Below are positions 1 to 64,000 of a stretch of DNA of 64,000 nt, in pieces. The position numbers and the translations under genes were made by a program. The stretch lies in assembly GCF_029873635.1 (NCBI RefSeq), contig NC_080419.1:68600823-68664822 (forward strand). The letters are read 5' to 3'. The DNA is from Malania oleifera. Taxonomy: Eukaryota; Streptophyta; Magnoliopsida; Santalales; Ximeniaceae. The notes beneath the pieces were generated by a model. The model was not told the origin of the DNA. It saw only the letters and a program-made list of their open reading frames with translations, and did not search any database. Position 1 is the stretch's first letter. Each line of letters starts with the position of its first letter.

Positions 1-751
1 AAGGTTTTTAAATACATTCCGTCACCTGAATTGTAGTTCAGTGGCCCGAATCAAAGTCAGAAAATTTTTTTTGTAAATTCGGGTGCCCGATCATAGGTTT
101 GGTAGCCCGAACTCGTGTGTTTGGTAGCCCGGGCCATTTTTGAACTGGTTTCCTCGGTAGCCCAAGTTGGTGAAAGGTCCTTTTCAGGTGGTTCGGACGC
201 CTATGGAAGGTATACACAAAATGGTTCGGTCACCTGGGAGCTTAGGTCAACTGTTGACTTCTCAACAATTCGGGCGCCCGAGGAGTTTTGAACTCGTGGG
301 GTTCGGTCGCCCGAGGTCTCTCAAACTCCTTAGAAATATTCAATTAAGTGCATTTTTAACACTCTAGAGTTTTGTATGATATATGTGCATAAGTGTTAGG
401 ACCTAGAGTCACACTAAGGTCTTACTGAGGCCGTTTTGAGATAGTCCCAAAAATCCGGTGTTGGTCGACTGTGCCCTAAGGTCATTCGGTCTTTATGGTC
501 AAACTACGGTCTTTTTGATCTTACAAAACCTACGTGCATGACATGCAGAGATTATTTCAAACCCATTTGAAATGAAATTATTACAGACCCAAAATATATT
601 AAAACAATTAATGAATATGTCGGGGTCTTCATGCTTTACTTCATGTGCCATCAATTGGTTTGCAAATATAAACCTACACACAAACTAGATAGACATTACA
701 TACCAAAGTATTTGTCATAATCAAGGTAGGGAATGACCCATAGGGTCAACA
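1..751 (-). repeat. S4: Sirevirus-type LTR, right end only
   Basis: This is the right-hand part of an LTR whose left part lies outside the window. It ends with the retroviral CA at 751 (sequence GGGTCAACA). It resembles the S2 LTR at about 28260-29070 in order and content: an array of GCCCGA words, then a conserved stretch, then the same kind of end. The end is the 5' tip of a minus-strand LTR. It interrupts the S1 5' LTR, because the bases that follow (GGTGGTATTGGCC) match the S1 3' LTR at 40298 but the bases before do not. Solo LTR or complete element cannot be told. Confidence 0.72.
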
Positions 752-843
752 GGTGGTATTGGCCTAAGGCGAGGACGTATGCTGGGGATAAGTCGAACCT
801 CGTAAAAGTCTTGGTCTCACTCTTACCCTTCTCTTTGCTTTCC

Positions 844-892
<49 letters not shown>

Positions 893-1348
893 GTGGTGTG
901 TATGCAAAGTGCAGGTTGCTGAAAATCAAAAATTGAGATTAAGAAGACTCTTAACTTAAGAAAGTGCGTTTTATTAAACTTTTGCGGAAACCCAAAAGGG
1001 AGTACATTGTTTAATCTTCGGAAATATTAGTTGAGAGAGGACAAGCAAATTTCATTCATTATAGGGCTTGAAACAAACACATATTCACTGGGCTACAAAT
1101 GAACTCTACCTTGAGCTTTTTCTAAAGTTGAAAAGTGCTACATCTTATATCTTGATTGAGTATATTGTGTTTGATTGGATTGTTTGGTTATTGTTTACTT
1201 GTGTTGAGATTAAGTGTGATTGTGGATTAATTGAACAAACTAAGTTTATGTTGAGTGTTGCTAAAGGTCAAAGAGCTCTTAAAAAGAATTAAAAGAAAAT
1301 TTTAATAACCCAATTCACCCCCCTCTTGGGACTACACCTTGACTTTCA
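752..1348 (+). repeat. S1 5' LTR, downstream part
   Basis: This matches 40298-40888 along its length and ends in CTTTCA just before the primer binding site. It holds a (TA)22 run at 845-889, a box shared with other Copia LTRs (GGACGTATGCT followed by CGAACCTCGTAAAA, about 768-808), and the CAATTCACCCCCCTCTTGG box at about 1310-1329. The upstream part of the LTR is cut off by S4. Confidence 0.85.
845..889. repeat. (TA)22 microsatellite
   Basis: An uninterrupted TA run inside the S1 5' LTR. The same place in the 3' LTR (40405-40426) has only about 11 units, so the run changed length after insertion. Confidence 0.95.
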
Positions 1349-1350
1349 AT

Positions 1351-1361
1351 TGGTATCAGAG
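1351..1361 (+). promoter_or_regulatory. S1 primer binding site
   Basis: TGGTATCAGAG complements the 3' end of plant initiator tRNA-Met, the usual primer for plant Copia elements. It lies two bases after the LTR end, which fixes both the LTR boundary and the element's strand. Confidence 0.9.
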
Positions 1362-1404
1362 TCGTGTTATAAAAAATCTTAAAAAGTAGTATATAAATAT
1401 CTAC

Positions 1405-3190
1405 ATGGCACACGTAGGAGTAGCTCCCTTTGGAGAGGGTCAGTTCTCAACTAGACCACCTATCTTTTGTGGACTTAATTACACCTTTGGGAAACAATGA
1501 ATGAGGATTTATCTTCAAACTATGGATTGGAAAGCTTGGAAGGTTGTCACAAATGGTGACTTAATTCCTAGCAAACTAGTAGACGAAAAAGAGGTTCCTG
1601 AGGAAGAAAAAAAGGTGACCGAGATGGATCATCAAACGCTGCAAGTCAACTCTAGTGCTATAAACGCCCTATATTATGCACTTGACATCAATGAATACAA
1701 TAAAGTTATGGCTTGTAAAATAGGGAAGGAAATTTGGGATAAACTTGAAGTAACCTACGAAGGTACCATAGATGTTAAAGACAATAGAATCAATATGTTG
1801 ACTAGTGAATACGAAGCCTTTAGGATGAATCCTAATGAATCCATCACAAACATGTACACTAGGTTTACACATATCATAAACTCATTAAATGCTCTAGGGA
1901 AAACTTATTCCACTTATGAGATGATACAAAAATTCTTTAGAGGACTTCCACCCATTTGGGAACCAAAAGCTATAGCCATAACAGAAGGTAGAAATCTCAA
2001 GATCACCTAACTAGATGAACTTATAGGATCAATTCTCACTTATGAAATGGCTATGAAAGAAAGGAACACTGAAAACAAAACAAAAAATCTATAGATCTTA
2101 AAGCATCTAAAGAAAACTCAAGTGAAGAAGATGATGAAACAAGTGAATTAGATGATGAAGAACTAGCATTTATCACTAAAAGACTTGGAAAATTCTTTAA
2201 AAGGAACAAGAAGTTCACTAGAAAATTTAGAGGTACAAAAACTAAAAAAGGTGAAACAAGTAAGAAGGAAAATAAAAATAAAAATGATCCTCCTACTTGC
2301 TATCATTGTAAAAAGGTTAGACACATTAAGCCTGACTGCCCACAGCTCAAGAAAGAAAAGAAGAAGAAGAAGAAGAAGAAGAAGAAAACAGCAATGAAAG
2401 CCACATGGGACGATACAAGCTCAAGTGAGTTGGAGAACGAATCCAGCGAACAAGAGATGGCAAACATGTGCTTCATGGCACACAACACTGAGGTAAATTC
2501 TCACTACTCCTCTTTGGAAGAATCAAGTGATGAATCATGTAATGATTCCTGTGAAAGTATGTCTTCTTAAAAAGATATTCAAGCTGAAGTATTTAACTTA
2601 CACAATAGGCTCATCAAAGCATCTAAGAGAAACATAGCCTTAAAAGAACAAAATGAAAATCTTAAGAATCTACTAGAAAGTTCTAAATTGGCCGAAAAAG
2701 AAAAGGATTCTCACATTAATGATCTAATGAAGAAATTTAATAATATGTCTCAAGAATTAGTGAAATCACAAGTGAAAGATGATGACAAGAAAGATCTAGA
2801 GATAAATGATCTCAAAAGTAAAATTGAAGATAAATAAAAAATCATTTACAACTTCATTAAAGGAAAATAGAATTTTGAGAAAATGGTTGGACAACAAAGG
2901 ATGGCTAACAACAAAGAAGGAATACGTTGCAACAGAATTACAAACAAAGAAAGAAGAACTTATTAATGGGATACTTTGTGAAAGAAGCAAAACACTATGC
3001 AAGTACATCCTCTACAAACATACATGAACATACTACTTGTTACTTGTTTAGGAATAAGGGACATATAATGTTTATTGTCCACTTAAGAATAAATATGTCA
3101 AAGTTAAGAATGAGTGTAAAATTAACACTAAAACTAGACATGATTTAAAAAAAATTAAGAAGGTTTGGATTCTAAAAAGTAGCACCATAA
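1405..3190 (+). pseudogene. S1 gag region (nucleocapsid)
   Basis: Begins MAHVGVAPFGEGQ, the usual Sirevirus gag start, and continues with a Copia gag domain (MDWKAWKVV, then IWDKLEVTYEGT and FRGLPPIWEPKA). A CCHC knuckle region (CYHCKKVRHIKPDCP) lies near 2298-2345, followed by a lysine- and glutamate-rich coiled-coil-like stretch and a second knuckle-like region near 3040-3090. In S3 the same order is seen on the other strand. Gag would pack the element RNA into particles in the cytoplasm. The region is broken in several places and should be treated as a fossil. Confidence 0.82.
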
Positions 3191-3224
3191 ATCCTTCCTT
3201 GTAGGTATACTTTAGGTCTACTCC

Positions 3225-4610
3225 ATCGAAAGAAAAATGGTACTTGGACAGCGGGTGTTCAAGACATATGACAGGAGATAGAACAAAGTTCACCACCCTA
3301 ACTCAAAGAGATGGAGGATATGTGACCTTCAGTGACAATGCCAAAGGTAAAATTATTGGCATAGGAAAAATTGGTAAAGAACCCTCACTTACTATTGATG
3401 ATGTTTTGTTAATCGATGGACTAAAACATAATCTTTGAAGTATAAGTCAACTTAGTGACAAATGTCATGACATAATATTTAAGAAAGATAAGTGTATAGT
3501 TCAAAATCCTATAAATCATGAAATTCTATTCACAACCTATAGAATTAACAATGTGTACTGTATAAACTTTGAAAGTCTAATCTCTCAAAATGTAACATGC
3601 TTGGCTGCCATAAGTGAAGCTAGTTGGCTATGGCATAGAAGACTAAGACATGCAAGCATGGATCTTCTATCAAAACTATCTAAGAAGAATTTAGTCAAAG
3701 GTTTGCCTAATACAAAGTTCATTAAGGATAAAATTTGTGATGCTTGCCAACTTGGAAAACAAATCAAGACAAGCTTTAAAAAGAAGAAACCATATATCAA
3801 CAAGTAGACCCTTAGAACTTATACATTTGGATTTGTTTGGTCCTACTAGAACTCAAAGCTTAGGAGGTAAGCAATATGCCTTCGTAATAGTTGATGACTA
3901 TTCTATGTTTACTTGGGTATTGTTTTTAGCATCCAAGGAAGAGGCTTGTAATATGTTGAAAAATCTATGCAAGAAACTCCAAAATGAGAAAGGATACAAT
4001 GTCTCAAACATAAGAAGTGATCAAGGAAGAGAGTTCAAAAATAAAGATGTTGAAAAGTTTTGTAATGATCATGGAATTAGTCATAATTTCTTAGACCCTA
4101 GAACTCCACAACAAAATGGAGTCGTTGAAAGAAAGAATAGAACCTTTCAAGAAATGGCTAGAACAATGTTAAATGAAAATAAACTACCTAAGTATTTTTG
4201 TGCTGAAGCTGTTAATACTACTTGTTACGTAATAAATAGAGTTTCCATTAGATCAAGCCTAAATAAAACTCCTTATGAATTATGGAAAGGAAGAAGGCCT
4301 AACATAGCCTACTTTCATGTTTTTGGATGTAAGTGTTTTGTACTTAATGACAAAGATGACTTAGGGAAATTTGATGCTAAGTCAGATGAAGGTATCTTCC
4401 TAAGATATGTTGCAAATAGTAAGGCTTTTAGATTCTACAACAAGATAACACTAACAACTATTGAATCAATTCATGTAACCTTTGATAAATCAAATCCCTT
4501 TGCAAAAGAAATCAAGAATGAAGAAAAAGATAATATTTCACAAAAAAAAAAAAAAAGAAGGTCTAGAAATCGAAGAAGAAAAAGAATAGAACAATGAAGA
4601 AATTCCAAAA
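3225..4610 (+). pseudogene. S1 protease and integrase regions
   Basis: The aspartic protease signature is at about 3238-3285 (WYLDSGCSRHMTGD) and is followed by the Copia core (GYVTFSDNAKGKIIGIGKIG). A GAG-pre-integrase and HHCC zinc region follows at 3600-3780 (WLWHRRLRHASMDLLSKL, then CDACQLGK). The integrase core starts near 3810 (LELIHLDLFGPTRTQSLGG, then FVIVDDYSMFTWVLFL and a PQQNGVVERKNRT block). Gene order protease-integrase-RT is what defines Copia. It is a fossil with several breaks. Confidence 0.85.
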
Positions 4611-4814
4611 AATAATCCTATAAAAAATCCTGAATTACCAAGGGAATGGAAATATATAAGAAATCACCCTCAAGATCAAATCATAGGAGAACCTTCTAGA
4701 GGAGTAACTACTAGATCATCATTAAAGAATTCATGCAATCACTATGCCTTCTTATCTCAAGAAGAACCAAAGAATATAGAAGAAACCTTAAGTGATGATT
4801 CATGGATAATTGTC

Positions 4815-5868
4815 ATGCAAGAAGAGTTGAATCAATTTGAAAGAAGCAAAGTATGGACTTTAGTCCTCAAACCGAAAAATCATTCAATTATAGGAACTAA
4901 ATGGATATTTAGAAACAAAAAGAATGAAAATGGAATAGTGGTTAGAAATAAAGGTAGACTTGTAGCTAAAGGATATAACCAAGAAGAAGAGATAGACTAT
5001 GATGAAACATTTACTCCCGTAGCTGGAATGGAAGCAATAAGAATGCTCTTAGATTATGCATCTCATAAAGAATTTAAATTATATCAAATGGATGTAAAGA
5101 GTGCATTTCTAAATGGTTATATTAATGAAGAAGTATATGTAGAACAACCTCTTGGATTTGAGGACATAAAACATCCAGATCATGTGTTTAGATTAGCTAA
5201 AGCATTATACGGATTAAAACAAGCTCCTAGAGCTTGGTATGAAAGATTAAGCAGATTCTTACTAGATAATAGCTTCTCAAGAGGAAAGGTAGATAGCACT
5301 TTATTCATTAAAACCAAAAACGAAGACATGCTTATAATTCAAATCTATGTTGATGATATCATATTTGGTGCTACAAATGATAAATTATGTAAGGAATTTG
5401 CAAAGTGTATGCAAAATGAGTTTGAGATGAGTATGATGGGAGAATTAAATTACTTCCTAGGTTTACAAATTAGGCAAGCTAAAAATGGAACATTCATTAA
5501 TCAATCAAAATACATAAGAGATATGCTTAAAAAGTTCAATATGGAAGGAAGTAAACCCATAGGAACTCCCATGAGTACTTCAATAAGCCTTGATAAAGAT
5601 GAAAAGGGAAAACCAGTTGATATGAAATATAATGTTTAGTGTGGCATGTGTGCACAATTTCAATCAGCACCTAAAGAATCTCATCAAGTAGTTGTGAAAA
5701 GAATCCTAAGATACTTGTTAGGAACAATTGATCTAGGACTTTGGTACCCAAAGGAAGCTGGATTCGAAATGATTAGTTACTCGGATTCTGATTATGCAAG
5801 ATGTAAAATTGATAGAAAAAGCACAAGTGGTACATGTCACTTCCTAGGACGATCATTAGTATCTTGGT
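4815..5868 (+). pseudogene. S1 reverse transcriptase and start of RNase H
   Basis: The Copia RT is clear: [11 protein letters not shown]-type block, [35 protein letters not shown], and the catalytic YVDD in [15 protein letters not shown] near 5345. RNase H begins near 5640 (RILRYLLGTIDLGLWYP, then SYSDSDYARCKIDRKSTSG). The RNase H is interrupted at 5868 by the solo LTR G1 and resumes at 7963. Broken fossil. Confidence 0.87.
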
Positions 5869-6246
5869 TGTAATGCCCCGAAGAATAATGGTATTTAAAT
5901 AATAAAGAGGGAGAGAAATGGAAACAGTAACAGAAAGAGGCATCGACTTCGTCAACAAACGCGAACATTGCATTTTGAATATAATAACCCAAGGGATTTT
6001 CTAATGGCCTCATCGACAAACACAGGGGATTCTTTGACGAGGATACAAGAGGGTCTCGTCGACGAGGGCAAGTTTTGTCAACGAGAAGATACCAAGAGAG
6101 GATTTTTGGAAGTCTGAAATTCGTCGACGAGGGTGCAGGTTCATCGACGAACTTTCTACAGGACTTGTTGATGAGATGACCTGGCTCATCGACGAAGGCC
6201 GCAGAATAAATAATGCTAAGCTCATTTTCTTGCGCAGAAATTCACC

Positions 6247-6317
<71 letters not shown>

Positions 6318-7962
6318 AGGCTCCACCTCCATCTCTCTTTGATTTCAGCCCCTTCAGTCTCCGAATCGATGATTGGAGGCCACCACGACGCTCCTGGGGA
6401 AGTTCTCTCCAAGACTACTAGAGCGGATCGTTGGTGGGACGAAGTTGGATTTCATCCCAGAATCAGGGTAAGGCCTTTTAGTCAATTTTTGGCATTCTGG
6501 TAGTTGTAGGAAATGATGTAGGCAAAGAAATATTGATATTCTGTTCTGGTGAATGTTGTTTTCAAGGTTTCATGTAGGAAGTCCTGCGGGGGTAGGACCG
6601 GCATACGATAAGGGCTTTTTAATAATCAAGTAAGGCAAATATGTTATGCTAGGCAAATTTAGTATAATTATTAGTGTAGTAAATATATCTATACCAGATT
6701 ATTATTCACAGCGGGAATTGATATAGTTTATCAAGTATATTTAATGTGTTTTAAATTACTGTGTGGCATGAGAATATAGATATAGTACATAAGTATGTTT
6801 TACAGTATTTTCAGAGTATGTTATAAAGAGTATACAGATAGTGAATATGTTTTACAGCATCTTCAAAATACCATGATTATACAGATTTATAGTTTATTAT
6901 AGAAATATAGTTGATATAGATACAGTGTACAGTACCATGACATACAGTTTTACAGCTCATTTTTGAATTACAGTTGATACAGATACAGTTTATCACAGCG
7001 TAATGGTTTATACAGTTATTATAGAATCATGGTAAAATAGATAGTTGTATATAGAGATGTATTATATAGTATCAGACCCTGTTGGACAATACAGTTTACA
7101 AAGCACGATACCATAGCTACATACAGTATATAGAGTGCAACCACCTATTCAGATAATACGTGGTATAAAGGTCGATCGTATAAAGCCCACAAGTGGACAG
7201 GCTCCCCATCAGATATGGGTTGAGGAGGACTGATCAGACCTATGGAGTACAGTGATTTATTCCTGATTGGCCAGTTAGGGTAGATCCCGCCTTCGGGCTG
7301 CACAACCCTGTCATGAGGGGTTAAATCATGACACACAGTTATCCACAGGGAAGTTTTCAGTTATTACTATGTTTATACAGAGTTACAGAGACAAATAAAT
7401 ATATATACATATATATATATTAGAAGTATTTTGAGTAGAAACCTAAGGTACATAAATGTTAAGCAACGGGAGAAAGGTGATGGTTATATTACTAGTATTG
7501 TATTTTACAATTTCAGTGATACATGATTATATAGTAATAGATTTTCATAGTATTGTAACTCGTTTGCCACATACTAGCAATTGAATATTTCATCTTGCTG
7601 AGCGTTGGCTCATCCCATTACTTTTAACATTTTTCAGGTGATCCAGGTAGGTGAGCAGACCAGGCTCGCAGATAGAGGGGCCTCAGTACTACCCTGTCAG
7701 TAAAGAGTGAGTATATTTTTGGGAGTATTTTTGTATAGCCCTAGCCCAGTTGAGGGTATTTTGGGGAACAGTAGTACATGTATATTTTGGGAAACATTTT
7801 AGCACTCTAGTATTGTATATAATTATATATGGTTATGTTTATTTAATTTTCACTTCTCGCTGCTTAGGTTGATGGTTGGGTTTAATTCAGTTTGGTATCA
7901 AAGCATTGTAAATTTTACAGTATTAAAAAAAAAAAGCCCAAGTTAAATAGCAGGTCGTTACA
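5869..7962 (+). mobile_element. G1: Gypsy-type solo LTR
   Basis: A single LTR of 2094 bp that starts TGTAATGCCCCG, ends GTCGTTACA and is flanked by a perfect 5-bp duplication TTGGT (5864-5868 and 7963-7967). Its start, including AATAATGGTATTTAAATAAT, matches the LTRs of the chromovirus G2, so it comes from a related Gypsy family in plus orientation. It has TCGTCGACGA words at about 5990-6200 and a long (TC)n run. A solo LTR with target duplication is what LTR-LTR recombination leaves after a full insertion. It sits in the RNase H region of S1. Confidence 0.92.
6250..6314. repeat. (TC)n microsatellite in solo LTR G1
   Basis: About 32 TC units without interruption. The small open frames across it are by-products of the repeat. 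The related LTR of G2 has only a short TC run at about 15950-15962. Confidence 0.95.
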
Positions 7963-8344
7963 TTGGTTTTCTAAGAAACAAAACTTCGTAGCCTTATCAA
8001 CCACTGAAACTGAATATGTAGCAGTTGGGAGTTGTTGTGCGCAAACTTTGTATATGAAACAACAATAAAAAGACTTTAATCTAGAATATACAACTATTCC
8101 AATCAAGTGTGATAACACAAGTGTAATAAATATATCTAAAAATCCTATATCACACTCAAGAACTAAACACATTGACATAAGACATCACTTTCTAAGAGAC
8201 CATGTTCAAAAAGAAGACATCCTACTTGAATTTATAAACAAAAATGACCAGTGGGCGGATATCTTTACAAAACCTCTCTCCAAAGAAAGATTCATATCCA
8301 TTAGAAGAGAACTCGGATTATTACATAGTAGGGAATTAATTTAG
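7963..8344 (+). pseudogene. S1 RNase H, end of pol
   Basis: This resumes the RNase H after G1: FSKKQNFVALSTTE-like start, then SCCAQTLYMKQQ, CDNTSVINISKNP, and the Copia ending KPLSKERFISIRRELG before the natural end of pol at 8342-8344. It is homologous to the S3 sequence at about 33450-33840 on the other strand. Broken fossil. Confidence 0.82.
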
Positions 8345-8747
8345 AAAAGTTTCAAGATAAGCATAGAAAGAATTTTTACAAATTTACAAACTTCAAATGA
8401 CTGAGCTTGGAAGCTCAAACGACTGAACACTGTATCCTGAAGGCTCAGACGACTGAGCCATCACACCTCAGTCGACTGAGGTGCTACTACGTGTTCAGAT
8501 TCCTATTCTGTAAATTTTCAAATGACTAATCTTAATCTTCAATCTACTGAAGTCGCTGGATCTATATATTTAACACGCAAAAACCCTAACTTCAGACTTC
8601 TGAACACTGCTCCATCTCTCATCTGAGGTACCCACTCTCTGTTTCCTTCATATCTCTTGAATCCAAGCCTCCCAACACGATTATACTTCCTTACGTACGA
8701 ATTCTAAGGTTTCACAGCAGGTGTTTGTTTGCTCTCTGATCTTTAAT
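8345..8747 (+). other. S1 spacer between pol and third ORF
   Basis: A non-coding stretch of about 400 bp. It holds repeated GACGACTGA and GTCGACTGAG words at 8395-8490, the same type of word as in the S1 3' LTR (24138-24175). After it comes TATATATTTAACACGC and a leader-like stretch rich in C and T up to the ATG at 8748. S3 has an equivalent spacer at about 33062-33450 with its own words. Confidence 0.6.
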
Positions 8748-9526
8748 ATGCCTCGCACTAAGACGATAACAAACTGAGGAACTTCTACTGGAAAAGATGA
8801 TAACAAAATTAAGAGATGGCTAGTTACACCTCCATCCAAGCTTCGTTATCGTTCTACTCTTTGTTCTATGGATCCTATTCTTGGTAAGGTGATCGACACC
8901 ACCTTCTTTGATACAGAATTTCCTGAAATACTGCCCATGTTTAGGAATATAGGTTGGAAGAACTTTGTGGTTTACCAAGCATAAGGCATGTTCCCAAATC
9001 TTATCAAAATCTTTTATGCCAACATGATTTTAACTACAGAGGTTAAAGGCAAGAAAATTGTTTTGACTCCTCTAATTTTAGCTCCCATTTTTCATATCAC
9101 TCCAGAAGAATTCAAATGTCCCACTTTTGCTCAGTCTTGGAGTTTAGAGCAAGACTTCACACCTGAAGCATTTTTGCCTCTGATTATGGAAAATGAACTC
9201 GTCTATTTTGGACATCCACCGTTGTACAAACAATTGAATCTCCAAGCCCAAATCCTCCACAAAATCATTTCATATAATATTTTACCCAAGACTGGCTCTT
9301 TCATTCATCTTTCCTATGTTGAGTGCTTTATTTTATGGTGTTTACTTAAAGGAAAGAAACTTGATCTGTCTAGTCTTATTTTGAAGTGGATGTGGGCAAA
9401 GTTAGAGCATTTAGAGTGACTCTTCCATATGGAGGTTCTTTGAACCTCATTTTTGCTCAACTTGATGTTACTACACCTTCCGAGTTGTTCAAAAAATGTA
9501 CTCGTTATGACCTCTTCAACTCCACA
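8748..9526 (+). pseudogene. S1 third ORF, first part (Sirevirus post-pol ORF)
   Basis: Begins MPRTKT and includes a domain also present in S3: FFDTEFPEILPMF, LIKIFYANM, VKGKKIVLTPLILAPIF, KCPTFAQSW, and LVYFGHPPLYKQL. The domain resembles what is annotated in plant genomes as a putative plant transposon protein. Some Sireviruses carry an envelope-like gene in this place, but I see no clear signal peptide or membrane segment here. The ORF is interrupted by G2 at 9527 and resumes at 17640. Function unknown; broken fossil. Confidence 0.65.
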
Positions 9527-10729
9527 GTAATGACCCAAAGGATAATGGTATTTAAATAATAAAGAGAGAGGAAAATGGAAATTGTAAAAGGGGGTGACAA
9601 TAGACCTCGTCGACAAACACGAAACGTGGCATTTTGGGCTCGTCGACGAGGAATAGCATTCGTCGCAAGGCCTTATGTATAATTTTGGTGCAAGGCCATA
9701 TTTATGAATGATTTCAGCCCAAGGTTGTATTTATAAATGATTTCGGTGCAAGGCCGCAGATATGAAAGTAATCGGCGCAAGGCCGCATTTATTTATGTTA
9801 TTACAAAAAATGTTATCAATTTATTTACGTTAAATAGTAAATTATCGTGTATTATATGTTAGCAGAACCCGGATGATAGTTCAGATCAGTTTTAGGAGCA
9901 CGATACCATAGCTATACAGTTCATATTATTACAGTTCAAACTTGTGCTAATCGCCCTTGCAAGTAGAGGGGGTGGGAGATGGATAGTCGATGTGGCTTTC
10001 AGTGTAGAGTTATAGATGTCCACCTGGCAATCCGGACCAGGGTGTGGCGGGCCCATCGTACTTACAGACATTTTTGACTAGGCAGTGGTTGGCCAGCCAT
10101 TGTCGGGTCCTGCCTTCGGGCTGCACAACCCGTCATGGGGGGTAGTACATGACATCAACTACGTAAACATCCTGGGTAAATTTCAGTATTATTAGTTATA
10201 TCAAATAATTTATGAACAGTATGATGTATGAGAATTATGAAATTATATGCTTACTCAGCTATGTTATGAACAATGTTTTCTAGTATGTGAAATGTAATGT
10301 ATATCTACTATCGCATTAAATATTCATGTTATCACACAACTGTATTTAGTTTATTTTTCCCTACTGAGAGGTGTCTCACCCTAACTTAAATCATTTTTAG
10401 GAAACTCAGAAAGACTAGCGGATCGAGGCCGCCGTTGAGTTAGTTGTGCTACCCTGCTAGGAGAGTAAGTTTTGAACTAGGATCAGGAAATTTTTTTGTG
10501 GGATCCTAGATATATTTTTGGATAGTTTTGGGGATTGTATATAAACACAGTATTATTTTGAATTGTAGTTAACTCTGGTAATATGCATTATATGGTTTGG
10601 TGAATGTAATTTATTTTACTACTGCTTAGGTTTTCGCTGTGTATGATAGGTGTGTCCTCGTTACCCATGGGTTCAGGTTGACTATATTATATATGAATTA
10701 TTATGTAGTAAGTTAAGTAGGTCATTACA
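9527..10729 (+). repeat. G2 5' LTR
   Basis: Starts GTAATGACCC and ends GTCATTACA. It is shorter than the 3' LTR but closely alike where both are present, for example in the last 400 bp. It contains CGTCGACGAGG words near 9605-9655. Confidence 0.88.
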
Positions 10730-10731
10730 GT

Positions 10732-10744
10732 TTGGTATCAGAGC
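10732..10744 (+). promoter_or_regulatory. G2 primer binding site
   Basis: TTGGTATCAGAGC, complementary to initiator tRNA-Met, two bases after the 5' LTR end. Confidence 0.9.
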
Positions 10745-11045
10745 CTAAGATGCTGGGTTCTGTAGACTCTAGAATGCAGTAGTAATAATACCAGAGTATA
10801 GAATAAAGGAATTTGAGGTCTGGTTTTGTAGTCTAGATGCAGGACTTCAGTAATGGTTTGTGTGATTTTCATGGGGTGACGATTTCAGGAAAGCCATGAT
10901 AAACTATCATCGGGTTAGGAGTCTAGGTTTCAGGATTGAACCTTGAATCCAGATCAGGGGCGAAGAATTAGTTTAAGATGTAATATATCAATTAGATGAC
11001 ATGTTACGATGTTAGAGTCCTAAGTTAAGTTTATTATTTTTTAGG

Positions 11046-12060
11046 ATGGACAGTGGAGGGATTAGTGCCCCTGCTAGTGGAAATAAGGGTTCTGGGCCCT
11101 CAGGCATTGCGGGTGGTGATTTAGATGCAATATTGCGTAGCGTGGCATAGCAAGTCGTAGCTAAAATTGCTAGGAATTTTAGAGAGCTGGGTGGTTCGTC
11201 TACAGGCCACAGCAGATCGATTGAGAAATTCATTAAGATGAATCCTCCAACTTTCTCAAGAGGAATTGATCCTTCTGTCGTTGAAAATTGGGTGCAGGAA
11301 ATCAAGAAAGTGTTTGCAGTGCTACAGTGTACTGACGAGCAGAGGATGCTGTTCGCTACATACAAATTGACTGGAGAGGCCAAGAGATGGTGGACGGCAG
11401 TGAAACTCCTAGAGCAGCAGAGGACAGTACCTATGGAGATGACATGGGAGCGATTTAAGGAGATATTTATTAACAATTATTTTCCAGCCTCATCTAGGGA
11501 AGCTAAGATAGAGGAGTTCCTGATCTGAAGCAGGGACAGCAAACAGTGCAGCAGTACGCGGCAAGGTTTATTGAACTATCTCGCTTCACCCCGTACATTA
11601 TTCCGGATGAGATGAAAAAGGTACGAAAGTTTGAAAGAGGTCTGAGGAGAGAAATATATAAGCAGGTGTCGATACTGAAGGTGCAGGATTTTAGTGAGTT
11701 GGTGGATAGGGCCACTATAGCAGAAATTGGAGAGCGGTTGGACGCTGAGGAGTAGAGACAGAGGAAGAGATCCACACCGTCTGGTTCCCAGTAGGGGTCT
11801 AGTTGTGGTTCGTGGAAGAGAGGTGGCTACTACAGAGACCGAAGGAAAGAGACAGGGAATCATGGTTTTCAAGGTATGCAGCCACTTTCAGTTTGTCCGA
11901 ATTGTGGGAAGAGGCACCCGGGGGAGTGTCGTGTCGGGCGAGGTATTTGCTACCGGTGTGGGGAGCTAGGGCATGTGATAAGAGATTGTTAAGCTTAGAT
12001 TGGTGCTGATTTCGCTCCTAGACCTGCTCGAGGAGGCTATCAGGCACCACATGGAGGCCA
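11046..12060 (+). pseudogene. G2 gag region
   Basis: Starts MDSGGISAPASGNKGSG and runs into the Gypsy gag domain: KMNPPTFSRGIDPSVVENW, MLFATYKLTGEAKRWW, and FKEIFINNYFPASSREAKI, followed by the FIELSRFTPYIIPDEMKKV region. A CCHC-type knuckle lies near 11900-11990. G3 has homologous gag blocks on the opposite strand (KMNPPAFFGATDLAVAEN at about 55873-55925). Broken fossil. Confidence 0.82.
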
Positions 12061-12070
12061 GTAGAGGAAT

Positions 12071-13560
12071 ATGGTTCCAGTCAAGGTTTTTGCTTTGACA
12101 CCGGGTGATGCTGAGACAGCCGGTGATGTGGTGACAGGTATGGTTAATATGTTTTTATATAGATTTATTGCATTATTTGACTTAAGGGCCACACACTCGT
12201 TTGTGTCTATGGGGTGTGTTAAATTATGTGGGGCAAAAACACAGTTATTAGACATTGAACTGATAGTGACAACACCGACCAGGTCAGCAGTAAGGTGTAG
12301 TAGGGTGCTTCATGGTTGTCTAGTTGATATTCAGGGGAGAATTTTATCTACTGACTTAATAGTGTTGTACATGCAAGGGTTTGATGTCATATTTGGCATG
12401 GATTGGCTAGCAGCTAACTTTGCCAGTATAGATTGTCATTCGAGAGAAGTGATATTCAGACCCCCAGGAAGAATAGAATTCAAATTTATAGGGTCACGAG
12501 TGCAATCTCTACCTCAGTTGGTTTCAGCTATTCAAGCAAGGAGACTGCTTCTGAGTGATCGTCAGAGGTTCGTGGCCTTTGTGAAAGAAACGACAAGGAA
12601 TGAATTGAAGCCCACTAATACACCAATATTAAAAAAATTTACAGATGTGTTTCTAGATGAATTACCAAGTTTGCCATCTAATTGTGAGGTAGATTTTCCT
12701 ATTGATCTACTTCCAGATACAGCACCGATCTCTAAAGCATCTTACCGAATGGAACTAGTAGAGTTGGCAGAATTAAAGAATCAATTGCAAGATTTGCTTG
12801 ATAAGGGTTTTATATGACCTAGTGTATCTCCGTGGAGAGCTCCAATATTATTTCTGAAGAAGAAAGACGGATCCATGAGGATGTGTATAAATTATAGGGA
12901 AATTAACAAAGTGACAATCAAGAACAAGTATCCTCTACCCCGCATAGATGATTTATTTGACTAGCTCCAAGGTACATGGGTGTATTCTAAGATTGACCTC
13001 AGATCAGGCTACCATCAAGTAAAGGTAAGGGCGGAAGATGTATCGAAAATGGCCTTCAGGACTAGGTAAGGGCATTATGAGTTTCTTGTTATGCTGTTTG
13101 GTCTAACAAATGCTCCTGCAATATTTATGGATTTGATGAATAGGATTTTCCATCAATATGTAGATCATTTTGTTATTGTTTTTATTGATGATGTACTGGT
13201 CTATTCAAGGAACTATGAGGAGCATAAGACGCATTTGAGGCAGGTTTTGCAGACACTTAGGGAAAAGAAGCTGTATGCCAAGTTTAGTAAATGTGAGTTC
13301 TGGCTCGAGAAAGTTGTGTTTTGGGGGCACGTTATCTCAAGGGATGGAATTTTTGTGGATCCTAGTAAAATTGATGTGGTAGTGAATTGGGCTAGACCGA
13401 GGAACGTCTAGGAGATCAGGAGTTTCTTGGGGTTAGCTGGTTATTACTATCATTTTATCGAAGGATTCTTGGCGTTATCAGGGCCTCTCGCACGCCTAAC
13501 TAGGAAGAACATCATATTTGAATGGGATAATGGCTATGAGCAACATTTTTAGGAATTGAA
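12071..13560 (+). pseudogene. G2 protease and reverse transcriptase regions
   Basis: Protease-like segment at about 12070-12540 with the retropepsin neighbourhood (IALFDLRATHSFVS) and GFDVIFGMDWLAANFASID. RT follows: [47 protein letters not shown], and [15 protein letters not shown] with the catalytic Asp pair near 13185. The SYRMELVELAELKNQLQ block is typical of chromoviruses. Broken fossil. Confidence 0.85.
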
Positions 13561-13589
13561 GTAAAGGCTAGTCACAGCACCAGTACTGG

Positions 13590-15540
13590 TTATCCCGTTA
13601 GGGGGTGAAGGTTATGTTATCTACAGTGATGCGTCCTTGAAGGGACTTGGTTGTGTATTGATACAGCATGGCAGGGTAGTAGCATATGCTTCTAGGCCGC
13701 TGAAAGAATATGAAAAACACTACCCTACCCATGATCTTGAATTGGCTGCAGTGGTACATGCATTGCAAATTTGGATACATTATCTGTACGGCGAGCGATG
13801 TGAAATTTTCTCCGACCATAAGAGTTTAAAGTACTTCTTCACTGAGAAGGAATTGAATATAAGACAGAGAAGGTAGTTGGAGCTAATTAAAGATTTTGAT
13901 TGTACTATTAGTTACCACCCAGTGAAAGTAAATGTGGTAGCTGATGCGTTGAGCAGGAAGTCTGTGGGATCAGCGCTAGCAGCTATGTAGATTCAGTATC
14001 CGATCATGATGGATTTGGAGAGGCTTGGCGTAGAGATGGTCAAGAGTGATGCTCAGGCATGTGTTGCTAGTTTAGTGGTACAATCTAATTTACAGGAAAG
14101 GATTAAAGCTGCTCAGAAAGAGGATCCAGAATTAGCAAAGGTAATGGTCAGAGTATAGAGTGGTTAGGAGAGGAATTTTGTGTTACAGACGACGGAGCTT
14201 TGCGGTTTCGTTATAGATTATGTGTTCCTGCTGATGCTGATATCAGAAAGGCCATCTTAGAATAGGCTCATAGATCTTTATACACTATTAATCCCGGTAG
14301 TACGAAAATGTATAGGGATTTGCGAAAGCCTTATTGGTGGAGTGGTATGAAGAAGGAGATTGCTAAGTATGTAGCATAGTGTTTGACGTGCTAGCAGGTA
14401 AAAGCTGAGCACCAGAGGTCGGTAGGCCAGTTGCGGCCACTTTTTATCGCAGAGTGGAAGTGGGATCACATATCTATGGATTTTGTTTCAAGGCTTCCAT
14501 CGGCATTACATAGCCAGAATGCAATCTAGGTGATTATAGATTGTTTGACTAAGACTGCCCATTTCCTTCCTAACAAGATCAGCTACTCCATGGACAGATT
14601 GGCAGAGATCTATATTCGGGAGATAGTCCGTTCTCACGATGTGCCAGTGTCTATAGTGTCAGATCGAGACCCACGTTTCACGTCACATTTTTGGAGGATC
14701 TTGTAGAAGGCTCTAGGGTCTCAGTTATCTTTCAGCACAATGTTGCATCCTCAATCAAACCGGCAGACTGAGAGGGTGATTCAGATATTAGAAGATATGC
14801 TTCGAGCAGGCGTGCTGGACTTTGGGGGTAGTTGGACACAGTTCATGCCACTGGTGGAGTTGGTCTACAATAACAGTTATTAGATCAGCATTGGCATGGC
14901 ACCATTTGAGGTACTTTACGGTAGGATATGTCCTTCTCCTTTACATTAGGACGAGATGGGTGAGTGGCAAATTGTAGGACTAGAGTTGGTACAACAAGCA
15001 TATGATAAGGTCCGGCTCATCAGAGATAGAATCAGTGCAGCTTAGAGCCGACAGAAGAGTTACTTCAATAACCACCGTAGGAAATTAGAATTTGATAGTG
15101 GTGATCATGTGTTTTTGAAAATAGCTCCGTTAAGGGGTTATGAGATTTGGAAGGAAAGGTAAACTTAGCCCTAGGTTTATTGGCCCATTGAAGATCCTAG
15201 AGAAAGTGGGACTGGTTGCCTACATGCTAACTTTACCGCCAATGTTGTCTAGGATACACGACGTATTCCACATTTCTATGTCAAGGAAATACGTCCCAGA
15301 CCCTTCTCACGTAATCAGTTATGGTGAATTAGAGCTCAGTGATTCACTAGTTTATGAGGAGGTACCGGTACAGATTCTAGATAGGAAGGAGCAGGAATTG
15401 CATAATAAGAAGATCCCTCTGGTAAGTTTTGTGGAGAAATCATGCAGTAGAAAAGGCTTCTTGGGAGCTCGAGGAACAGATAAGGCAGAAATACCCACAA
15501 TTGTTTCAAGAAGTTCAGACATAACCAGGGAAGTGTAAGT
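13590..15540 (+). pseudogene. G2 RNase H, integrase and chromodomain-like end
   Basis: RNase [39 protein letters not shown] (about 13625-13750). Integrase: zinc-binding region near 14370-14420, KWDHISMDFVSRLPSA, and [13 protein letters not shown] (about 14590-14630). The last block, about 15150-15535, has GKLSPRFIGPLKILEKVG, HDVFHISMSRKYVPDPSHV, and a chromodomain-like ILDRKEQELHNKKIPLVSF. The chromodomain is thought to guide chromovirus integration to heterochromatin. Broken fossil. Confidence 0.82.
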
Positions 15541-15756
15541 AATTACACGGTATTTCTTTTGCAAATAGTTTAGTTAATGAGTAGTCTTTTAGTTTTGGGG
15601 AAATTTTATTTTATATATGTAATGTCCCAAAACTCTGAATGTAACCACGGTATTCCTCCGCTATAAGTGAGGGTAAGTAATAAAATAAGTAGACCACTTT
15701 TCTTAAAGTATGGTGATGGTGAATCGTATGGATAGTAAATTTCGAGGATGAAATTT

Positions 15757-15772
15757 TATAAGGAGGGTAGAA
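15757..15772 (+). promoter_or_regulatory. G2 polypurine tract
   Basis: A purine-rich stretch (TAAGGAGGGTAGAA) immediately before the 3' LTR, the usual start site of plus-strand DNA synthesis. G3 has a homologous tract at 49494-49507 on the other strand. Confidence 0.75.
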
Positions 15773-17634
15773 TGTAATGATTACCCAAAGAATAATGGTA
15801 TTTAAATAATAAATAAAGAGGAAAGTGGAAATTGTAAAAAGGGGTGACAACAAACCTCGTCAACGAAGTGACGTGGCTCGTCGATGAAGGCCAGCGTATA
15901 AATAGCCCAAAACTCGATTTTCTCTCAGAAATTTCACGCAAAACACTCACTCTCTCTCTCTCCTCTTTGGTTTCTTCCCCTTCTCTCTAAGATTTTGGGT
16001 CGGATTCTTGTTGGTTCGACGATCCGAGACCACCACGACACTCCTAGGAAGTTCTCTTCAAATCTGCTGGACTGGATCGCTAGTGGGGTCAACTTGGATT
16101 TCATCCCAAACTCAGGGTAAGACTTTTTATTTAGTTTTTGCCTTCCTTGAAGTTGTAGAAAATGTAGTAGTCGAAGAAATATTGAAGTCTCGTTCAGGGA
16201 AATATTGTTTTCAGGAAGTTGAACGGGGAACCCTGCGGGTGTAGTTCTTGTCATACTAGGGGCCTTTTAGTAGTCAAGTAAGGGAGTAAACTAAAGCAGT
16301 TATTCACCATGGAAATTATTATTACTTATTAGTAAATTAATTTTCAGAAAGCATGCATTATATGTATGAGTATATTGGTAGAAAATGCATATTTGGGAAA
16401 ATACTGCTGTTATACAGGAAATAGGATTTTAGAATGGAAGTTATGGTTTTATTCAGCATTGTGTGGCATGAATATTATTTTATTCATATGATATTATGTT
16501 AATCAAGTTTACAGGAAAAGCATATTTACAGCTATTTTAGTATAATACAATACTTTATGATTTCAGAATACATGATAAATAATACATTTATTCAGATCAG
16601 TATTTATGATTTGATAGACACAAGGCCGTGTATTATGTATGATTTCGGTGCAAGGTTGCAGATATGATAGTAATCGGAGCAAGGCCGCATTTATTTATGT
16701 TATTACAGAAAATGTTATCAATTTATTTACGTTAAATAGTAAATTATCATGTATTATATGTTAGCAGAACCTGGATGATAGTTCAGTTCAGTTTCAGGAC
16801 CACGGTACCGTAGCTATGCAGTTCAGATTATTACAGTTCAGACTTGTGCTAACTGCCCCCTACAAGTAGAGGGGGTGGGAGATGGATAGTCGATGTGGCT
16901 TTCAGTGTAAAGTTGTAAACGTCCACCTAGATTTCCGGACCAAGGTGTGGCAGACCCATTGTACTTATAGACATTTTTGACTCGGCAGTGGTTGGCCAGC
17001 CATTGTCGGGTCCTGCCTTCGAGCTGCACAACCCGTCATGGGGGGTAATACATGACATCAGTTAGCTATACATCTTGGGCAAATTTCAATATTATTAGTT
17101 ATATCAGACAAGTTATAAACAGTATGATTTATAAGAATTATGAAATTATATGCTTACTCAGCTATGTTATGAACAATGTTTTCTAATATGTAAAATGTAC
17201 TATATATCTACTATCGCATTAAATATTCATGTTGCCACACAACTGTATTTAGTTTATTTTCCTTTACTGAGAGGTGTCTCACCTCAGCTTAAATAATTTT
17301 CTAGGAAACCCAGAAAGATCGGCGGATCGAAGCCGCCGTTGAGTTAGTTGTGCTACCTTGCTAGGAGGGTAAGTTTTGAACTAGGATCAGGAGATTTTTG
17401 TTGTGGGATCCTAGATATATTTTTGGATAGTTTTGGGGATTGTATATAAACACAGTATTATTGTGAATTGTAGTTAACTCTGGTAATATGCACTATATGG
17501 TTTGGTGAATGTAATTTATTTTACTGCTGCTTAGGTTTCTACTGTGTATGATAGGTGTGTCCCTATTACCCACGGGTTCAGGTTGACTATATTATATGTG
17601 ATTTATTATGTAGTAAGTTAAGCAAGTCATTACA
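15773..17634 (+). repeat. G2 3' LTR
   Basis: Starts TGTAATGATTACCC and ends GTCATTACA. Its 3' part matches the 5' LTR closely; its first part matches the start of solo LTR G1. It has CGTCAACGAAG and CGTCGATGAAGG words at about 15857-15892. Confidence 0.88.
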
Positions 17635-18056
17635 CCATAACCCTTAAGCAAATGGGATATGACAAGAGTGATAAGGGTTGGTACCTAAAAGGAGGAAGAC
17701 CTCAACGAGCACCAGCAGTTGTACCCCCTCCTCCTCCTCCAACTCAAGACCAAGGACCTCCTGCAGAAACTCCCTCTTGGTTCATGCCCTTTGATGGTGA
17801 ATTCTCCACCTTCAGCAGGGATATGAGGTCCGGCCTTCAGACCCTTCAGGAGAATTTTTCCTTACTTGATCAGCGCCTCACTCGTATCGAGAAATATCAT
17901 GCTAGCTCATCCTGAGGTGATGATCCTATGGACACTAATTCGGCCCCTCAAAGTGATGATGAAGATACTGAGGAAGGAAGTGACGAAGGTGAAGAAGAGG
18001 AAAGTGAAGAAGAGGAAGGTGAAGAAGATGCTAAAAAGGATGATGTTGATAATTGA
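17635..18056 (+). pseudogene. S1 third ORF, second part
   Basis: Continues the third ORF after G2: TLKQMGYDKSDKGWYLKGG aligns to SLKQMGYDKGSLGWYLKSG in S3. Next come a proline-rich patch (VVPPPPPPTQDQGP), PSWFMPFDGEFSTF, a LQENFSLLDQRLTRIEKYH stretch that looks coiled-coil, and a strongly acidic tail of Glu/Asp repeats to the end at 18054-18056. The proline patch and acid tail do not suggest a membrane protein. Broken fossil. Confidence 0.68.
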
Positions 18057-18069
18057 ATTTTAGTCTTTT

Positions 18070-21000
18070 GTTCATAACCCGTCGGGTCACCCGGACCCGC
18101 CCGTTTAAATTGGGTTCGGGTAAAAGTTAACCCATTTAATAATTGGGCGGGTCACGGGTCAACCCATTTATAAACGGGTTCAGTGGGTTTGGGCGGATCA
18201 CCCGGTGGGTGACCCGTTAATTCACTGCTTCAGTGCTTCAGCCCCCCTTCAAGCCTTCACAGTTCATAATCACACACACCTAAAAAAAAAACCCTAAGGC
18301 TAAGTGAAGTTCCAGACTCCCTAACCCTAACCCGCGCCGCGCCTCTCCAGTCTCCTTGTCTGGGTCGTCTCTGACCTCTTTGCTCTCAGCTGTCACTCTC
18401 TCTGTCTCTCAAGTCTCAAATCTTAGATTTTCAATCCTTTCTAGCTCTCCTCTCCAGTCTGACAGTCCTGAGTCTCCTTTCCTCTCCTCTGGTGACTAGT
18501 GCACCGCTACATGTCGGACCTTCCAGTGCTGCGAGCCTGCGAACGATCCACTCGGACCACTCCACACCTTGAGCAGCTTGAGTTGTCGTCTCCTCTAGGC
18601 TCCACGGACCACTGCCACAAGCTTTAATCCCCCCCAGCTCCATAGATCACTTCTCCACACCTCCACCGTCTAGCTGCTTCACGGTAAGATTAAGCTCCCT
18701 CACGATCCACAGACGCAGAGGACCAGCCGACCAGAGGTGGAGCCATGGAGGTAAGATTTTTTAGTATTTTTATCTATTTTATGTCATATTTCTAAACTTT
18801 ATCTAAGGAACTCAAAATGCATGCTTTAGAAAATAGAATGTTTACTTTGATATCCCTTTTCATTATATATTTTTGCACAATAGATTTCTTAATTTTTTCC
18901 GTAGTTTATTTAGTGAAGTAAGTTGATGAGTGATGACTCTTATGACAGTAAGGATGCATCCAAATTGAAGGACTCTACTTTTTCATGTGTTTGGGGCTTT
19001 GTCCACAATTGATCTTCAATCCTTAGTACAACATGCCTAATTTGTGTTTGATTTAGGTGTGTAATGGACTGCTGTTGGCTGTTGGGTTTCATGGATTCAT
19101 GATGAATAAATAGTAGATAAATGTTTATTGTGTTTCCCCTACAGAAAATAAAAGAATAATTAGTTGTCTCACACACACACACACATGCATACTGCTACTA
19201 CTAGACTTCCCAATAATATTATCCTGATTCCATTTTCGTTGCAGCTTCTTTCCATGCATATATACTTATACAATTTGTTGCAAAAAAAAAAAAAAACTAA
19301 CGATTTTTTAGTTAATAATTCTTATGAAACGCATATTTGTGTTTGTTGTATATAATTTTCATTATTTTCTTTATTTTACTATTTTCCAGAGTCTTAACAA
19401 TTTTTCTTTGTTAGGGAATTAGTCTGGTGTGAAAGCCCAAGACACCCAGCGTATCCAAAAAATTTATTCTTTGTTAGGAAGAATACAAATTGCAAATAAT
19501 GGATACGATAAACTTGGATTTTGATGATGAGTGTAATATTACTCCATCTTCAGATAAATCTGAAAAGAACAGTTCTTCTATCAATGATGGCACTAGCAAA
19601 ATGAGACAACGTAGAAAGACATCAACTGCTTGGGATGAATTCTATTTTTTACCTATAGATATTGATAGAAAACAGAAGGCAAAATGTAAAAAATGTGGGG
19701 CTAAATATGTTGCTAACGCTTCAACCCATGGGACGGCAAATTTGAGACGCCACATTAATAGTTGTTTATTACGTGATAACTATGATGTGCAGCAGATGCA
19801 TATGGATTATGGAACCAAACTTCATGCGAAAAAAATTGACTAAGATGTTTATCGTGAGAAGATGGCAATTGCCGTAATAAAACATTGCTATCCTTTTTCA
19901 TGGGTTGAGCATGAAGGAAATCGAGATGTGCATAAATATCTTAATCTTGGTGTTAAACCAATTGCTAGGAACACTGTTAAGGCTGATGTTTTGAAAATAC
20001 ATAAAAGGGAGAAGGAGAAACTTAAACTCACACTACAGAGTGTTTTTAGTAGAGTGTATTTGACTTCTGATTGTTGGTTTTCTCCTACGACTGAAGGATA
20101 TTTATGTATTACAGTTCATTTTGTGGATGAAAATTGGGTTTTGCATAGTAAGATCATTAACTTTTCTCATATGCCACCCCCACATTCTGGAGTTGCTTTG
20201 TCAGAAAAAACATTTAATGTATTGAAGGAATGGGGTATTAATAGGAAAATATTTTCCATCACATTGGATAATGCAACTGCTAATGATAGTATGCAAGATA
20301 TTCTATCAAGTCAATTGTCTTTGCAAGCACCTTTAGTAAGTGGCGGTGAATATTTTCATGTAAGGTGTTGTGCTCATATTTTGAATCTTATTGTTCAAGA
20401 AGGCTTAAAAGCGATTAAACATGTTGTGTATAACATTAAAGAAAGTGTCAAGTACATTAAGGGTTCAGAAGGCAAAAAACTTAAGTTTGAAGAATGCATT
20501 AAAACAAGTTGGTATACTTGCTTCAATCAGTTTGCGCTTGGATGTACCAACTAGGTGGAATTCAACTTTCATAATGATAGAAAGTGCACTCATATATCGA
20601 CGGGCTTTAATTCATTATGCTTTACTTGATGCAAATTATAAGTATTGTCCGTAAAATGAAGAGTGGAATAGAGCTGAGGTCATTTGCAATTTCTTGAAGC
20701 CATTTTACGACATGACAAAACTCTTCTTGGGTTCGGATTATCCTACATATAATTTGTATTTTTCAAATATATGGAAAATTCAATTGCATTTACTTGAAAC
20801 AATGGAAAATCCGGACTGCATTGTTAATGGTATGGCTGCAAAAATGAAAGAGGAGTTCAATAAATATTGGAAGTGTTATAGTGTTGTTTTGGCATTTGCA
20901 ATTGTTCTTGATCCTCGTTACAAGCTTCAATTTGTCGAATTTTGTTACTCAAAGAATGATTCCTCCACTTCTCAGCAAGAGCTAAATCTCCTTTGTCAGA

Positions 21001-22374
21001 AGTTGTACTCTCTATTCCAAGATTATGCAAACAAATTAAAATCTTCTTTGGAATCTATTGCTCCATCTACTGGGGGTATTGGTGGTAGTGACAATCTCAT
21101 TAGAGATAAGCTTTCGATAACTTCATTTATATTTTCTAATTTTTCATTTCTTATTTTATATATTATTTTTAGCTGTTATATTTATATTGTTTATTTTTCT
21201 ATTCTAATATATGACAGGAATTTGAATTTTATGAAAGCCAATATTGTGCTACTACAGAAAAATCTCAATTAGATTTATATTTGGAAGAGCCTAGGCTAAA
21301 TCGTGTGGAACATGCTGAAATAGATATATTACGGTATTGAAAAGATAATAGATTTCGATATCCTAATTTATCTCTTATGGCGCGTGATGTATTTACTATT
21401 CCTATCACAAGCATTGCATCAGAATCTACATTCAGCATTGGAGCCTAGGTTCTTAACAAATATCGAAGATCACTTTTGCCGGAAAATGTAGGAGCATTGA
21501 TAACAACTCGAAATTGGTTGTTTGGTTACGCAAGTACGCATTTTTCTTTTGAGTTTTCCAATATTATTTCAATAATTACATTTTATTTACTTTCATATCT
21601 TTTGTCAATTGTTATTATTTCTTATTTGTTAACTATTTATTTTGTCATTGCAGTGGATCCAAGTAAAGAAAGAGAAGAAGCTGAACAATTAGAAGTCAAA
21701 TTTGAAAATCTTTTGATTAATGATTTGGGAGAAGCTTCTACAAACAATCATGGCTAATTAAGTTTTTTTGTTATCTTTTGAAAATTGTAATCTTGTGAAT
21801 TTTTGTGGAACTCATTTAAATTTAGTTTTGTTTTTAAATATTTAACTGTTATATTTTTTAAGATTATGTTTTGATTGTGGGACTTGAATATTTGATTCAT
21901 GTGTTACGCATAATGCATGAATTAAAAAAATATGAATGATGAATGAACTTATTAAATATTTTACATTTAGCTTTGTATGTAAATATTGTGGGACTCATTT
22001 AAATTTAGATTTATATTTAAATATTTTATGCATGTATTATGCATATTTAATATTTTTAGAGGTGTGTGTTTTTTTTAATTTTACATTTTTTAAAAAATGT
22101 ATTCATTAAAGTGATGTATTATTTTTTACATTTTATGTTCTTTTTATTTAGAAATTAATAAATATAATGCAGTTTTTTTAAAAAAAAAAATGTCATTTTA
22201 TATGAAATTTTAAAAAATTTTAAAATAAATAAATTATATTTTTTTAAACGGGTGACCCCGTTACCCCGCCCGTTTAATAGGGTTGGCATGTGTGTGATCC
22301 GTTTAACATCGACCCGTTTATGACCCGGCGCGTTGGTGACCTGCCCAAACCCAGTCCGCCCGCCCGTTTTGCCA
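18070..22374 (+). mobile_element. hAT-superfamily DNA transposon
   Basis: A class II element of about 4.3 kb. Both ends are rich in GGGT/ACCCG words (18080-18215 and 22246-22370), typical subterminal repeats of plant hAT elements. The right end, read on the minus strand, starts TAGGTCTGGCAAAACGGGCG, a normal hAT terminus. I did not find the matching left terminus, so the left end may be eroded and its position is uncertain by some tens of bases; no clear 8-bp target duplication was found. It carries one broken transposase gene and sits just after the S1 third ORF. Confidence 0.85.
18745..21756 (+). pseudogene. hAT transposase gene with introns, inactivated
   Basis: Candidate first exon ATGGAG followed by a GTAAGA donor at 18751; the main coding part starts at ATG 19499. 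A BED zinc finger is at about 19615-19770 (CKKCGAKY, then HINSC). The RNase H-like core has LTSDCW (Asp codon 20069-20071) and TLDNATAND (Asp codon 20267-20269). The C-terminal hAT dimerisation region is at about 21360-21515 (IPITSIASESTFS, then NVGALITTRNWLF). Likely introns end at about 21217 and 21653. It is dead: in-frame stops at 19841-19843, 20652-20654, 21338-21340 and 21446-21448, and a frame change near 20500-20530, just before LDVPTRWNSTF. Intact relatives of this family excise and reinsert DNA. Confidence 0.85.
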
Positions 22375-22477
22375 GACCTATAAACGCTTGGTTTTTATGT
22401 TGCCTTGCTTTTATTTGTTCGAATTTTCTATGCTTGTATAACTTGACTATGCTCTTATAATGACTTTTTGCCTTATG
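22375..22477 (+). other. S1 sequence between hAT and solo LTR X1
   Basis: About 100 bp of S1 3' non-coding sequence, T-rich, with no gene. It ends in TTATG (22473-22477), the left target duplication of X1. Confidence 0.6.
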
Positions 22478-23266
22478 TGATGCGAACCTCAATCGACACG
22501 CGTTGAGACCCAGCAAACAAAGTTGGAATGCTTGCCCAAGAAAGCTAAAATTCAGATTTTGATAGGAAACTCCGACCCAATGTTTATAAACGAAACGTGA
22601 ACCGAAAGTATAAAGTAACAAACCCCGACCCAATGATTATAGATTAATCATGAACCAAAGGTATAAAATTTGAACGCCACAAGAAAGAATCCTTGATAAG
22701 TTCGCAAGTTCTCTAAAGAACCAAAGAAGAAACAAATCCTTACTCTTCTTGATTTCTATTCAATGATCAATTGCTCTTACAATGGTGAGATATATATAGC
22801 TAGCATGGGGGACAAGGATATTAAACACTTAACAATTCCCACACAAACATGGGATACAAGGACATTAAATACTTAGCAATTCCCATACAAACATGGGAGA
22901 CAAGGACATTAAATATACCAACTTACAAGACACATTAATGACTCTCACAACTTACTAAAATCCTATGTAAGCTAAGTTGCCTTGCAATACACCATTAAGT
23001 CAAATCTCATATTTGAATTAGCACACAATTATTAATAAGGAGATTAGAGGCATTAAGCAAGATTAGCTCCATCACAAACTTGAATTAAGTTTAGTAAGTC
23101 TTCATCTTTCTTTGGGCCATGCTTGGAGTGCCCCATTTTTTAATAAGCCCAAATATCTTCAATCAGCCCATGAAGTATTTCTTTGATCTTCTTGGATCTC
23201 ACTCTGATGATAGGCCCAACTGAAACATGTAATGGATCCTTCCATGGTGCTTATTGATTCTCATCA
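22478..23266 (-). mobile_element. X1: solo LTR of an unclassified LTR retrotransposon
   Basis: A 789-bp unit starting TGATG and ending CATCA, a 5-bp terminal inverted repeat, with a perfect TTATG duplication on both sides (22473-22477, 23267-23271). No coding parts are inside. On the minus strand a TATA-like GCTATATATATCTCACC near 22785-22801 is followed by a leader-like region, so minus orientation is likely. It contains near-repeats of ACATGGGA(G/T)ACAAGGA at 22803-22912. Superfamily cannot be decided from an LTR alone. Confidence 0.8.
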
Positions 23267-23271
23267 TTATG

Positions 23272-23653
23272 CCCCTCAATTCTTTTTGAATGATGTCAAA
23301 GGGGGAGAGAAGATTTTGAGCAAATATGAGTATGGATTTTGAGCAAATATGAGTGTGAATTTTAAGCAAATGTGGATTGTGATATGAGTATGAATTTTGA
23401 GCAAATATGAATGTTAAAGCACATAGAGCAAATATGTTAAAGCAGTTAAAGCACACTACATGATGACATGCTATAATGAAATATACTTGATTGTGTTGGT
23501 TCATATGCTTACTTGTGATTTTTTTTTAACTTATTCATATTTGATATCATCATTTTTCAAAATTGTTAAAAGGCATGCTTATTGTAAAGGGGAGCCTTTT
23601 CAAAGGATCTCTCTTTTTTGCTCCTTATTTTTCATCATCCAAAAGGGGGAGAT
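23272..23653 (+). other. S1 3' non-coding region with purine tracts
   Basis: Holds two purine tracts, CAAAGGGGGAGAG (23297-23309) and AAAAGGGGGAGAT (23641-23653). The second lies directly at the 3' LTR. Between them are short direct repeats of TTTTGAGCAAATATGAGT at 23314-23412. Multiple purine tracts ahead of the 3' LTR are a known Sirevirus trait and are also seen in S3. Confidence 0.75.
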
Positions 23654-24190
23654 TGTTGGCCTAACTTGGCTTTCAAATCTCGTTTTGATGATAACAAATG
23701 AAGGTTGATTTAACATGTGTTGTCAAAGTGATGATGTTTTAGGAATGCTTAAAGACAAAGTTCAAAAGAAAGAATAGTAATAAATGTTCAAGATCACTAA
23801 GGACTAAAATGTCACATTCATATTTAAAGTGATCCAAAGGAAGCTCAAGCAACACCAAAATGAGTAAAGTATGTAAAGCTGACTCAAGCTCAAGTCAAAA
23901 GGGGATTCAAAGCAAAATACCATGGAAGACTTGAAGATTAGAATGTTTAAGGCTTTAAGACAAATGATGTTAGTACTTCATATTGAAATATCACATGGAA
24001 ATATTTTGAAGCTCTTTAGAGGTTATTGTGGCCCTAGAAACTTTATTTTAAAAAACCCCGGAAAAAGTTTTATGAGTAATCAAAGCAAGAAAGTAAAGAG
24101 TTTTTGAAAACTAAACTGAAAAAATAGATTTTTAACTGCCTAGACGACTGAAGTTTAATCTCAGAAGACTGAAGAATTTTTAACTAAACT
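23654..24190 (+). repeat. S1 3' LTR, first piece
   Basis: Starts TGTTGGCCTAAC directly after the purine tract. It contains GACGACTGAAG-type words near 24138-24175. It is interrupted by S2 at about 24190; the junction is placed by where Sirevirus RT sequence on the minus strand begins and is uncertain by about 15 bp. Confidence 0.78.
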
Positions 24191-24194
24191 GGGT

Positions 24195-25330
24195 GGTTGT
24201 TCTACATATGCTTCTTCATTAATATAGCCATTTAGAAAAGCGTTTTTAACATCCATTTGAAACAATTTAAAATTTTTAAAAACAGAAAAAGCAAGCAGCA
24301 TATGAATGGCTTCTAACCTAGCAACAGGAGCATATGTGTCATCAAAGTCAATCTCTTCCTACTGGTTATACCCTTGAGCAACTAGTCTAGCCTTATTCAT
24401 AATTACTACCCCTTTCTTGTAGTGACCTATTCTTTCTTTCTACCACACCATTTTGTTGAGGTGTCCTGGGCAGAAAAGTTATGTGATATGCCCTCTAAGT
24501 CACAATAATTTTCTATGCTCTCATTTTTTAATTTCGTGCCTCTATTGTTTCTTCTATAAGTTATCTTATATCCTTTTTCATTTTCAATTCTCCTACAAAG
24601 TTTGGTGAACTGTTCACATGATTTATTTTTATATGCAAGAAACGACACCCATGTGAATCTAGAAAAGTCATCCACAATTACAAAAGCATATGATTTACCC
24701 CCAAGACTTTGCACAGAGTTAGGACCAAACAAATCTAAATGAAGCATCTCAAGTGGTATAGTAGTGGATATGAATTTCTTTTTCTTAAAACTAGATTTTT
24801 TTTACTTACCCATTTGACATGCATTACAAATTTTATCTTTTACAAATGACATTTTAAGCAAGCCTTTTACTAGTTCCTTTCTAACAAGTTTAGACAGCAA
24901 GTCCATGCTAGCATGTCCTAAGCGCCTATGCCGTAACCAACTAACTTCATTTACAGCAGAAAAACAGGTGACTTGTTGTGAAGCTAAGTTATCAAGAGAA
25001 GTAATATACACATTTTCATGACGATCGGCAGTAAAAAGTACTTTGTGATCTAATTTATTCTCTACAATGCATTTGTCATTTTCAAAAGATACTTTATATC
25101 CTATGTCACACAACTGACTTATGCTAAGTAAATTATGTTTCAGCCCATCAACCAATAAAACATTATAAATAGTAAGAGAGGAATTCTTACCTACCTTACC
25201 TACTCCGATGATGCGTCCTTTTACATTGTCGCCAAATGTCACATAGCCTCCATCCTTGGGAACGATTGAAGTGAATTTTTCCTTATCGCCGGTCATATGC
25301 AGTGAGCACCCGCTATCCAAGTACCACCGG
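24195..25330 (-). pseudogene. S2 protease, integrase and RT-start regions
   Basis: Minus strand, from right to left: the protease block MDSGCSLHMTGDKEKF and GYVTFGDNVKGRIIGVGKVG; GAG-pre-integrase LRHRRLGHASMDLLSKLV and CNACQMGK; integrase core LHLDLFGPNSVQSLGG and FVIVDDFSRFTWVSFL; and an RT beginning near 24195-24390 (homologous to the S3 RT around 34580-34790). Broken fossil. Confidence 0.82.
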
Positions 25331-25439
25331 TTCTTGGACGAGGACGATCTTAGGCATACCTACAAAATACACTAAGTAATTGATATTGGTCCCCAAATTT
25401 TGTTGGGTCCACGAGGGTTAGTGGTCGGATCTCCCTTAA

Positions 25440-26990
25440 TTACTCATACTTTCATAATTCTAGCACGCTTATTCCTAAGTGGACAATCAAATTGAATATG
25501 ACCAATTTGTTTGCATTTAAAACATCGTAATCTACACTTAGGATCTTTAGGAGAGACATGAGACTTTGACTTGCATGTAAAATGTCCTAAATAAAGATCA
25601 GGTCGTCTAACATTTTCAATACCATTAAAACCAGGACCCTCTTTACTTAAGGAGTTTCTTTGGGCACCAAGTAGTTTTTCAAAATTGTGTTTGCCCTCGA
25701 TGAGTTTAAAAATAATTTTGGAGCTATCCTCCAATTTCCTCTTAAGCTCAACAATAGCACCATCCTTTTCTTTTAAAATAAAGGCATGAGAGGTTTTTGC
25801 AATATTAAATAATTTTGACCAATTTTTACATTTCTTTTTCAAATCATCATTTTCTTTAATCATTTTACCTAACAGTTTAGATATACGAATATATTCAAAT
25901 TGTAATTCTCTAAATGTAGGCGTGCAATCAGAATCACAATCATCAGATGAATAATATGAATAATGAACTAGAAGACGATACCTCATCCTCGTGTGCCATC
26001 AAGCACAGATTAGCGACCTCTGAGTTGCTGTGATCTAATTTTGAGTCACTGCTGCTAAGTTTGTCCTGTGATGTCCCAATCTTCATGGTTTTTTCTTTTT
26101 CTTAGCCTTCTTTTTCAGTAGTGGGTAATCTGGTTTGATGTGCCCGACCTTGTTGCAGTTATAACACGTGGGAGCATTTGAATTTTATTTTCTTTTTCTA
26201 GACTCTCCCTTTTTAGATGTAGACTCCTTATATTTTCTATATGACTTTTTATTCTTCCTGAAAAACCTGCTAAACTTTCTAGTGGAAGTTTTTAATGCAG
26301 TCACTTTCTTAGTCCTATTATGTTCATTAAACCTCTCATTTATAACTAATTCGTAAGTGATCAGGGAACCTATCAATTCATCTGGAGTCATGGCCTTAAG
26401 TTCTCTACCCTCAGCAATGGTCATAGCCTTGGCTTCCCAAACAGAAGGTAAGCCTCTAAGGATCTTCCTAATCATCTCATATGCGGGATAGTTCTTTCCT
26501 AATGCATGTAGTGAGTTTATGATGTGTGTGGATCTAGTGTACATGCTCTGAATGGACTCACCTACATTCATCCTAAAGGCCTCATACTCACTAGTCAACA
26601 TATCTATCCTACTATCTTTCACATCTCTAGTGCCCTCATATGTGACTTCTAACTTATCCCATATTTCTTTTGCAGTAGAACATGTCATAATTCTATTAAA
26701 TTCATTTACATCAAAACTACAAAACAAAATATTCATAGCAGTGGCATTTAAACTAACAGCTTTCATATCATCATCATCATATTCATCCTCAGTCTTAGGA
26801 ACTCCAGCTGCACCCTCAGTTTTCATAGAGACATAATTTCCCTTGGAGACAATCCTCCACACCTTCCAATCAGTATTCTAAAGGTAGATGCGCATCCTCT
26901 ATTTCCAGAAGGTGTAATTAACACCACTGAAAATAGGAGGTCGTGTGGAAGATGGTCCCTTAGGGAAAGGGTCACGGAGCTATGAGTCAT
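25440..26990 (-). pseudogene. S2 gag region
   Basis: The Sirevirus gag domain is at about 26350-26860 (IWDKLEVTYEGTRDVKDSRI, MYTRSTHIINSLHALGKNY, ILRGLPSVWEAKAM). A first knuckle region with CYNCNKVGHIKPDYP is near 26105-26165 and a second, CFKCKQIGHIQFDCPLRNK, near 25465-25530. Between them is a lysine/glutamate-rich stretch that looks coiled-coil. The order equals that in S1 and S3. Broken fossil. Confidence 0.82.
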
Positions 26991-27046
26991 ATGTGATCTT
27001 TTGAAAAAAAAATAGCTAGTCTATGCTACGTGTCTCTAATACTAAT

Positions 27047-29070
27047 TGATAGCTTTACTGTGATCCCAAGAGGGGGGATGAATTGGTACTTTTAAAATTT
27101 AAGCCATAGGTCAAACTCCTAATAATAGTATTTTCATAACCTTATGGTCTATCTAGTGCAAGTAATGTAAATCAGTTGTAATATGTACCAGTAATTAAAT
27201 AAGGCAATCTAATAAACAACACAAGCACCAGAAAGCAGTAAAGTAAGAGTGACACGCAGAAATGTTATCGAGGTTCGGCCAATTGCCTACATCCCTTCCT
27301 TGGATAACAAGCACAAGGATTACCACTATAATTACTCACTTAAGCAGGTGGAGCGGCACCTATACGAACCAGGTTAATTTACCACAGGGCTGACCTCAAC
27401 CTTTACAACCAATCCTTACCGGGCTCAATTACTGCCCCTTCAGGCCACGCCTGGAAATACAACAATATTCTTTTAAACAAATGGTATAGAAATAGTGCTT
27501 TCACATAAAACAGATATGTACCCAAATACGCACATTCACATACACATCAATAACATGGATATACTGTAAGCTCAGTGATGCAAGTTTTGTACAATCAACA
27601 CCCAATACAATATAATCAGTATGATGCTCAAGCATATTCAACACAAGAAATATCTTGGAATCAAAATAAAGTATTTAAATAGCACATCAATATTCCAAGT
27701 ATACGAATCAGATAATCAAACTAGTTCAAAAGAGTTTTCCTCAATGAAAGATACACAACACTAGTTTGAAAATACTTGCTTGTTTAAGAAATCTTTGCAC
27801 AACAAAAATCAAGCTATTGGACACTTGCAACAAAGATGCAAATATCCTAAGATTACTTTGTTATCCCCACACAAGATTTATAATGAGCAAATCTGTGGGA
27901 TAAGCCTAAGCTAAAATTCCCCAAAAGAAATACAGCAATCAATCACTCAAATGGGAGTTTGCAGCAAACTATAGCAATCTTAAGCACTCTAGAAATGTTC
28001 ACACAATCTCAGAAGATATCAAATGAACGGAGATTTGAGAGTATTTGGCCAAAGAATGAATTTTCAAAAGAGAGGATTTTTTTTGCTAATCACTTTGCTA
28101 ATCTCTTTCTAATCTTGCAAATGAACTCATATTTATAGCAAGGGGTAAAAATATAACCAGTTGGGGCATGTTGGGAATAATTAAAAAAGTCCCAAATTGT
28201 TAAAATGCAATCAACCCAAATTAACCCTGTTTTACCTCGGTTAAATTAATTTTAACCAGGTAGGGTTCGGGTAGCTAAACCGAGGTTCGGTTGCCCAACA
28301 AGACTCAGTAATAAATTTTATTAAACTTAGTTCGGTTGCTCGGTTTCACGTTCGGAGACCTGAATCAAAGTCAATAGCACTGCTTCGTGACTTCGGGTGC
28401 CCGGTCCTCTATTCGGTGGTCCGAACCCATGTGTTCAGTCGCTCGGGGTCCTTTTTGAACTAAAACAATCGATCACCCGAGTTGGTGGACTGTCCCTTTC
28501 AAGGGGTTCGGGCGCCCATGGATGGTGTGTGTATTTATGGATCGATCGCCCGAGAGCCTGGTCAACTTGTTGACTTATCAACAGTCGGGCGCCCGAGGAG
28601 TATTGAACTCCATCGGTTCAGTCGCCCGAGCTCTCTCAAGTTGCTTAGAAATGTTCAATTCAAGCACAATTTCAACACTCCTATACATTATATGCCATGT
28701 GTGTGAGTGTTGGGACCTAAAGTCTTGCTATGGTCTTATTAAGCTTACCATATATCCTATATGCATGATGCGCAGGCAAGATAAATACAAACCACGGCTT
28801 AGGTTACTATTATAGACTCATATTACACATTTTGAATTTACAATTACAAATTTAAAATGTCTTCAGGGTTTTCTAGGCTTAGGTTACTATTACAGACTCA
28901 TATTACACATATTGAATTTACAATTACAAATTTAAAATGTCTTCAGGGTCTTCTAGTTGCTTCAAGTGTCCTTCCTTGGGATATTCATTTAAACCTGCAC
29001 AAACACTTGACAATCATTAAATAACAACATTTGTTATTATCAAAGCCAGGTGTGACCTATAAGGTCAACA
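27047..29070 (-). repeat. S2 5' LTR
   Basis: A 2024-bp LTR bounded by TGATAGC at 27047 and AAGGTCAACA at 29070. It has the CCCAAGAGGGGGGATGAATTGG box (reverse of the S1 box) at about 27065-27086, the conserved GAGGTTCGGCC box near 27270, and TTCGGGCGCCCGA words at about 28265-28635. A direct 80-bp duplication lies at 28796-28955. A degenerate primer site (ATTAGTATTAGAG on the minus strand) abuts its left side. Confidence 0.85.
28796..28955. repeat. 80-bp tandem duplication in the S2 LTR
   Basis: Two adjacent copies, 28796-28875 and 28876-28955, both starting GGCTTAGGTTACTATTA and ending before TTCTAG. They differ at only a few bases, so the duplication is recent compared with the LTR. Confidence 0.92.
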
Positions 29071-29250
29071 AAATCACTCTTGAGCTTCAATTCTTTTCCT
29101 TTGATATTTTATATTGAAGTATATAGTGCTTTCAATTGTACGAATCTGCTCTTTTAAGAGTGTCATTGTACACCAGATTGTCTATTATCTTTCTTGTAGT
29201 TTTTGATGATTCAAGGATTGTTTGGATCGTTGGACCAAGCGTGGGGTATC
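29071..29250 (+). repeat. S1 3' LTR, second piece
   Basis: About 180 bp between S2 and S3. It is assigned to the S1 3' LTR by position and because the sequence after S3 (from 40223) goes on into a clear copy of the S1 LTR end. Nothing else is seen in it. It ends GTATC, next to S3. Confidence 0.65.
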
Positions 29251-31115
29251 TGAAATTAGGAATAACTTCCCAAGAGGGGGGGTGAACTGGATTCTTTTTG
29301 TTTTTAATATTTTTAATGCTTATGACACCAAAATAATAAAGCAATTAACTAACAATCCCACTTCAAGATAGTGAAATTTAAATTCACAAGTCAATCAACC
29401 AAATTAAACAATTCAACTAATCATGCAAGAATTTTAGAATTTTTATCAGCTACCCTGTAGACGTTCTCAACCTTCTTTGGACAAAACCTTTGTATGCACT
29501 TCTCTTGATTAAGATTTCCGCAGATTAACCAACGTACTCCCTTTTGGGTTTCCGCAAACGGTCAATCGAAATGTACTTTCTAAATATCAAGGATCTTCCT
29601 TCGATTCTAACTTTAGATCCCACAATCTGCACTTTAAAACACACAACGACAGATTGTACAGAAAGTAATAAGTAAAGAAGAAAGAAAGACACAAGATTTT
29701 TTATGAGGTTCAGCTTCAACATAGCCTACGTCCTTGCCCTTTGCAAAATACCAAAGGGTTCCACTATAGCACTTCCATTACCAGGTGGAACAACACCTGT
29801 TTACAATCACTCCTTTGCTAAGGCTAGAGTCCGCCTTCTCCAAACAATATACCCTTATTTGGTCAATGATCCAACAACCTGAAATTGTCCAAAATCTACA
29901 AGAGAAACAAGAAGAAGATTGTGTACAAGAAATGCTCGCACAAAGAGCAGGTTAGTATAATTTAAAACTATGTACTTCAAAAGATAGATATCAAGAATGA
30001 AATACACTTTTGAAGCTTAACAAGAATTTCACCAAATTCCTTTTCTCTAGATGAGAAATCAGCAATCTAACTTCAGGAATTGATGAACAAGAATTTCAGA
30101 ATCATAGCACTTTCAGTTTGCAAGAGATGATCAAGATAAGGCTCTGAGAGCAAGAGAGCTTAGAGAGATTTTCAATACTTGGTATATTTTGATTTACAAA
30201 AACCATGTATTTATAGGCTTTTAAACAAGTTTCCTTGTTGCTAAAGTTTCCTTAGATAATTTCCCAAGTTTTTAGAAAGTTTGGAGCCCAAGCAACTATT
30301 ATTTAAAATATTAAATTTTAAAAATTTTCCCGTTGAACAGTGTTCAGATGACTGAAGAGTCGAGTTCAGTCATCTGAAGTTCCTGAGACCCTTTAAAAAC
30401 TGAACTAGACACAGGGTTCGATGACCGACGATAGGGTTCAGACAATCGAAGAGTTGAGTTCAGATGACTGAAGTCCAGGTTCAGTCATCTGAACAGCTAC
30501 TGCCTATTTCTATTTCTTCCTAGAAAATCTTTAGACGTCTAAGCTTATTCTTCAGACCTCTAAAGTAATTCTTCAGACATTTGAACATGAAGTTTAGTCA
30601 TCTGAAGTTACAACTTCAGTCATCTAAATAGACAAAAAGCTACTGAAAACATTTTCCAAAAAAAAAAAAATGATTTGCTCTCTTAATTTGATTTTTACAA
30701 AACTTATTTTAATAATCCTAAATAGGTTTTTAAGTCCTCATAATCTCCTGGAAAAGCTTCAAAACATATTTCAATCGATATTTAACTTTGAAATGCTTAC
30801 AATGGATTTCCTAAAAACTTTATATGCCATGCTTGAGATTATTCTCATTCTTTTTGCTTTTGAAGTTTTTTGGATATGTGCTTGAACTTGCTTTATCTGC
30901 CAATGCTTTAGTTTCTCTTTGAATCACTTGTTAGTTTAACTTCCTTGATGACCCACACTTGATCCATACTTGATCTACACTTGATCCATACTTGATCTAC
31001 ACTTGATCCATACTTGATCTATGGTTTCCTAAAACACAAAAACTCAACCTTTCCATGTTAAAATACCTTTGTTTGTTATCACCAAAACTGATTGAAAGAC
31101 CTTATTAGGCCAACA
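29251..31115 (-). repeat. S3 3' LTR
   Basis: 1865 bp, from TGAAATTAGG to AGGCCAACA. It has the CCCAAGAGGGGGGGTGAA box near 29268, the GAGGTTCAGCTTC box near 29704, palindrome-like TTCAGTCATCTGAA words at 30340-30615, and a 20-bp minisatellite at about 30955-31021. Confidence 0.93.
30955..31021. repeat. 20-bp minisatellite in the S3 3' LTR
   Basis: Tandem units of CACTTGATCCATACTTGATCTA, about 3.3 copies with a 20-bp period. The 5' LTR copy at about 40037-40128 has about 4.5 copies, so copy number changed after insertion. Confidence 0.9.
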
Positions 31116-31753
31116 ATCTCCCCCTTTTTGATGATGACAAACAAGGAGTAAAGATAAACGTTTTATGTGAAATAAAGTACTCCCCCTTACTATAGGCATT
31201 AATAAGAAAACCAAGGAACCATGTAGATAGCCATGTAGTTCATCAAAAATCCATGTTCATAATGTGTTCATATGTATTCTTTAACATGCAAGTTCATCAT
31301 GTCCATATGTAGTTATTGCTGATATTGCTCATATATCCTTGTATTCTTTATTTATATTCTTTATCATGCAAGTTCATCATGTCCATATGTAGTTATTGCT
31401 GATATTGCTCATATATCCTTGTATTCTTTATTTATCCATTACTGATATTGCTTATATTTTTATTTTATCTTTACTGAGAACACTCTCTCCCCCTTTGTCA
31501 TTAGTCAAAAAGAGTAATAGGATCATGAAAATCCATCAAGAAGACATTCTTATAACAAGATGTAGTCAGTACAAAGGATCATCTAGAGATGTTTCAAAAA
31601 AAAAATTTGATATGTTCCCTTACAAATAGCAGAAATGTAACACAAAAAGTTTCATAGCACCATGGTTACAAACATCTGAGGTACATAAGTCCTGATACTC
31701 TAATACATGCAAAAAGTTTCATAGTAACCTAGGCTAGGTAGTTTCTAACTATC
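31116..31753 (-). other. S3 non-coding region with three purine tracts
   Basis: On the minus strand there are three purine tracts: next to the 3' LTR (31116-31130, AAAAAGGGGGAGAT), at about 31180-31190 (AAGGGGGAGT), and at about 31485-31497 (CAAAGGGGGAGAG). A tandem 80-bp duplication lies at 31275-31434. Multiple purine tracts are a Sirevirus hallmark. Confidence 0.8.
31275..31434. repeat. 80-bp tandem duplication in S3
   Basis: Copies at 31275-31354 and 31355-31434, nearly identical, each with ATGCAAGTTCATCATGTCC and ATATTGCTCATATATCC. It lies between purine tracts. Confidence 0.93.
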
Positions 31754-33061
31754 CTATCTTTCTTCTTTAAAGCCATCTCCTTGCCCTTCTTCTTCTTCTT
31801 CTTGGGTTCCTTCTTCTTCAGTATCTTCTTCATTACCTTCTTCTTTAGAATCTCCTTCATTTTCTACAGAGTCATTATCATCATCTCCACTTTGAGAAGC
31901 GGAGCTAATATCCATGGGATCACCTCCCCTAGAAGATCTAGCCTGATACTTTTCTATGTGAGTGACACGCTGATCAAGGGATGTAACCTTTTCTTTAATA
32001 TTCTAAAGCACAGTACGTACTTCAACGGAGAAACTGGAGAAATCCCTTTGGAATGATAAGAACCATGAAGGCGTATCATGAGATAAACCAAGATCCTGTG
32101 TAGAAGAAGATTGAGCTGCTTCTGATACTGATGTTGAGGCTGAGGCTGAGACTGAAGCTGAACCTGAGGCTGCAACTGAGGCTGGTGCTGTAGATGCATA
32201 TTTAGTCCTACCTGATTTCAAGTACCATCCTAAACTCCCCTTGTCATACCCCATTTGCTTTAGGGAGGTCTCATTGAAAAGATCATAGTGGGTTCTTTTG
32301 ATAAAGAATTCAGAACTATTTGCAACATGAAGATGGTTGAAAAGAAGAGTAAGAATCCCTTCATAGGGAAGAACAACTCGGGAGGATTCAAGTTTAGTCC
32401 ACATCCATCGAATGATTAAGCTAGCTAGGTCTAGTTTCTTTCCTTTAAGAAGACACCAAAGGACAAAGCATTCAATATAGGAAAGATGATCAAAAGAGCC
32501 TTGTTTAGGTAGGATGTTGTTTGCAACAATTTTGTGTAGAATTTGGCCTTTTAAGCTTAATTGTTTGTATAACGAAGGATGTCCAAAATAAATAGGTTCG
32601 TTTTCAATGATCATTAGAAGGAAAATTTCAGGAGTGAATCCTTCTTCTAGAATCCAGGATTGAGCAAACATGGGACAGTTGAATTCACCTAGAGTAATTT
32701 TGAAAATTGGAGACAATATTTCAGAATTTAGCAAAATTTTCTTTCCTTTAACTTCTGAAGAAATAATCCCATTTTCATTTGTCATATTAGCATAAAAGAT
32801 TTTGACAAGATGAGGAAAACATCCTTTGGGTTGCTGGGTGATAAAATCAAACCAACCTATGTCATGAAATAAGGGAAGGATATCAGGAAATTCAGTAGTG
32901 AAAAATAAGACATCCAAAATTTTACCTAGGATTGGATCCACTATACCAAGTGAAGAACGATAACAAAGTCAGGCCTGGGGAGCCACAAGCCACTTGTCAA
33001 GGTTTTGAGCATCTTTCCCAAATGAAGACCCTCGGTTGGCAGTTTGCTTGATACGAGGCAT
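31754..33061 (-). pseudogene. S3 third ORF (post-pol)
   Basis: Begins MPRIKQTANRG at 33061 on the minus strand. The main domain, at about 32280-32940, has FFTTEFPDILPLFHDIGW, CFPHLVKIFYANM, EVKGKKILLNSEILSPIF, and YFGHPSLYKQLSLKG, closely matching the S1 third ORF. Next are a Ser/Ala-rich linker, PSWFLSFQRDFSSFS, a heptad-like stretch, and a Glu-rich acidic tail. It resembles the domain annotated as putative plant transposon protein. No signal peptide or clear membrane segment is visible, so an envelope role is not supported. Function unknown; fossil. Confidence 0.7.
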
Positions 33062-33449
33062 GAAGATACTTGATTGTGGATGCCCTAGATTTCGTGGAGT
33101 GATTCTTTGAAGAGGGATACAAGCTTCAAATTAAGGGTTTTTTGAGTGAGGGGAAGAAGAGATAGAGAGGAAGATGTTCGAATGAGTTGAGCAATCAACT
33201 TCAAAAGTCTGAAATTAAGGTTTTAGTCTGATAGTTATATTTAAACCCCAAGACTTCAAATGACTGAAGATTAACTTCAATCATCTGAAGATTTTTAATT
33301 TCAGAATTTGAAGAGACAGTAGGCTCCCAGACGTCTGAAGTTGCAGGTTCAGTCATCTGAACCTGTTTGCTACAGTGTTTAGTCATCTGGGGTGTGTAGT
33401 TAAGACGACCAAAGTTCAAAGGAATGTTGTAATTCTTTTTCTAATAAAC
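33062..33449 (-). other. S3 spacer between pol and third ORF
   Basis: Non-coding, about 390 bp. It has TTCAGTCATCTGAA-type words and a perfect CAGACGTCTG near 33333-33342, in the stretch 33243-33395. The same words occur in the S3 LTRs, so the array is found both in LTR and in this internal spacer. Confidence 0.65.
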
Positions 33450-34930
33450 TTCTCTGCTATGGATTAGCCCAAGTTCTCTCCTAATATGTATATATCTTTC
33501 TTCACTTAGGGGTTTTGTAAAAATGTCAGCCCATTGGTCATTTGTATTTATAAACTCAAGAATTATATCCTCTTTTTGAACATGATCTCTCAAAAAATGA
33601 TGCCTTATATCTATATATTTGGTTCTTGAGTGTGAAATTGGGTTTTTAGATATATGGCGCTAGTGTTATCACACTTTATTGGTATTGCCTTATTATCTAG
33701 ATTGAAGTCTTTTAATTGTTGTTTCATGTATAAGATTTGTGCGCAACAACTTCTGGCTGCTACATACTCAACTTCGGCAGTTGATAAGGCTATAGAGTTT
33801 TGTTTCTTTGAAAACCATGATACTAAGGAATGTCCTAGGAAGTGACATGTGCCACTAGTACTTTTTCTATCAATCTTACATCCGGCATAATCAGCATCGG
33901 AGTAACTTATCATTTTAAAGTCAGTGTCCTTTGGATACCATAAACCTAGATCAAGTGTTCCTAGTAAGTACCTAAGTATTCTCTTAACGGCTGTTAGGTG
34001 AGATTCCTTAGGTGCTGATTGAAACCTAGCACGCATACACACACTAAACATAATATCATGTCTATTAGCAGTTAAATATAGTAAACTACCAATAATTCCT
34101 CTATAGTGTGTTATGTCTACTTGTTTTCCTTTTTCATCTCTATCAAGGCTTGTAGATGTACTCATAGGAGTTCCTATGGGTTTACTTTGTTCCATATCAA
34201 ACTTTTTAAGCATATCTTTGATGTATTTAGTTTGATTTATAAATGTTCCGTTTTTAGCTTGTTTAATTTGTATTCCTAGAAAATAATTTAGCTCTCCCAT
34301 CATACTCATTTCAAATTCTTTTTGCATACATGTGGCAAAGTCCTTGCATAGATCTTCATTTGTAGCTCCAAATATAATATCGTCCACATATATTTGAACT
34401 ATTAGCATATCTTTGTTTTTGGATTTAATGAATAAAGTACTATCAACCATTCCTCTTGTAAATTCATTTTTAAGTAGAAATTTACTTAACCTTTCATACC
34501 AAGCTCTTGGAGCTTGTTTCAAACCATAAAGAGCTTTTGTCAATTTAAATACATGGTTTGGATTTTTTGAATTTTTAAAACCTGGAGGTTGTTTGACATA
34601 TACTTCTTCATTTATATATCTATTTAAGAATGCACTCTTTACATCCATTTGATATAACTTAAAATCCCTATGGGTTGCAAAAGCCAAAAACATTCTTATT
34701 GCTTCCATTCTTGCTACGGGAGCAAAGGTTTCATCGTAATCAATTCCTTCTTCTTGATTATAACCTTGTGCTACTAGCCTAGCTTTATTTCTTACAACTA
34801 CTCCATCTTTATCCTTTTTATTTCTAAACACCCATGTAGTTCCTATGACTGATTTATCTTTGGGTTTAGGTATAAGTTCCCACACTTGACTCCTTTCAAA
34901 TTGATTTAGTTCCTCCTGCATAGCTATAAT
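33450..34930 (-). pseudogene. S3 reverse transcriptase and RNase H
   Basis: A long, well preserved Copia RT-RNase H block on the minus strand: [80 protein letters not shown], and [18 protein letters not shown] with the catalytic Asp pair near 34377-34388. RNase H: SYSDADYAGCKIDRKSTSG, CHFLGHSLVSWFSKKQNS, ALSTAEVEYVAARSC, and CDNTSAIYLK. Related in order and wording to S1. The element as a whole is broken. Confidence 0.9.
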
Positions 34931-35019
34931 CCAAGAATCATCATTTAAGGCTTCTTCAATATTTTTGGGTTCATCTTGAAATAAAAAGGCATAATGATTA
35001 CAAATATTTTTTAATGAGA

Positions 35020-36490
35020 CTCTAGTGGTTATTCCTTTTGATGTGTCACCAAGAATTTGTTCTTTTGGTGATTTTTATCATATCTCCATTCTTTAGGAAG
35101 CTTCAGATTTTCTATAAGGTTTTCATTTGGAGCATCATTATTGTTTTCTTCTTTTATTTCAAGATCTTCTTCTTTTTGTGGAGTATCTTCTTTTTCATCA
35201 TTCTCATTTTTATTGTCATGATTATTTGATTCATCAAATGTTATGTGTATTGATTTCATAATAGTAAAGGTTCTTTAATTATAAACCCTATAAGCTTTAC
35301 TATTTATAGAGTAACCTAGGAAGATACCTTCATCAAATTTTGCATCAAACTTTCCTAAATCATCTTTAGTGTTAAGGATAAAACATTTGCATCTGAATAC
35401 ATGAAAGTAGGAAATATTAGGTTTTCTACCTTTCCAAAGTTCATATGGTGTTTTGTCTATTTTTGATCTTATCGATACCCTATTTACAATGTAGCATGCT
35501 GTATTTATAGCTTTTACCCAAAAATATTTAGGTAGATTATTTTCATTTAGCATTATTCTTGCCATTTCTTGTAGAGTTCTATTTTTTCTTTGTCCAACTC
35601 TATTTTGTTATGGAGTTCTTGGTACTGAAAAATTATGATTTATTCCATGTTCATTACAAAATTTATAAACTTCTTTGTTTTTAAACTCTCTACCTTGGTC
35701 ACTTCTAAAGCTTGTTACATTATAGCCCTTCTCATTTTATAATTTCTTGCATAAGGTTATTAATAGGTTACAAGCTTCATCTTTGTTTGCTAGAAATATT
35801 ACCCAAGTAAATCTTGAATAATCATCTACTACTACAAAAGCATATTGTTTTCCTCCTAAACTAAGGGTTCTAGTTGGACCAAAGAAGTCTAGGAGCAAGA
35901 GTTCTAGGGGTCTTTTAGTGGATATGAATTTTTTTCTTTTTGAAGCTTGTTTTTACTTGTTTTCCTTTTTGGCATGCATCACACATCTTGTCTTTTATGA
36001 ATTTAGTATTTGGTAGTCCTTTTACAAGATTTTTCTTAGATAATTTGGATAGTAGTTCCATGCTTGCATGTCCTAGTTTCCTATTTCATAACCAACTTAC
36101 TTCATTCATTGCTGTCAAACAAGTTATGTTTTGATTTACTAATTTCTCAAGATTTATGCAATAGACATTATTTATCCTATAAGCTATAAACAGAGTTTCT
36201 TTGTTCTTAGGATTTTGAATAACACATTTTTCTTTCATAAAGATTATTTCAAACCCTTTGTCACTTAATTGACTAATACTTAAAAGGTTATGTTTTAATC
36301 CTTCTACTAATAGCACATCATCTATAGTGAGTGAAGGTCATTTACCAATTTTTCCAATGCCAATGATTTTACCTTTGGCATTGTCGCCAAAGGTGACGTA
36401 TCCCCCATCCTTTTGTTTTAATGTAGTGAACTTGGTCTTGTCACCAGTCTTGTGCCTTAAGCAACTGCTGTCCAAGTACCATTTATCCAT
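35020..36490 (-). pseudogene. S3 protease and integrase regions
   Basis: The protease and its flank lie at about 36330-36485 on the minus strand (GYVTFGDNAKGKIIGIGKIG-like). GAG-pre-integrase is at about 35960-36320 (HNLLSISQLSDKGFEIIF, MLACPSF region). Integrase is at about 35270-35960, with MARIMLNENNLPKYFWVKAI, RSKIDKTPYELWKGRKPN, and FDAKFDEGIFLGYSINSKAY. A short charged linker follows before RT. Broken fossil. Confidence 0.83.
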
Positions 36491-36514
36491 TGACGTTGTT
36501 GTCCTAAAGCAATC

Positions 36515-38299
36515 CTACAATGAGGGATACTTTGTGTTAGTTTTTGGAACCCAAATTCTTTTGACTTTCTTTGTTTTGTTGTTAGTTCCATTATTGGCTT
36601 TCCATTCTCCTTGAACTTTAACATACTTTCTTTTTAATGGGCAATCAAACATTACATAATCTTTAGTCTTGCACATATAGCAAGTGGTGTGTTCATGTTT
36701 GTTGTTTGATGAAGTGCTAGCATAATACTTAGCTTCCTTAACAAAGTATCCCATGTATATCTTTTTGTTCCTTTTATTTGCTTTACCGTTATAGTCTATT
36801 CCTTCTTTATTCCCATGAAGCCTTTGCTGTCCAATCATCTTTTCAAAGTTTTCTTTACCTTTAGTAAAGTTATAGATAATTTTTTCTTTATCCTCTACTG
36901 CCTTTTTGAGTTCATTTACTTCTAGATCCTTTTTATTCAAATTATCTTTATGAGTTTTGCCTAATTCTTGAGTTGCTATATTTATTTCTTCTTCCAACTT
37001 CTTAATACAAGAATTTTTTTCTTTTTCAATAGCTTTGAATGATTCAAGTTGCTTCACTAGTTCTTTATTTTGATCTTTTAAAGTTATATTTCTCTTGGAA
37101 ATTTTTATAAATCTTTTATGTAGTGAGAATAACTCAGCTTGTAATTCCTTATAAGAAGGCAAACTATCACATAACTCATCACAAGACTCATTTTGAGATT
37201 CGGTTGAAGAGTAGTAAGAATTTACCTCTTCGTCATTTGCCATGAAGCATATATTTGCCATCTCTTGTCCACTTGTTTCGTTTTCTATTTCGCTGGAGCT
37301 TGAGTCATCCCAAGTAGCGCTCATAACTTCCTTCCTTTTATTATTGTCATTCTTGAGCAATGGACAATCCGGTTTGATATGCCCTGGTTTCTTGCAATGA
37401 TAGCATATTGGTGGTTCATTCTTACCTTTATTTTCTTTCCTACTTGTCTCTCCTTTTTCGGGTTTCTTTTTATTGAACTTTCTAGGAAACCTTTTATTCC
37501 TTCTGTAGAATTTGCCTAGTCTCTTAGTAATGAATGCTAATTCATCTTGATCTAAGTCACTTATTTCACTTTCCTCTTCCCTAGTGATGTGGTTAGATGC
37601 TTTTAGTGCTATGGATCTTTTATGCTTTGGCTCAGGATTTCTTTCTTTTAAGGCCATTTCATAGGTAAGAAGTGAGCCTATAAGTTCATCTAAAGAAGTA
37701 GTCTTAAGGTTTCTACCTTCTGTGATAGTTGTAGCCTTTGGTTCCCATATAGAGGGAATGTCTCTTAGAATTTTTCTGATCATTTCGTAGGTAGTATAAG
37801 TTTTCCCTAAGGCAATTAAGGAATTTATTATGTGGGTAAATCTAATGTACATACTTGATATTGTTTCATTAGAATTCATCTTGAATGCTTCATATTCGCT
37901 TGTTAACATGTCTATCATATTGTCTCTAACATCAACTGTTCCTTCATATGTTACTTCTAATTTGTCTCAAATTTTCTTAACTATTTTGCAAGCTATGACT
38001 CTGTTAAATTCATTAGCATCTAATGCACAGTATAACGCATTTATAGCTCTTGAATTTATTTGAAGCATTTTATAATCTAAGTCGGTCATATCTTTCTTTT
38101 CTTTTGGAATCTGTTTTCCATCAACTATCTTAGTGGGAATAAGGTTTCCATCCATAACAACTTCACATGCTTTCCAATCCATGTGTTGGAGATATATTTC
38201 CATTCTCTTTTTCCAAAAGGTATAATTGTGTCCACAAAAGATTGGTGGACAGGTTGAGGATTGGCCTTCACCGAAGGGTGCTACTCCAATGTTTGCCAT
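36515..38299 (-). pseudogene. S3 gag region
   Basis: Begins MANIGVAPFGEGQSSTCPPI at 38299, the same start type as S1. Gag domain: MDWKACEVVMDGNLIPTKIV, MIDMLTSEYEAFKMN, and ILRDIPSIWEPKATTI. First knuckle CYHCKKPGHIKPDCPLLK near 37360-37415, a long coiled-coil-like Lys/Glu region, then CYMCKTKDYVMFDCPLKRK near 36625-36680. The long coiled-coil between two cysteine motifs recurs in S1 and S2. Broken fossil. Confidence 0.87.
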
Positions 38300-38340
38300 T
38301 TGATCTTTTTATAGTTTCTTGTTAGGAATTTCTATAACTT

Positions 38341-38354
38341 AGCTCTGATACCAA
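38341..38354 (-). promoter_or_regulatory. S3 primer binding site
   Basis: On the minus strand TTGGTATCAGAGCT, complementary to initiator tRNA-Met, adjoins the 5' LTR boundary at 38356. Confidence 0.92.
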
Positions 38355-38355
38355 T

Positions 38356-40222
38356 TGAAATTAGGAATAGCTTCCCAAGAGGGGGAATGAATTGGATTAT
38401 TTTCATTTTTAATATTTTTAATGCTTATGACACCAAAATAATAAAGCAATTAACTAACAATCCCACTTCAAGATACTGAAATTTAAATTCACAAGCCAAT
38501 CAACCAAATTAAACAATTCAACCAATCATGCAAGAATTTTAGAATTTTTATCAGCTACCTTGTAGACGTTCTCAACCTTCTTTGGACAAAACCTTTGTAT
38601 GCACTTCTCTTGATTAAGATTTCTGCAGATTAACCAATGTACTCCCTTTTGGGTTTCCGCAAATGGTCAATCGAAACTTACTTTCAAAATATCAAGGATC
38701 TTCCTTTGATTTTAACTTTAGATCCTGCAATCTGCACTTTAAAACATACAACAACAGATTGTACAGAAAGTAATAAGTAAAGAAGAAAGAAAGACACAAG
38801 GTTTTTTACGAGGTTCGGCTTCAACATAGCCTACATCCTCGCCCTTAGCAAAATACCAAAGGGTTCAACTATAGCACTTCCGTTACTGGGTGGAACAACA
38901 CCTGTTTACAATCACTCCTTCGCTAAGGTTTGAGCCCACCTTCTCCAAACAATATACCCTTGTTTGGTCAACGATCCAACAACCTGAAATTTTCCAAAAT
39001 CTACAAGAGAAACAATAAGAAGATTGTGTACAAGAAACGCTCACACAAAGAGCAGGTTAGTACAACTTAAAACTATGTACTTCAAAAGATAGATATCAAG
39101 AATGAAATACACTTTTGAAGCTTAACAAGAATTTCACCAAATTCCTTTTCTCTAGATGAGAAATCAGCAATCTAACTTCAGGAATTGATGAACAAGAATT
39201 TCAGAATCACAGCACTTTCAGTTTGCAAGAGATGATCAAGATGAGGCTCTGAGAGCAAGAGAGCTTATGAGAGATTTTCAATACTTGGTATATTTTGATT
39301 TAGAAAAACCATGTATTTATAGGCTTTCAAACAAGTTTCCTTGTTGCTAAAGTTTCCTTAGATAATTCCCAAGTTTTTAGAAAGTTTGGAGCCTAAGCAA
39401 CTATTATTTAAAATATTAAATTTTAAAAAATTTTCCTGTTGAACAGTGTTTAGATGACTGAAGAGTCGAGTTCAATCATCTGAAGTTCCTGAGATCCTTT
39501 AAAAAATGAACTAGACAGAGGGTCAGATGACTGAAGATAGGGTTCAAACGACCGAAGAGTCGAGTTCAGATGACCGAAGTCCAGGTTCATACATTTGAAC
39601 AGCTACTGCCTGTTTTTGTTTCTTCCCAGAAAATCTTCAGATGTCTAAGCTTATTCTTCACACGTCTGAAGTAATTCTTCAGACATCTGAACATGAAGCT
39701 TAGTCATCTGAACAGATAAAAAGCTGCTGAAAACATTTTCCAAAAAAAAAAAAATGATTTGCTCTCTTAATCTGATTTTTACAAAACTTATTTTAATAAT
39801 CCTAAATAGGTTTTTAAGTCCTCATAATCTCCTAGAAAAGCTTCAAAACATATTTCAATCGATATTTAACTTTGAAATACTTACAATGGATTTCCTAAAA
39901 ACTTTATATGTCATGTTTGAGATCATTCTCATTCTTTTTGCTTTTGAAGTTCTTTGGATATGTGTTTGAACTTGCTTTATCTGCCAATGCTTTAGTTTCT
40001 CTTTGAATCACTTGTTAGTTTAACTTCCTTGATGACCCACACTTGATCCATACTTAATCTATACTTGATCCATACTTGATCTACACTTGATCCATACTTG
40101 ATCTACACTTGATCCATACTTGATCTATGGTTTCCTGAAATACAAAAACTCAACCTTTCCATGTTAAAATATCTTTTGTTTGTTATCACCAAAACTGATT
40201 GAAAGACCTTATGAGGCCAACA
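38356..40222 (-). repeat. S3 5' LTR
   Basis: 1867 bp, TGAAATTAGG to GAGGCCAACA, about 95% identical to the 3' LTR in the compared part. It has the same boxes, word array (about 39445-39715) and minisatellite (40037-40128, about 4.5 units). Confidence 0.93.
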
Positions 40223-40888
40223 GTATTGCTTGGAGAAGGGGCTTTACCCTTAAGGAGGGATTTGTAAAGATTTGCTCTGCCTGGAAAGGAGTGCTATAGT
40301 GAAAACCTTTGGTGGTATTGGCCTAAGGCGAGGACGTAGGCTGGGGATAAGCCAAACCTCGTAAAAATATCGGTCTCACTCTTACCCTTCTCTTTACTTT
40401 CTACATATATATATATATATATATATTATGTGGTGTGTATGCAAAGTGCAGGTTGCTGAAAATCAAAAATCGAGATTAAGAAGACTCTTAACTTAAGAAA
40501 GTACGTTTGATTAAACTTTTGCGAAAACCCAAAAGGGAGTACGTTGTTTAATCGTTTGCGAAAATCTTAGTTGAAAGAGGACAAGCAAATTTCATTCATT
40601 ACAGGGCTTGAAACAAACACATATTCACAAGGCTACAAACGAACTCTACCTTGAGTTTTTGTTAAAGCTGAAAAGTGCTACATCTTATATCTTGATTGAG
40701 TATATTGTGTTTGATTGGATTGTTTGGTTATTGTTTACTTGTGTTGAGATTAAGTGTGATTGTGGATTAATTAAACAAACTAAGTTTCTGTTGAGTGTTG
40801 CTAAAGGTTAAAGAATTCTTAAAAATAATTAAAAGAAAATTTTAATAACCCAATTCACCCCTCTCTTAGGACTAGACCTTGACTTTCA
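40223..40888 (+). repeat. S1 3' LTR, third piece
   Basis: Resumes the S1 3' LTR after S3. From 40298 it aligns with 752-1348 to the same end CTTTCA at 40888. It contains a (TA)11 run at 40405-40426, the GGACGTAGGCT / CAAACCTCGTAAAA box near 40333-40358, and the CAATTCACCCCTCTCTTAGG box near 40851-40870. Confidence 0.85.
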
Positions 40889-41667
40889 ACCTTCACTTCA
40901 ATGGCAATAAGGACACCAATTACACCCATTTTTTTTAAGACCAAGGAAACCAAATTACAATCATTGTTTCAATGGAGATGAAGGAAGCAATACAAGAAAT
41001 TTTACAAACTCGAATTTCTTACAAGGAAGATAAACAATTTAAGCTCACAAAATTAACTCATAAAGAATGATTAAAATAAGTCTCAAGACTTTTCTAAACT
41101 ATCCCTCAAGGATGAACAAAATAAAGTACAAAGAGAAAATAAGAGAGAATTAAGGCTAGAGCACTTGGATATTCAGTGTAAGTATGTTCTCTAACATTCT
41201 TAACGCTTAGGAGGATATATTTATGGAGATTGGATAAAAACTAGTCATTTTCTACCCATTGGAACCTTTTTGGCTTTTAGACTGATTGATCGCTTAAAGA
41301 GTCTAGTCGACCGCTTACTAGTTGTTAGAGACAAGAAGAAAACTATTGTAGGCAAGAGCAACCAAACTAATCGACTTCTTTTAGGGGTTGGTTGACTGCC
41401 TTTAGCCTCTACCTGGGCGAAGGTTGGGATTCGGTTTGCCAATTGTTCTTGTTTTTTCGGTTAAAGTCCATAAATGTTATGCCTTATATTTTCTTATGAT
41501 TTTACAAATTAAAGTACGACTCAAATGAGAGAACCACTACAAATAAATCAAATTAAGTCTTCAAATTTAATGACTTACTCCTATGTAACATAACTTAAGC
41601 GCAAAGTTATTAATGCTCAATAGTTTGTTATCATCGAAACTAGGTTAGTGAAACCTTAAGGCTAACA
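40889..41667 (-). repeat. Old LTR-like remnant flanking nest 1
   Basis: It ends TTAAGGCTAACA at 41667 after GTTATCATCGAAACTAGG, the same kind of end as the minus-strand Sirevirus LTRs here (compare S3 31070-31115). It has GTCGACC / TTGACTGCC words at 41280-41405. I infer that S1 landed in this older LTR and its other part lies left of the window. No gene is seen. Confidence 0.42.
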
Positions 41668-42288
41668 TATATGACTTGTCTACACTCCCTTTGAGTAGAC
41701 TAAATAAAATGTTTGATTAGGCTGTATGTCTTTTTAAGGCCATTCTATGCTATATGTCTTTTTGTTGCCATTTTATGTCTTTTTGTGACCTTATATAGAT
41801 GACTAGGCTGTCGGCCAATTGTTGGGGCGGTATTTCCTCCAAGTCATTCCTCGCACTAACTGAAGTATCACCTTAAGTTTATTAATTCTAGGCAGTCACA
41901 TCCTCAAGTTTATTCTCTAAGTGAGTGTTTTGCCTTTAAGGACCTCCCTAGTAATTCGTGAAGGGTTGGGCGATGAGTGATTTACCTCAATTAAAAACGG
42001 TTGTTTTATGCATAAATTATGTTTGCTTGGACAAAATTACATTATGCCTAGGCAATGTTCATCATGTATTTTGCTTAGGCATCTCCATGAAATTCCTCTG
42101 GAAATTGCCTTGGTTGCACGATTATCACCATGCTACAATGGGTGTATAAAGATTACACAAACAAGAACATATGGTGAGTTGTAAGGGCTCTGATCTGCAA
42201 AGGCATGAGAACACAATGTAGTCACACTATTACATTGAAGGAATTTGCTCGATGGTGGACTAGGGTTTAAGGTTTGATAGGTGGTGAG

Positions 42289-42359
<71 letters not shown>

Positions 42360-42606
42360 GCCTTGCATGGGTTTTCATGTTTGAAAGAGAGATTGACGTT
42401 GGGTGTTATTACTATGCACAATCACGTGAGAGATTTGAAATGAAGGAGATAGTTGATGAAGGGGTATTTGAGTGAGATTTGGAATGAAGAAAGTTGATTA
42501 GATGGAAGATTGTGGGAGTTTTGTGAGATTTGGGTGAGAGTAAAGATGGGAAGGGATTTGGCACACAATGCATTTAGCTATTGTATTGGTGTTTGTTCGA
42601 TGGTGG
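41668..42606. other. Unassigned intergenic stretch
   Basis: About 940 bp without a recognisable gene or element. The only clear structure is the GT/GA microsatellite at 42290-42357. It ends with GGTGG (42602-42606), the left target duplication of T1. Confidence 0.6.
42290..42357. repeat. (GT)20(GA)14 compound microsatellite
   Basis: A pure GT run passing into a pure GA run. Small open frames on both strands are by-products. Confidence 0.95.
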
Positions 42607-43237
42607 TGTTGGAGATGTTGCTCATATTCTGAGTAGATCACATGTATCGGATAAAGCCATGTGAAGCGAGGGACAATTGCATGAGAGGAGTCTGTAGCAC
42701 TAAGGGCAAACTGTCGACTGATTGGGCCAAATTGTTGACGGTTTCAAGCAGTACGTGGGAGTATTTTTCAGCACCAAAAAGTCGACTATTTGGCCTAAAC
42801 AGTCGACTGTTTTAGTTGGCAGAGATTATGAATTTTGAATCCGGGGGCTTGTAGATTGGGGTTATCTAGAGGATTTACTAGAACTCTTCTATAGGCATTG
42901 GGTTCATATTTAAACACTATTGTAACCTAAAGATGTAAGCTTTGACATTTATCATAGTGAAAACCGAAGTACTGCTCCCGTGGACGTATGCTATTGCCGA
43001 ACCACATAAATCTTGTGTGTTCTAGTTGTATTTTGCTTCTTCTTATTATTCTTTGATTACTTCTTAAGCATAGTTCATTATGGAGTGTTTGCATTAGTGG
43101 TTGTTGGTTCGTTCATGATTGATTGTGTGCTTCTATGGCATGTGTTCTTATTGAACGGGAACTAGAATTCTAGTTGAACTAGAATTCAAGTTGAACTTAA
43201 ACTAGAAATCAACTTAAATGAGGAACTAGAACTAACA
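42607..43237 (+). repeat. T1 5' LTR
   Basis: 631 bp, TGTTGGAGATG to GAACTAACA. It holds GTCGACT words at 42707-42820 and the conserved box GGACGTATGCTATTGCCGAA near 42983-43002. It ends two bases before AGTGGTATCAGAGC. Confidence 0.9.
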
Positions 43238-43239
43238 AG

Positions 43240-43251
43240 TGGTATCAGAGC
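43240..43251 (+). promoter_or_regulatory. T1 primer binding site
   Basis: TGGTATCAGAGC, complementary to initiator tRNA-Met, right after the 5' LTR. Confidence 0.92.
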
Positions 43252-43264
43252 TATTGGTTCTACA

Positions 43265-44955
43265 ATGGTTGGGGTCTCTTCGATTAAGTTCGATGTGAAC
43301 AAGTTCGATGGAACTGGTAATTTCGGGCTTTGGCAATGAAGGGTGAAGGACTTGCTAGTGCAACAAGGGATGGTGAAGGGTCTATACCGGAAGAAGATGG
43401 ACGATGTGAATGATGCAAGTTGGAAGGAGCTTGAAGTAAAGGTGGTTTCCATGATTAGTTTATGTCTAGCCGATGATGTGTTGTATCACGTCATGGATGA
43501 GGACTTATCGGCGACAATTTGGCTGAAACTGGAGCGCCGATACATGTCCAAGTTGATTTCAAACAAGTTGTATCTTAAGAAAAAAGCTTTATGGGCTTAA
43601 TATGGCGGAGGGTTCAGACTTGACTCTAGACATCAACACATTTAATCAAATCACTAGTGATCTAGGGCGAGTTGAGGTGAAGTTCGAGGAGGAGGACAAA
43701 GTGTTGATGCTGCTGAATTCCTTACCTACGATGCACTATATACGAGAATTTGGTTACAACAATGACTTGGAGGAAAGAAACCCTGGATTTTGAGGACATC
43801 ACGATTGCATTGCTGGGGTTCCATCAAAGGAAAAAGGCCAGCAATGAGATTTCACATGGTGAAGGGCTTGTGGCTAAAGGTAATCAGGATTGTAGGAGAG
43901 GTAAGTCCTAGAGTTGACTGAGTGGTAATAAAACTCAATCCAGGAGGAAGAAGGATGTTCACTGTTTTAAGTGCGGGAAACTAGGGCACATAAAATCGAA
44001 ATGTCCAAACTGGGAGAAAGGAAAGGTAAAAGCTCAAGAGGGTTCATCAAAATCCTTGAATGTAGTTGAAGAAGGGGACTCGAGGAGTAGTGATGGTGAG
44101 ATGCTTACTGTTTCATCAGGTTCAGAACACCTCACGGGTTCTTGGATCTTAGACTTGGGAATTTCTTTTCACATGATGTCCAACGAAGCCTAGTTCACCA
44201 CTTAAAAATTGGTGAGTCCTGGTTCCATTCTGATAGGAAACAGTGCAGCTTGCAAAGTTATCGAAATGAGGGATATCAGGATCAAGATGTGTAATGGTGT
44301 GGTAAGGATGTTATATGGGGTAAGGCATGTACCCGATCCACAGAAGAACGTTATATCATTGGGTGCTTTGGATTGTGATGGGTATAGTTTCAAGTCCAAA
44401 GGCGGGATGATGATAGTGTGTGATGGCATATTGATGGTAATGAAGGGACAGAGGATAGCAGAGAATCTCTATGCACTGCAGGGTAACACAATTGCAAGTG
44501 GAGCTACAGTTGAGAATTCTGAGTTAGGAAATACTGTTTTGTGTAATGTAACCATACACAAAACTTGGGTATTCTTAATTACATTGGTGTGGATGTTTAG
44601 GGACTAGTGAGGGTAGCATCACAAGTTAGACATGAGTATTTCATGAAGTTATCACAAAAGGTCTGGGGGTATCTCATGCGACACAAGTTGGAGTTGTTTG
44701 TCAGGTGTAACTTGGGGTTGAGGTGGAGTACCAGACCAGGAGAAAGTTCCTCAGGTTAGATATTGTTGTTGAGTATGCTAGTGTTCAAGGAGTTTTGTGA
44801 GCAGGACATGGTGTATGCAGGGCTTGCAAAGGACTTCTTGGTGAAATCAATGAGTATGACATGTTTCTCGATTAATCGATCGCCAAAGGAATCACTAGAT
44901 AGGAGAGTTGCAGGAGAGGCTTGGACTAGTTATGTAGTAGAATTTAGAGGTCTAG
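43265..44955 (+). pseudogene. T1 gag, protease and integrase part
   Basis: Gag starts MVGVSSIKFDVNKFDGTGNF and includes VKDLLVQQGMVKGLYRKKMD and a SKLISNKLYLKKK block typical of TNT1/Tork. CCHC: CFKCGKLGHIKSKCPNW near 43965-44015. The protease region begins near 44140 (SWILDLGISFHMMSN, then MCNGVVRMLYGVRHVPDP). Toward 44955 an integrase-like SINRSPKESLDRR is seen. S5 follows at 44960 and the coding homology resumes at 58562. Broken fossil. Confidence 0.82.
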
Positions 44956-44959
44956 CTAT

Positions 44960-47257
44960 TGTTGGAATTGGTGTGATCCCAAGAGGAGGCGGGTGAATTG
45001 GGTTTTAAAAACTTTTTTGTCTAAATTAAACTTTTGCGTTGATTCACCACATATCATATCTCATTTCCATAATACAAATGTGTATGTAAAATAATTAAAC
45101 TACGAGTCCAAGCATACACGTGTGCAGTTATCTTATTTAATTTAAATGTATGTATGCAAATAATTGTAATAGTGAATAAACAAGCATACACATATAGAAG
45201 TTTAAGTGCAAAAATTTAAATAAGATAGAGAGAGAGTGACACACAACTTTGTTATCGAGGTTCGATCAAACTAGCCTACGTCCTTGCCTTGAGCATACCC
45301 TCCAAGGATTCCACTATCCCTGCTCACTTCAACAGGTAGAGCAGAAGCCGTTACAACCTTTCTTTATGGGACAAGGTAAACCCCAGCTCAATTACTAGGC
45401 TAAGCCCAACTGGTCTCCCTTACGAAGTGGAGACGCCCCAGTTCAATTTTCGGGATGAACCGAACCAATCTCACTTACAGGGCTGAGACTACTTAGTTCA
45501 ATTCTTGGCTAAACCCAACTAATACAATAAAAACATTTTTGTACATGATAAAATGCTTCTAAATATAAGCAGATATGTACAACGTTTAAGCTCTAAATAC
45601 ATACACTCTAATATGATATGAAATATGCTCAGTAGAGTAAGGGTGTTTTCTCAAAACAATATTTTCAATCTTTGAGAAATGATGTTTATGATAACATACT
45701 CAAAGATGTGACCCTGTTAAAATTTTCTCCCAAAAATATACTTCAATACAAGTATAGGAGAACCTAGGGTTTGCTTTTCAAATAGTTTTTGCACAAATAA
45801 TATATATGAATATATGTAAATGATAAAATATGTTCTCCAACAAAGATTTTAGTAAATAAAAATATTTGGAGAATCTAGGAGTTAAGCCCAAAGATATTTG
45901 TGTAATGAATACTATTTGAGCATTTGAATCTTCCAATAGAGGTGCAAAGATTCAAAGGTTATGAAGATTTTTTCCCACAAAATATTTATCAAAGAAATAA
46001 TAAGGGAAGAACTCTAAACCTACTCACAAAAATAATTTTCAAACTAAAAGTTCAAGAGAGTAAGTGATTTTGAAAAATGAAATGCCCAAACAAAATAAAA
46101 TGCTCTTTTTCGAAAGATTTTTCAAAGAGTGATAAAGAGAGTTTATGAGAGTATAAAGTTTACCCTATAAAGATTTTTGCAATGAAAAGGTAGTTGGAGG
46201 AACTTTGATTAACTAAAAAATTTAAGAGAAAAATTTGCTAATCAAAATTGCTAATTTAAGCAAATGAAGGGGTATATACAGACTTTGGCCAAAATATGAC
46301 TATTGGGGACATGAAGGGAATTTTGGAAAATGTTTAACCATGTTCAATGAAAATTAAACCTATTTAACTGCAGTAAAAATTTGGCCAACCTGAGAGGTTT
46401 GGTCGACCATGGTCAAGGTTCAATCGACCACTTTTATAAGTTTGATCGACCGTATCAATTTTAAACCACAAGTTTGGTCGACCATCTTAGGGCGATTTTA
46501 AACCCTTCGTGGGTTCGATCGACCAAGACAAAGGTCGGTCGGCTACTCATCTAGGTTCGGTCGACCCAACCTAATTTAAACTAGACATTTGGTTGACCAA
46601 GTTGTTGGGGGGTCAGACACTTTATGGTTTAGTCGACCTAAGACGATACATTCAAAACAGAACGGTTGACTAAGCGAAGTCAACATGTTTACTTCTAACC
46701 AGTTCGGTCGACCAACGCATTTATAATGCCAATGGTTGGTCAACTGAGGCTTAGTCGACATTTTGAATTTTTAGCCAATAGAGTCTTTGGTCGACCAAGC
46801 TGAATATAACTAGAGGGGTTCGGTCGACTAGGGCTATTCAAAAACACAATTTTGGCCCTAATTATGACCCCAAGTTTTATCCCTATTTGTGTGAATGTGA
46901 CATTTTAGCTTTAAGGGATTTTTCATTATGTCTATGGGGTCCTAAGGTCAAATCTATGGTCATTGAGCTTATTCAACCTATCATGCAGGCAATGCATTAA
47001 TTATTACAGACCATATTACAGACCCAAATATTTTAAATGCAATTACAATAAAGAATAAATGTCTTCTTCTTCGTTTTACTCTTCTCTTCATGGAATGCGC
47101 CAAGTTATTATGTGGGCTTTAAGTTATGCCTTAACTTCCCTTTCTCTTATATCTTATTTCTGTGCAGACATGGAAACCTATTCACACACTAAATGCACAC
47201 ATAAGATACATATGGTTTGTCAGCATCAAAACAAGGATCAGGCTCAAAAAGCCAACA
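44960..47257 (-). mobile_element. S5: Sirevirus-type solo LTR
   Basis: A 2298-bp unit starting TGTTGGAATTGG and ending AAAAAGCCAACA, with a perfect GCTAT duplication (44955-44959, 47258-47262). The left end has GTGATCCCAAGAGGAGG and GGTGAATTGGG like S2; the box GAGGTTCGATC, CTACGTCCTTGCC is near 45257-45290. It has many TTGGTCGACCAA-type words at 46385-46825. No coding parts. It sits in the integrase region of T1. Confidence 0.92.
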
Positions 47258-47272
47258 GCTATAAACATTTCT
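47258..47272 (+). other. T1 sliver between S5 and G3
   Basis: Fifteen bases of T1 that carry the right target copy of S5 (GCTAT, 47258-47262) and the left target copy of G3 (TTTCT, 47268-47272). Confidence 0.85.
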
Positions 47273-49493
47273 TGTGACGACCTCCAAATTTACATCATCA
47301 TTTTTCATTTTTTTTTATATTAAATATATTAACTGTTCTGATACCCCCTGATATGAAACTCGAGCCTCGGAAGGCACCGGGGTGAATCTGAATATAAAAT
47401 TATACCTATGCAGCGAAAACGTAATCCATACATCCACATACATCATACAATACTAGAAATCCATATTTCTATACCATAACTATATAATACATCTCTCTCC
47501 AAAATACCTGTCCCAAAATACAAAACCCTACACAAACTTACCCTCTAAACCAGGGTAATCAATATACTTTCTATTCACGAGCCTGATCCACTCGCCCAGC
47601 TGGTTCATTTAAAAAATGCTAAAGTCATAGGGTGAGTCGACGTTAGTAAGTGGAAATATGCTATTACTAGTGTGTGACAACTAAGTTAGGAATATTGTTT
47701 AAATAACAACTGAACTGTAATACATTAGTAAATCTGTAAAACATATCTTTATTTTCACAATTTAAAATATAACTGTATCATATGTGTTTTCTACTCTTCA
47801 TACTGCTAATATCATACTATACTCATCGTATACTATAAAATTGTATACATATACATAACTGTGTTTTATCCCTGGAACTCTGTATGTCATGATTTGACTC
47901 CTCATGATAGGGTTTTGTGGCCCGTAGGCGGGACTTTTTCTGGTCGGCCCTCTAGATAGGTCAATATACTCTACACTACCTCAGCCCGGCCAAACAACAT
48001 CCACTCCTAGGCTCGGGACTGGCTGCTACCTCGTCAAACCGACCCCCTCCACCCAGCGAACTGGGGAGCTGTATACTCTCCGAGCACGGTCGACAATACC
48101 TACACACTATCTGAGATATGTGGTTGCACTCTATCTGTATCTAGCAATGGTACCGTGCTCTGTATTCTTTATCTATACTTTATCTATCTGTAATCTTCCT
48201 CAGGGATCTGATACTATATATATACATATATACTTTTTTACTGTTTTTATCATATTTCCAAAATTACCATAACACTATCTTTATGTACTGTAAATACTAT
48301 AATCTCTGTATACTGTATTTGTAGCATCTTGATGCTATCTCTGTATATCTATTTGTATTCTCTGTCTATATACTCTGTTTGTATACTCTGTATGTTATGG
48401 TAATAGGAAACATGGCATACGATAAACATTATATATAATGTTCTATATAAAGCTGTAATATATATACTGTTCTGAGTAAAACTGTATACATGTATGTATA
48501 TATATATATATATATATATTATGAAACTATTCATATAAAAGTTGTATATGCATGCATATCTTTCTGTATAATCTCTGTGAATATATAACTATATCTATAT
48601 ATTCTGTACAACTCCATATAATGGAAAAAACTATATAAATTGTATATACTATCTACATCTGTGTATTCAGTATAGTATGATACACTGTAAAAACTATATA
48701 AGTTCTTCATCATATAAATATCCACTCAGGCCACACAAGCATTTAAAACTCATATTTTGTAAAACTAGGTAATAAGCTGGTATATACATATGTGTAAAAT
48801 CTCTATTAACATTATAACAATTCTTAGCATAGCATATTTCTCTTACCTTAACTCTGAAAAGCCCCTATAAAATTCTGGCTCTATACCCGCAGGGTTCCTA
48901 GCTCAACATCCTGAAAACAAAATCCCCTAGAACAAAATATCAGTGTTTTCTTACTTACATCATTTCTCATAACTACAAGGAAGACATAATCTTAACAAAA
49001 TACCTTACCCTGGATTTGGGATGAAATCCAAACCAATTTCTCCAACGATCAGCTCCGGCAGACTTATAGAGAACTTTGCCAGGAGTGTCGTGGTAGTCTC
49101 AGATCTTCGATCCAAAGAGAAATGGGCCCGGAAACGAAGAGAGAAGTTGGAGAGACCGTAGGAGAGAGAAAGAGAGGAGAGAGAGAGAGAGAGAAGCACT
49201 GAAATTGGATAAAAATATGAGTTTTCACTATTTATAGGGCCAGATTTGTCAACGAGACACGTCACCTCGTCGACAAATCATTAAGTAATTTCGTCGACGA
49301 ACCTTACCTCCTTGTCAATGAAATTTAGAATGCCCAAAACCCCTCTCGGTATCTCCTCATTGACAAATCTTGTCTTCGTCGATGAGGTCCTCTTATGCCT
49401 TCGTCGACGAAATTCCCTGTGTTCGTCAACGAGGCCCCTGAAAATTCTCTTCCTCTTTATTATTCAAATAATATTATTATTCTGGTTATTACA
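47273..49493 (-). repeat. G3 3' LTR
   Basis: 2221 bp, TGTGACGACC to GGTTATTACA. On the minus strand it begins TGTAATAACC, like G1 and G2. TCGTCGACGA-type words are clustered at 49247-49435. The stretch 48120-48690 is very TA-rich with many TATA/TGTA repeats. A short GA run is near 49155-49193. The purine tract lies just outside at 49494-49507. Confidence 0.92.
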
Positions 49494-49507
49494 TTCTCCC
49501 CTCTTTA
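49494..49507 (-). promoter_or_regulatory. G3 polypurine tract
   Basis: On the minus strand AAAGAGGGGAGAA adjoins the 3' LTR; the flanking AAATTTCGAGGGCAAAATTT matches the equivalent place in G2 (15738-15756). Confidence 0.82.
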
Positions 49508-49907
49508 TAAAATTTTGCCCTCGAAATTTACTATCTGTATGTCCATTTATACACTCCATCATTCCATAAAGGAAAAAGGGTCTACTTATTTTTTTTCCTG
49601 CCCTCACTTGTGGCGGAAGAATACCGTGGTTACATACTATGTTCTGGGAGATTACACATATAAAACTAAAAACTATCCACTAACTAAAATCAATGCATGT
49701 ACCTGCAAAAGAAACTTATCTAACTATTATACCTTACCTGAGTACCTCTATACCTCTTGGAACAACTGCGGGTATCTCTGTCTGATTTGCTCCTCGAGTT
49801 CCCAAGAAGCTTCCTCTATGACGTGATTCCTCCACAAAATTTTAACTAACTGTATTTCTTTAGTGCGTAAAGTCAGAACCTTCTTGTCCAAAATCTATAC
49901 TGGTACT
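49508..49907 (-). pseudogene. G3 chromodomain-like end, part next to the 3' LTR
   Basis: The part up to about 49740 is non-coding and resembles the G2 stretch between its last ORF and 3' LTR. About 49740-49900 on the minus strand corresponds to the chromodomain-like C-terminus (compare G2 15370-15535). S6 is inserted at 49908. Broken fossil. Confidence 0.65.
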
Positions 49908-51793
49908 TGAAATGAGGAATAGCTTCCCAAGAGGGGGGGTGAATTGGATTCTTTTTATATTTTAATAATTTTTAAGCTTTTAAGTTTAATTACCCAGAAA
50001 ACAAGATATATATGAATGATAACCACACTTAAGAAATACTGAAATTTAAATTCACAAGTCAATCAATGAAACCAAGATAATTAAATCACTCAATCAAAAA
50101 TATTAAAGCTTTTGTTGATTTCCCTGTAAACTCTTAGTATGCACTCTACTTGGTTAAGATTTCCGCAGATTAACCAACGAACTCCCTCTTTGGGTTTCCG
50201 CAAACGATTAATCAAAACATACTTTCTAAATATCAAGTACCTTTGTTTCTTTCTCACTTAAGAACCTGCAACCTGCACTTTTAAATCATACAACTATAGC
50301 AAGTAAAGAATATAAAGTAAAGCAGAGAGAAAGAGACAAGAATTTTTTTGAGGTTCGGCTTCAACACAGCCTACGTCCTCGCCTTTGGCAAAACACCAAA
50401 GGATTCCAATATATCAGTTCCTTTACCTAGTGGAACAATACCTATTTACAACCACTCCTTCTGTTAGGCTAGAGCCCACCTCTCCAAACAATAACCCCTT
50501 GTTTGGTCCAACGATTCAACAACTCTGAATCATTTAAGAATGATGATAAAGAAATTTGTGTATAAAAGAGAACTCTCACAATAGAGTAAATTAGTACAAT
50601 GATCAGCTCACTTATACTCCAAGGTAATTCAAATATAAGAAATTTGATGCTCAGAACTTAGTATGAATTACCAAATAATTTTTCAAAGAAAGATGAAAGA
50701 TTCTGATTTTTGAAAGCTTTGCTTCAAAATATAAATCACTTTCAGATCAGAATTTTTAAGCACAAGAGAGTTTTAAATCCTTTGAGAAATTTGAATACTT
50801 GAAGATCACTTGATCTAAAAACCTTTGAAAAGTTGCTTGATCTAAAAACTATGAAGATTTCTGGATCTAAGAACTTTGAAGATTGCTGGATTTGAGAACT
50901 TTGAAGATTGCTGGATCTGAAAACTTTTGAGAATTGCTTAATTTCAAAAACCTTTCAATATTGCCTCTATAATCATTGTTTTAAACCTTTGAAGCTTTTG
51001 ACTATTTATAGATGTTTTTAGAAGCCAACCATTACTCCCAAAGATTCCAAAAATTTATTTCCAAATATTTTGAAATAAATATGTTCAAAAACGTGATTTA
51101 TAAAATCTTCCCATTGGGAGAATTAATGCCAACGTACGAGTAGCAGTCGCCTGCCATGACTTGGCAGTCGCCTGTCACAAAGCACTCTCTCAACATACTA
51201 TGCTGGCAGTCGCCTGCCAGAACCAAGGCAGTTGCTTGGCTTGTTCACGCAGGCACCTGGCTGATTAGGCAGTCGCCTGTCTAGCTACTGACTTTTTGAA
51301 AAATCATTTTCTTAATGTGGCAGTCGCCTGCCTCTTCATGGTAGTCGCCTGACCGTTCATAATTTCAAAAAGTTTTCTTTTCTTAAACCCTTTCTTTTCA
51401 TAAAAAAAAGTATTCTTAAGAGTATAAACGTAAAAACATATTTTTGAATTTTTATGAGCTTCAAACCACTTTATATTTGAGATTAACTTTGAAGTACTTA
51501 CATTTAGAATGCCCTTAAAAAATATAATTCTTTTAGTCTTCAAACTTGTTCTTCCATCATCTTTGTGGTTGCAATCTTTCCTTTGAGCTTTTCACAATAT
51601 AACTTTGTTCTTCATGTTCTTCGTAATCCATGAGCTTTACTTTGTGTTCTTCAAGAATTCTTTGTAATCCATAAACTTCCTTATGCACTTTGAGTTTTGT
51701 TATTTTCCTGAAAACTTTTGCTTGAAACATATTAAACATATCATTTGATTTGTTATGATCAAAATAAGAATTGTAAGCCTTATTAAGCCAACA
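49908..51793 (-). mobile_element. S6: Sirevirus-type solo LTR inside G3
   Basis: A 1886-bp unit, TGAAATGAGG to TTAAGCCAACA, flanked by GTACT (49903-49907) and ATACT (51794-51798), a target duplication with one difference. Its left end is very like the S3 LTR (AGCTTCCCAAGAGGGGGGG) and it has the same GAGGTTCGGCTTC box near 50350. It carries GGCAGTCGCCTGCC-type words at 51137-51355. No coding parts. Confidence 0.88.
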
Positions 51794-53590
51794 ATACTTC
51801 TTCATATGCCAATGAATCCTTAAGCACTATCTCTGCATAGCTAATGATTTGGGATGGATCTGGGATGTATTTCCTTAACATGGCAACATGAAATACGTCA
51901 TGAATTCAAGCCAAATCTTGCAGCAAAACTAGCCTATAGGCAACTGACCCTATTCTCTCAAGTATCTCAAAAGGGCTAATATACCTAGGGCTCAACTTGC
52001 CCTTCTTTCCAAACCTCATGACTCCTTTCAGAGGAGCTATCTTCAAAAATACTCGATCTCCCACGTCAAATTCTAACTCTCGACGGCAAGTGACTACGTA
52101 CCTTTTCTGCTGACTCTGTGCTGTATTAATTCTTTCTTTAATTAGTCGGACCTTGTCACAAGCCTGCTGTACTATCTCTGGACCCAAAACCCGCCTTTCG
52201 CCTACCTCGTCCTAGAAGAGAGGAGAACAACATCTCCTACCATACAATGCCTCGTATGGAGCCATGACGATACTAGCTTGGTAGCTATTATTGTAAGCAA
52301 ACTCAACTAATGGCATAAACTGAATCCAACTACCTCCAAAATCAAACACACAAGCACGAAGCATATCCTCTAGTGTCTGAATTGTTCTCTCAGACTGACC
52401 ATCTGTCTAGGGATGGAAAGCAGTGCTAAAAGCTAACTGTGTACCCATAGCCTCCTGAAAACTTTTCCAAAATCGTGAAGTAAACCGAGGATCTCGGTCT
52501 GAGACTATCAATATTGGTACTCCATGAACACGAACTATCTTCTGAACATATATCTCTGCCAATCTGTCCATGGAATAACCAATTTTAATAGGGATGAAAT
52601 GAGCGATTTTCGTCAGACGATCTATAACCACCCAAATCGCATTCAATCCCTATCGTACTGGTGGTAACCCCATAACGAAGTCCATCGAAACGTGGTCCTA
52701 TTTCCATTATGGAATGAACAGTGGCTGCAACTGTCCTGCCAGTCTCTGGTGCTCAACTTTAACCTGCTGACACGTCAAGCATTGCTAAACAAATTCGGCT
52801 ATCTCCCTCTTCATTCCACTTCACCAGAAATACTCTCGCAGGTCCCTGTACATTTTAGTACTGCCGAGATGGACTGTATATAGGGATCTGTGAGCCTCCT
52901 CCAATATAGTTTTCCTTATCTCAGTATCTATAGGAACATATAGCCTAGTACGGAATCGCAGAGCTCCGTCATTTGATATGCTGAACTCCTCTCCCTAACC
53001 ATCTCGCACTCTAGCCATCACCTCTGCCAACTCTGCATCATCGCCTTGAGCTGCTTTAATCCTCTCGTATAGTGTAGGCTAAACCACTAGACTGGAAATA
53101 ACTGACTGAGGACTCTTCTCTACCAATTCTATACTAAGCCTCTCCAAATCCATCAGAATTGAGTGCTGAATCTCCATAGCTGCCAGTGCGAGTCCCCCTG
53201 ATTACCTACTTAGAGCATCTGCCACTACATTTGCTTTTCTTAGGTGGTAACTAATCGTGCAGTCATAGTCTTTCATAAGCTCTAGCCACCTTCTTTGCCT
53301 CATATTCAGCTCTTTCTAGGTAAAGAAATATTTCAGGCTCTTGTGATCCGTGAAAATCTCGCATTTCCCACCATATAGGTAATGCCTCCAAATCTTAAGT
53401 ACATACACCATTGCAGCAAGCTCTAAATCATGGACAGAATAATTCTTCTCATATTCTTTAAGCTACCTAAACGCATATGCAATGACCCTATTGTACTGCG
53501 TCAACACGCATCCAAGACCTTTCAAAAAGGCATCATTGTATATTACGAACCCATCCTCCCCTGAAGGAATAGCCAGTAGTGGAGCTGAAA
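51794..53590 (-). pseudogene. G3 integrase and RNase H regions
   Basis: Minus strand. Integrase C-terminal part at about 51900-52190 (RRELEFDVGDRVFLKIAPLK, GKLSPRYISPFEILERIG). Integrase core at about 52400-52650 ([57 protein letters not shown]). Zinc region near 52740-52800. RNase H at about 53270-53580. Order RT-RNase H-integrase is Gypsy. Broken fossil. Confidence 0.84.
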
Positions 53591-53597
53591 CTAACCC

Positions 53598-54560
53598 CTA
53601 CTTTAACTCTTGAAAACTCTGCTCACAGTTTTCAGTCCATTCAAATTTTACATTTTTCCTTGTAAGTCGGGTTAATGGACTTGATAGCCTAAAGAAACCA
53701 TTCACAAAACGCCAATAACAACCTGCTAATCCCAGAAAACTCCTGACTTCCTGAACATTTCCCAACCTTTCCCAACTCACCACTGCCTCTATTTTACTTG
53801 GATCAACTGATACACCTGCTTCTGAGATCGCATGGCTGAGAAAAGTAACTTGTCTTAACCAGAACTCACATTTCTTGAATTTTGAATATAATTTCCTTTC
53901 TCTCAATATCTGCAACACCAATCTCAAATGATGCTCGTGGTCCTCAAAACTCCTCGAGTAGACCAGTATATCATCAATGAACATAACCACAAAATGGTCC
54001 AAATACTGATGAAACACTCGATTCATTAGATCCATAAATACTATTGGCACATTAGTCAACCTGAATGGCATCATTAAGAACTCGTAATGCCCATACCTGG
54101 TGCGAAATGCGGTCTTCGAAATATATTCTGCTTTAACTTTCACCTGATGGTAGCCTGACCGCAGATCAATTTTAGAGTAAACCTGGGTCCCCTGGAGCTG
54201 ATCAAATAAATCATCGATCCTAGGTAGAGGATATTTATTCTTGACTGTCAATTTTTTTATTTCCCTATAATTGATGCATAATCTCATAGTTCCATCTTTC
54301 TTTTTCATGAACAAAACTGGCGCAACCCAAGGCGACGCACTAGGCTTGATGAAACCTTTATCTAGCAATTCCTGTAACTGTTCTTTCAATTCTTTTAACT
54401 TTATTGGGGCCATATGGTATGGTGCTTTCGATATTAGTGCAGATCCCGGCAACAAGTCTATAGTGAACTCAATCTCATGATCTGGTGGCAAACCAAGCAA
54501 TTCTTCTGGAAATACATCTAAGAATTCCCTCACTACTGGTATATCGGCTTGTCCCAATTC
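53598..54560 (-). pseudogene. G3 reverse transcriptase
   Basis: A long Gypsy RT block: [92 protein letters not shown], and [19 protein letters not shown] with the catalytic Asp pair near 53965-53975. It is followed by the [19 protein letters not shown] linker. The wording is closest to Tekay/Del chromoviruses. The element is broken elsewhere. Confidence 0.9.
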
Positions 54561-54596
54561 TTCTCTTGGAAATTCTTTTATGTATGCAACATACCC

Positions 54597-56118
54597 CTAG
54601 CAACCACCCTGTAACAATTTCCTCACCTGAATAGCCGACACTAGCTGTGGCGAGGCACGCACGCGTGAACCCGTAAATCTAAATTCTGACTCGCCCGGGG
54701 GTCTAAAAATTACTTCCTTTAGATGACAATCAATACTTGCATGATAAGTTGCTAGCCAATCCATGCCCAGTATCACATCAAATCCCTGCATATCCAGGAC
54801 CACAAGATCGGCTAAAAGCACTCTCTCTTGAATACTTACTGGAAAATTCCGAAGTACCCTCCTGCATCTAACCACAGATCCCATCGGCGTACCCACTAAC
54901 AGTTCTACATCTAGTAGCTGAGTCTCTACCGTAGTTATTCTGACATACCCTGCCAATATAAAGGAATGGGTGGCACCTGTATCAAACAAAACAATCATTT
55001 TATATGGTAAAGCAATAAGAGTACCTGTGACTACGTCTCCAGCCATCTTAGCATCTCTCGATGTTAATGCGTATACCCTCGCCGGCACAGTGTTCCTCTG
55101 CTGACCACCGTGACGCGCGCTGATATCCACCTCGAAACAGTCTTGGAGCCTGAGCATAATTCGATGGCATCTGACACGATCAAGCCATATGACCCGACCT
55201 CCCACAGCGATAACAAACATTCTCCCCCAGTTGGCACACAACAGGATGTCTCCGTCTGCATTTAGGACAAATGGCAGGAAGCTGTCCGCCCTGAAATCCC
55301 CTGTGCTCTACCATCTACCTCTGACCTCCGCCAGATCTACCTCCTCTCCAAGGGCCTCGACTGGGACTTGCCTGAAAACTCGAGGGCGCAGTCCTCTTCC
55401 TCTGACTTGGTGTCTCCATCTCTCTAGATAGATTCTCCTCCGCTATAGTGGTCCTGTCAACCAATTTTGAAAAATCTTGGATCCTCAGTACCGCCACCTA
55501 TCTGTAAATGTCTCGCCTCAGGTTCCTCTCAAACATTCTGGCCTTCTTCACTTCATCGAAAACAATATATGGGCAGAAATGCGAGAGCTCGATAAATTTT
55601 TCCGCAAACTGCTGGACAGTCAATGATCCCTGGGATAGGCTCAGAAACTTCTGTACTCGAGCCTCTCTAACTAAGGCAGGGTAATATCTATCGAAGAACA
55701 CGTCCCTAAAACAAGCCTAGGTCATCGACACTGATATAGCCCTCTGCTCCTCCAACAACCTGGTGGCTACCCACCATCTCTTGACCTCCCCTGCTAGCCT
55801 ATACATAGCATATAAAACTTTATGCTCATCGGTGCAATGAAGTACTGTCAAAATCTTCTCTACCTCCTACACTTAGTTCTCCGCAACTGCAAGATCAGTC
55901 GCTCCAAAGAAAGCAGGCGGATTCATCTTCATGAATTTCTCTATAGTGCATCCCTGAATGGGAGATGGGCCTCCTTGCTCTCTAGAACTCCGCGCTATCT
56001 CATCCATAACTTGCTGAGCCACACTACGTAGCACAGCATCTAAATCCCCACCTGCTACGCCAGAAGGACCAAAACTATCATTCCCACTAGCATAAGCGCT
56101 ATTGCCTCCTAGGTCCAT
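54597..56118 (-). pseudogene. G3 gag and protease regions
   Basis: Gag begins MDLGGNSAYASGNDSFGPSG at 56118 on the minus strand and has KMNPPAFFGATDLAVAEN and LSHFCPYIVFDEVKKARMF. A cysteine-rich CCHC-type region follows near 55190-55290. The protease region (54620-55080) has VLFDTGATHSFILAGYV, with the retropepsin DTGA, and GFDVILGMDWLATYHASID. Homologous to G2 in order. Broken fossil. Confidence 0.85.
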
Positions 56119-56417
56119 CCTGCAAACACATAGAACACCATTTCATAATTTTATTTCCCTACAGACCCAACTTATTCAACTAAAACTCCAAATTCTATAT
56201 TAACCATCCCTTCTGATCCTAATTCAAAAATCACATCCCATAACCTAAATACATAACTCGTCGACAGTTTACTACGGTTTTCCTGAAATCGTCACTCCAG
56301 AAAAAACATAGAAACTACCACGAAATCCTGCATCCAAATCACAGAATAAAACCTCAAATCTTTTTCCTATATTATGGTATTGTTTTTCGTTACACTCTAG
56401 AGTTTACAAAACCTAGC

Positions 56418-56440
56418 AACCTAGGCTTTGACACCAAACT
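56418..56440 (-). promoter_or_regulatory. G3 primer binding site
   Basis: On the minus strand AGTTTGGTGTCAAAGCC next to the 5' LTR; a variant of the initiator tRNA-Met complement TGGTATCAGAGCC. Confidence 0.72.
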
Positions 56441-58556
56441 ATGACGACCTCCAAATTTACATCATCATTTTTCATTTTTTTTATATTAAATATATTAACT
56501 ATTCTGATACCCCCTGATATGAAACTCGAGCCTCGAAAGGCACCGGGGTGAATCTGAATATAAAATTATACCTATGTAGCGAAAACATAATCTATACATC
56601 CACATACATCATACAATACCAGAAATCTGTATTTCTATACCATAACTATATAATACATCTCTCTCCAAAATACCTATCCCAAAATACAAAACCCTACACA
56701 AACTTACCCTCTAAACCAAGGTAATCAATATACTTTCTATTCGCGAGCCTGATCCGCTCGCCCAGCTAGCTCACCTGAAAAATGTTAAAGTCATAGGGTG
56801 AGTCGACGCTCAGTAAGTGGAAATATGCTATTACTAGTGTGTGACAACTAAGTTAGGAATATTGTTTAAATAACAACTAAACTGTAATACAATAGTAAAT
56901 CTGTAAAACATATCTTTGTTTTCACAATTAAAATATAACTGTATCATCTGTGTTTTCTACTCTTCATACTGCTAATATCATAATATACTCATCGTATACT
57001 GTAAAATTGTATATATATACATAACTGTGCTTTATCCCTGGAACTATGTATGTAATGATTTGACCCCTCATGACAGGGTTGTGTGGCCCGTAGGCGAGAC
57101 TTCATCTGGTCAGCCCTCTATATAAGTCAATATACTCTACACTACCTCAGCCCGGCCAAATTGCATCCACTCCTAGGCTCGGGACTGGCTGCTACCTCGT
57201 TAAACCGGCCCCCTCCACCCAATGAATTGGGGAGCTGCATACTCTCCGAGCACGGTCGACGGTACCCACACACTATCTGAGATATGTGGTTGCACTCTAT
57301 TTGTATCTAGCAATGGTACTGTGCTTTATATTCTTTATCTATACTGTATCTATCTGTAATCTCCTCGAGGATCTGATACTATATATATACATATATACTT
57401 TTTTACTGTTTTCATCATATTTCCAAAATTACCATAACACTATCTTTTTGTACCATAAATACTGTAATCTTTGTATACTGTATCTGTAGCTTCTTGATGC
57501 TATCTCTATATATCTGTTTGTATTCTCGGTCTATATACTCTGTCTGTATACTCTGTATGTTATGGTAATAGGAAACATGGCATACGATAAATACTATATA
57601 TACTGTTCTGTATAAAGCTGTAATATATATACTATTCTGAGTAAAACTGTATACATGTATATGTATATTTGTATATATATCTGTTTTCAGTATAACTCCA
57701 TATACTGAAAAAAACTATATAAATTGTATATACTATCTACATCTGCGTATTCAGTATAGTATGATACACTATAAAAATTGTATAAGTTCTTCACCACATA
57801 AATATCCACTCAGGCCACACAAGCATTTAAAACTCATATTTTGTAAAACTAGGTAATAAGCTGGTATATACATATGTGTAAAATCTCTGTTAACATTATA
57901 ACAATTCCTAGCATAGCATATTTCCCTTACCTTAACTCCGAAAAGCCCCTATAAAATTCTGGCTCTATACCCGTAGGGTTCCTAGCTCAACATCTTGAAA
58001 ACAAAATCCCCTAGAACAAAATATCAGTATTTTCTTACTTACATCATTTCTTATAACTACAAGGAAGGCATAATCTTAACAAAATACCTTACCCTGGATT
58101 TGGGATGAAATCCAAACCAGCTTCTCCAACGATCAGCTCCGGCAGACTTATAGAGAACTTTGCCAAGAGCGTCGTGGTAGCCTCAGATCTTCTATCCGAC
58201 GAGAAACGGGCTCGGAAACAAAGAGAGAAGTTGGAAAGACCGTAGGAGAGAGAGAGAAGCATTGAAATTGGATAAAAATATGAGTTTTCACTATTTATGG
58301 GGCCAGATTCGTCGATGAGACACGTTACCTCGTCGATGAGTTCTTAAGTAATTTCGTCGACGAACCTTACCTCCTCGTTGACGAAATTCAGACTGCCCAA
58401 AACCCCTCTCGGTATCTTCTCATCGATGAATCTTGTCTTCGTCGATGAGGTCCTTTTATGCCTTCGTCGACGAAATTCCCTGTGTTTGTCGACGAGGCCC
58501 CTGAAAATTCTCTTCCTATTTATTATTCAAATAATATTATTATTCGGGTTGTTACA
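56440..58556 (-). repeat. G3 5' LTR
   Basis: 2117 bp, ATGACGACC to GGTTGTTACA. Very like 47273-49493, with TCGTCGACGA-type words at 58308-58495 and a TA-rich middle. Confidence 0.92.
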
Positions 58557-58561
58557 TTTCT

Positions 58562-59992
58562 AGTGTGGTGGGATCTAGGCATGGTGTTATGTCTAGATGG
58601 TGCATCTTTCTGGCATATAAAAAATATGAGTTCAAGTTGGGTGATCCAATGGCAAACAAGGTGGTGATTGGTGGAGACATGACTTTAGGTGTTAAAGCCA
58701 TGAGACATCATACTTAGGTAAATAAAGAGAAACCGGTGCCAGAAAGCTATAATAGTAGTAATGAGCATGTTGTGCAGGTGGAGTTACAGACTCAAGGTAG
58801 GAGTGCAGGGAGTTCTAACTTAGGAGACTTGCAATATCATAGGATAAACTAAAGTAGAAAGGAGATTGTGATGCAGGTGGAGTTTCAAACTCAAGGAAGA
58901 GATGACGTTGGTCTCGAGAGACCAGTAGGATCACAAAGGGCTCAAAGGCACTATTATGCCATCACCCAGGTGTGATATGATGTCTTATACAACCATTACT
59001 ACCAAGAAGGATCCTACTACCTTGCAGGAGGCAGTGCACGACCAAGAGAAGGGTAGGTGGATAGGTGCCATAGTGGAGAAGATGGAAGGTATTGTATAAG
59101 AATCAGATGAGGGGTTTAGTGGTGCTCCCAAAGAGGGAGTGGGGGATAGGCTGCAAATGTGCTGGTATTCTGTTGTTTTATGTGAGTGACATGCCAATTA
59201 TTGGAAAAGTTATGGTTGAGGAAAATCAGTCGAGAACTTTGTTGAGAATGGAAGTTGACATGAAGGTGTTGAGTGTTGCCAAGAGTATTCTTAGGTTAGA
59301 GATTGGCAAAAATAAGGTTACAAGGAGATTGAGATTATCTCAGGGTGACTTTGTAGCTGTGGGGAGATTGGTGTTATCTCAGGGCGGCTGTATGGATAAA
59401 ACTACATGGAGATTGCGGTTATCTCAGGGTGGTTGTGGGGATCAAGTGTTAGTGAGGTTTAGCATGGTTGATGTTAAATCTATCACTAGTACCCTGTTGG
59501 TTAATCTAAGTAAACAGTTTACCACTCAATACTTGAGGACGGACGGTGATGTTCGGGTCGTGTCAAAGGTTTCCTACGCTAGTATAGTTGGGTACATTGG
59601 TGGGAAACAGAGGGTTCCTTTAGTTGTGAGGTTCGCAGATGGAGACTACATAAGGGGCTTGGATAACAGGAGGCTTGCAACGGGGTACGTTGTGGGAAGC
59701 CCTAATTGTTGGAAGTCTGGGATACAATCTTAGGGTGCATTGGTTACAACTAGAGTGGAGTTCTTGGCAGAGATTGAGGCTGCCAAGGTTGTATTGTGGT
59801 TCGAAAGATCGTTCAAGGAGTTGGGTGTTCAGTTAGGTGGAGTTCCTGTTACCACGTCAAGTTCAAGCGTGATTTGGACTTGGTTTAAGTCTCTAGGTGT
59901 TAGAGGGGAGATGAACCCAATCTATAGGCCAGGAGGAGCAACAGTTGTGCTTTTAGATTTCCAAGGCGGTGAATATTCGCCAAGGTGGAGAT
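58562..59992 (+). pseudogene. T1 integrase end, RT and RNase H remnants
   Basis: Resumes T1 after G3. The integrase C-terminus (CIFLAYKKYEFKLGDPMANK) is at about 58600-58660. An RT remnant near 59160-59500 includes ILLFYVSDMPIIGKV, which aligns with the Copia YVDDMLIIG region, and LSQGD-type blocks. RNase H is at about 59560-59850 (RFADGDYIRGLDNRRLATGY, EFLAEIEAAKVVLWFERSF). It ends with a purine tract at 59982-59992. Only a subset of the pol domains can be recognised. Broken fossil. Confidence 0.75.
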
Positions 59993-60637
59993 TGTTAGAG
60001 ATGTGGCTCATATTCTGAGCATATCGCATGTACCGAAGAAAGACATGTGAAGTGCGGGAAAATTGCATGAGAGGAGTCTGCAACACTGAGGGCAAACTAT
60101 GGATTGATTGGGCCAAATCGTCGACGATTTTAGGCAGTACGCGGGAGTATTTTCTTAGCACCAAATAGTCAACTGTTTGGCCTAAGTAGTCGATTGTTTC
60201 AGTGGTGCAAATTACGAATTTTGAATTTGGGGGCTCGTAGATTGAGGTTATTTGGAGGATTTTCCTTCGGGGGATTATTATAGATGTAGTTTAGTTTTAC
60301 TAGAACTCTTCTATAGACATTGAGTTCATACTTAAACACTATGATAACCCAAAGATGTAAGCTTTGTCATTGATTATAGTGAAAACCAAAGTGCTGCTCC
60401 CATGGATGTAGGTTATCGCCGAACCACGTAAATCTCGTGTGTTCTAATTGTATTTTTGCTTCTTCTTATTATTCTTTGATTGCTTCTTGGGCATAGTTCA
60501 TTATCGAGTGTTTGCATTTGTGGTTGTTGGTTCGTTTGCGATTGATTGTGTGCTTCCGTTGCATGTGTTCAAGTTGAATGGGAATTAGAATTCTAGTTGA
60601 ATTAGAATTCAACTTGAACGGGGAACTAGAACCAACA
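59993..60637 (+). repeat. T1 3' LTR
   Basis: 645 bp, TGTTAGAGATG to GAACCAACA, about 82% identical by eye to 42607-43237. It has GTCGACGA/GTCGATTG words at 60118-60200 and the GGATGTAGGTTATCGCCGAA box near 60404-60423. Followed by GGTGG, the right target copy. Confidence 0.9.
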
Positions 60638-61156
60638 GGTGGATTAGAGTTTAGCGTTAGATGCATGGCGTGTAGAGAGGGAGATTTTAGCCGAGGATAA
60701 TCTAAGGATAGTCAAGATAGGCATGACATAGTTAGGTATCGAATACTTTCTTTCTTTATTTCTTTTTAAGAACACATATACATAAAATTATGATGAACGA
60801 AAATTTAGTTTGAAAAATTTAAAAATTGTGATTGGAAGTTTTTGAGTCCTGATTTTGTTTTGATTAGTAGTATAAAATTTATAGATGTATGTGCGTAAGA
60901 TTTCTGCGCGACCTGAGCCACCACTTCCATACTATTAATTTATCTCAAAATAAATTAATATCGGCATAAAAATTCCATTTACCAACAAAATTAAAATAAA
61001 AATTTCTACACAATGTAATTGCACGGGGCAAACAACTGTTTATTTTCATACAGAGCTAAAAAGCAAACCAGCAAAAGTCCGACGCATCCCCTAACCTGTC
61101 ATTTTCTTCCGTTCTGAATTTTTTCCTCCCATTACCCCCGCGAAAAAAAAGAAAAA

Positions 61157-61202
<46 letters not shown>

Positions 61203-61390
61203 CGGGTGGAGAGGGTGCCGGTGCGTGCAATCTCATCGATGCGCAAAGTTCTGATGGATGTATTAGTGCTTGCATTTTCCATTGAGATGGTTTCGAATCT
61301 GCCAGAGTCGCATGAGTTTGTGGAGCAGATCGATCACTGATGCATTGAGTTGGTCTGTTCTGGTTCATTTAATTGACAATTCGGTCGGAA
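60638..61390 (+). promoter_or_regulatory. 5' flank and 5' UTR of the PP2A B55 gene
   Basis: The unique stretch between T1 and the start codon. It holds no ORF of note. A TATA-like TATAAAAT is at about 60870, but whether it is used cannot be told. A GA run (61162-61201) and several purine patches lie in the probable 5' UTR, as often seen in plant leaders. The T1 insertion ends only about 750 bp before the start codon. Confidence 0.55.
61162..61201. repeat. (AG)20 microsatellite in the probable 5' UTR
   Basis: A pure AG run about 190 bp before the start codon. GA repeats in plant promoters and leaders can be bound by BBR/BPC GAGA-binding proteins; use here is not shown. Confidence 0.93.
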
Positions 61391-61508
61391 ATGAGCGCCG
61401 GGGAAGAAGAAGAAGTTGCGGTGGCTTCGTCGGGGTCGCCTCAGGCTCTGGAGTGGAAATTCTCGCAGGTATTTGGTGAACGGACGGCCGGGGAGGAAGT
61501 TCAGGAAG
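61391..61508 (+). CDS. PP2A 55-kDa regulatory subunit B, first coding exon
   Basis: Exon 1 of a host gene. It codes for MSAGEEEEVAVASSGSPQAL followed by EWKFSQVFGERTAGEEVQE, which matches the N-terminus of plant B55 (B-alpha/beta) subunits; in Arabidopsis the match is EWRFSQVFGERSAGEEVQE. B55 is a WD40 beta-propeller that gives the PP2A heterotrimer its substrate choice, in cytoplasm and nucleus. The exon ends after the first base of codon 40, followed by a GTACGA donor at 61509, so the intron is phase 1; in known proteins the next residues are VDIIS. The ATG at 61391 is chosen because it starts the family homology. Exon 2 was not found and should lie beyond the window. The gene looks intact here. 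Confidence 0.88.
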
Positions 61509-62984
61509 GTACGATGTTTGATTTCTCGATCCACGTGAATTTTTGGGATGGTTATGGACAACTTGATTTTAATTTGGGTTTGATTCATGTTCTTTACAAT
61601 TTTGTATCGTTGCTTAAGTGTTTTTGTGGAACTGAGAATGAAATTTTCTTGTTGAAAAGCAGAATCGATGATATGCGAATTGAACTTGGTAGACTTTATC
61701 TTGGGCGAATTCGATTGCATAGTTGGATGCTTTTGTTTGACAGAGGGAGGGGTTATTATTAGCCCGATTCCCTATGAATTTAATATGCAGACATGCAGTT
61801 TGGATTGAAGAAGTTAGAGGATTTGTAGTTAAGTCAGTTGTTCAACCACTGACAATTTATGAGTTACTGGTCTGCTCTATAAACAAATGAACATGTTACT
61901 GTATTCATTGTCTGGTATGGAGTTTATACTGTAATTGCGGTTTACACTTGATTTGGCTACAGTATAAGTGTGGCTACAAGGTTTCCTGACTAAAGAACAA
62001 TGGAATTAAAATGCTTTAGGAAATTGATAACTTTAAGATACTGTGTTTGCTACAGAGAACACATTGCATTGTCACAAAAGCAGGCAGTTTAGAGAAAATT
62101 GTTTGTGCTTGTTGAGTAAGTACCAGGTTTCATTCATATGGTCTGTGACAGGACTGTGCATGCAATTATATCTTAGAGCACAACTTTGCATGCAGTCATG
62201 AATTTGATACTTGATTGATGGTGGACTCTTGCAGTATCTTCTTTTCACAGACAACTGTAAATTTGGAACAAAATATGTTGGAGGTTTTTTAGTCCTTTAT
62301 TCTGAATAATTTGCATCTTGGGGCTAAGATTGAGTAGCAGTTAGCATTGGCTGGGTCGTGTATCTATATTAAATTGGAGAATCATGAGGCGTAGATTTGT
62401 TTATCAAGGAAAACTAGTGAAGTGGATGGTTGGATGGAGGATATTTGCAGGTGGAGGCTTTTCTCATGCTGTTTTCAGGCTGTTATTGGGTTATTAGGTT
62501 GGGTTTTAGCTGCAAATGTGACCTGGTTTAGAGTAATGTCTCCTAGAACGTCCTTGTTTTGGTTCATTGTATTGAAGCAGAATTGCAATGTGGTACACTG
62601 CAAACTAGAAAAAAAAAGTTGGTACATTAAGGCAGATTTGTGCAGATATGCTGGTGAAGATTGTGTATTACCACTTGCATATTTAGGTGAGGATGTTGAG
62701 GTGTCCCCACATTTTAGAGAAACTTTCATTGGTAAATTAGATTAAATGACTTAAAAGAAAATTATATTGTGAACTCTTATTTTTTTGCTAACGTGTATGA
62801 ATCTAGATGAAAAATATATGGATGAAACTTCAGATTGTCAACTTATTTTTCTAGAACATACACTTGCCATGCTTTAGGATGTTTGCACCAATTTTCAATT
62901 TGTTATGGCTTCTGTTTTCAGGTACCTATGGTTTGGAGCTTATTAACTGCATTGATACTGTGTGTTTGATACAATGACTTTTTA

Positions 62985-63670
62985 TGGGTTTACTTCAGGA
63001 AAACATGCCCTTTTTGCTTCATTTAGTATTTGGAAGCGAAAACTCCCTTGAAGATTTAGGCTTTTAGTTTGGTTGGATGTTCTTACTGGGGTTGACACCA
63101 ACATGCAGAGTGGGGCCTTCTGAGGCTCCGGATGTGTGCTCTCTTTGTTTTGACACATGAGAATCTGTTTATCATCTCTTTCTGCAGTGTTCTTATTCAT
63201 GGAGGGTTTGGAATAAGTTTGGCATTTCTAGAGAGAGTTTGGTTTGCCCTGATCTGGTGGAGGATGTGTTAGCTATTTTCGTTACAGGTTTCAATAGGAG
63301 TAGAGATGGTTTGGCTTTGTGGAGTTGCAGGGATTTTGTTGTTTTGTGGGTATTTGGTTGGAGCGGAATGCATGTATCTTTATGTGGAAGATCGCTTGGC
63401 CTTTGCCGTGAGGTAGGATTTAGTATTTGGCCTTGTTATGGGCTTTTGCAACAGGCTGCTTTAGGTGGGGGGGGCATGCTTTCAGATTTACAGCATGAGT
63501 GGATGGATGGCTGTGTTATTTTGATTGTAATTTTTTCTTGTTTGTTTTCTTTCCTTTTTAGGAGGATATTTTGTGCTCCTTTTTGTACATTCTTTCATCT
63601 TCAATGACATCTCTGTTTTTTCTACCAAAAAATTAAAATAATTGTATCAAAAAAAAAAAAAAAAAAAAAA
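62985..63670 (+). mobile_element. L1-type LINE, 5'-truncated 3' end
   Basis: The end of a LINE ORF2. An SIWKRKLP stretch near 63030 and VCSLC with YHLFLQCSYSWRVWNKFGI (about 63135-63225) form the zinc-binding zf-RVT region found after the RT of plant L1 elements. Further on comes a typical tail and a poly(A) run at 63649-63670. The remnant is dead: TGA at 63158-63160 is in the zf-RVT frame, and the frame shifts at least once between 63030 and 63130 and again after 63290. The RT and endonuclease parts are absent, as usual for incomplete target-primed insertion. The 5' limit is approximate and no sure target duplication was found. It lies in sense in intron 1 of the B55 gene. Confidence 0.8.
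63649..63670 (+). repeat. LINE poly(A) tail
   Basis: About 22 A residues ending the LINE, which marks its 3' end and its insertion by target-primed reverse transcription. Confidence 0.9.
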
Positions 63671-64000
63671 ACTCTTGTGCCTTTCCTGACCTGATCCTTT
63701 GACACAAGGGACCTCACAGAACTACATTATCACATTGTCATAACATACTAGCATGTGTGGTGTCCAAAACATGCATATAATGCATTGTGTGAACATGTTG
63801 AAAATGGGTGCATACTTGTGTTCTTATTAGGTAGGCTTTGTGTATGCATCAATGTTTGTTACAGCTATTGTTATGGGCTTCATGCATGCCTCAATGTTTG
63901 TTACTTTCCCCACGTTGGATCCTTTGGGTGTCGAGTTGTACGATGGGCTGATTGTTACGTAGTAATGGGCGATGCGCTCCTCTACGCTTTACTTCTTTTT

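Follow-up and report, generated by a model that had tools for sequence, protein, structure and literature searches.

Arrays of short, dyad-symmetric words lie in most LTR families of the window (the whole stretch of 64,000 nucleotides of Malania oleifera DNA analysed in this study). They exist genome-wide, and their spacing is conserved between diverged Sirevirus families whose words differ. Within an array the words changed in concert; in the arms the change ran from CpG to TG or from CpG to CA, and paired bases did not covary. At a probability of roughly 0.55, these arrays have a cis-regulatory role in the LTR control region, i.e., DNA sites for a reader with changing specificity. The features concerned are collected in Table 1.

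Table 1. Word arrays and associated features in the window
Feature	Position	Strand	Word	Copies	Remarks
S2 LTR	ends at 751				Sirevirus-type; cut by window start
S2 array	17..315	-	TTCGG-KCGC-CCGAG	9 by scan; a further, diverged copy has its centre at 199	
Solo gypsy-type LTR array	5947..6197	+		7	LTR 5869-7962; target duplication TTGGT
Element B linker array	8392..8604	+	YTCAG-WCGA-CTGAR	7	
Element B 3' LTR polypurine octamer with AT/TG attachment	23644..23655	+			Sirevirus mark
S4 array	28286..28630	-	S2 word	11	5' LTR 27047-29070; S2 cadence
S3 3' LTR array	30343..30628	-	as S3 5' LTR	10	LTR 29251-31115; same array as S3 5' LTR
S3 polypurine octamer AGGGGGAG + AT, joined to TG of S3 LTR	31116..31125	-			Sirevirus mark
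S3 extra ORF	32003..32968	-			follows pol; Pfam domain PF20167 (putative plant transposon protein); word cluster upstream
S3 linker array	33200..33413	-		6	between RNase H and extra ORF
S3 5' LTR array	39449..39712	-	TTCAG-WCGW-CTGAA	10	LTR 38356-40222
X LTR array	42709..42811	+	core GTCGAC	4	LTR 42607-43237; p 0.02
S5 solo LTR array	46398..46832	-	TTYGG-TCGA-CCRAG	10	LTR 44960-47257; target duplication GCTAT
T1 (Ty3/gypsy) 3' LTR array	49265..49434	-	TTCG-TCGA-CGAA	5	
S6 solo LTR array	51142..51353	-	GGCAG-TCGC-CTGCC	8	LTR 49908-51793; single orientation
T1 5' LTR array	58307..58497	-		7	
Other X LTR	60116..60177	+		2 left	LTR 59993-60637; shuffle test not passed

The arrays were tested by an unbiased search: in each stretch, the most frequent near-palindromic 12-mer was determined and compared with 100 dinucleotide shuffles. 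Nine of 15 candidate stretches (S2, S4, S3 5' LTR, B linker, S5, S6, both T1 LTRs, and the solo gypsy LTR) beat all 100 shuffles, and none of ten control stretches passed (lowest p 0.059). One X LTR reached p = 0.02; the test was not passed by the other X LTR (p 0.881), the T2 LTRs, which hold two words each (5' p 0.198, 3' p 0.465), the S3 3' LTR (p 0.475), or the S3 linker (p 0.822). The copies listed for the last two were found by direct scan with the S3 family word, allowing at most 4 mismatches in 14 positions for the 3' LTR. Genome-wide, four exact words occurred 77 to 3,249 times and their reversed controls 0 to 3 times; per-word counts alone were used, and the palindrome total of a random sample was inflated, probably by N runs. 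The initial annotation had reported palindromic-word arrays in most LTR families, and both the excess over shuffled LTR sequence and the genome-wide excess bear this out. At least eight copies of one dyad-symmetric word were present in S4 (11), the S3 5' LTR (10), S5 (10), S2 (9), and S6 (8), as counted after removal of one four-mismatch match in S3 and two in S5 (38621, 46211, and 46387, the last only 18 bp from the next word).

An origin by one recent tandem duplication was rejected, since the flanks of the words are close to chance likeness. Across 28 arrays, likeness was 0.21-0.38 for the 7-bp flanks, against 0.25-0.29 for random 7-mers, and 0.61-0.85 for the words themselves; in some arrays the flank value exceeds that of random 7-mers (L006, 0.34 v 0.28; L018, 0.33 v 0.26; L028 left, 0.32 v 0.26). 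These 28 arrays, also used for the gypsy phasing below, remained after 11 of 39 were left out, seven at overlapping targeted loci and four by judgement, of which three were regular tandem repeats and the fourth, ATGCACGTACAT in L016, was irregular. Among the further genomic loci, an exact TTCGGTCGACCGAA match led to the choice of L037-L046, and two exact GGCAGTCGCCTGCC matches close together to that of L029-L036.

One word, with the consensus TTCGGTCGCCCGAG, is common to S2 and S4; the word previously given for them, TTCGGGCGCCCGA, occurs once (269), and another, TTCAGACGTCTGAA, is matched nowhere exactly in the window and at three places with one mismatch. The GTCGAC core is common to T1, the solo gypsy LTR, and X, a copia element in which no Sirevirus marks were seen in the window. 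Several words are not true palindromes, the centre being TCGC in S2, S4, and S6. By reading, the Sirevirus arrays were placed about 430-850 bp within LTRs that are roughly 1.9-2.3 kb long, and those of gypsy elements about 65-320 bp within the LTR. Outside LTRs, B (8399-8598) and S3 (33207-33407) have further arrays between pol and the extra ORF. In S6-type arrays, 46 of 48 asymmetric words share one orientation within the array. Such a common orientation is not required by a homodimer and speaks against a reader of that kind.

S3 and B are Sireviruses. All five polypurine octamers of the window lie in linkers, three in S3 (the further two at 31180 and 31487) and two in B (the second at 23300), and no junction of octamer and LTR was found within the window for S2, S4, S5, or S6. 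Copia-type gag and pol domains (Retrotran_gag_2 and RVT_2) are present in S3 and B, and gag and Pol_BBD only in S4; S2, S5, and S6 are LTRs without coding DNA in the window. A pattern for the polyC-rich signal near the LTR end (at most 3 mismatches) matched the two B copies only, and a similar run was seen by reading in S3, S4, S5, and S6. The PF20167 ORF probably represents the env-like gene of Sireviruses, and extra word copies stand upstream of the extra ORF in both the S3 and B linkers.

The clearest regularity is the conservation of spacing. Five homologous Sirevirus arrays (S2, S4, S5, and the genomic loci L019 and L039) share a nine-word cadence of 41-20-22-33-39-33-43-33, equal within 2 bp, and carry three different words on it. 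In an interval-order test with the four arrays then included, only 4-6 of 40,320 orders fitted equally well. Word swaps between arrays gave 0 of 5,000 in each of four cross-family trios, so words follow the array and not the site; the same-family controls showed nothing (S2/S4, 5,000/5,000; S5/L039, 1,908/5,000). Orthologous spacers were site-specifically alike in three of six pairs (S2-S4, p 0.012; S2-S5, 0.039; S5-L019, 0.012) and not significantly so in the others (S2-L019, p 0.25; S4-S5, 0.47; S4-L019, 0.09). Orthologous words of S5 and L019 were 0.706 alike, exceeding the S5 words among themselves (0.651). Weak words were placed at sites expected from the cadence (199 in S2, 46541 and 46668 in S5, and one in L039), which biases the split intervals concerned, but not the summed ones, towards agreement. 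Thus in group II Sireviruses word positions are kept to 2 bp while the word changes, a positive outcome of the test proposed in the initial annotation. A word swap on kept spacing between S3 and S6 was only marginal (240/5,040 orders) and was rejected. Among eight further S6-type loci, the cadence of the window S6 recurs in L029, L030, and L033, allowing for undetected words, and partially in L032, L034, and L035; L031 and L036 run differently. Pairs of CGGTCGACCG numbered 9 at spacings of 25-29, compared with 6,681 at 18-48.

Much of the difference between words is loss of the outer CpG in each CGG half-site to TG or CA, one-sided by family. The scan used to read half-site states masked the positions concerned and admits some chance matches, put under "other" (S5, 11/32 arms; L041, 13/38). 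In CG-type arrays (S2, S4, L016, and L028) the CGG-CCG core is intact and 59 of 82 arms are CG, with 9 TG, 9 CA, and 5 other. The core is not intact in S5, where half-sites are mostly TG (13 TG, 2 CA, 6 CG, 11 other), nor in the S3 5' LTR (CA 15/20, TG 0) and S6 (CA 13/14, TG 0). With one array per family, and words within an array counted as independent, TG versus CA differed between families at p = 3e-9. Word ends and centres also differ between families. The earlier view that the word is exchanged while the design is kept therefore holds for the design; the exchange is largely a joint alteration of both outer CpGs in a common CGG-NCGN-CCG core.

Under the cis-regulatory reading, a protein would read the words, each being a pair of half-sites (5-bp arms, NCGN centre) on double-stranded DNA bound by a dimeric DNA-binding protein. 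A change in the specificity of this reader, or escape from CG methylation, may have driven the concerted word change, and the fixed spacing could serve a common protein assembly. A more specific version is offered only tentatively and is rather unlikely as a whole: a position-locked Sirevirus LTR scaffold would be rewritten in concert along CpG-loss routes because the reader, element-encoded or host, shifts its half-site specificity, in an arms race between array, reader, and methylation of CG sites; gypsy and copia elements of this genome, though unrelated, would converge on the same GTCGAC-centred reader. This version is testable because the CpG rule ties word change to DNA methylation. Homologous arrays of the same geometry and different words (S2-, S5-, S3-, and S6-type) are natural swaps for testing a change of reader.

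An action at the RNA level is a doubtful alternative: as proposed for maize Sireviruses, siRNA would be fed by hairpins of the U3 array, which lies at the transcript's 3' end. Small RNAs are reported over palindrome-rich LTR regions in maize (available parts of PMC5311732 and PMC10760457), and predicted RNA folds were stronger than those of shuffles in three of five arrays (S3, z -5.05; S5, z -5.75; T1, z -4.53). However, the excess was weak in S6 (z -1.64) and S4 (z -2.07), and this account does not predict that spacing stays fixed while the spacer sequence is free. Moreover, compensatory arm changes were absent, with 254 Watson-Crick pairs against 259.9 expected and 37 G-U pairs against 35.3. 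RNA hairpins are not favoured because the arm bases do not covary, and selection for hairpins, which the initial annotation had named among the conceivable functions, was rejected.

It is also improbable that the arrays work as in VANC anti-silencing, with a protein of the element itself, possibly from the extra ORF, binding the family word and stripping methylation while reader and word co-evolve. As in the VANC target repeats of Arabidopsis VANDAL transposons (as far as described in the available text of PMC5735166 and PMC10398659), short family-specific motifs are arrayed in noncoding DNA and diverge quickly between related elements. The concerted word change across arrays, the loss of outer CpGs, i.e., methylation sites, and the second word cluster preceding the extra ORF are likewise consistent with such a system. 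On the other hand, the AlphaFold model of the extra ORF was unusable (mean pLDDT 36.5), too poor to back a role as DNA-binding reader, and Pfam scans covering part of gypsy T1 and copia X found no extra ORF. VANDAL also differs in being a DNA transposon with a proven element-encoded reader and published motifs that are not palindromic, the Malania reader being putative. Least probable, and already weakened, is the view that the sequence has no function, the arrays having been built by old duplications and the words homogenised by methylated-CpG mutation bias and small-scale gene conversion. Families differ at arm positions 3-4 and 11-12 mainly by CpG transitions; this, the common word orientation, and the flanks slightly above random in some arrays would agree with it. 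However, decay in CG-type arrays is even between TG and CA, but TG-type and CA-type arrays are one-sided; conversion would drag spacers along, yet the flanks are near random; and spacing is held to 2 bp despite spacer divergence.

A word per element with a kept design is not new. Repeated motifs, i.e., element-specific palindromic words, were described in 13 Sireviruses of several plants, with 8-32 copies per element in the upper half of the LTR upstream of the TATA box and an extra cluster before the env-like gene, and were absent from classic copia elements; the available text names no common factor reading them (Bousios et al. 2010, PMC2829016). The Malania arrays resemble these in the element-specific word, the LTR position upstream of TATA, and the second cluster before the extra ORF, and among the four words counted in Malania oleifera, the most frequent has the Vitis word CGGTCGACCG of that study as its core. 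Such arrays had been annotated as known from maize Sireviruses; they are indeed known, but not from maize only. Unlike the published motifs, the S3, S6, and S5 words have no intact CGG-CCG signature, and arrays are also present in Ty3/gypsy T1 and, weakly, in classic copia X (see the unequal p values of its two LTRs above). The available text of PMC2829016 does not contain arrays in Ty3/gypsy or classic copia LTRs, conserved spacing under three different words, or the CpG-loss rule. Palindromes of maize Sireviruses were linked to siRNA (Bousios et al. 2016, as cited in the available parts of PMC5311732 and PMC10760457); the same sources describe palindrome clusters in the LTR cis-region with highly variable sequence, as in Malania. 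Unlike that study, which used small RNA data, the Malania arrays are known from geometry and word evolution alone. As to other plants, no arrays turned up in a pattern-based scan of viral contigs, and a protein scan gave no confirmed relative.

The spacing of Sirevirus words near whole helical turns is suggestive. For adjacent spacings of four arrays at a period of 10.4, none of 3,000 random placements was as good (all pairs, 1/3,000). The signal was 2/4,000 after removal of shared ancestry (n 17), 84/4,000 after removal of repeated intervals as well (n 12), and 578/4,000 in group II Sireviruses alone, and 15 gypsy arrays showed no peak near 10.4 bp. Because of this weakening and the missing gypsy peak, helical phasing was dropped as a main claim. 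TATA-like matches lay within about 350 bp of 16 of the 28 arrays and of none of the other 12, in a scan without control; in S3, S4, S6, and the T1 3' LTR the array is upstream of a TATA-like box.

The commonest near-palindromic 12-mer of each candidate stretch was compared with 100 dinucleotide shuffles; 9 of the 15 stretches exceeded every shuffle, and none of 10 control stretches passed. The LTR X1 of X, a copia element in which no Sirevirus marks were seen, gave p 0.02, and the test was not passed in the remaining five (the 3' LTR and the linker, between pol and an extra ORF, of the Sirevirus-type element S3, both LTRs of the gypsy element T2, and X2). The excess of palindromes over shuffled LTR sequence, which the initial annotation had expected of its family-specific word arrays, is present in those nine stretches. 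When 20 stretches of 10 kb were sampled at fixed steps along contig C1 of the assembly (200 kb), arrays were present in 12 (16 arrays kept, four tandem-like ones left out), and one shuffled version per locus yielded none; the same 200 kb held 45 10-bp palindromes centred on GTCGAC against 0.65 expected. On the forward strand of the 1.494-Gb assembly, with the reversed word as control, exact copies numbered 1,868 for TTCAGACNTCTGAAG (control 3), 1,055 for GGCAGTCGCCTGCC (control 0), 3,249 for TTCGGTCGACCGAA (control 1) and 77 for TTCGGGCGCCCGAA (control 0). Tandem arrays of 19 bp and 45-46 bp with palindromic units (locus L021 from 9526, locus L024 from 1513) were also seen in the C1 sample and are probably satellites.

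Copia gag and pol are present in S3 and in B, another Sirevirus element, as is the Sirevirus octamer AGGGGGAG, all five window copies of which lie within the linkers of these two. The arrays are of an already known kind, since the 2010 Sirevirus paper describes 13 Sireviruses, each bearing a palindromic repeated motif of its own in 8-32 copies. Most of the copies sit in the upper LTR half, ahead of the TATA box, and env-bearing elements have further copies ahead of the env-like gene; all motifs except one have a CGG-CCG core, and classic copia elements lack repeated motifs (PMC2829016). Of the four words counted in the assembly, the most frequent has as its core the Vitis motif given in that paper, CGGTCGACCG. 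Arrays also occur here in T1, which has the Ty3/gypsy domains Retrotrans_gag, RVT_1 and SH3_Tf2-1 (rve fell below the cut-off), and a short one in X, which extends the known kind; in a search of one literature collection for palindromes in LTRs of chromoviruses and gypsy elements, none of nine matching papers seems to report such arrays, judged by titles and abstract openings (for PMC6911290 also by passages). The extra ORF (PF20167) lies at 32003-32968 (-) in S3, with a related stretch at about 8760-9529 (+) in B by self-alignment; at E 0.001 it had only two database relatives, both from Malania oleifera and covering 41%.

Sirevirus arrays follow two cadences. In group II (the window LTRs S2, S4 and S5 and the further loci L019 and L039), nine words are spaced 41-20-22-33-39-33-43-33, with every interval equal within 2 bp, four weak words being positioned by the cadence itself. 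Thus the conservation of word positions under changing words, proposed as a check on the arrays, was borne out across these five. Across the six pairwise comparisons of four arrays, just 4-6 of the 40,320 permuted interval orders fitted equally well. Group I (S3, L006 and L023, some words of the last being undetected) has 2 words, 51, 4 words, 50, then 4-6 words. The window LTR S6 reads 2, 42, 4, 51, 2, a cadence kept in three of eight further S6-type loci, partial in three and differently ordered in two. Spacings in four arrays had a period of 10.4 (R 0.65, n 34; 0/3,000 random placements as good), with 2/4,000 when each ancestral cadence was counted once (n 17) and 84/4,000 after collapsing repeats (n 12). 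The 15 gypsy arrays examined favoured spacings of 19-21 and 24-25, with no peak near 10.4. Genome-wide, CGGTCGACCG pairs numbered at least 9 at spacing 25-29 versus at least 6,681 at 18-48, lower bounds in which copies of one family enter many times. A W-box-like inverted repeat, GTCAA-N-TTGAC, the W-box being a WRKY site, lies within the 40-44 bp interval of the group II arrays S2, S4, L019 and L028; the exact pattern was not found in the S5 or L016 arrays.

The words do differ by family, as initially annotated, but in large part they are products of one core, CGG-NCGN-CCG, by one-directional loss of outer CpGs, although ends and centres vary too. A methylated CpG that undergoes transition becomes either TG or CA. 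When 19 arrays were scanned with a mask over arm positions 3-4 and 11-12, the half-site type by family was CG, TG or CA. CG was kept in 59 of 82 arms in S2, S4, L016 and L028, where decay was even (9 TG, 9 CA, 5 other). S5 (13 TG, 2 CA, 6 CG, 11 other) and L039 (11 TG, 1 CA, 8 CG, 6 other) leaned to TG; the S3 5' LTR, L006, L023, S6, L029 and L033 were of CA type (84 CA, 0 TG, 2 CG, 14 other), and the linkers held 10 CA and 1 TG in S3 and 13 CA and 0 TG in B. Four loci (L040, L041, L045 and L046) leaned to pairing a CG arm with a TG arm, and L019 words paired CA with CG. The one-sidedness varied by family (p 3e-9, with one array per family and words treated as independent). It is from this family-specific one-sidedness, together with the even decay in CG types, that the single core is derived.

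In homologous group II arrays, word identity tracked the array rather than the site. When complete words were exchanged site by site among the arrays, within-array agreement fell in 5,000/5,000 trials for each of four cross-family trios; same-family controls showed no such effect, the observed value being reached in 5,000/5,000 (S2/S4) and 1,908/5,000 (S5/L039). For three of the six array pairs, orthologous spacers resembled each other more than the remaining spacers did (p 0.012 for S2-S4, 0.039 for S2-S5 and 0.012 for S5-L019); for the other three the difference was not significant (p 0.25, 0.47 and 0.09). The flanks of the words inside an array had a likeness close to random, in some arrays slightly higher. 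Whole-block gene conversion is therefore an unlikely source of the shared words.

In S3, S4, S6 and the T1 3' LTR, the array is followed downstream by a TATA-like box; a match within about 350 bp was found for 16 of 28 arrays, counted without a control. Most likely the words are read as double-stranded DNA by a dimeric factor, which would activate both the LTR and the extra ORF or protect them from silencing. Arm covariation was absent (253 vs 257.2; on the sense strand, 254 vs 259.9). Asymmetric words shared one orientation in 46 of 48 cases, a pattern pointing to half-sites that differ from each other or to a complex with a fixed direction. Action of the words as hairpins or as an siRNA source is possible; predicted folds are strong in S3, S5 and T1 and weak in S4 and S6.

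By self-alignment and reading of the sequence, from which borders and nesting order were inferred, the window (C3:68600823-68664822 of the assembly) is a nest of LTR retrotransposons.

Elements of the nest and inverted-repeat sites (window positions unless a locus is named)
Feature	Position	Strand	Duplication	Context
Element B	before 752 to 40888	+		holds S2, solo gypsy-type LTR, T2, hAT remnant, S4, S3
S2 LTR	ends at 751			inside B
Solo gypsy-type LTR	5869-7962		target duplication TTGGT	inside B
Gypsy T2	about 9530-17634			inside B
hAT transposase remnant	19844-21272	+		between parts of B; PF14372 in second ORF, first ORF without Pfam match
S4 5' LTR	27047-29070			inside B
S3	29251-40222		GTATC/GTATT	inside B
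Copia X	42607-60637			holds solo LTR S5 and gypsy T1
Solo LTR S5	44960-47257		GCTAT twice	inside X
Gypsy T1	47273-58556		TTTCT twice	inside X; holds S6
Solo LTR S6	49908-51793		GTACT/ATACT	inside T1
GTCAA-N-TTGAC	246-258, 28561-28574; L019 9009; L028 1892, 1968, 9433, 9509

A 22-bp tandem repeat near the S3 LTR start (30955-31021; other LTR 40039-40127) differs in copy number between the two LTRs, 3.0 in one and 4.0 in the other. Tandem duplications of 80 bp at 28796-28956 (S4 LTR) and 31275-31435 (S3 linker) are unlike in sequence, with 96 and 98% matches. At the edge of the S4 insertion into the B LTR (24135-24170), two extra TTCAG-type words, 21 bp apart, were seen by eye.
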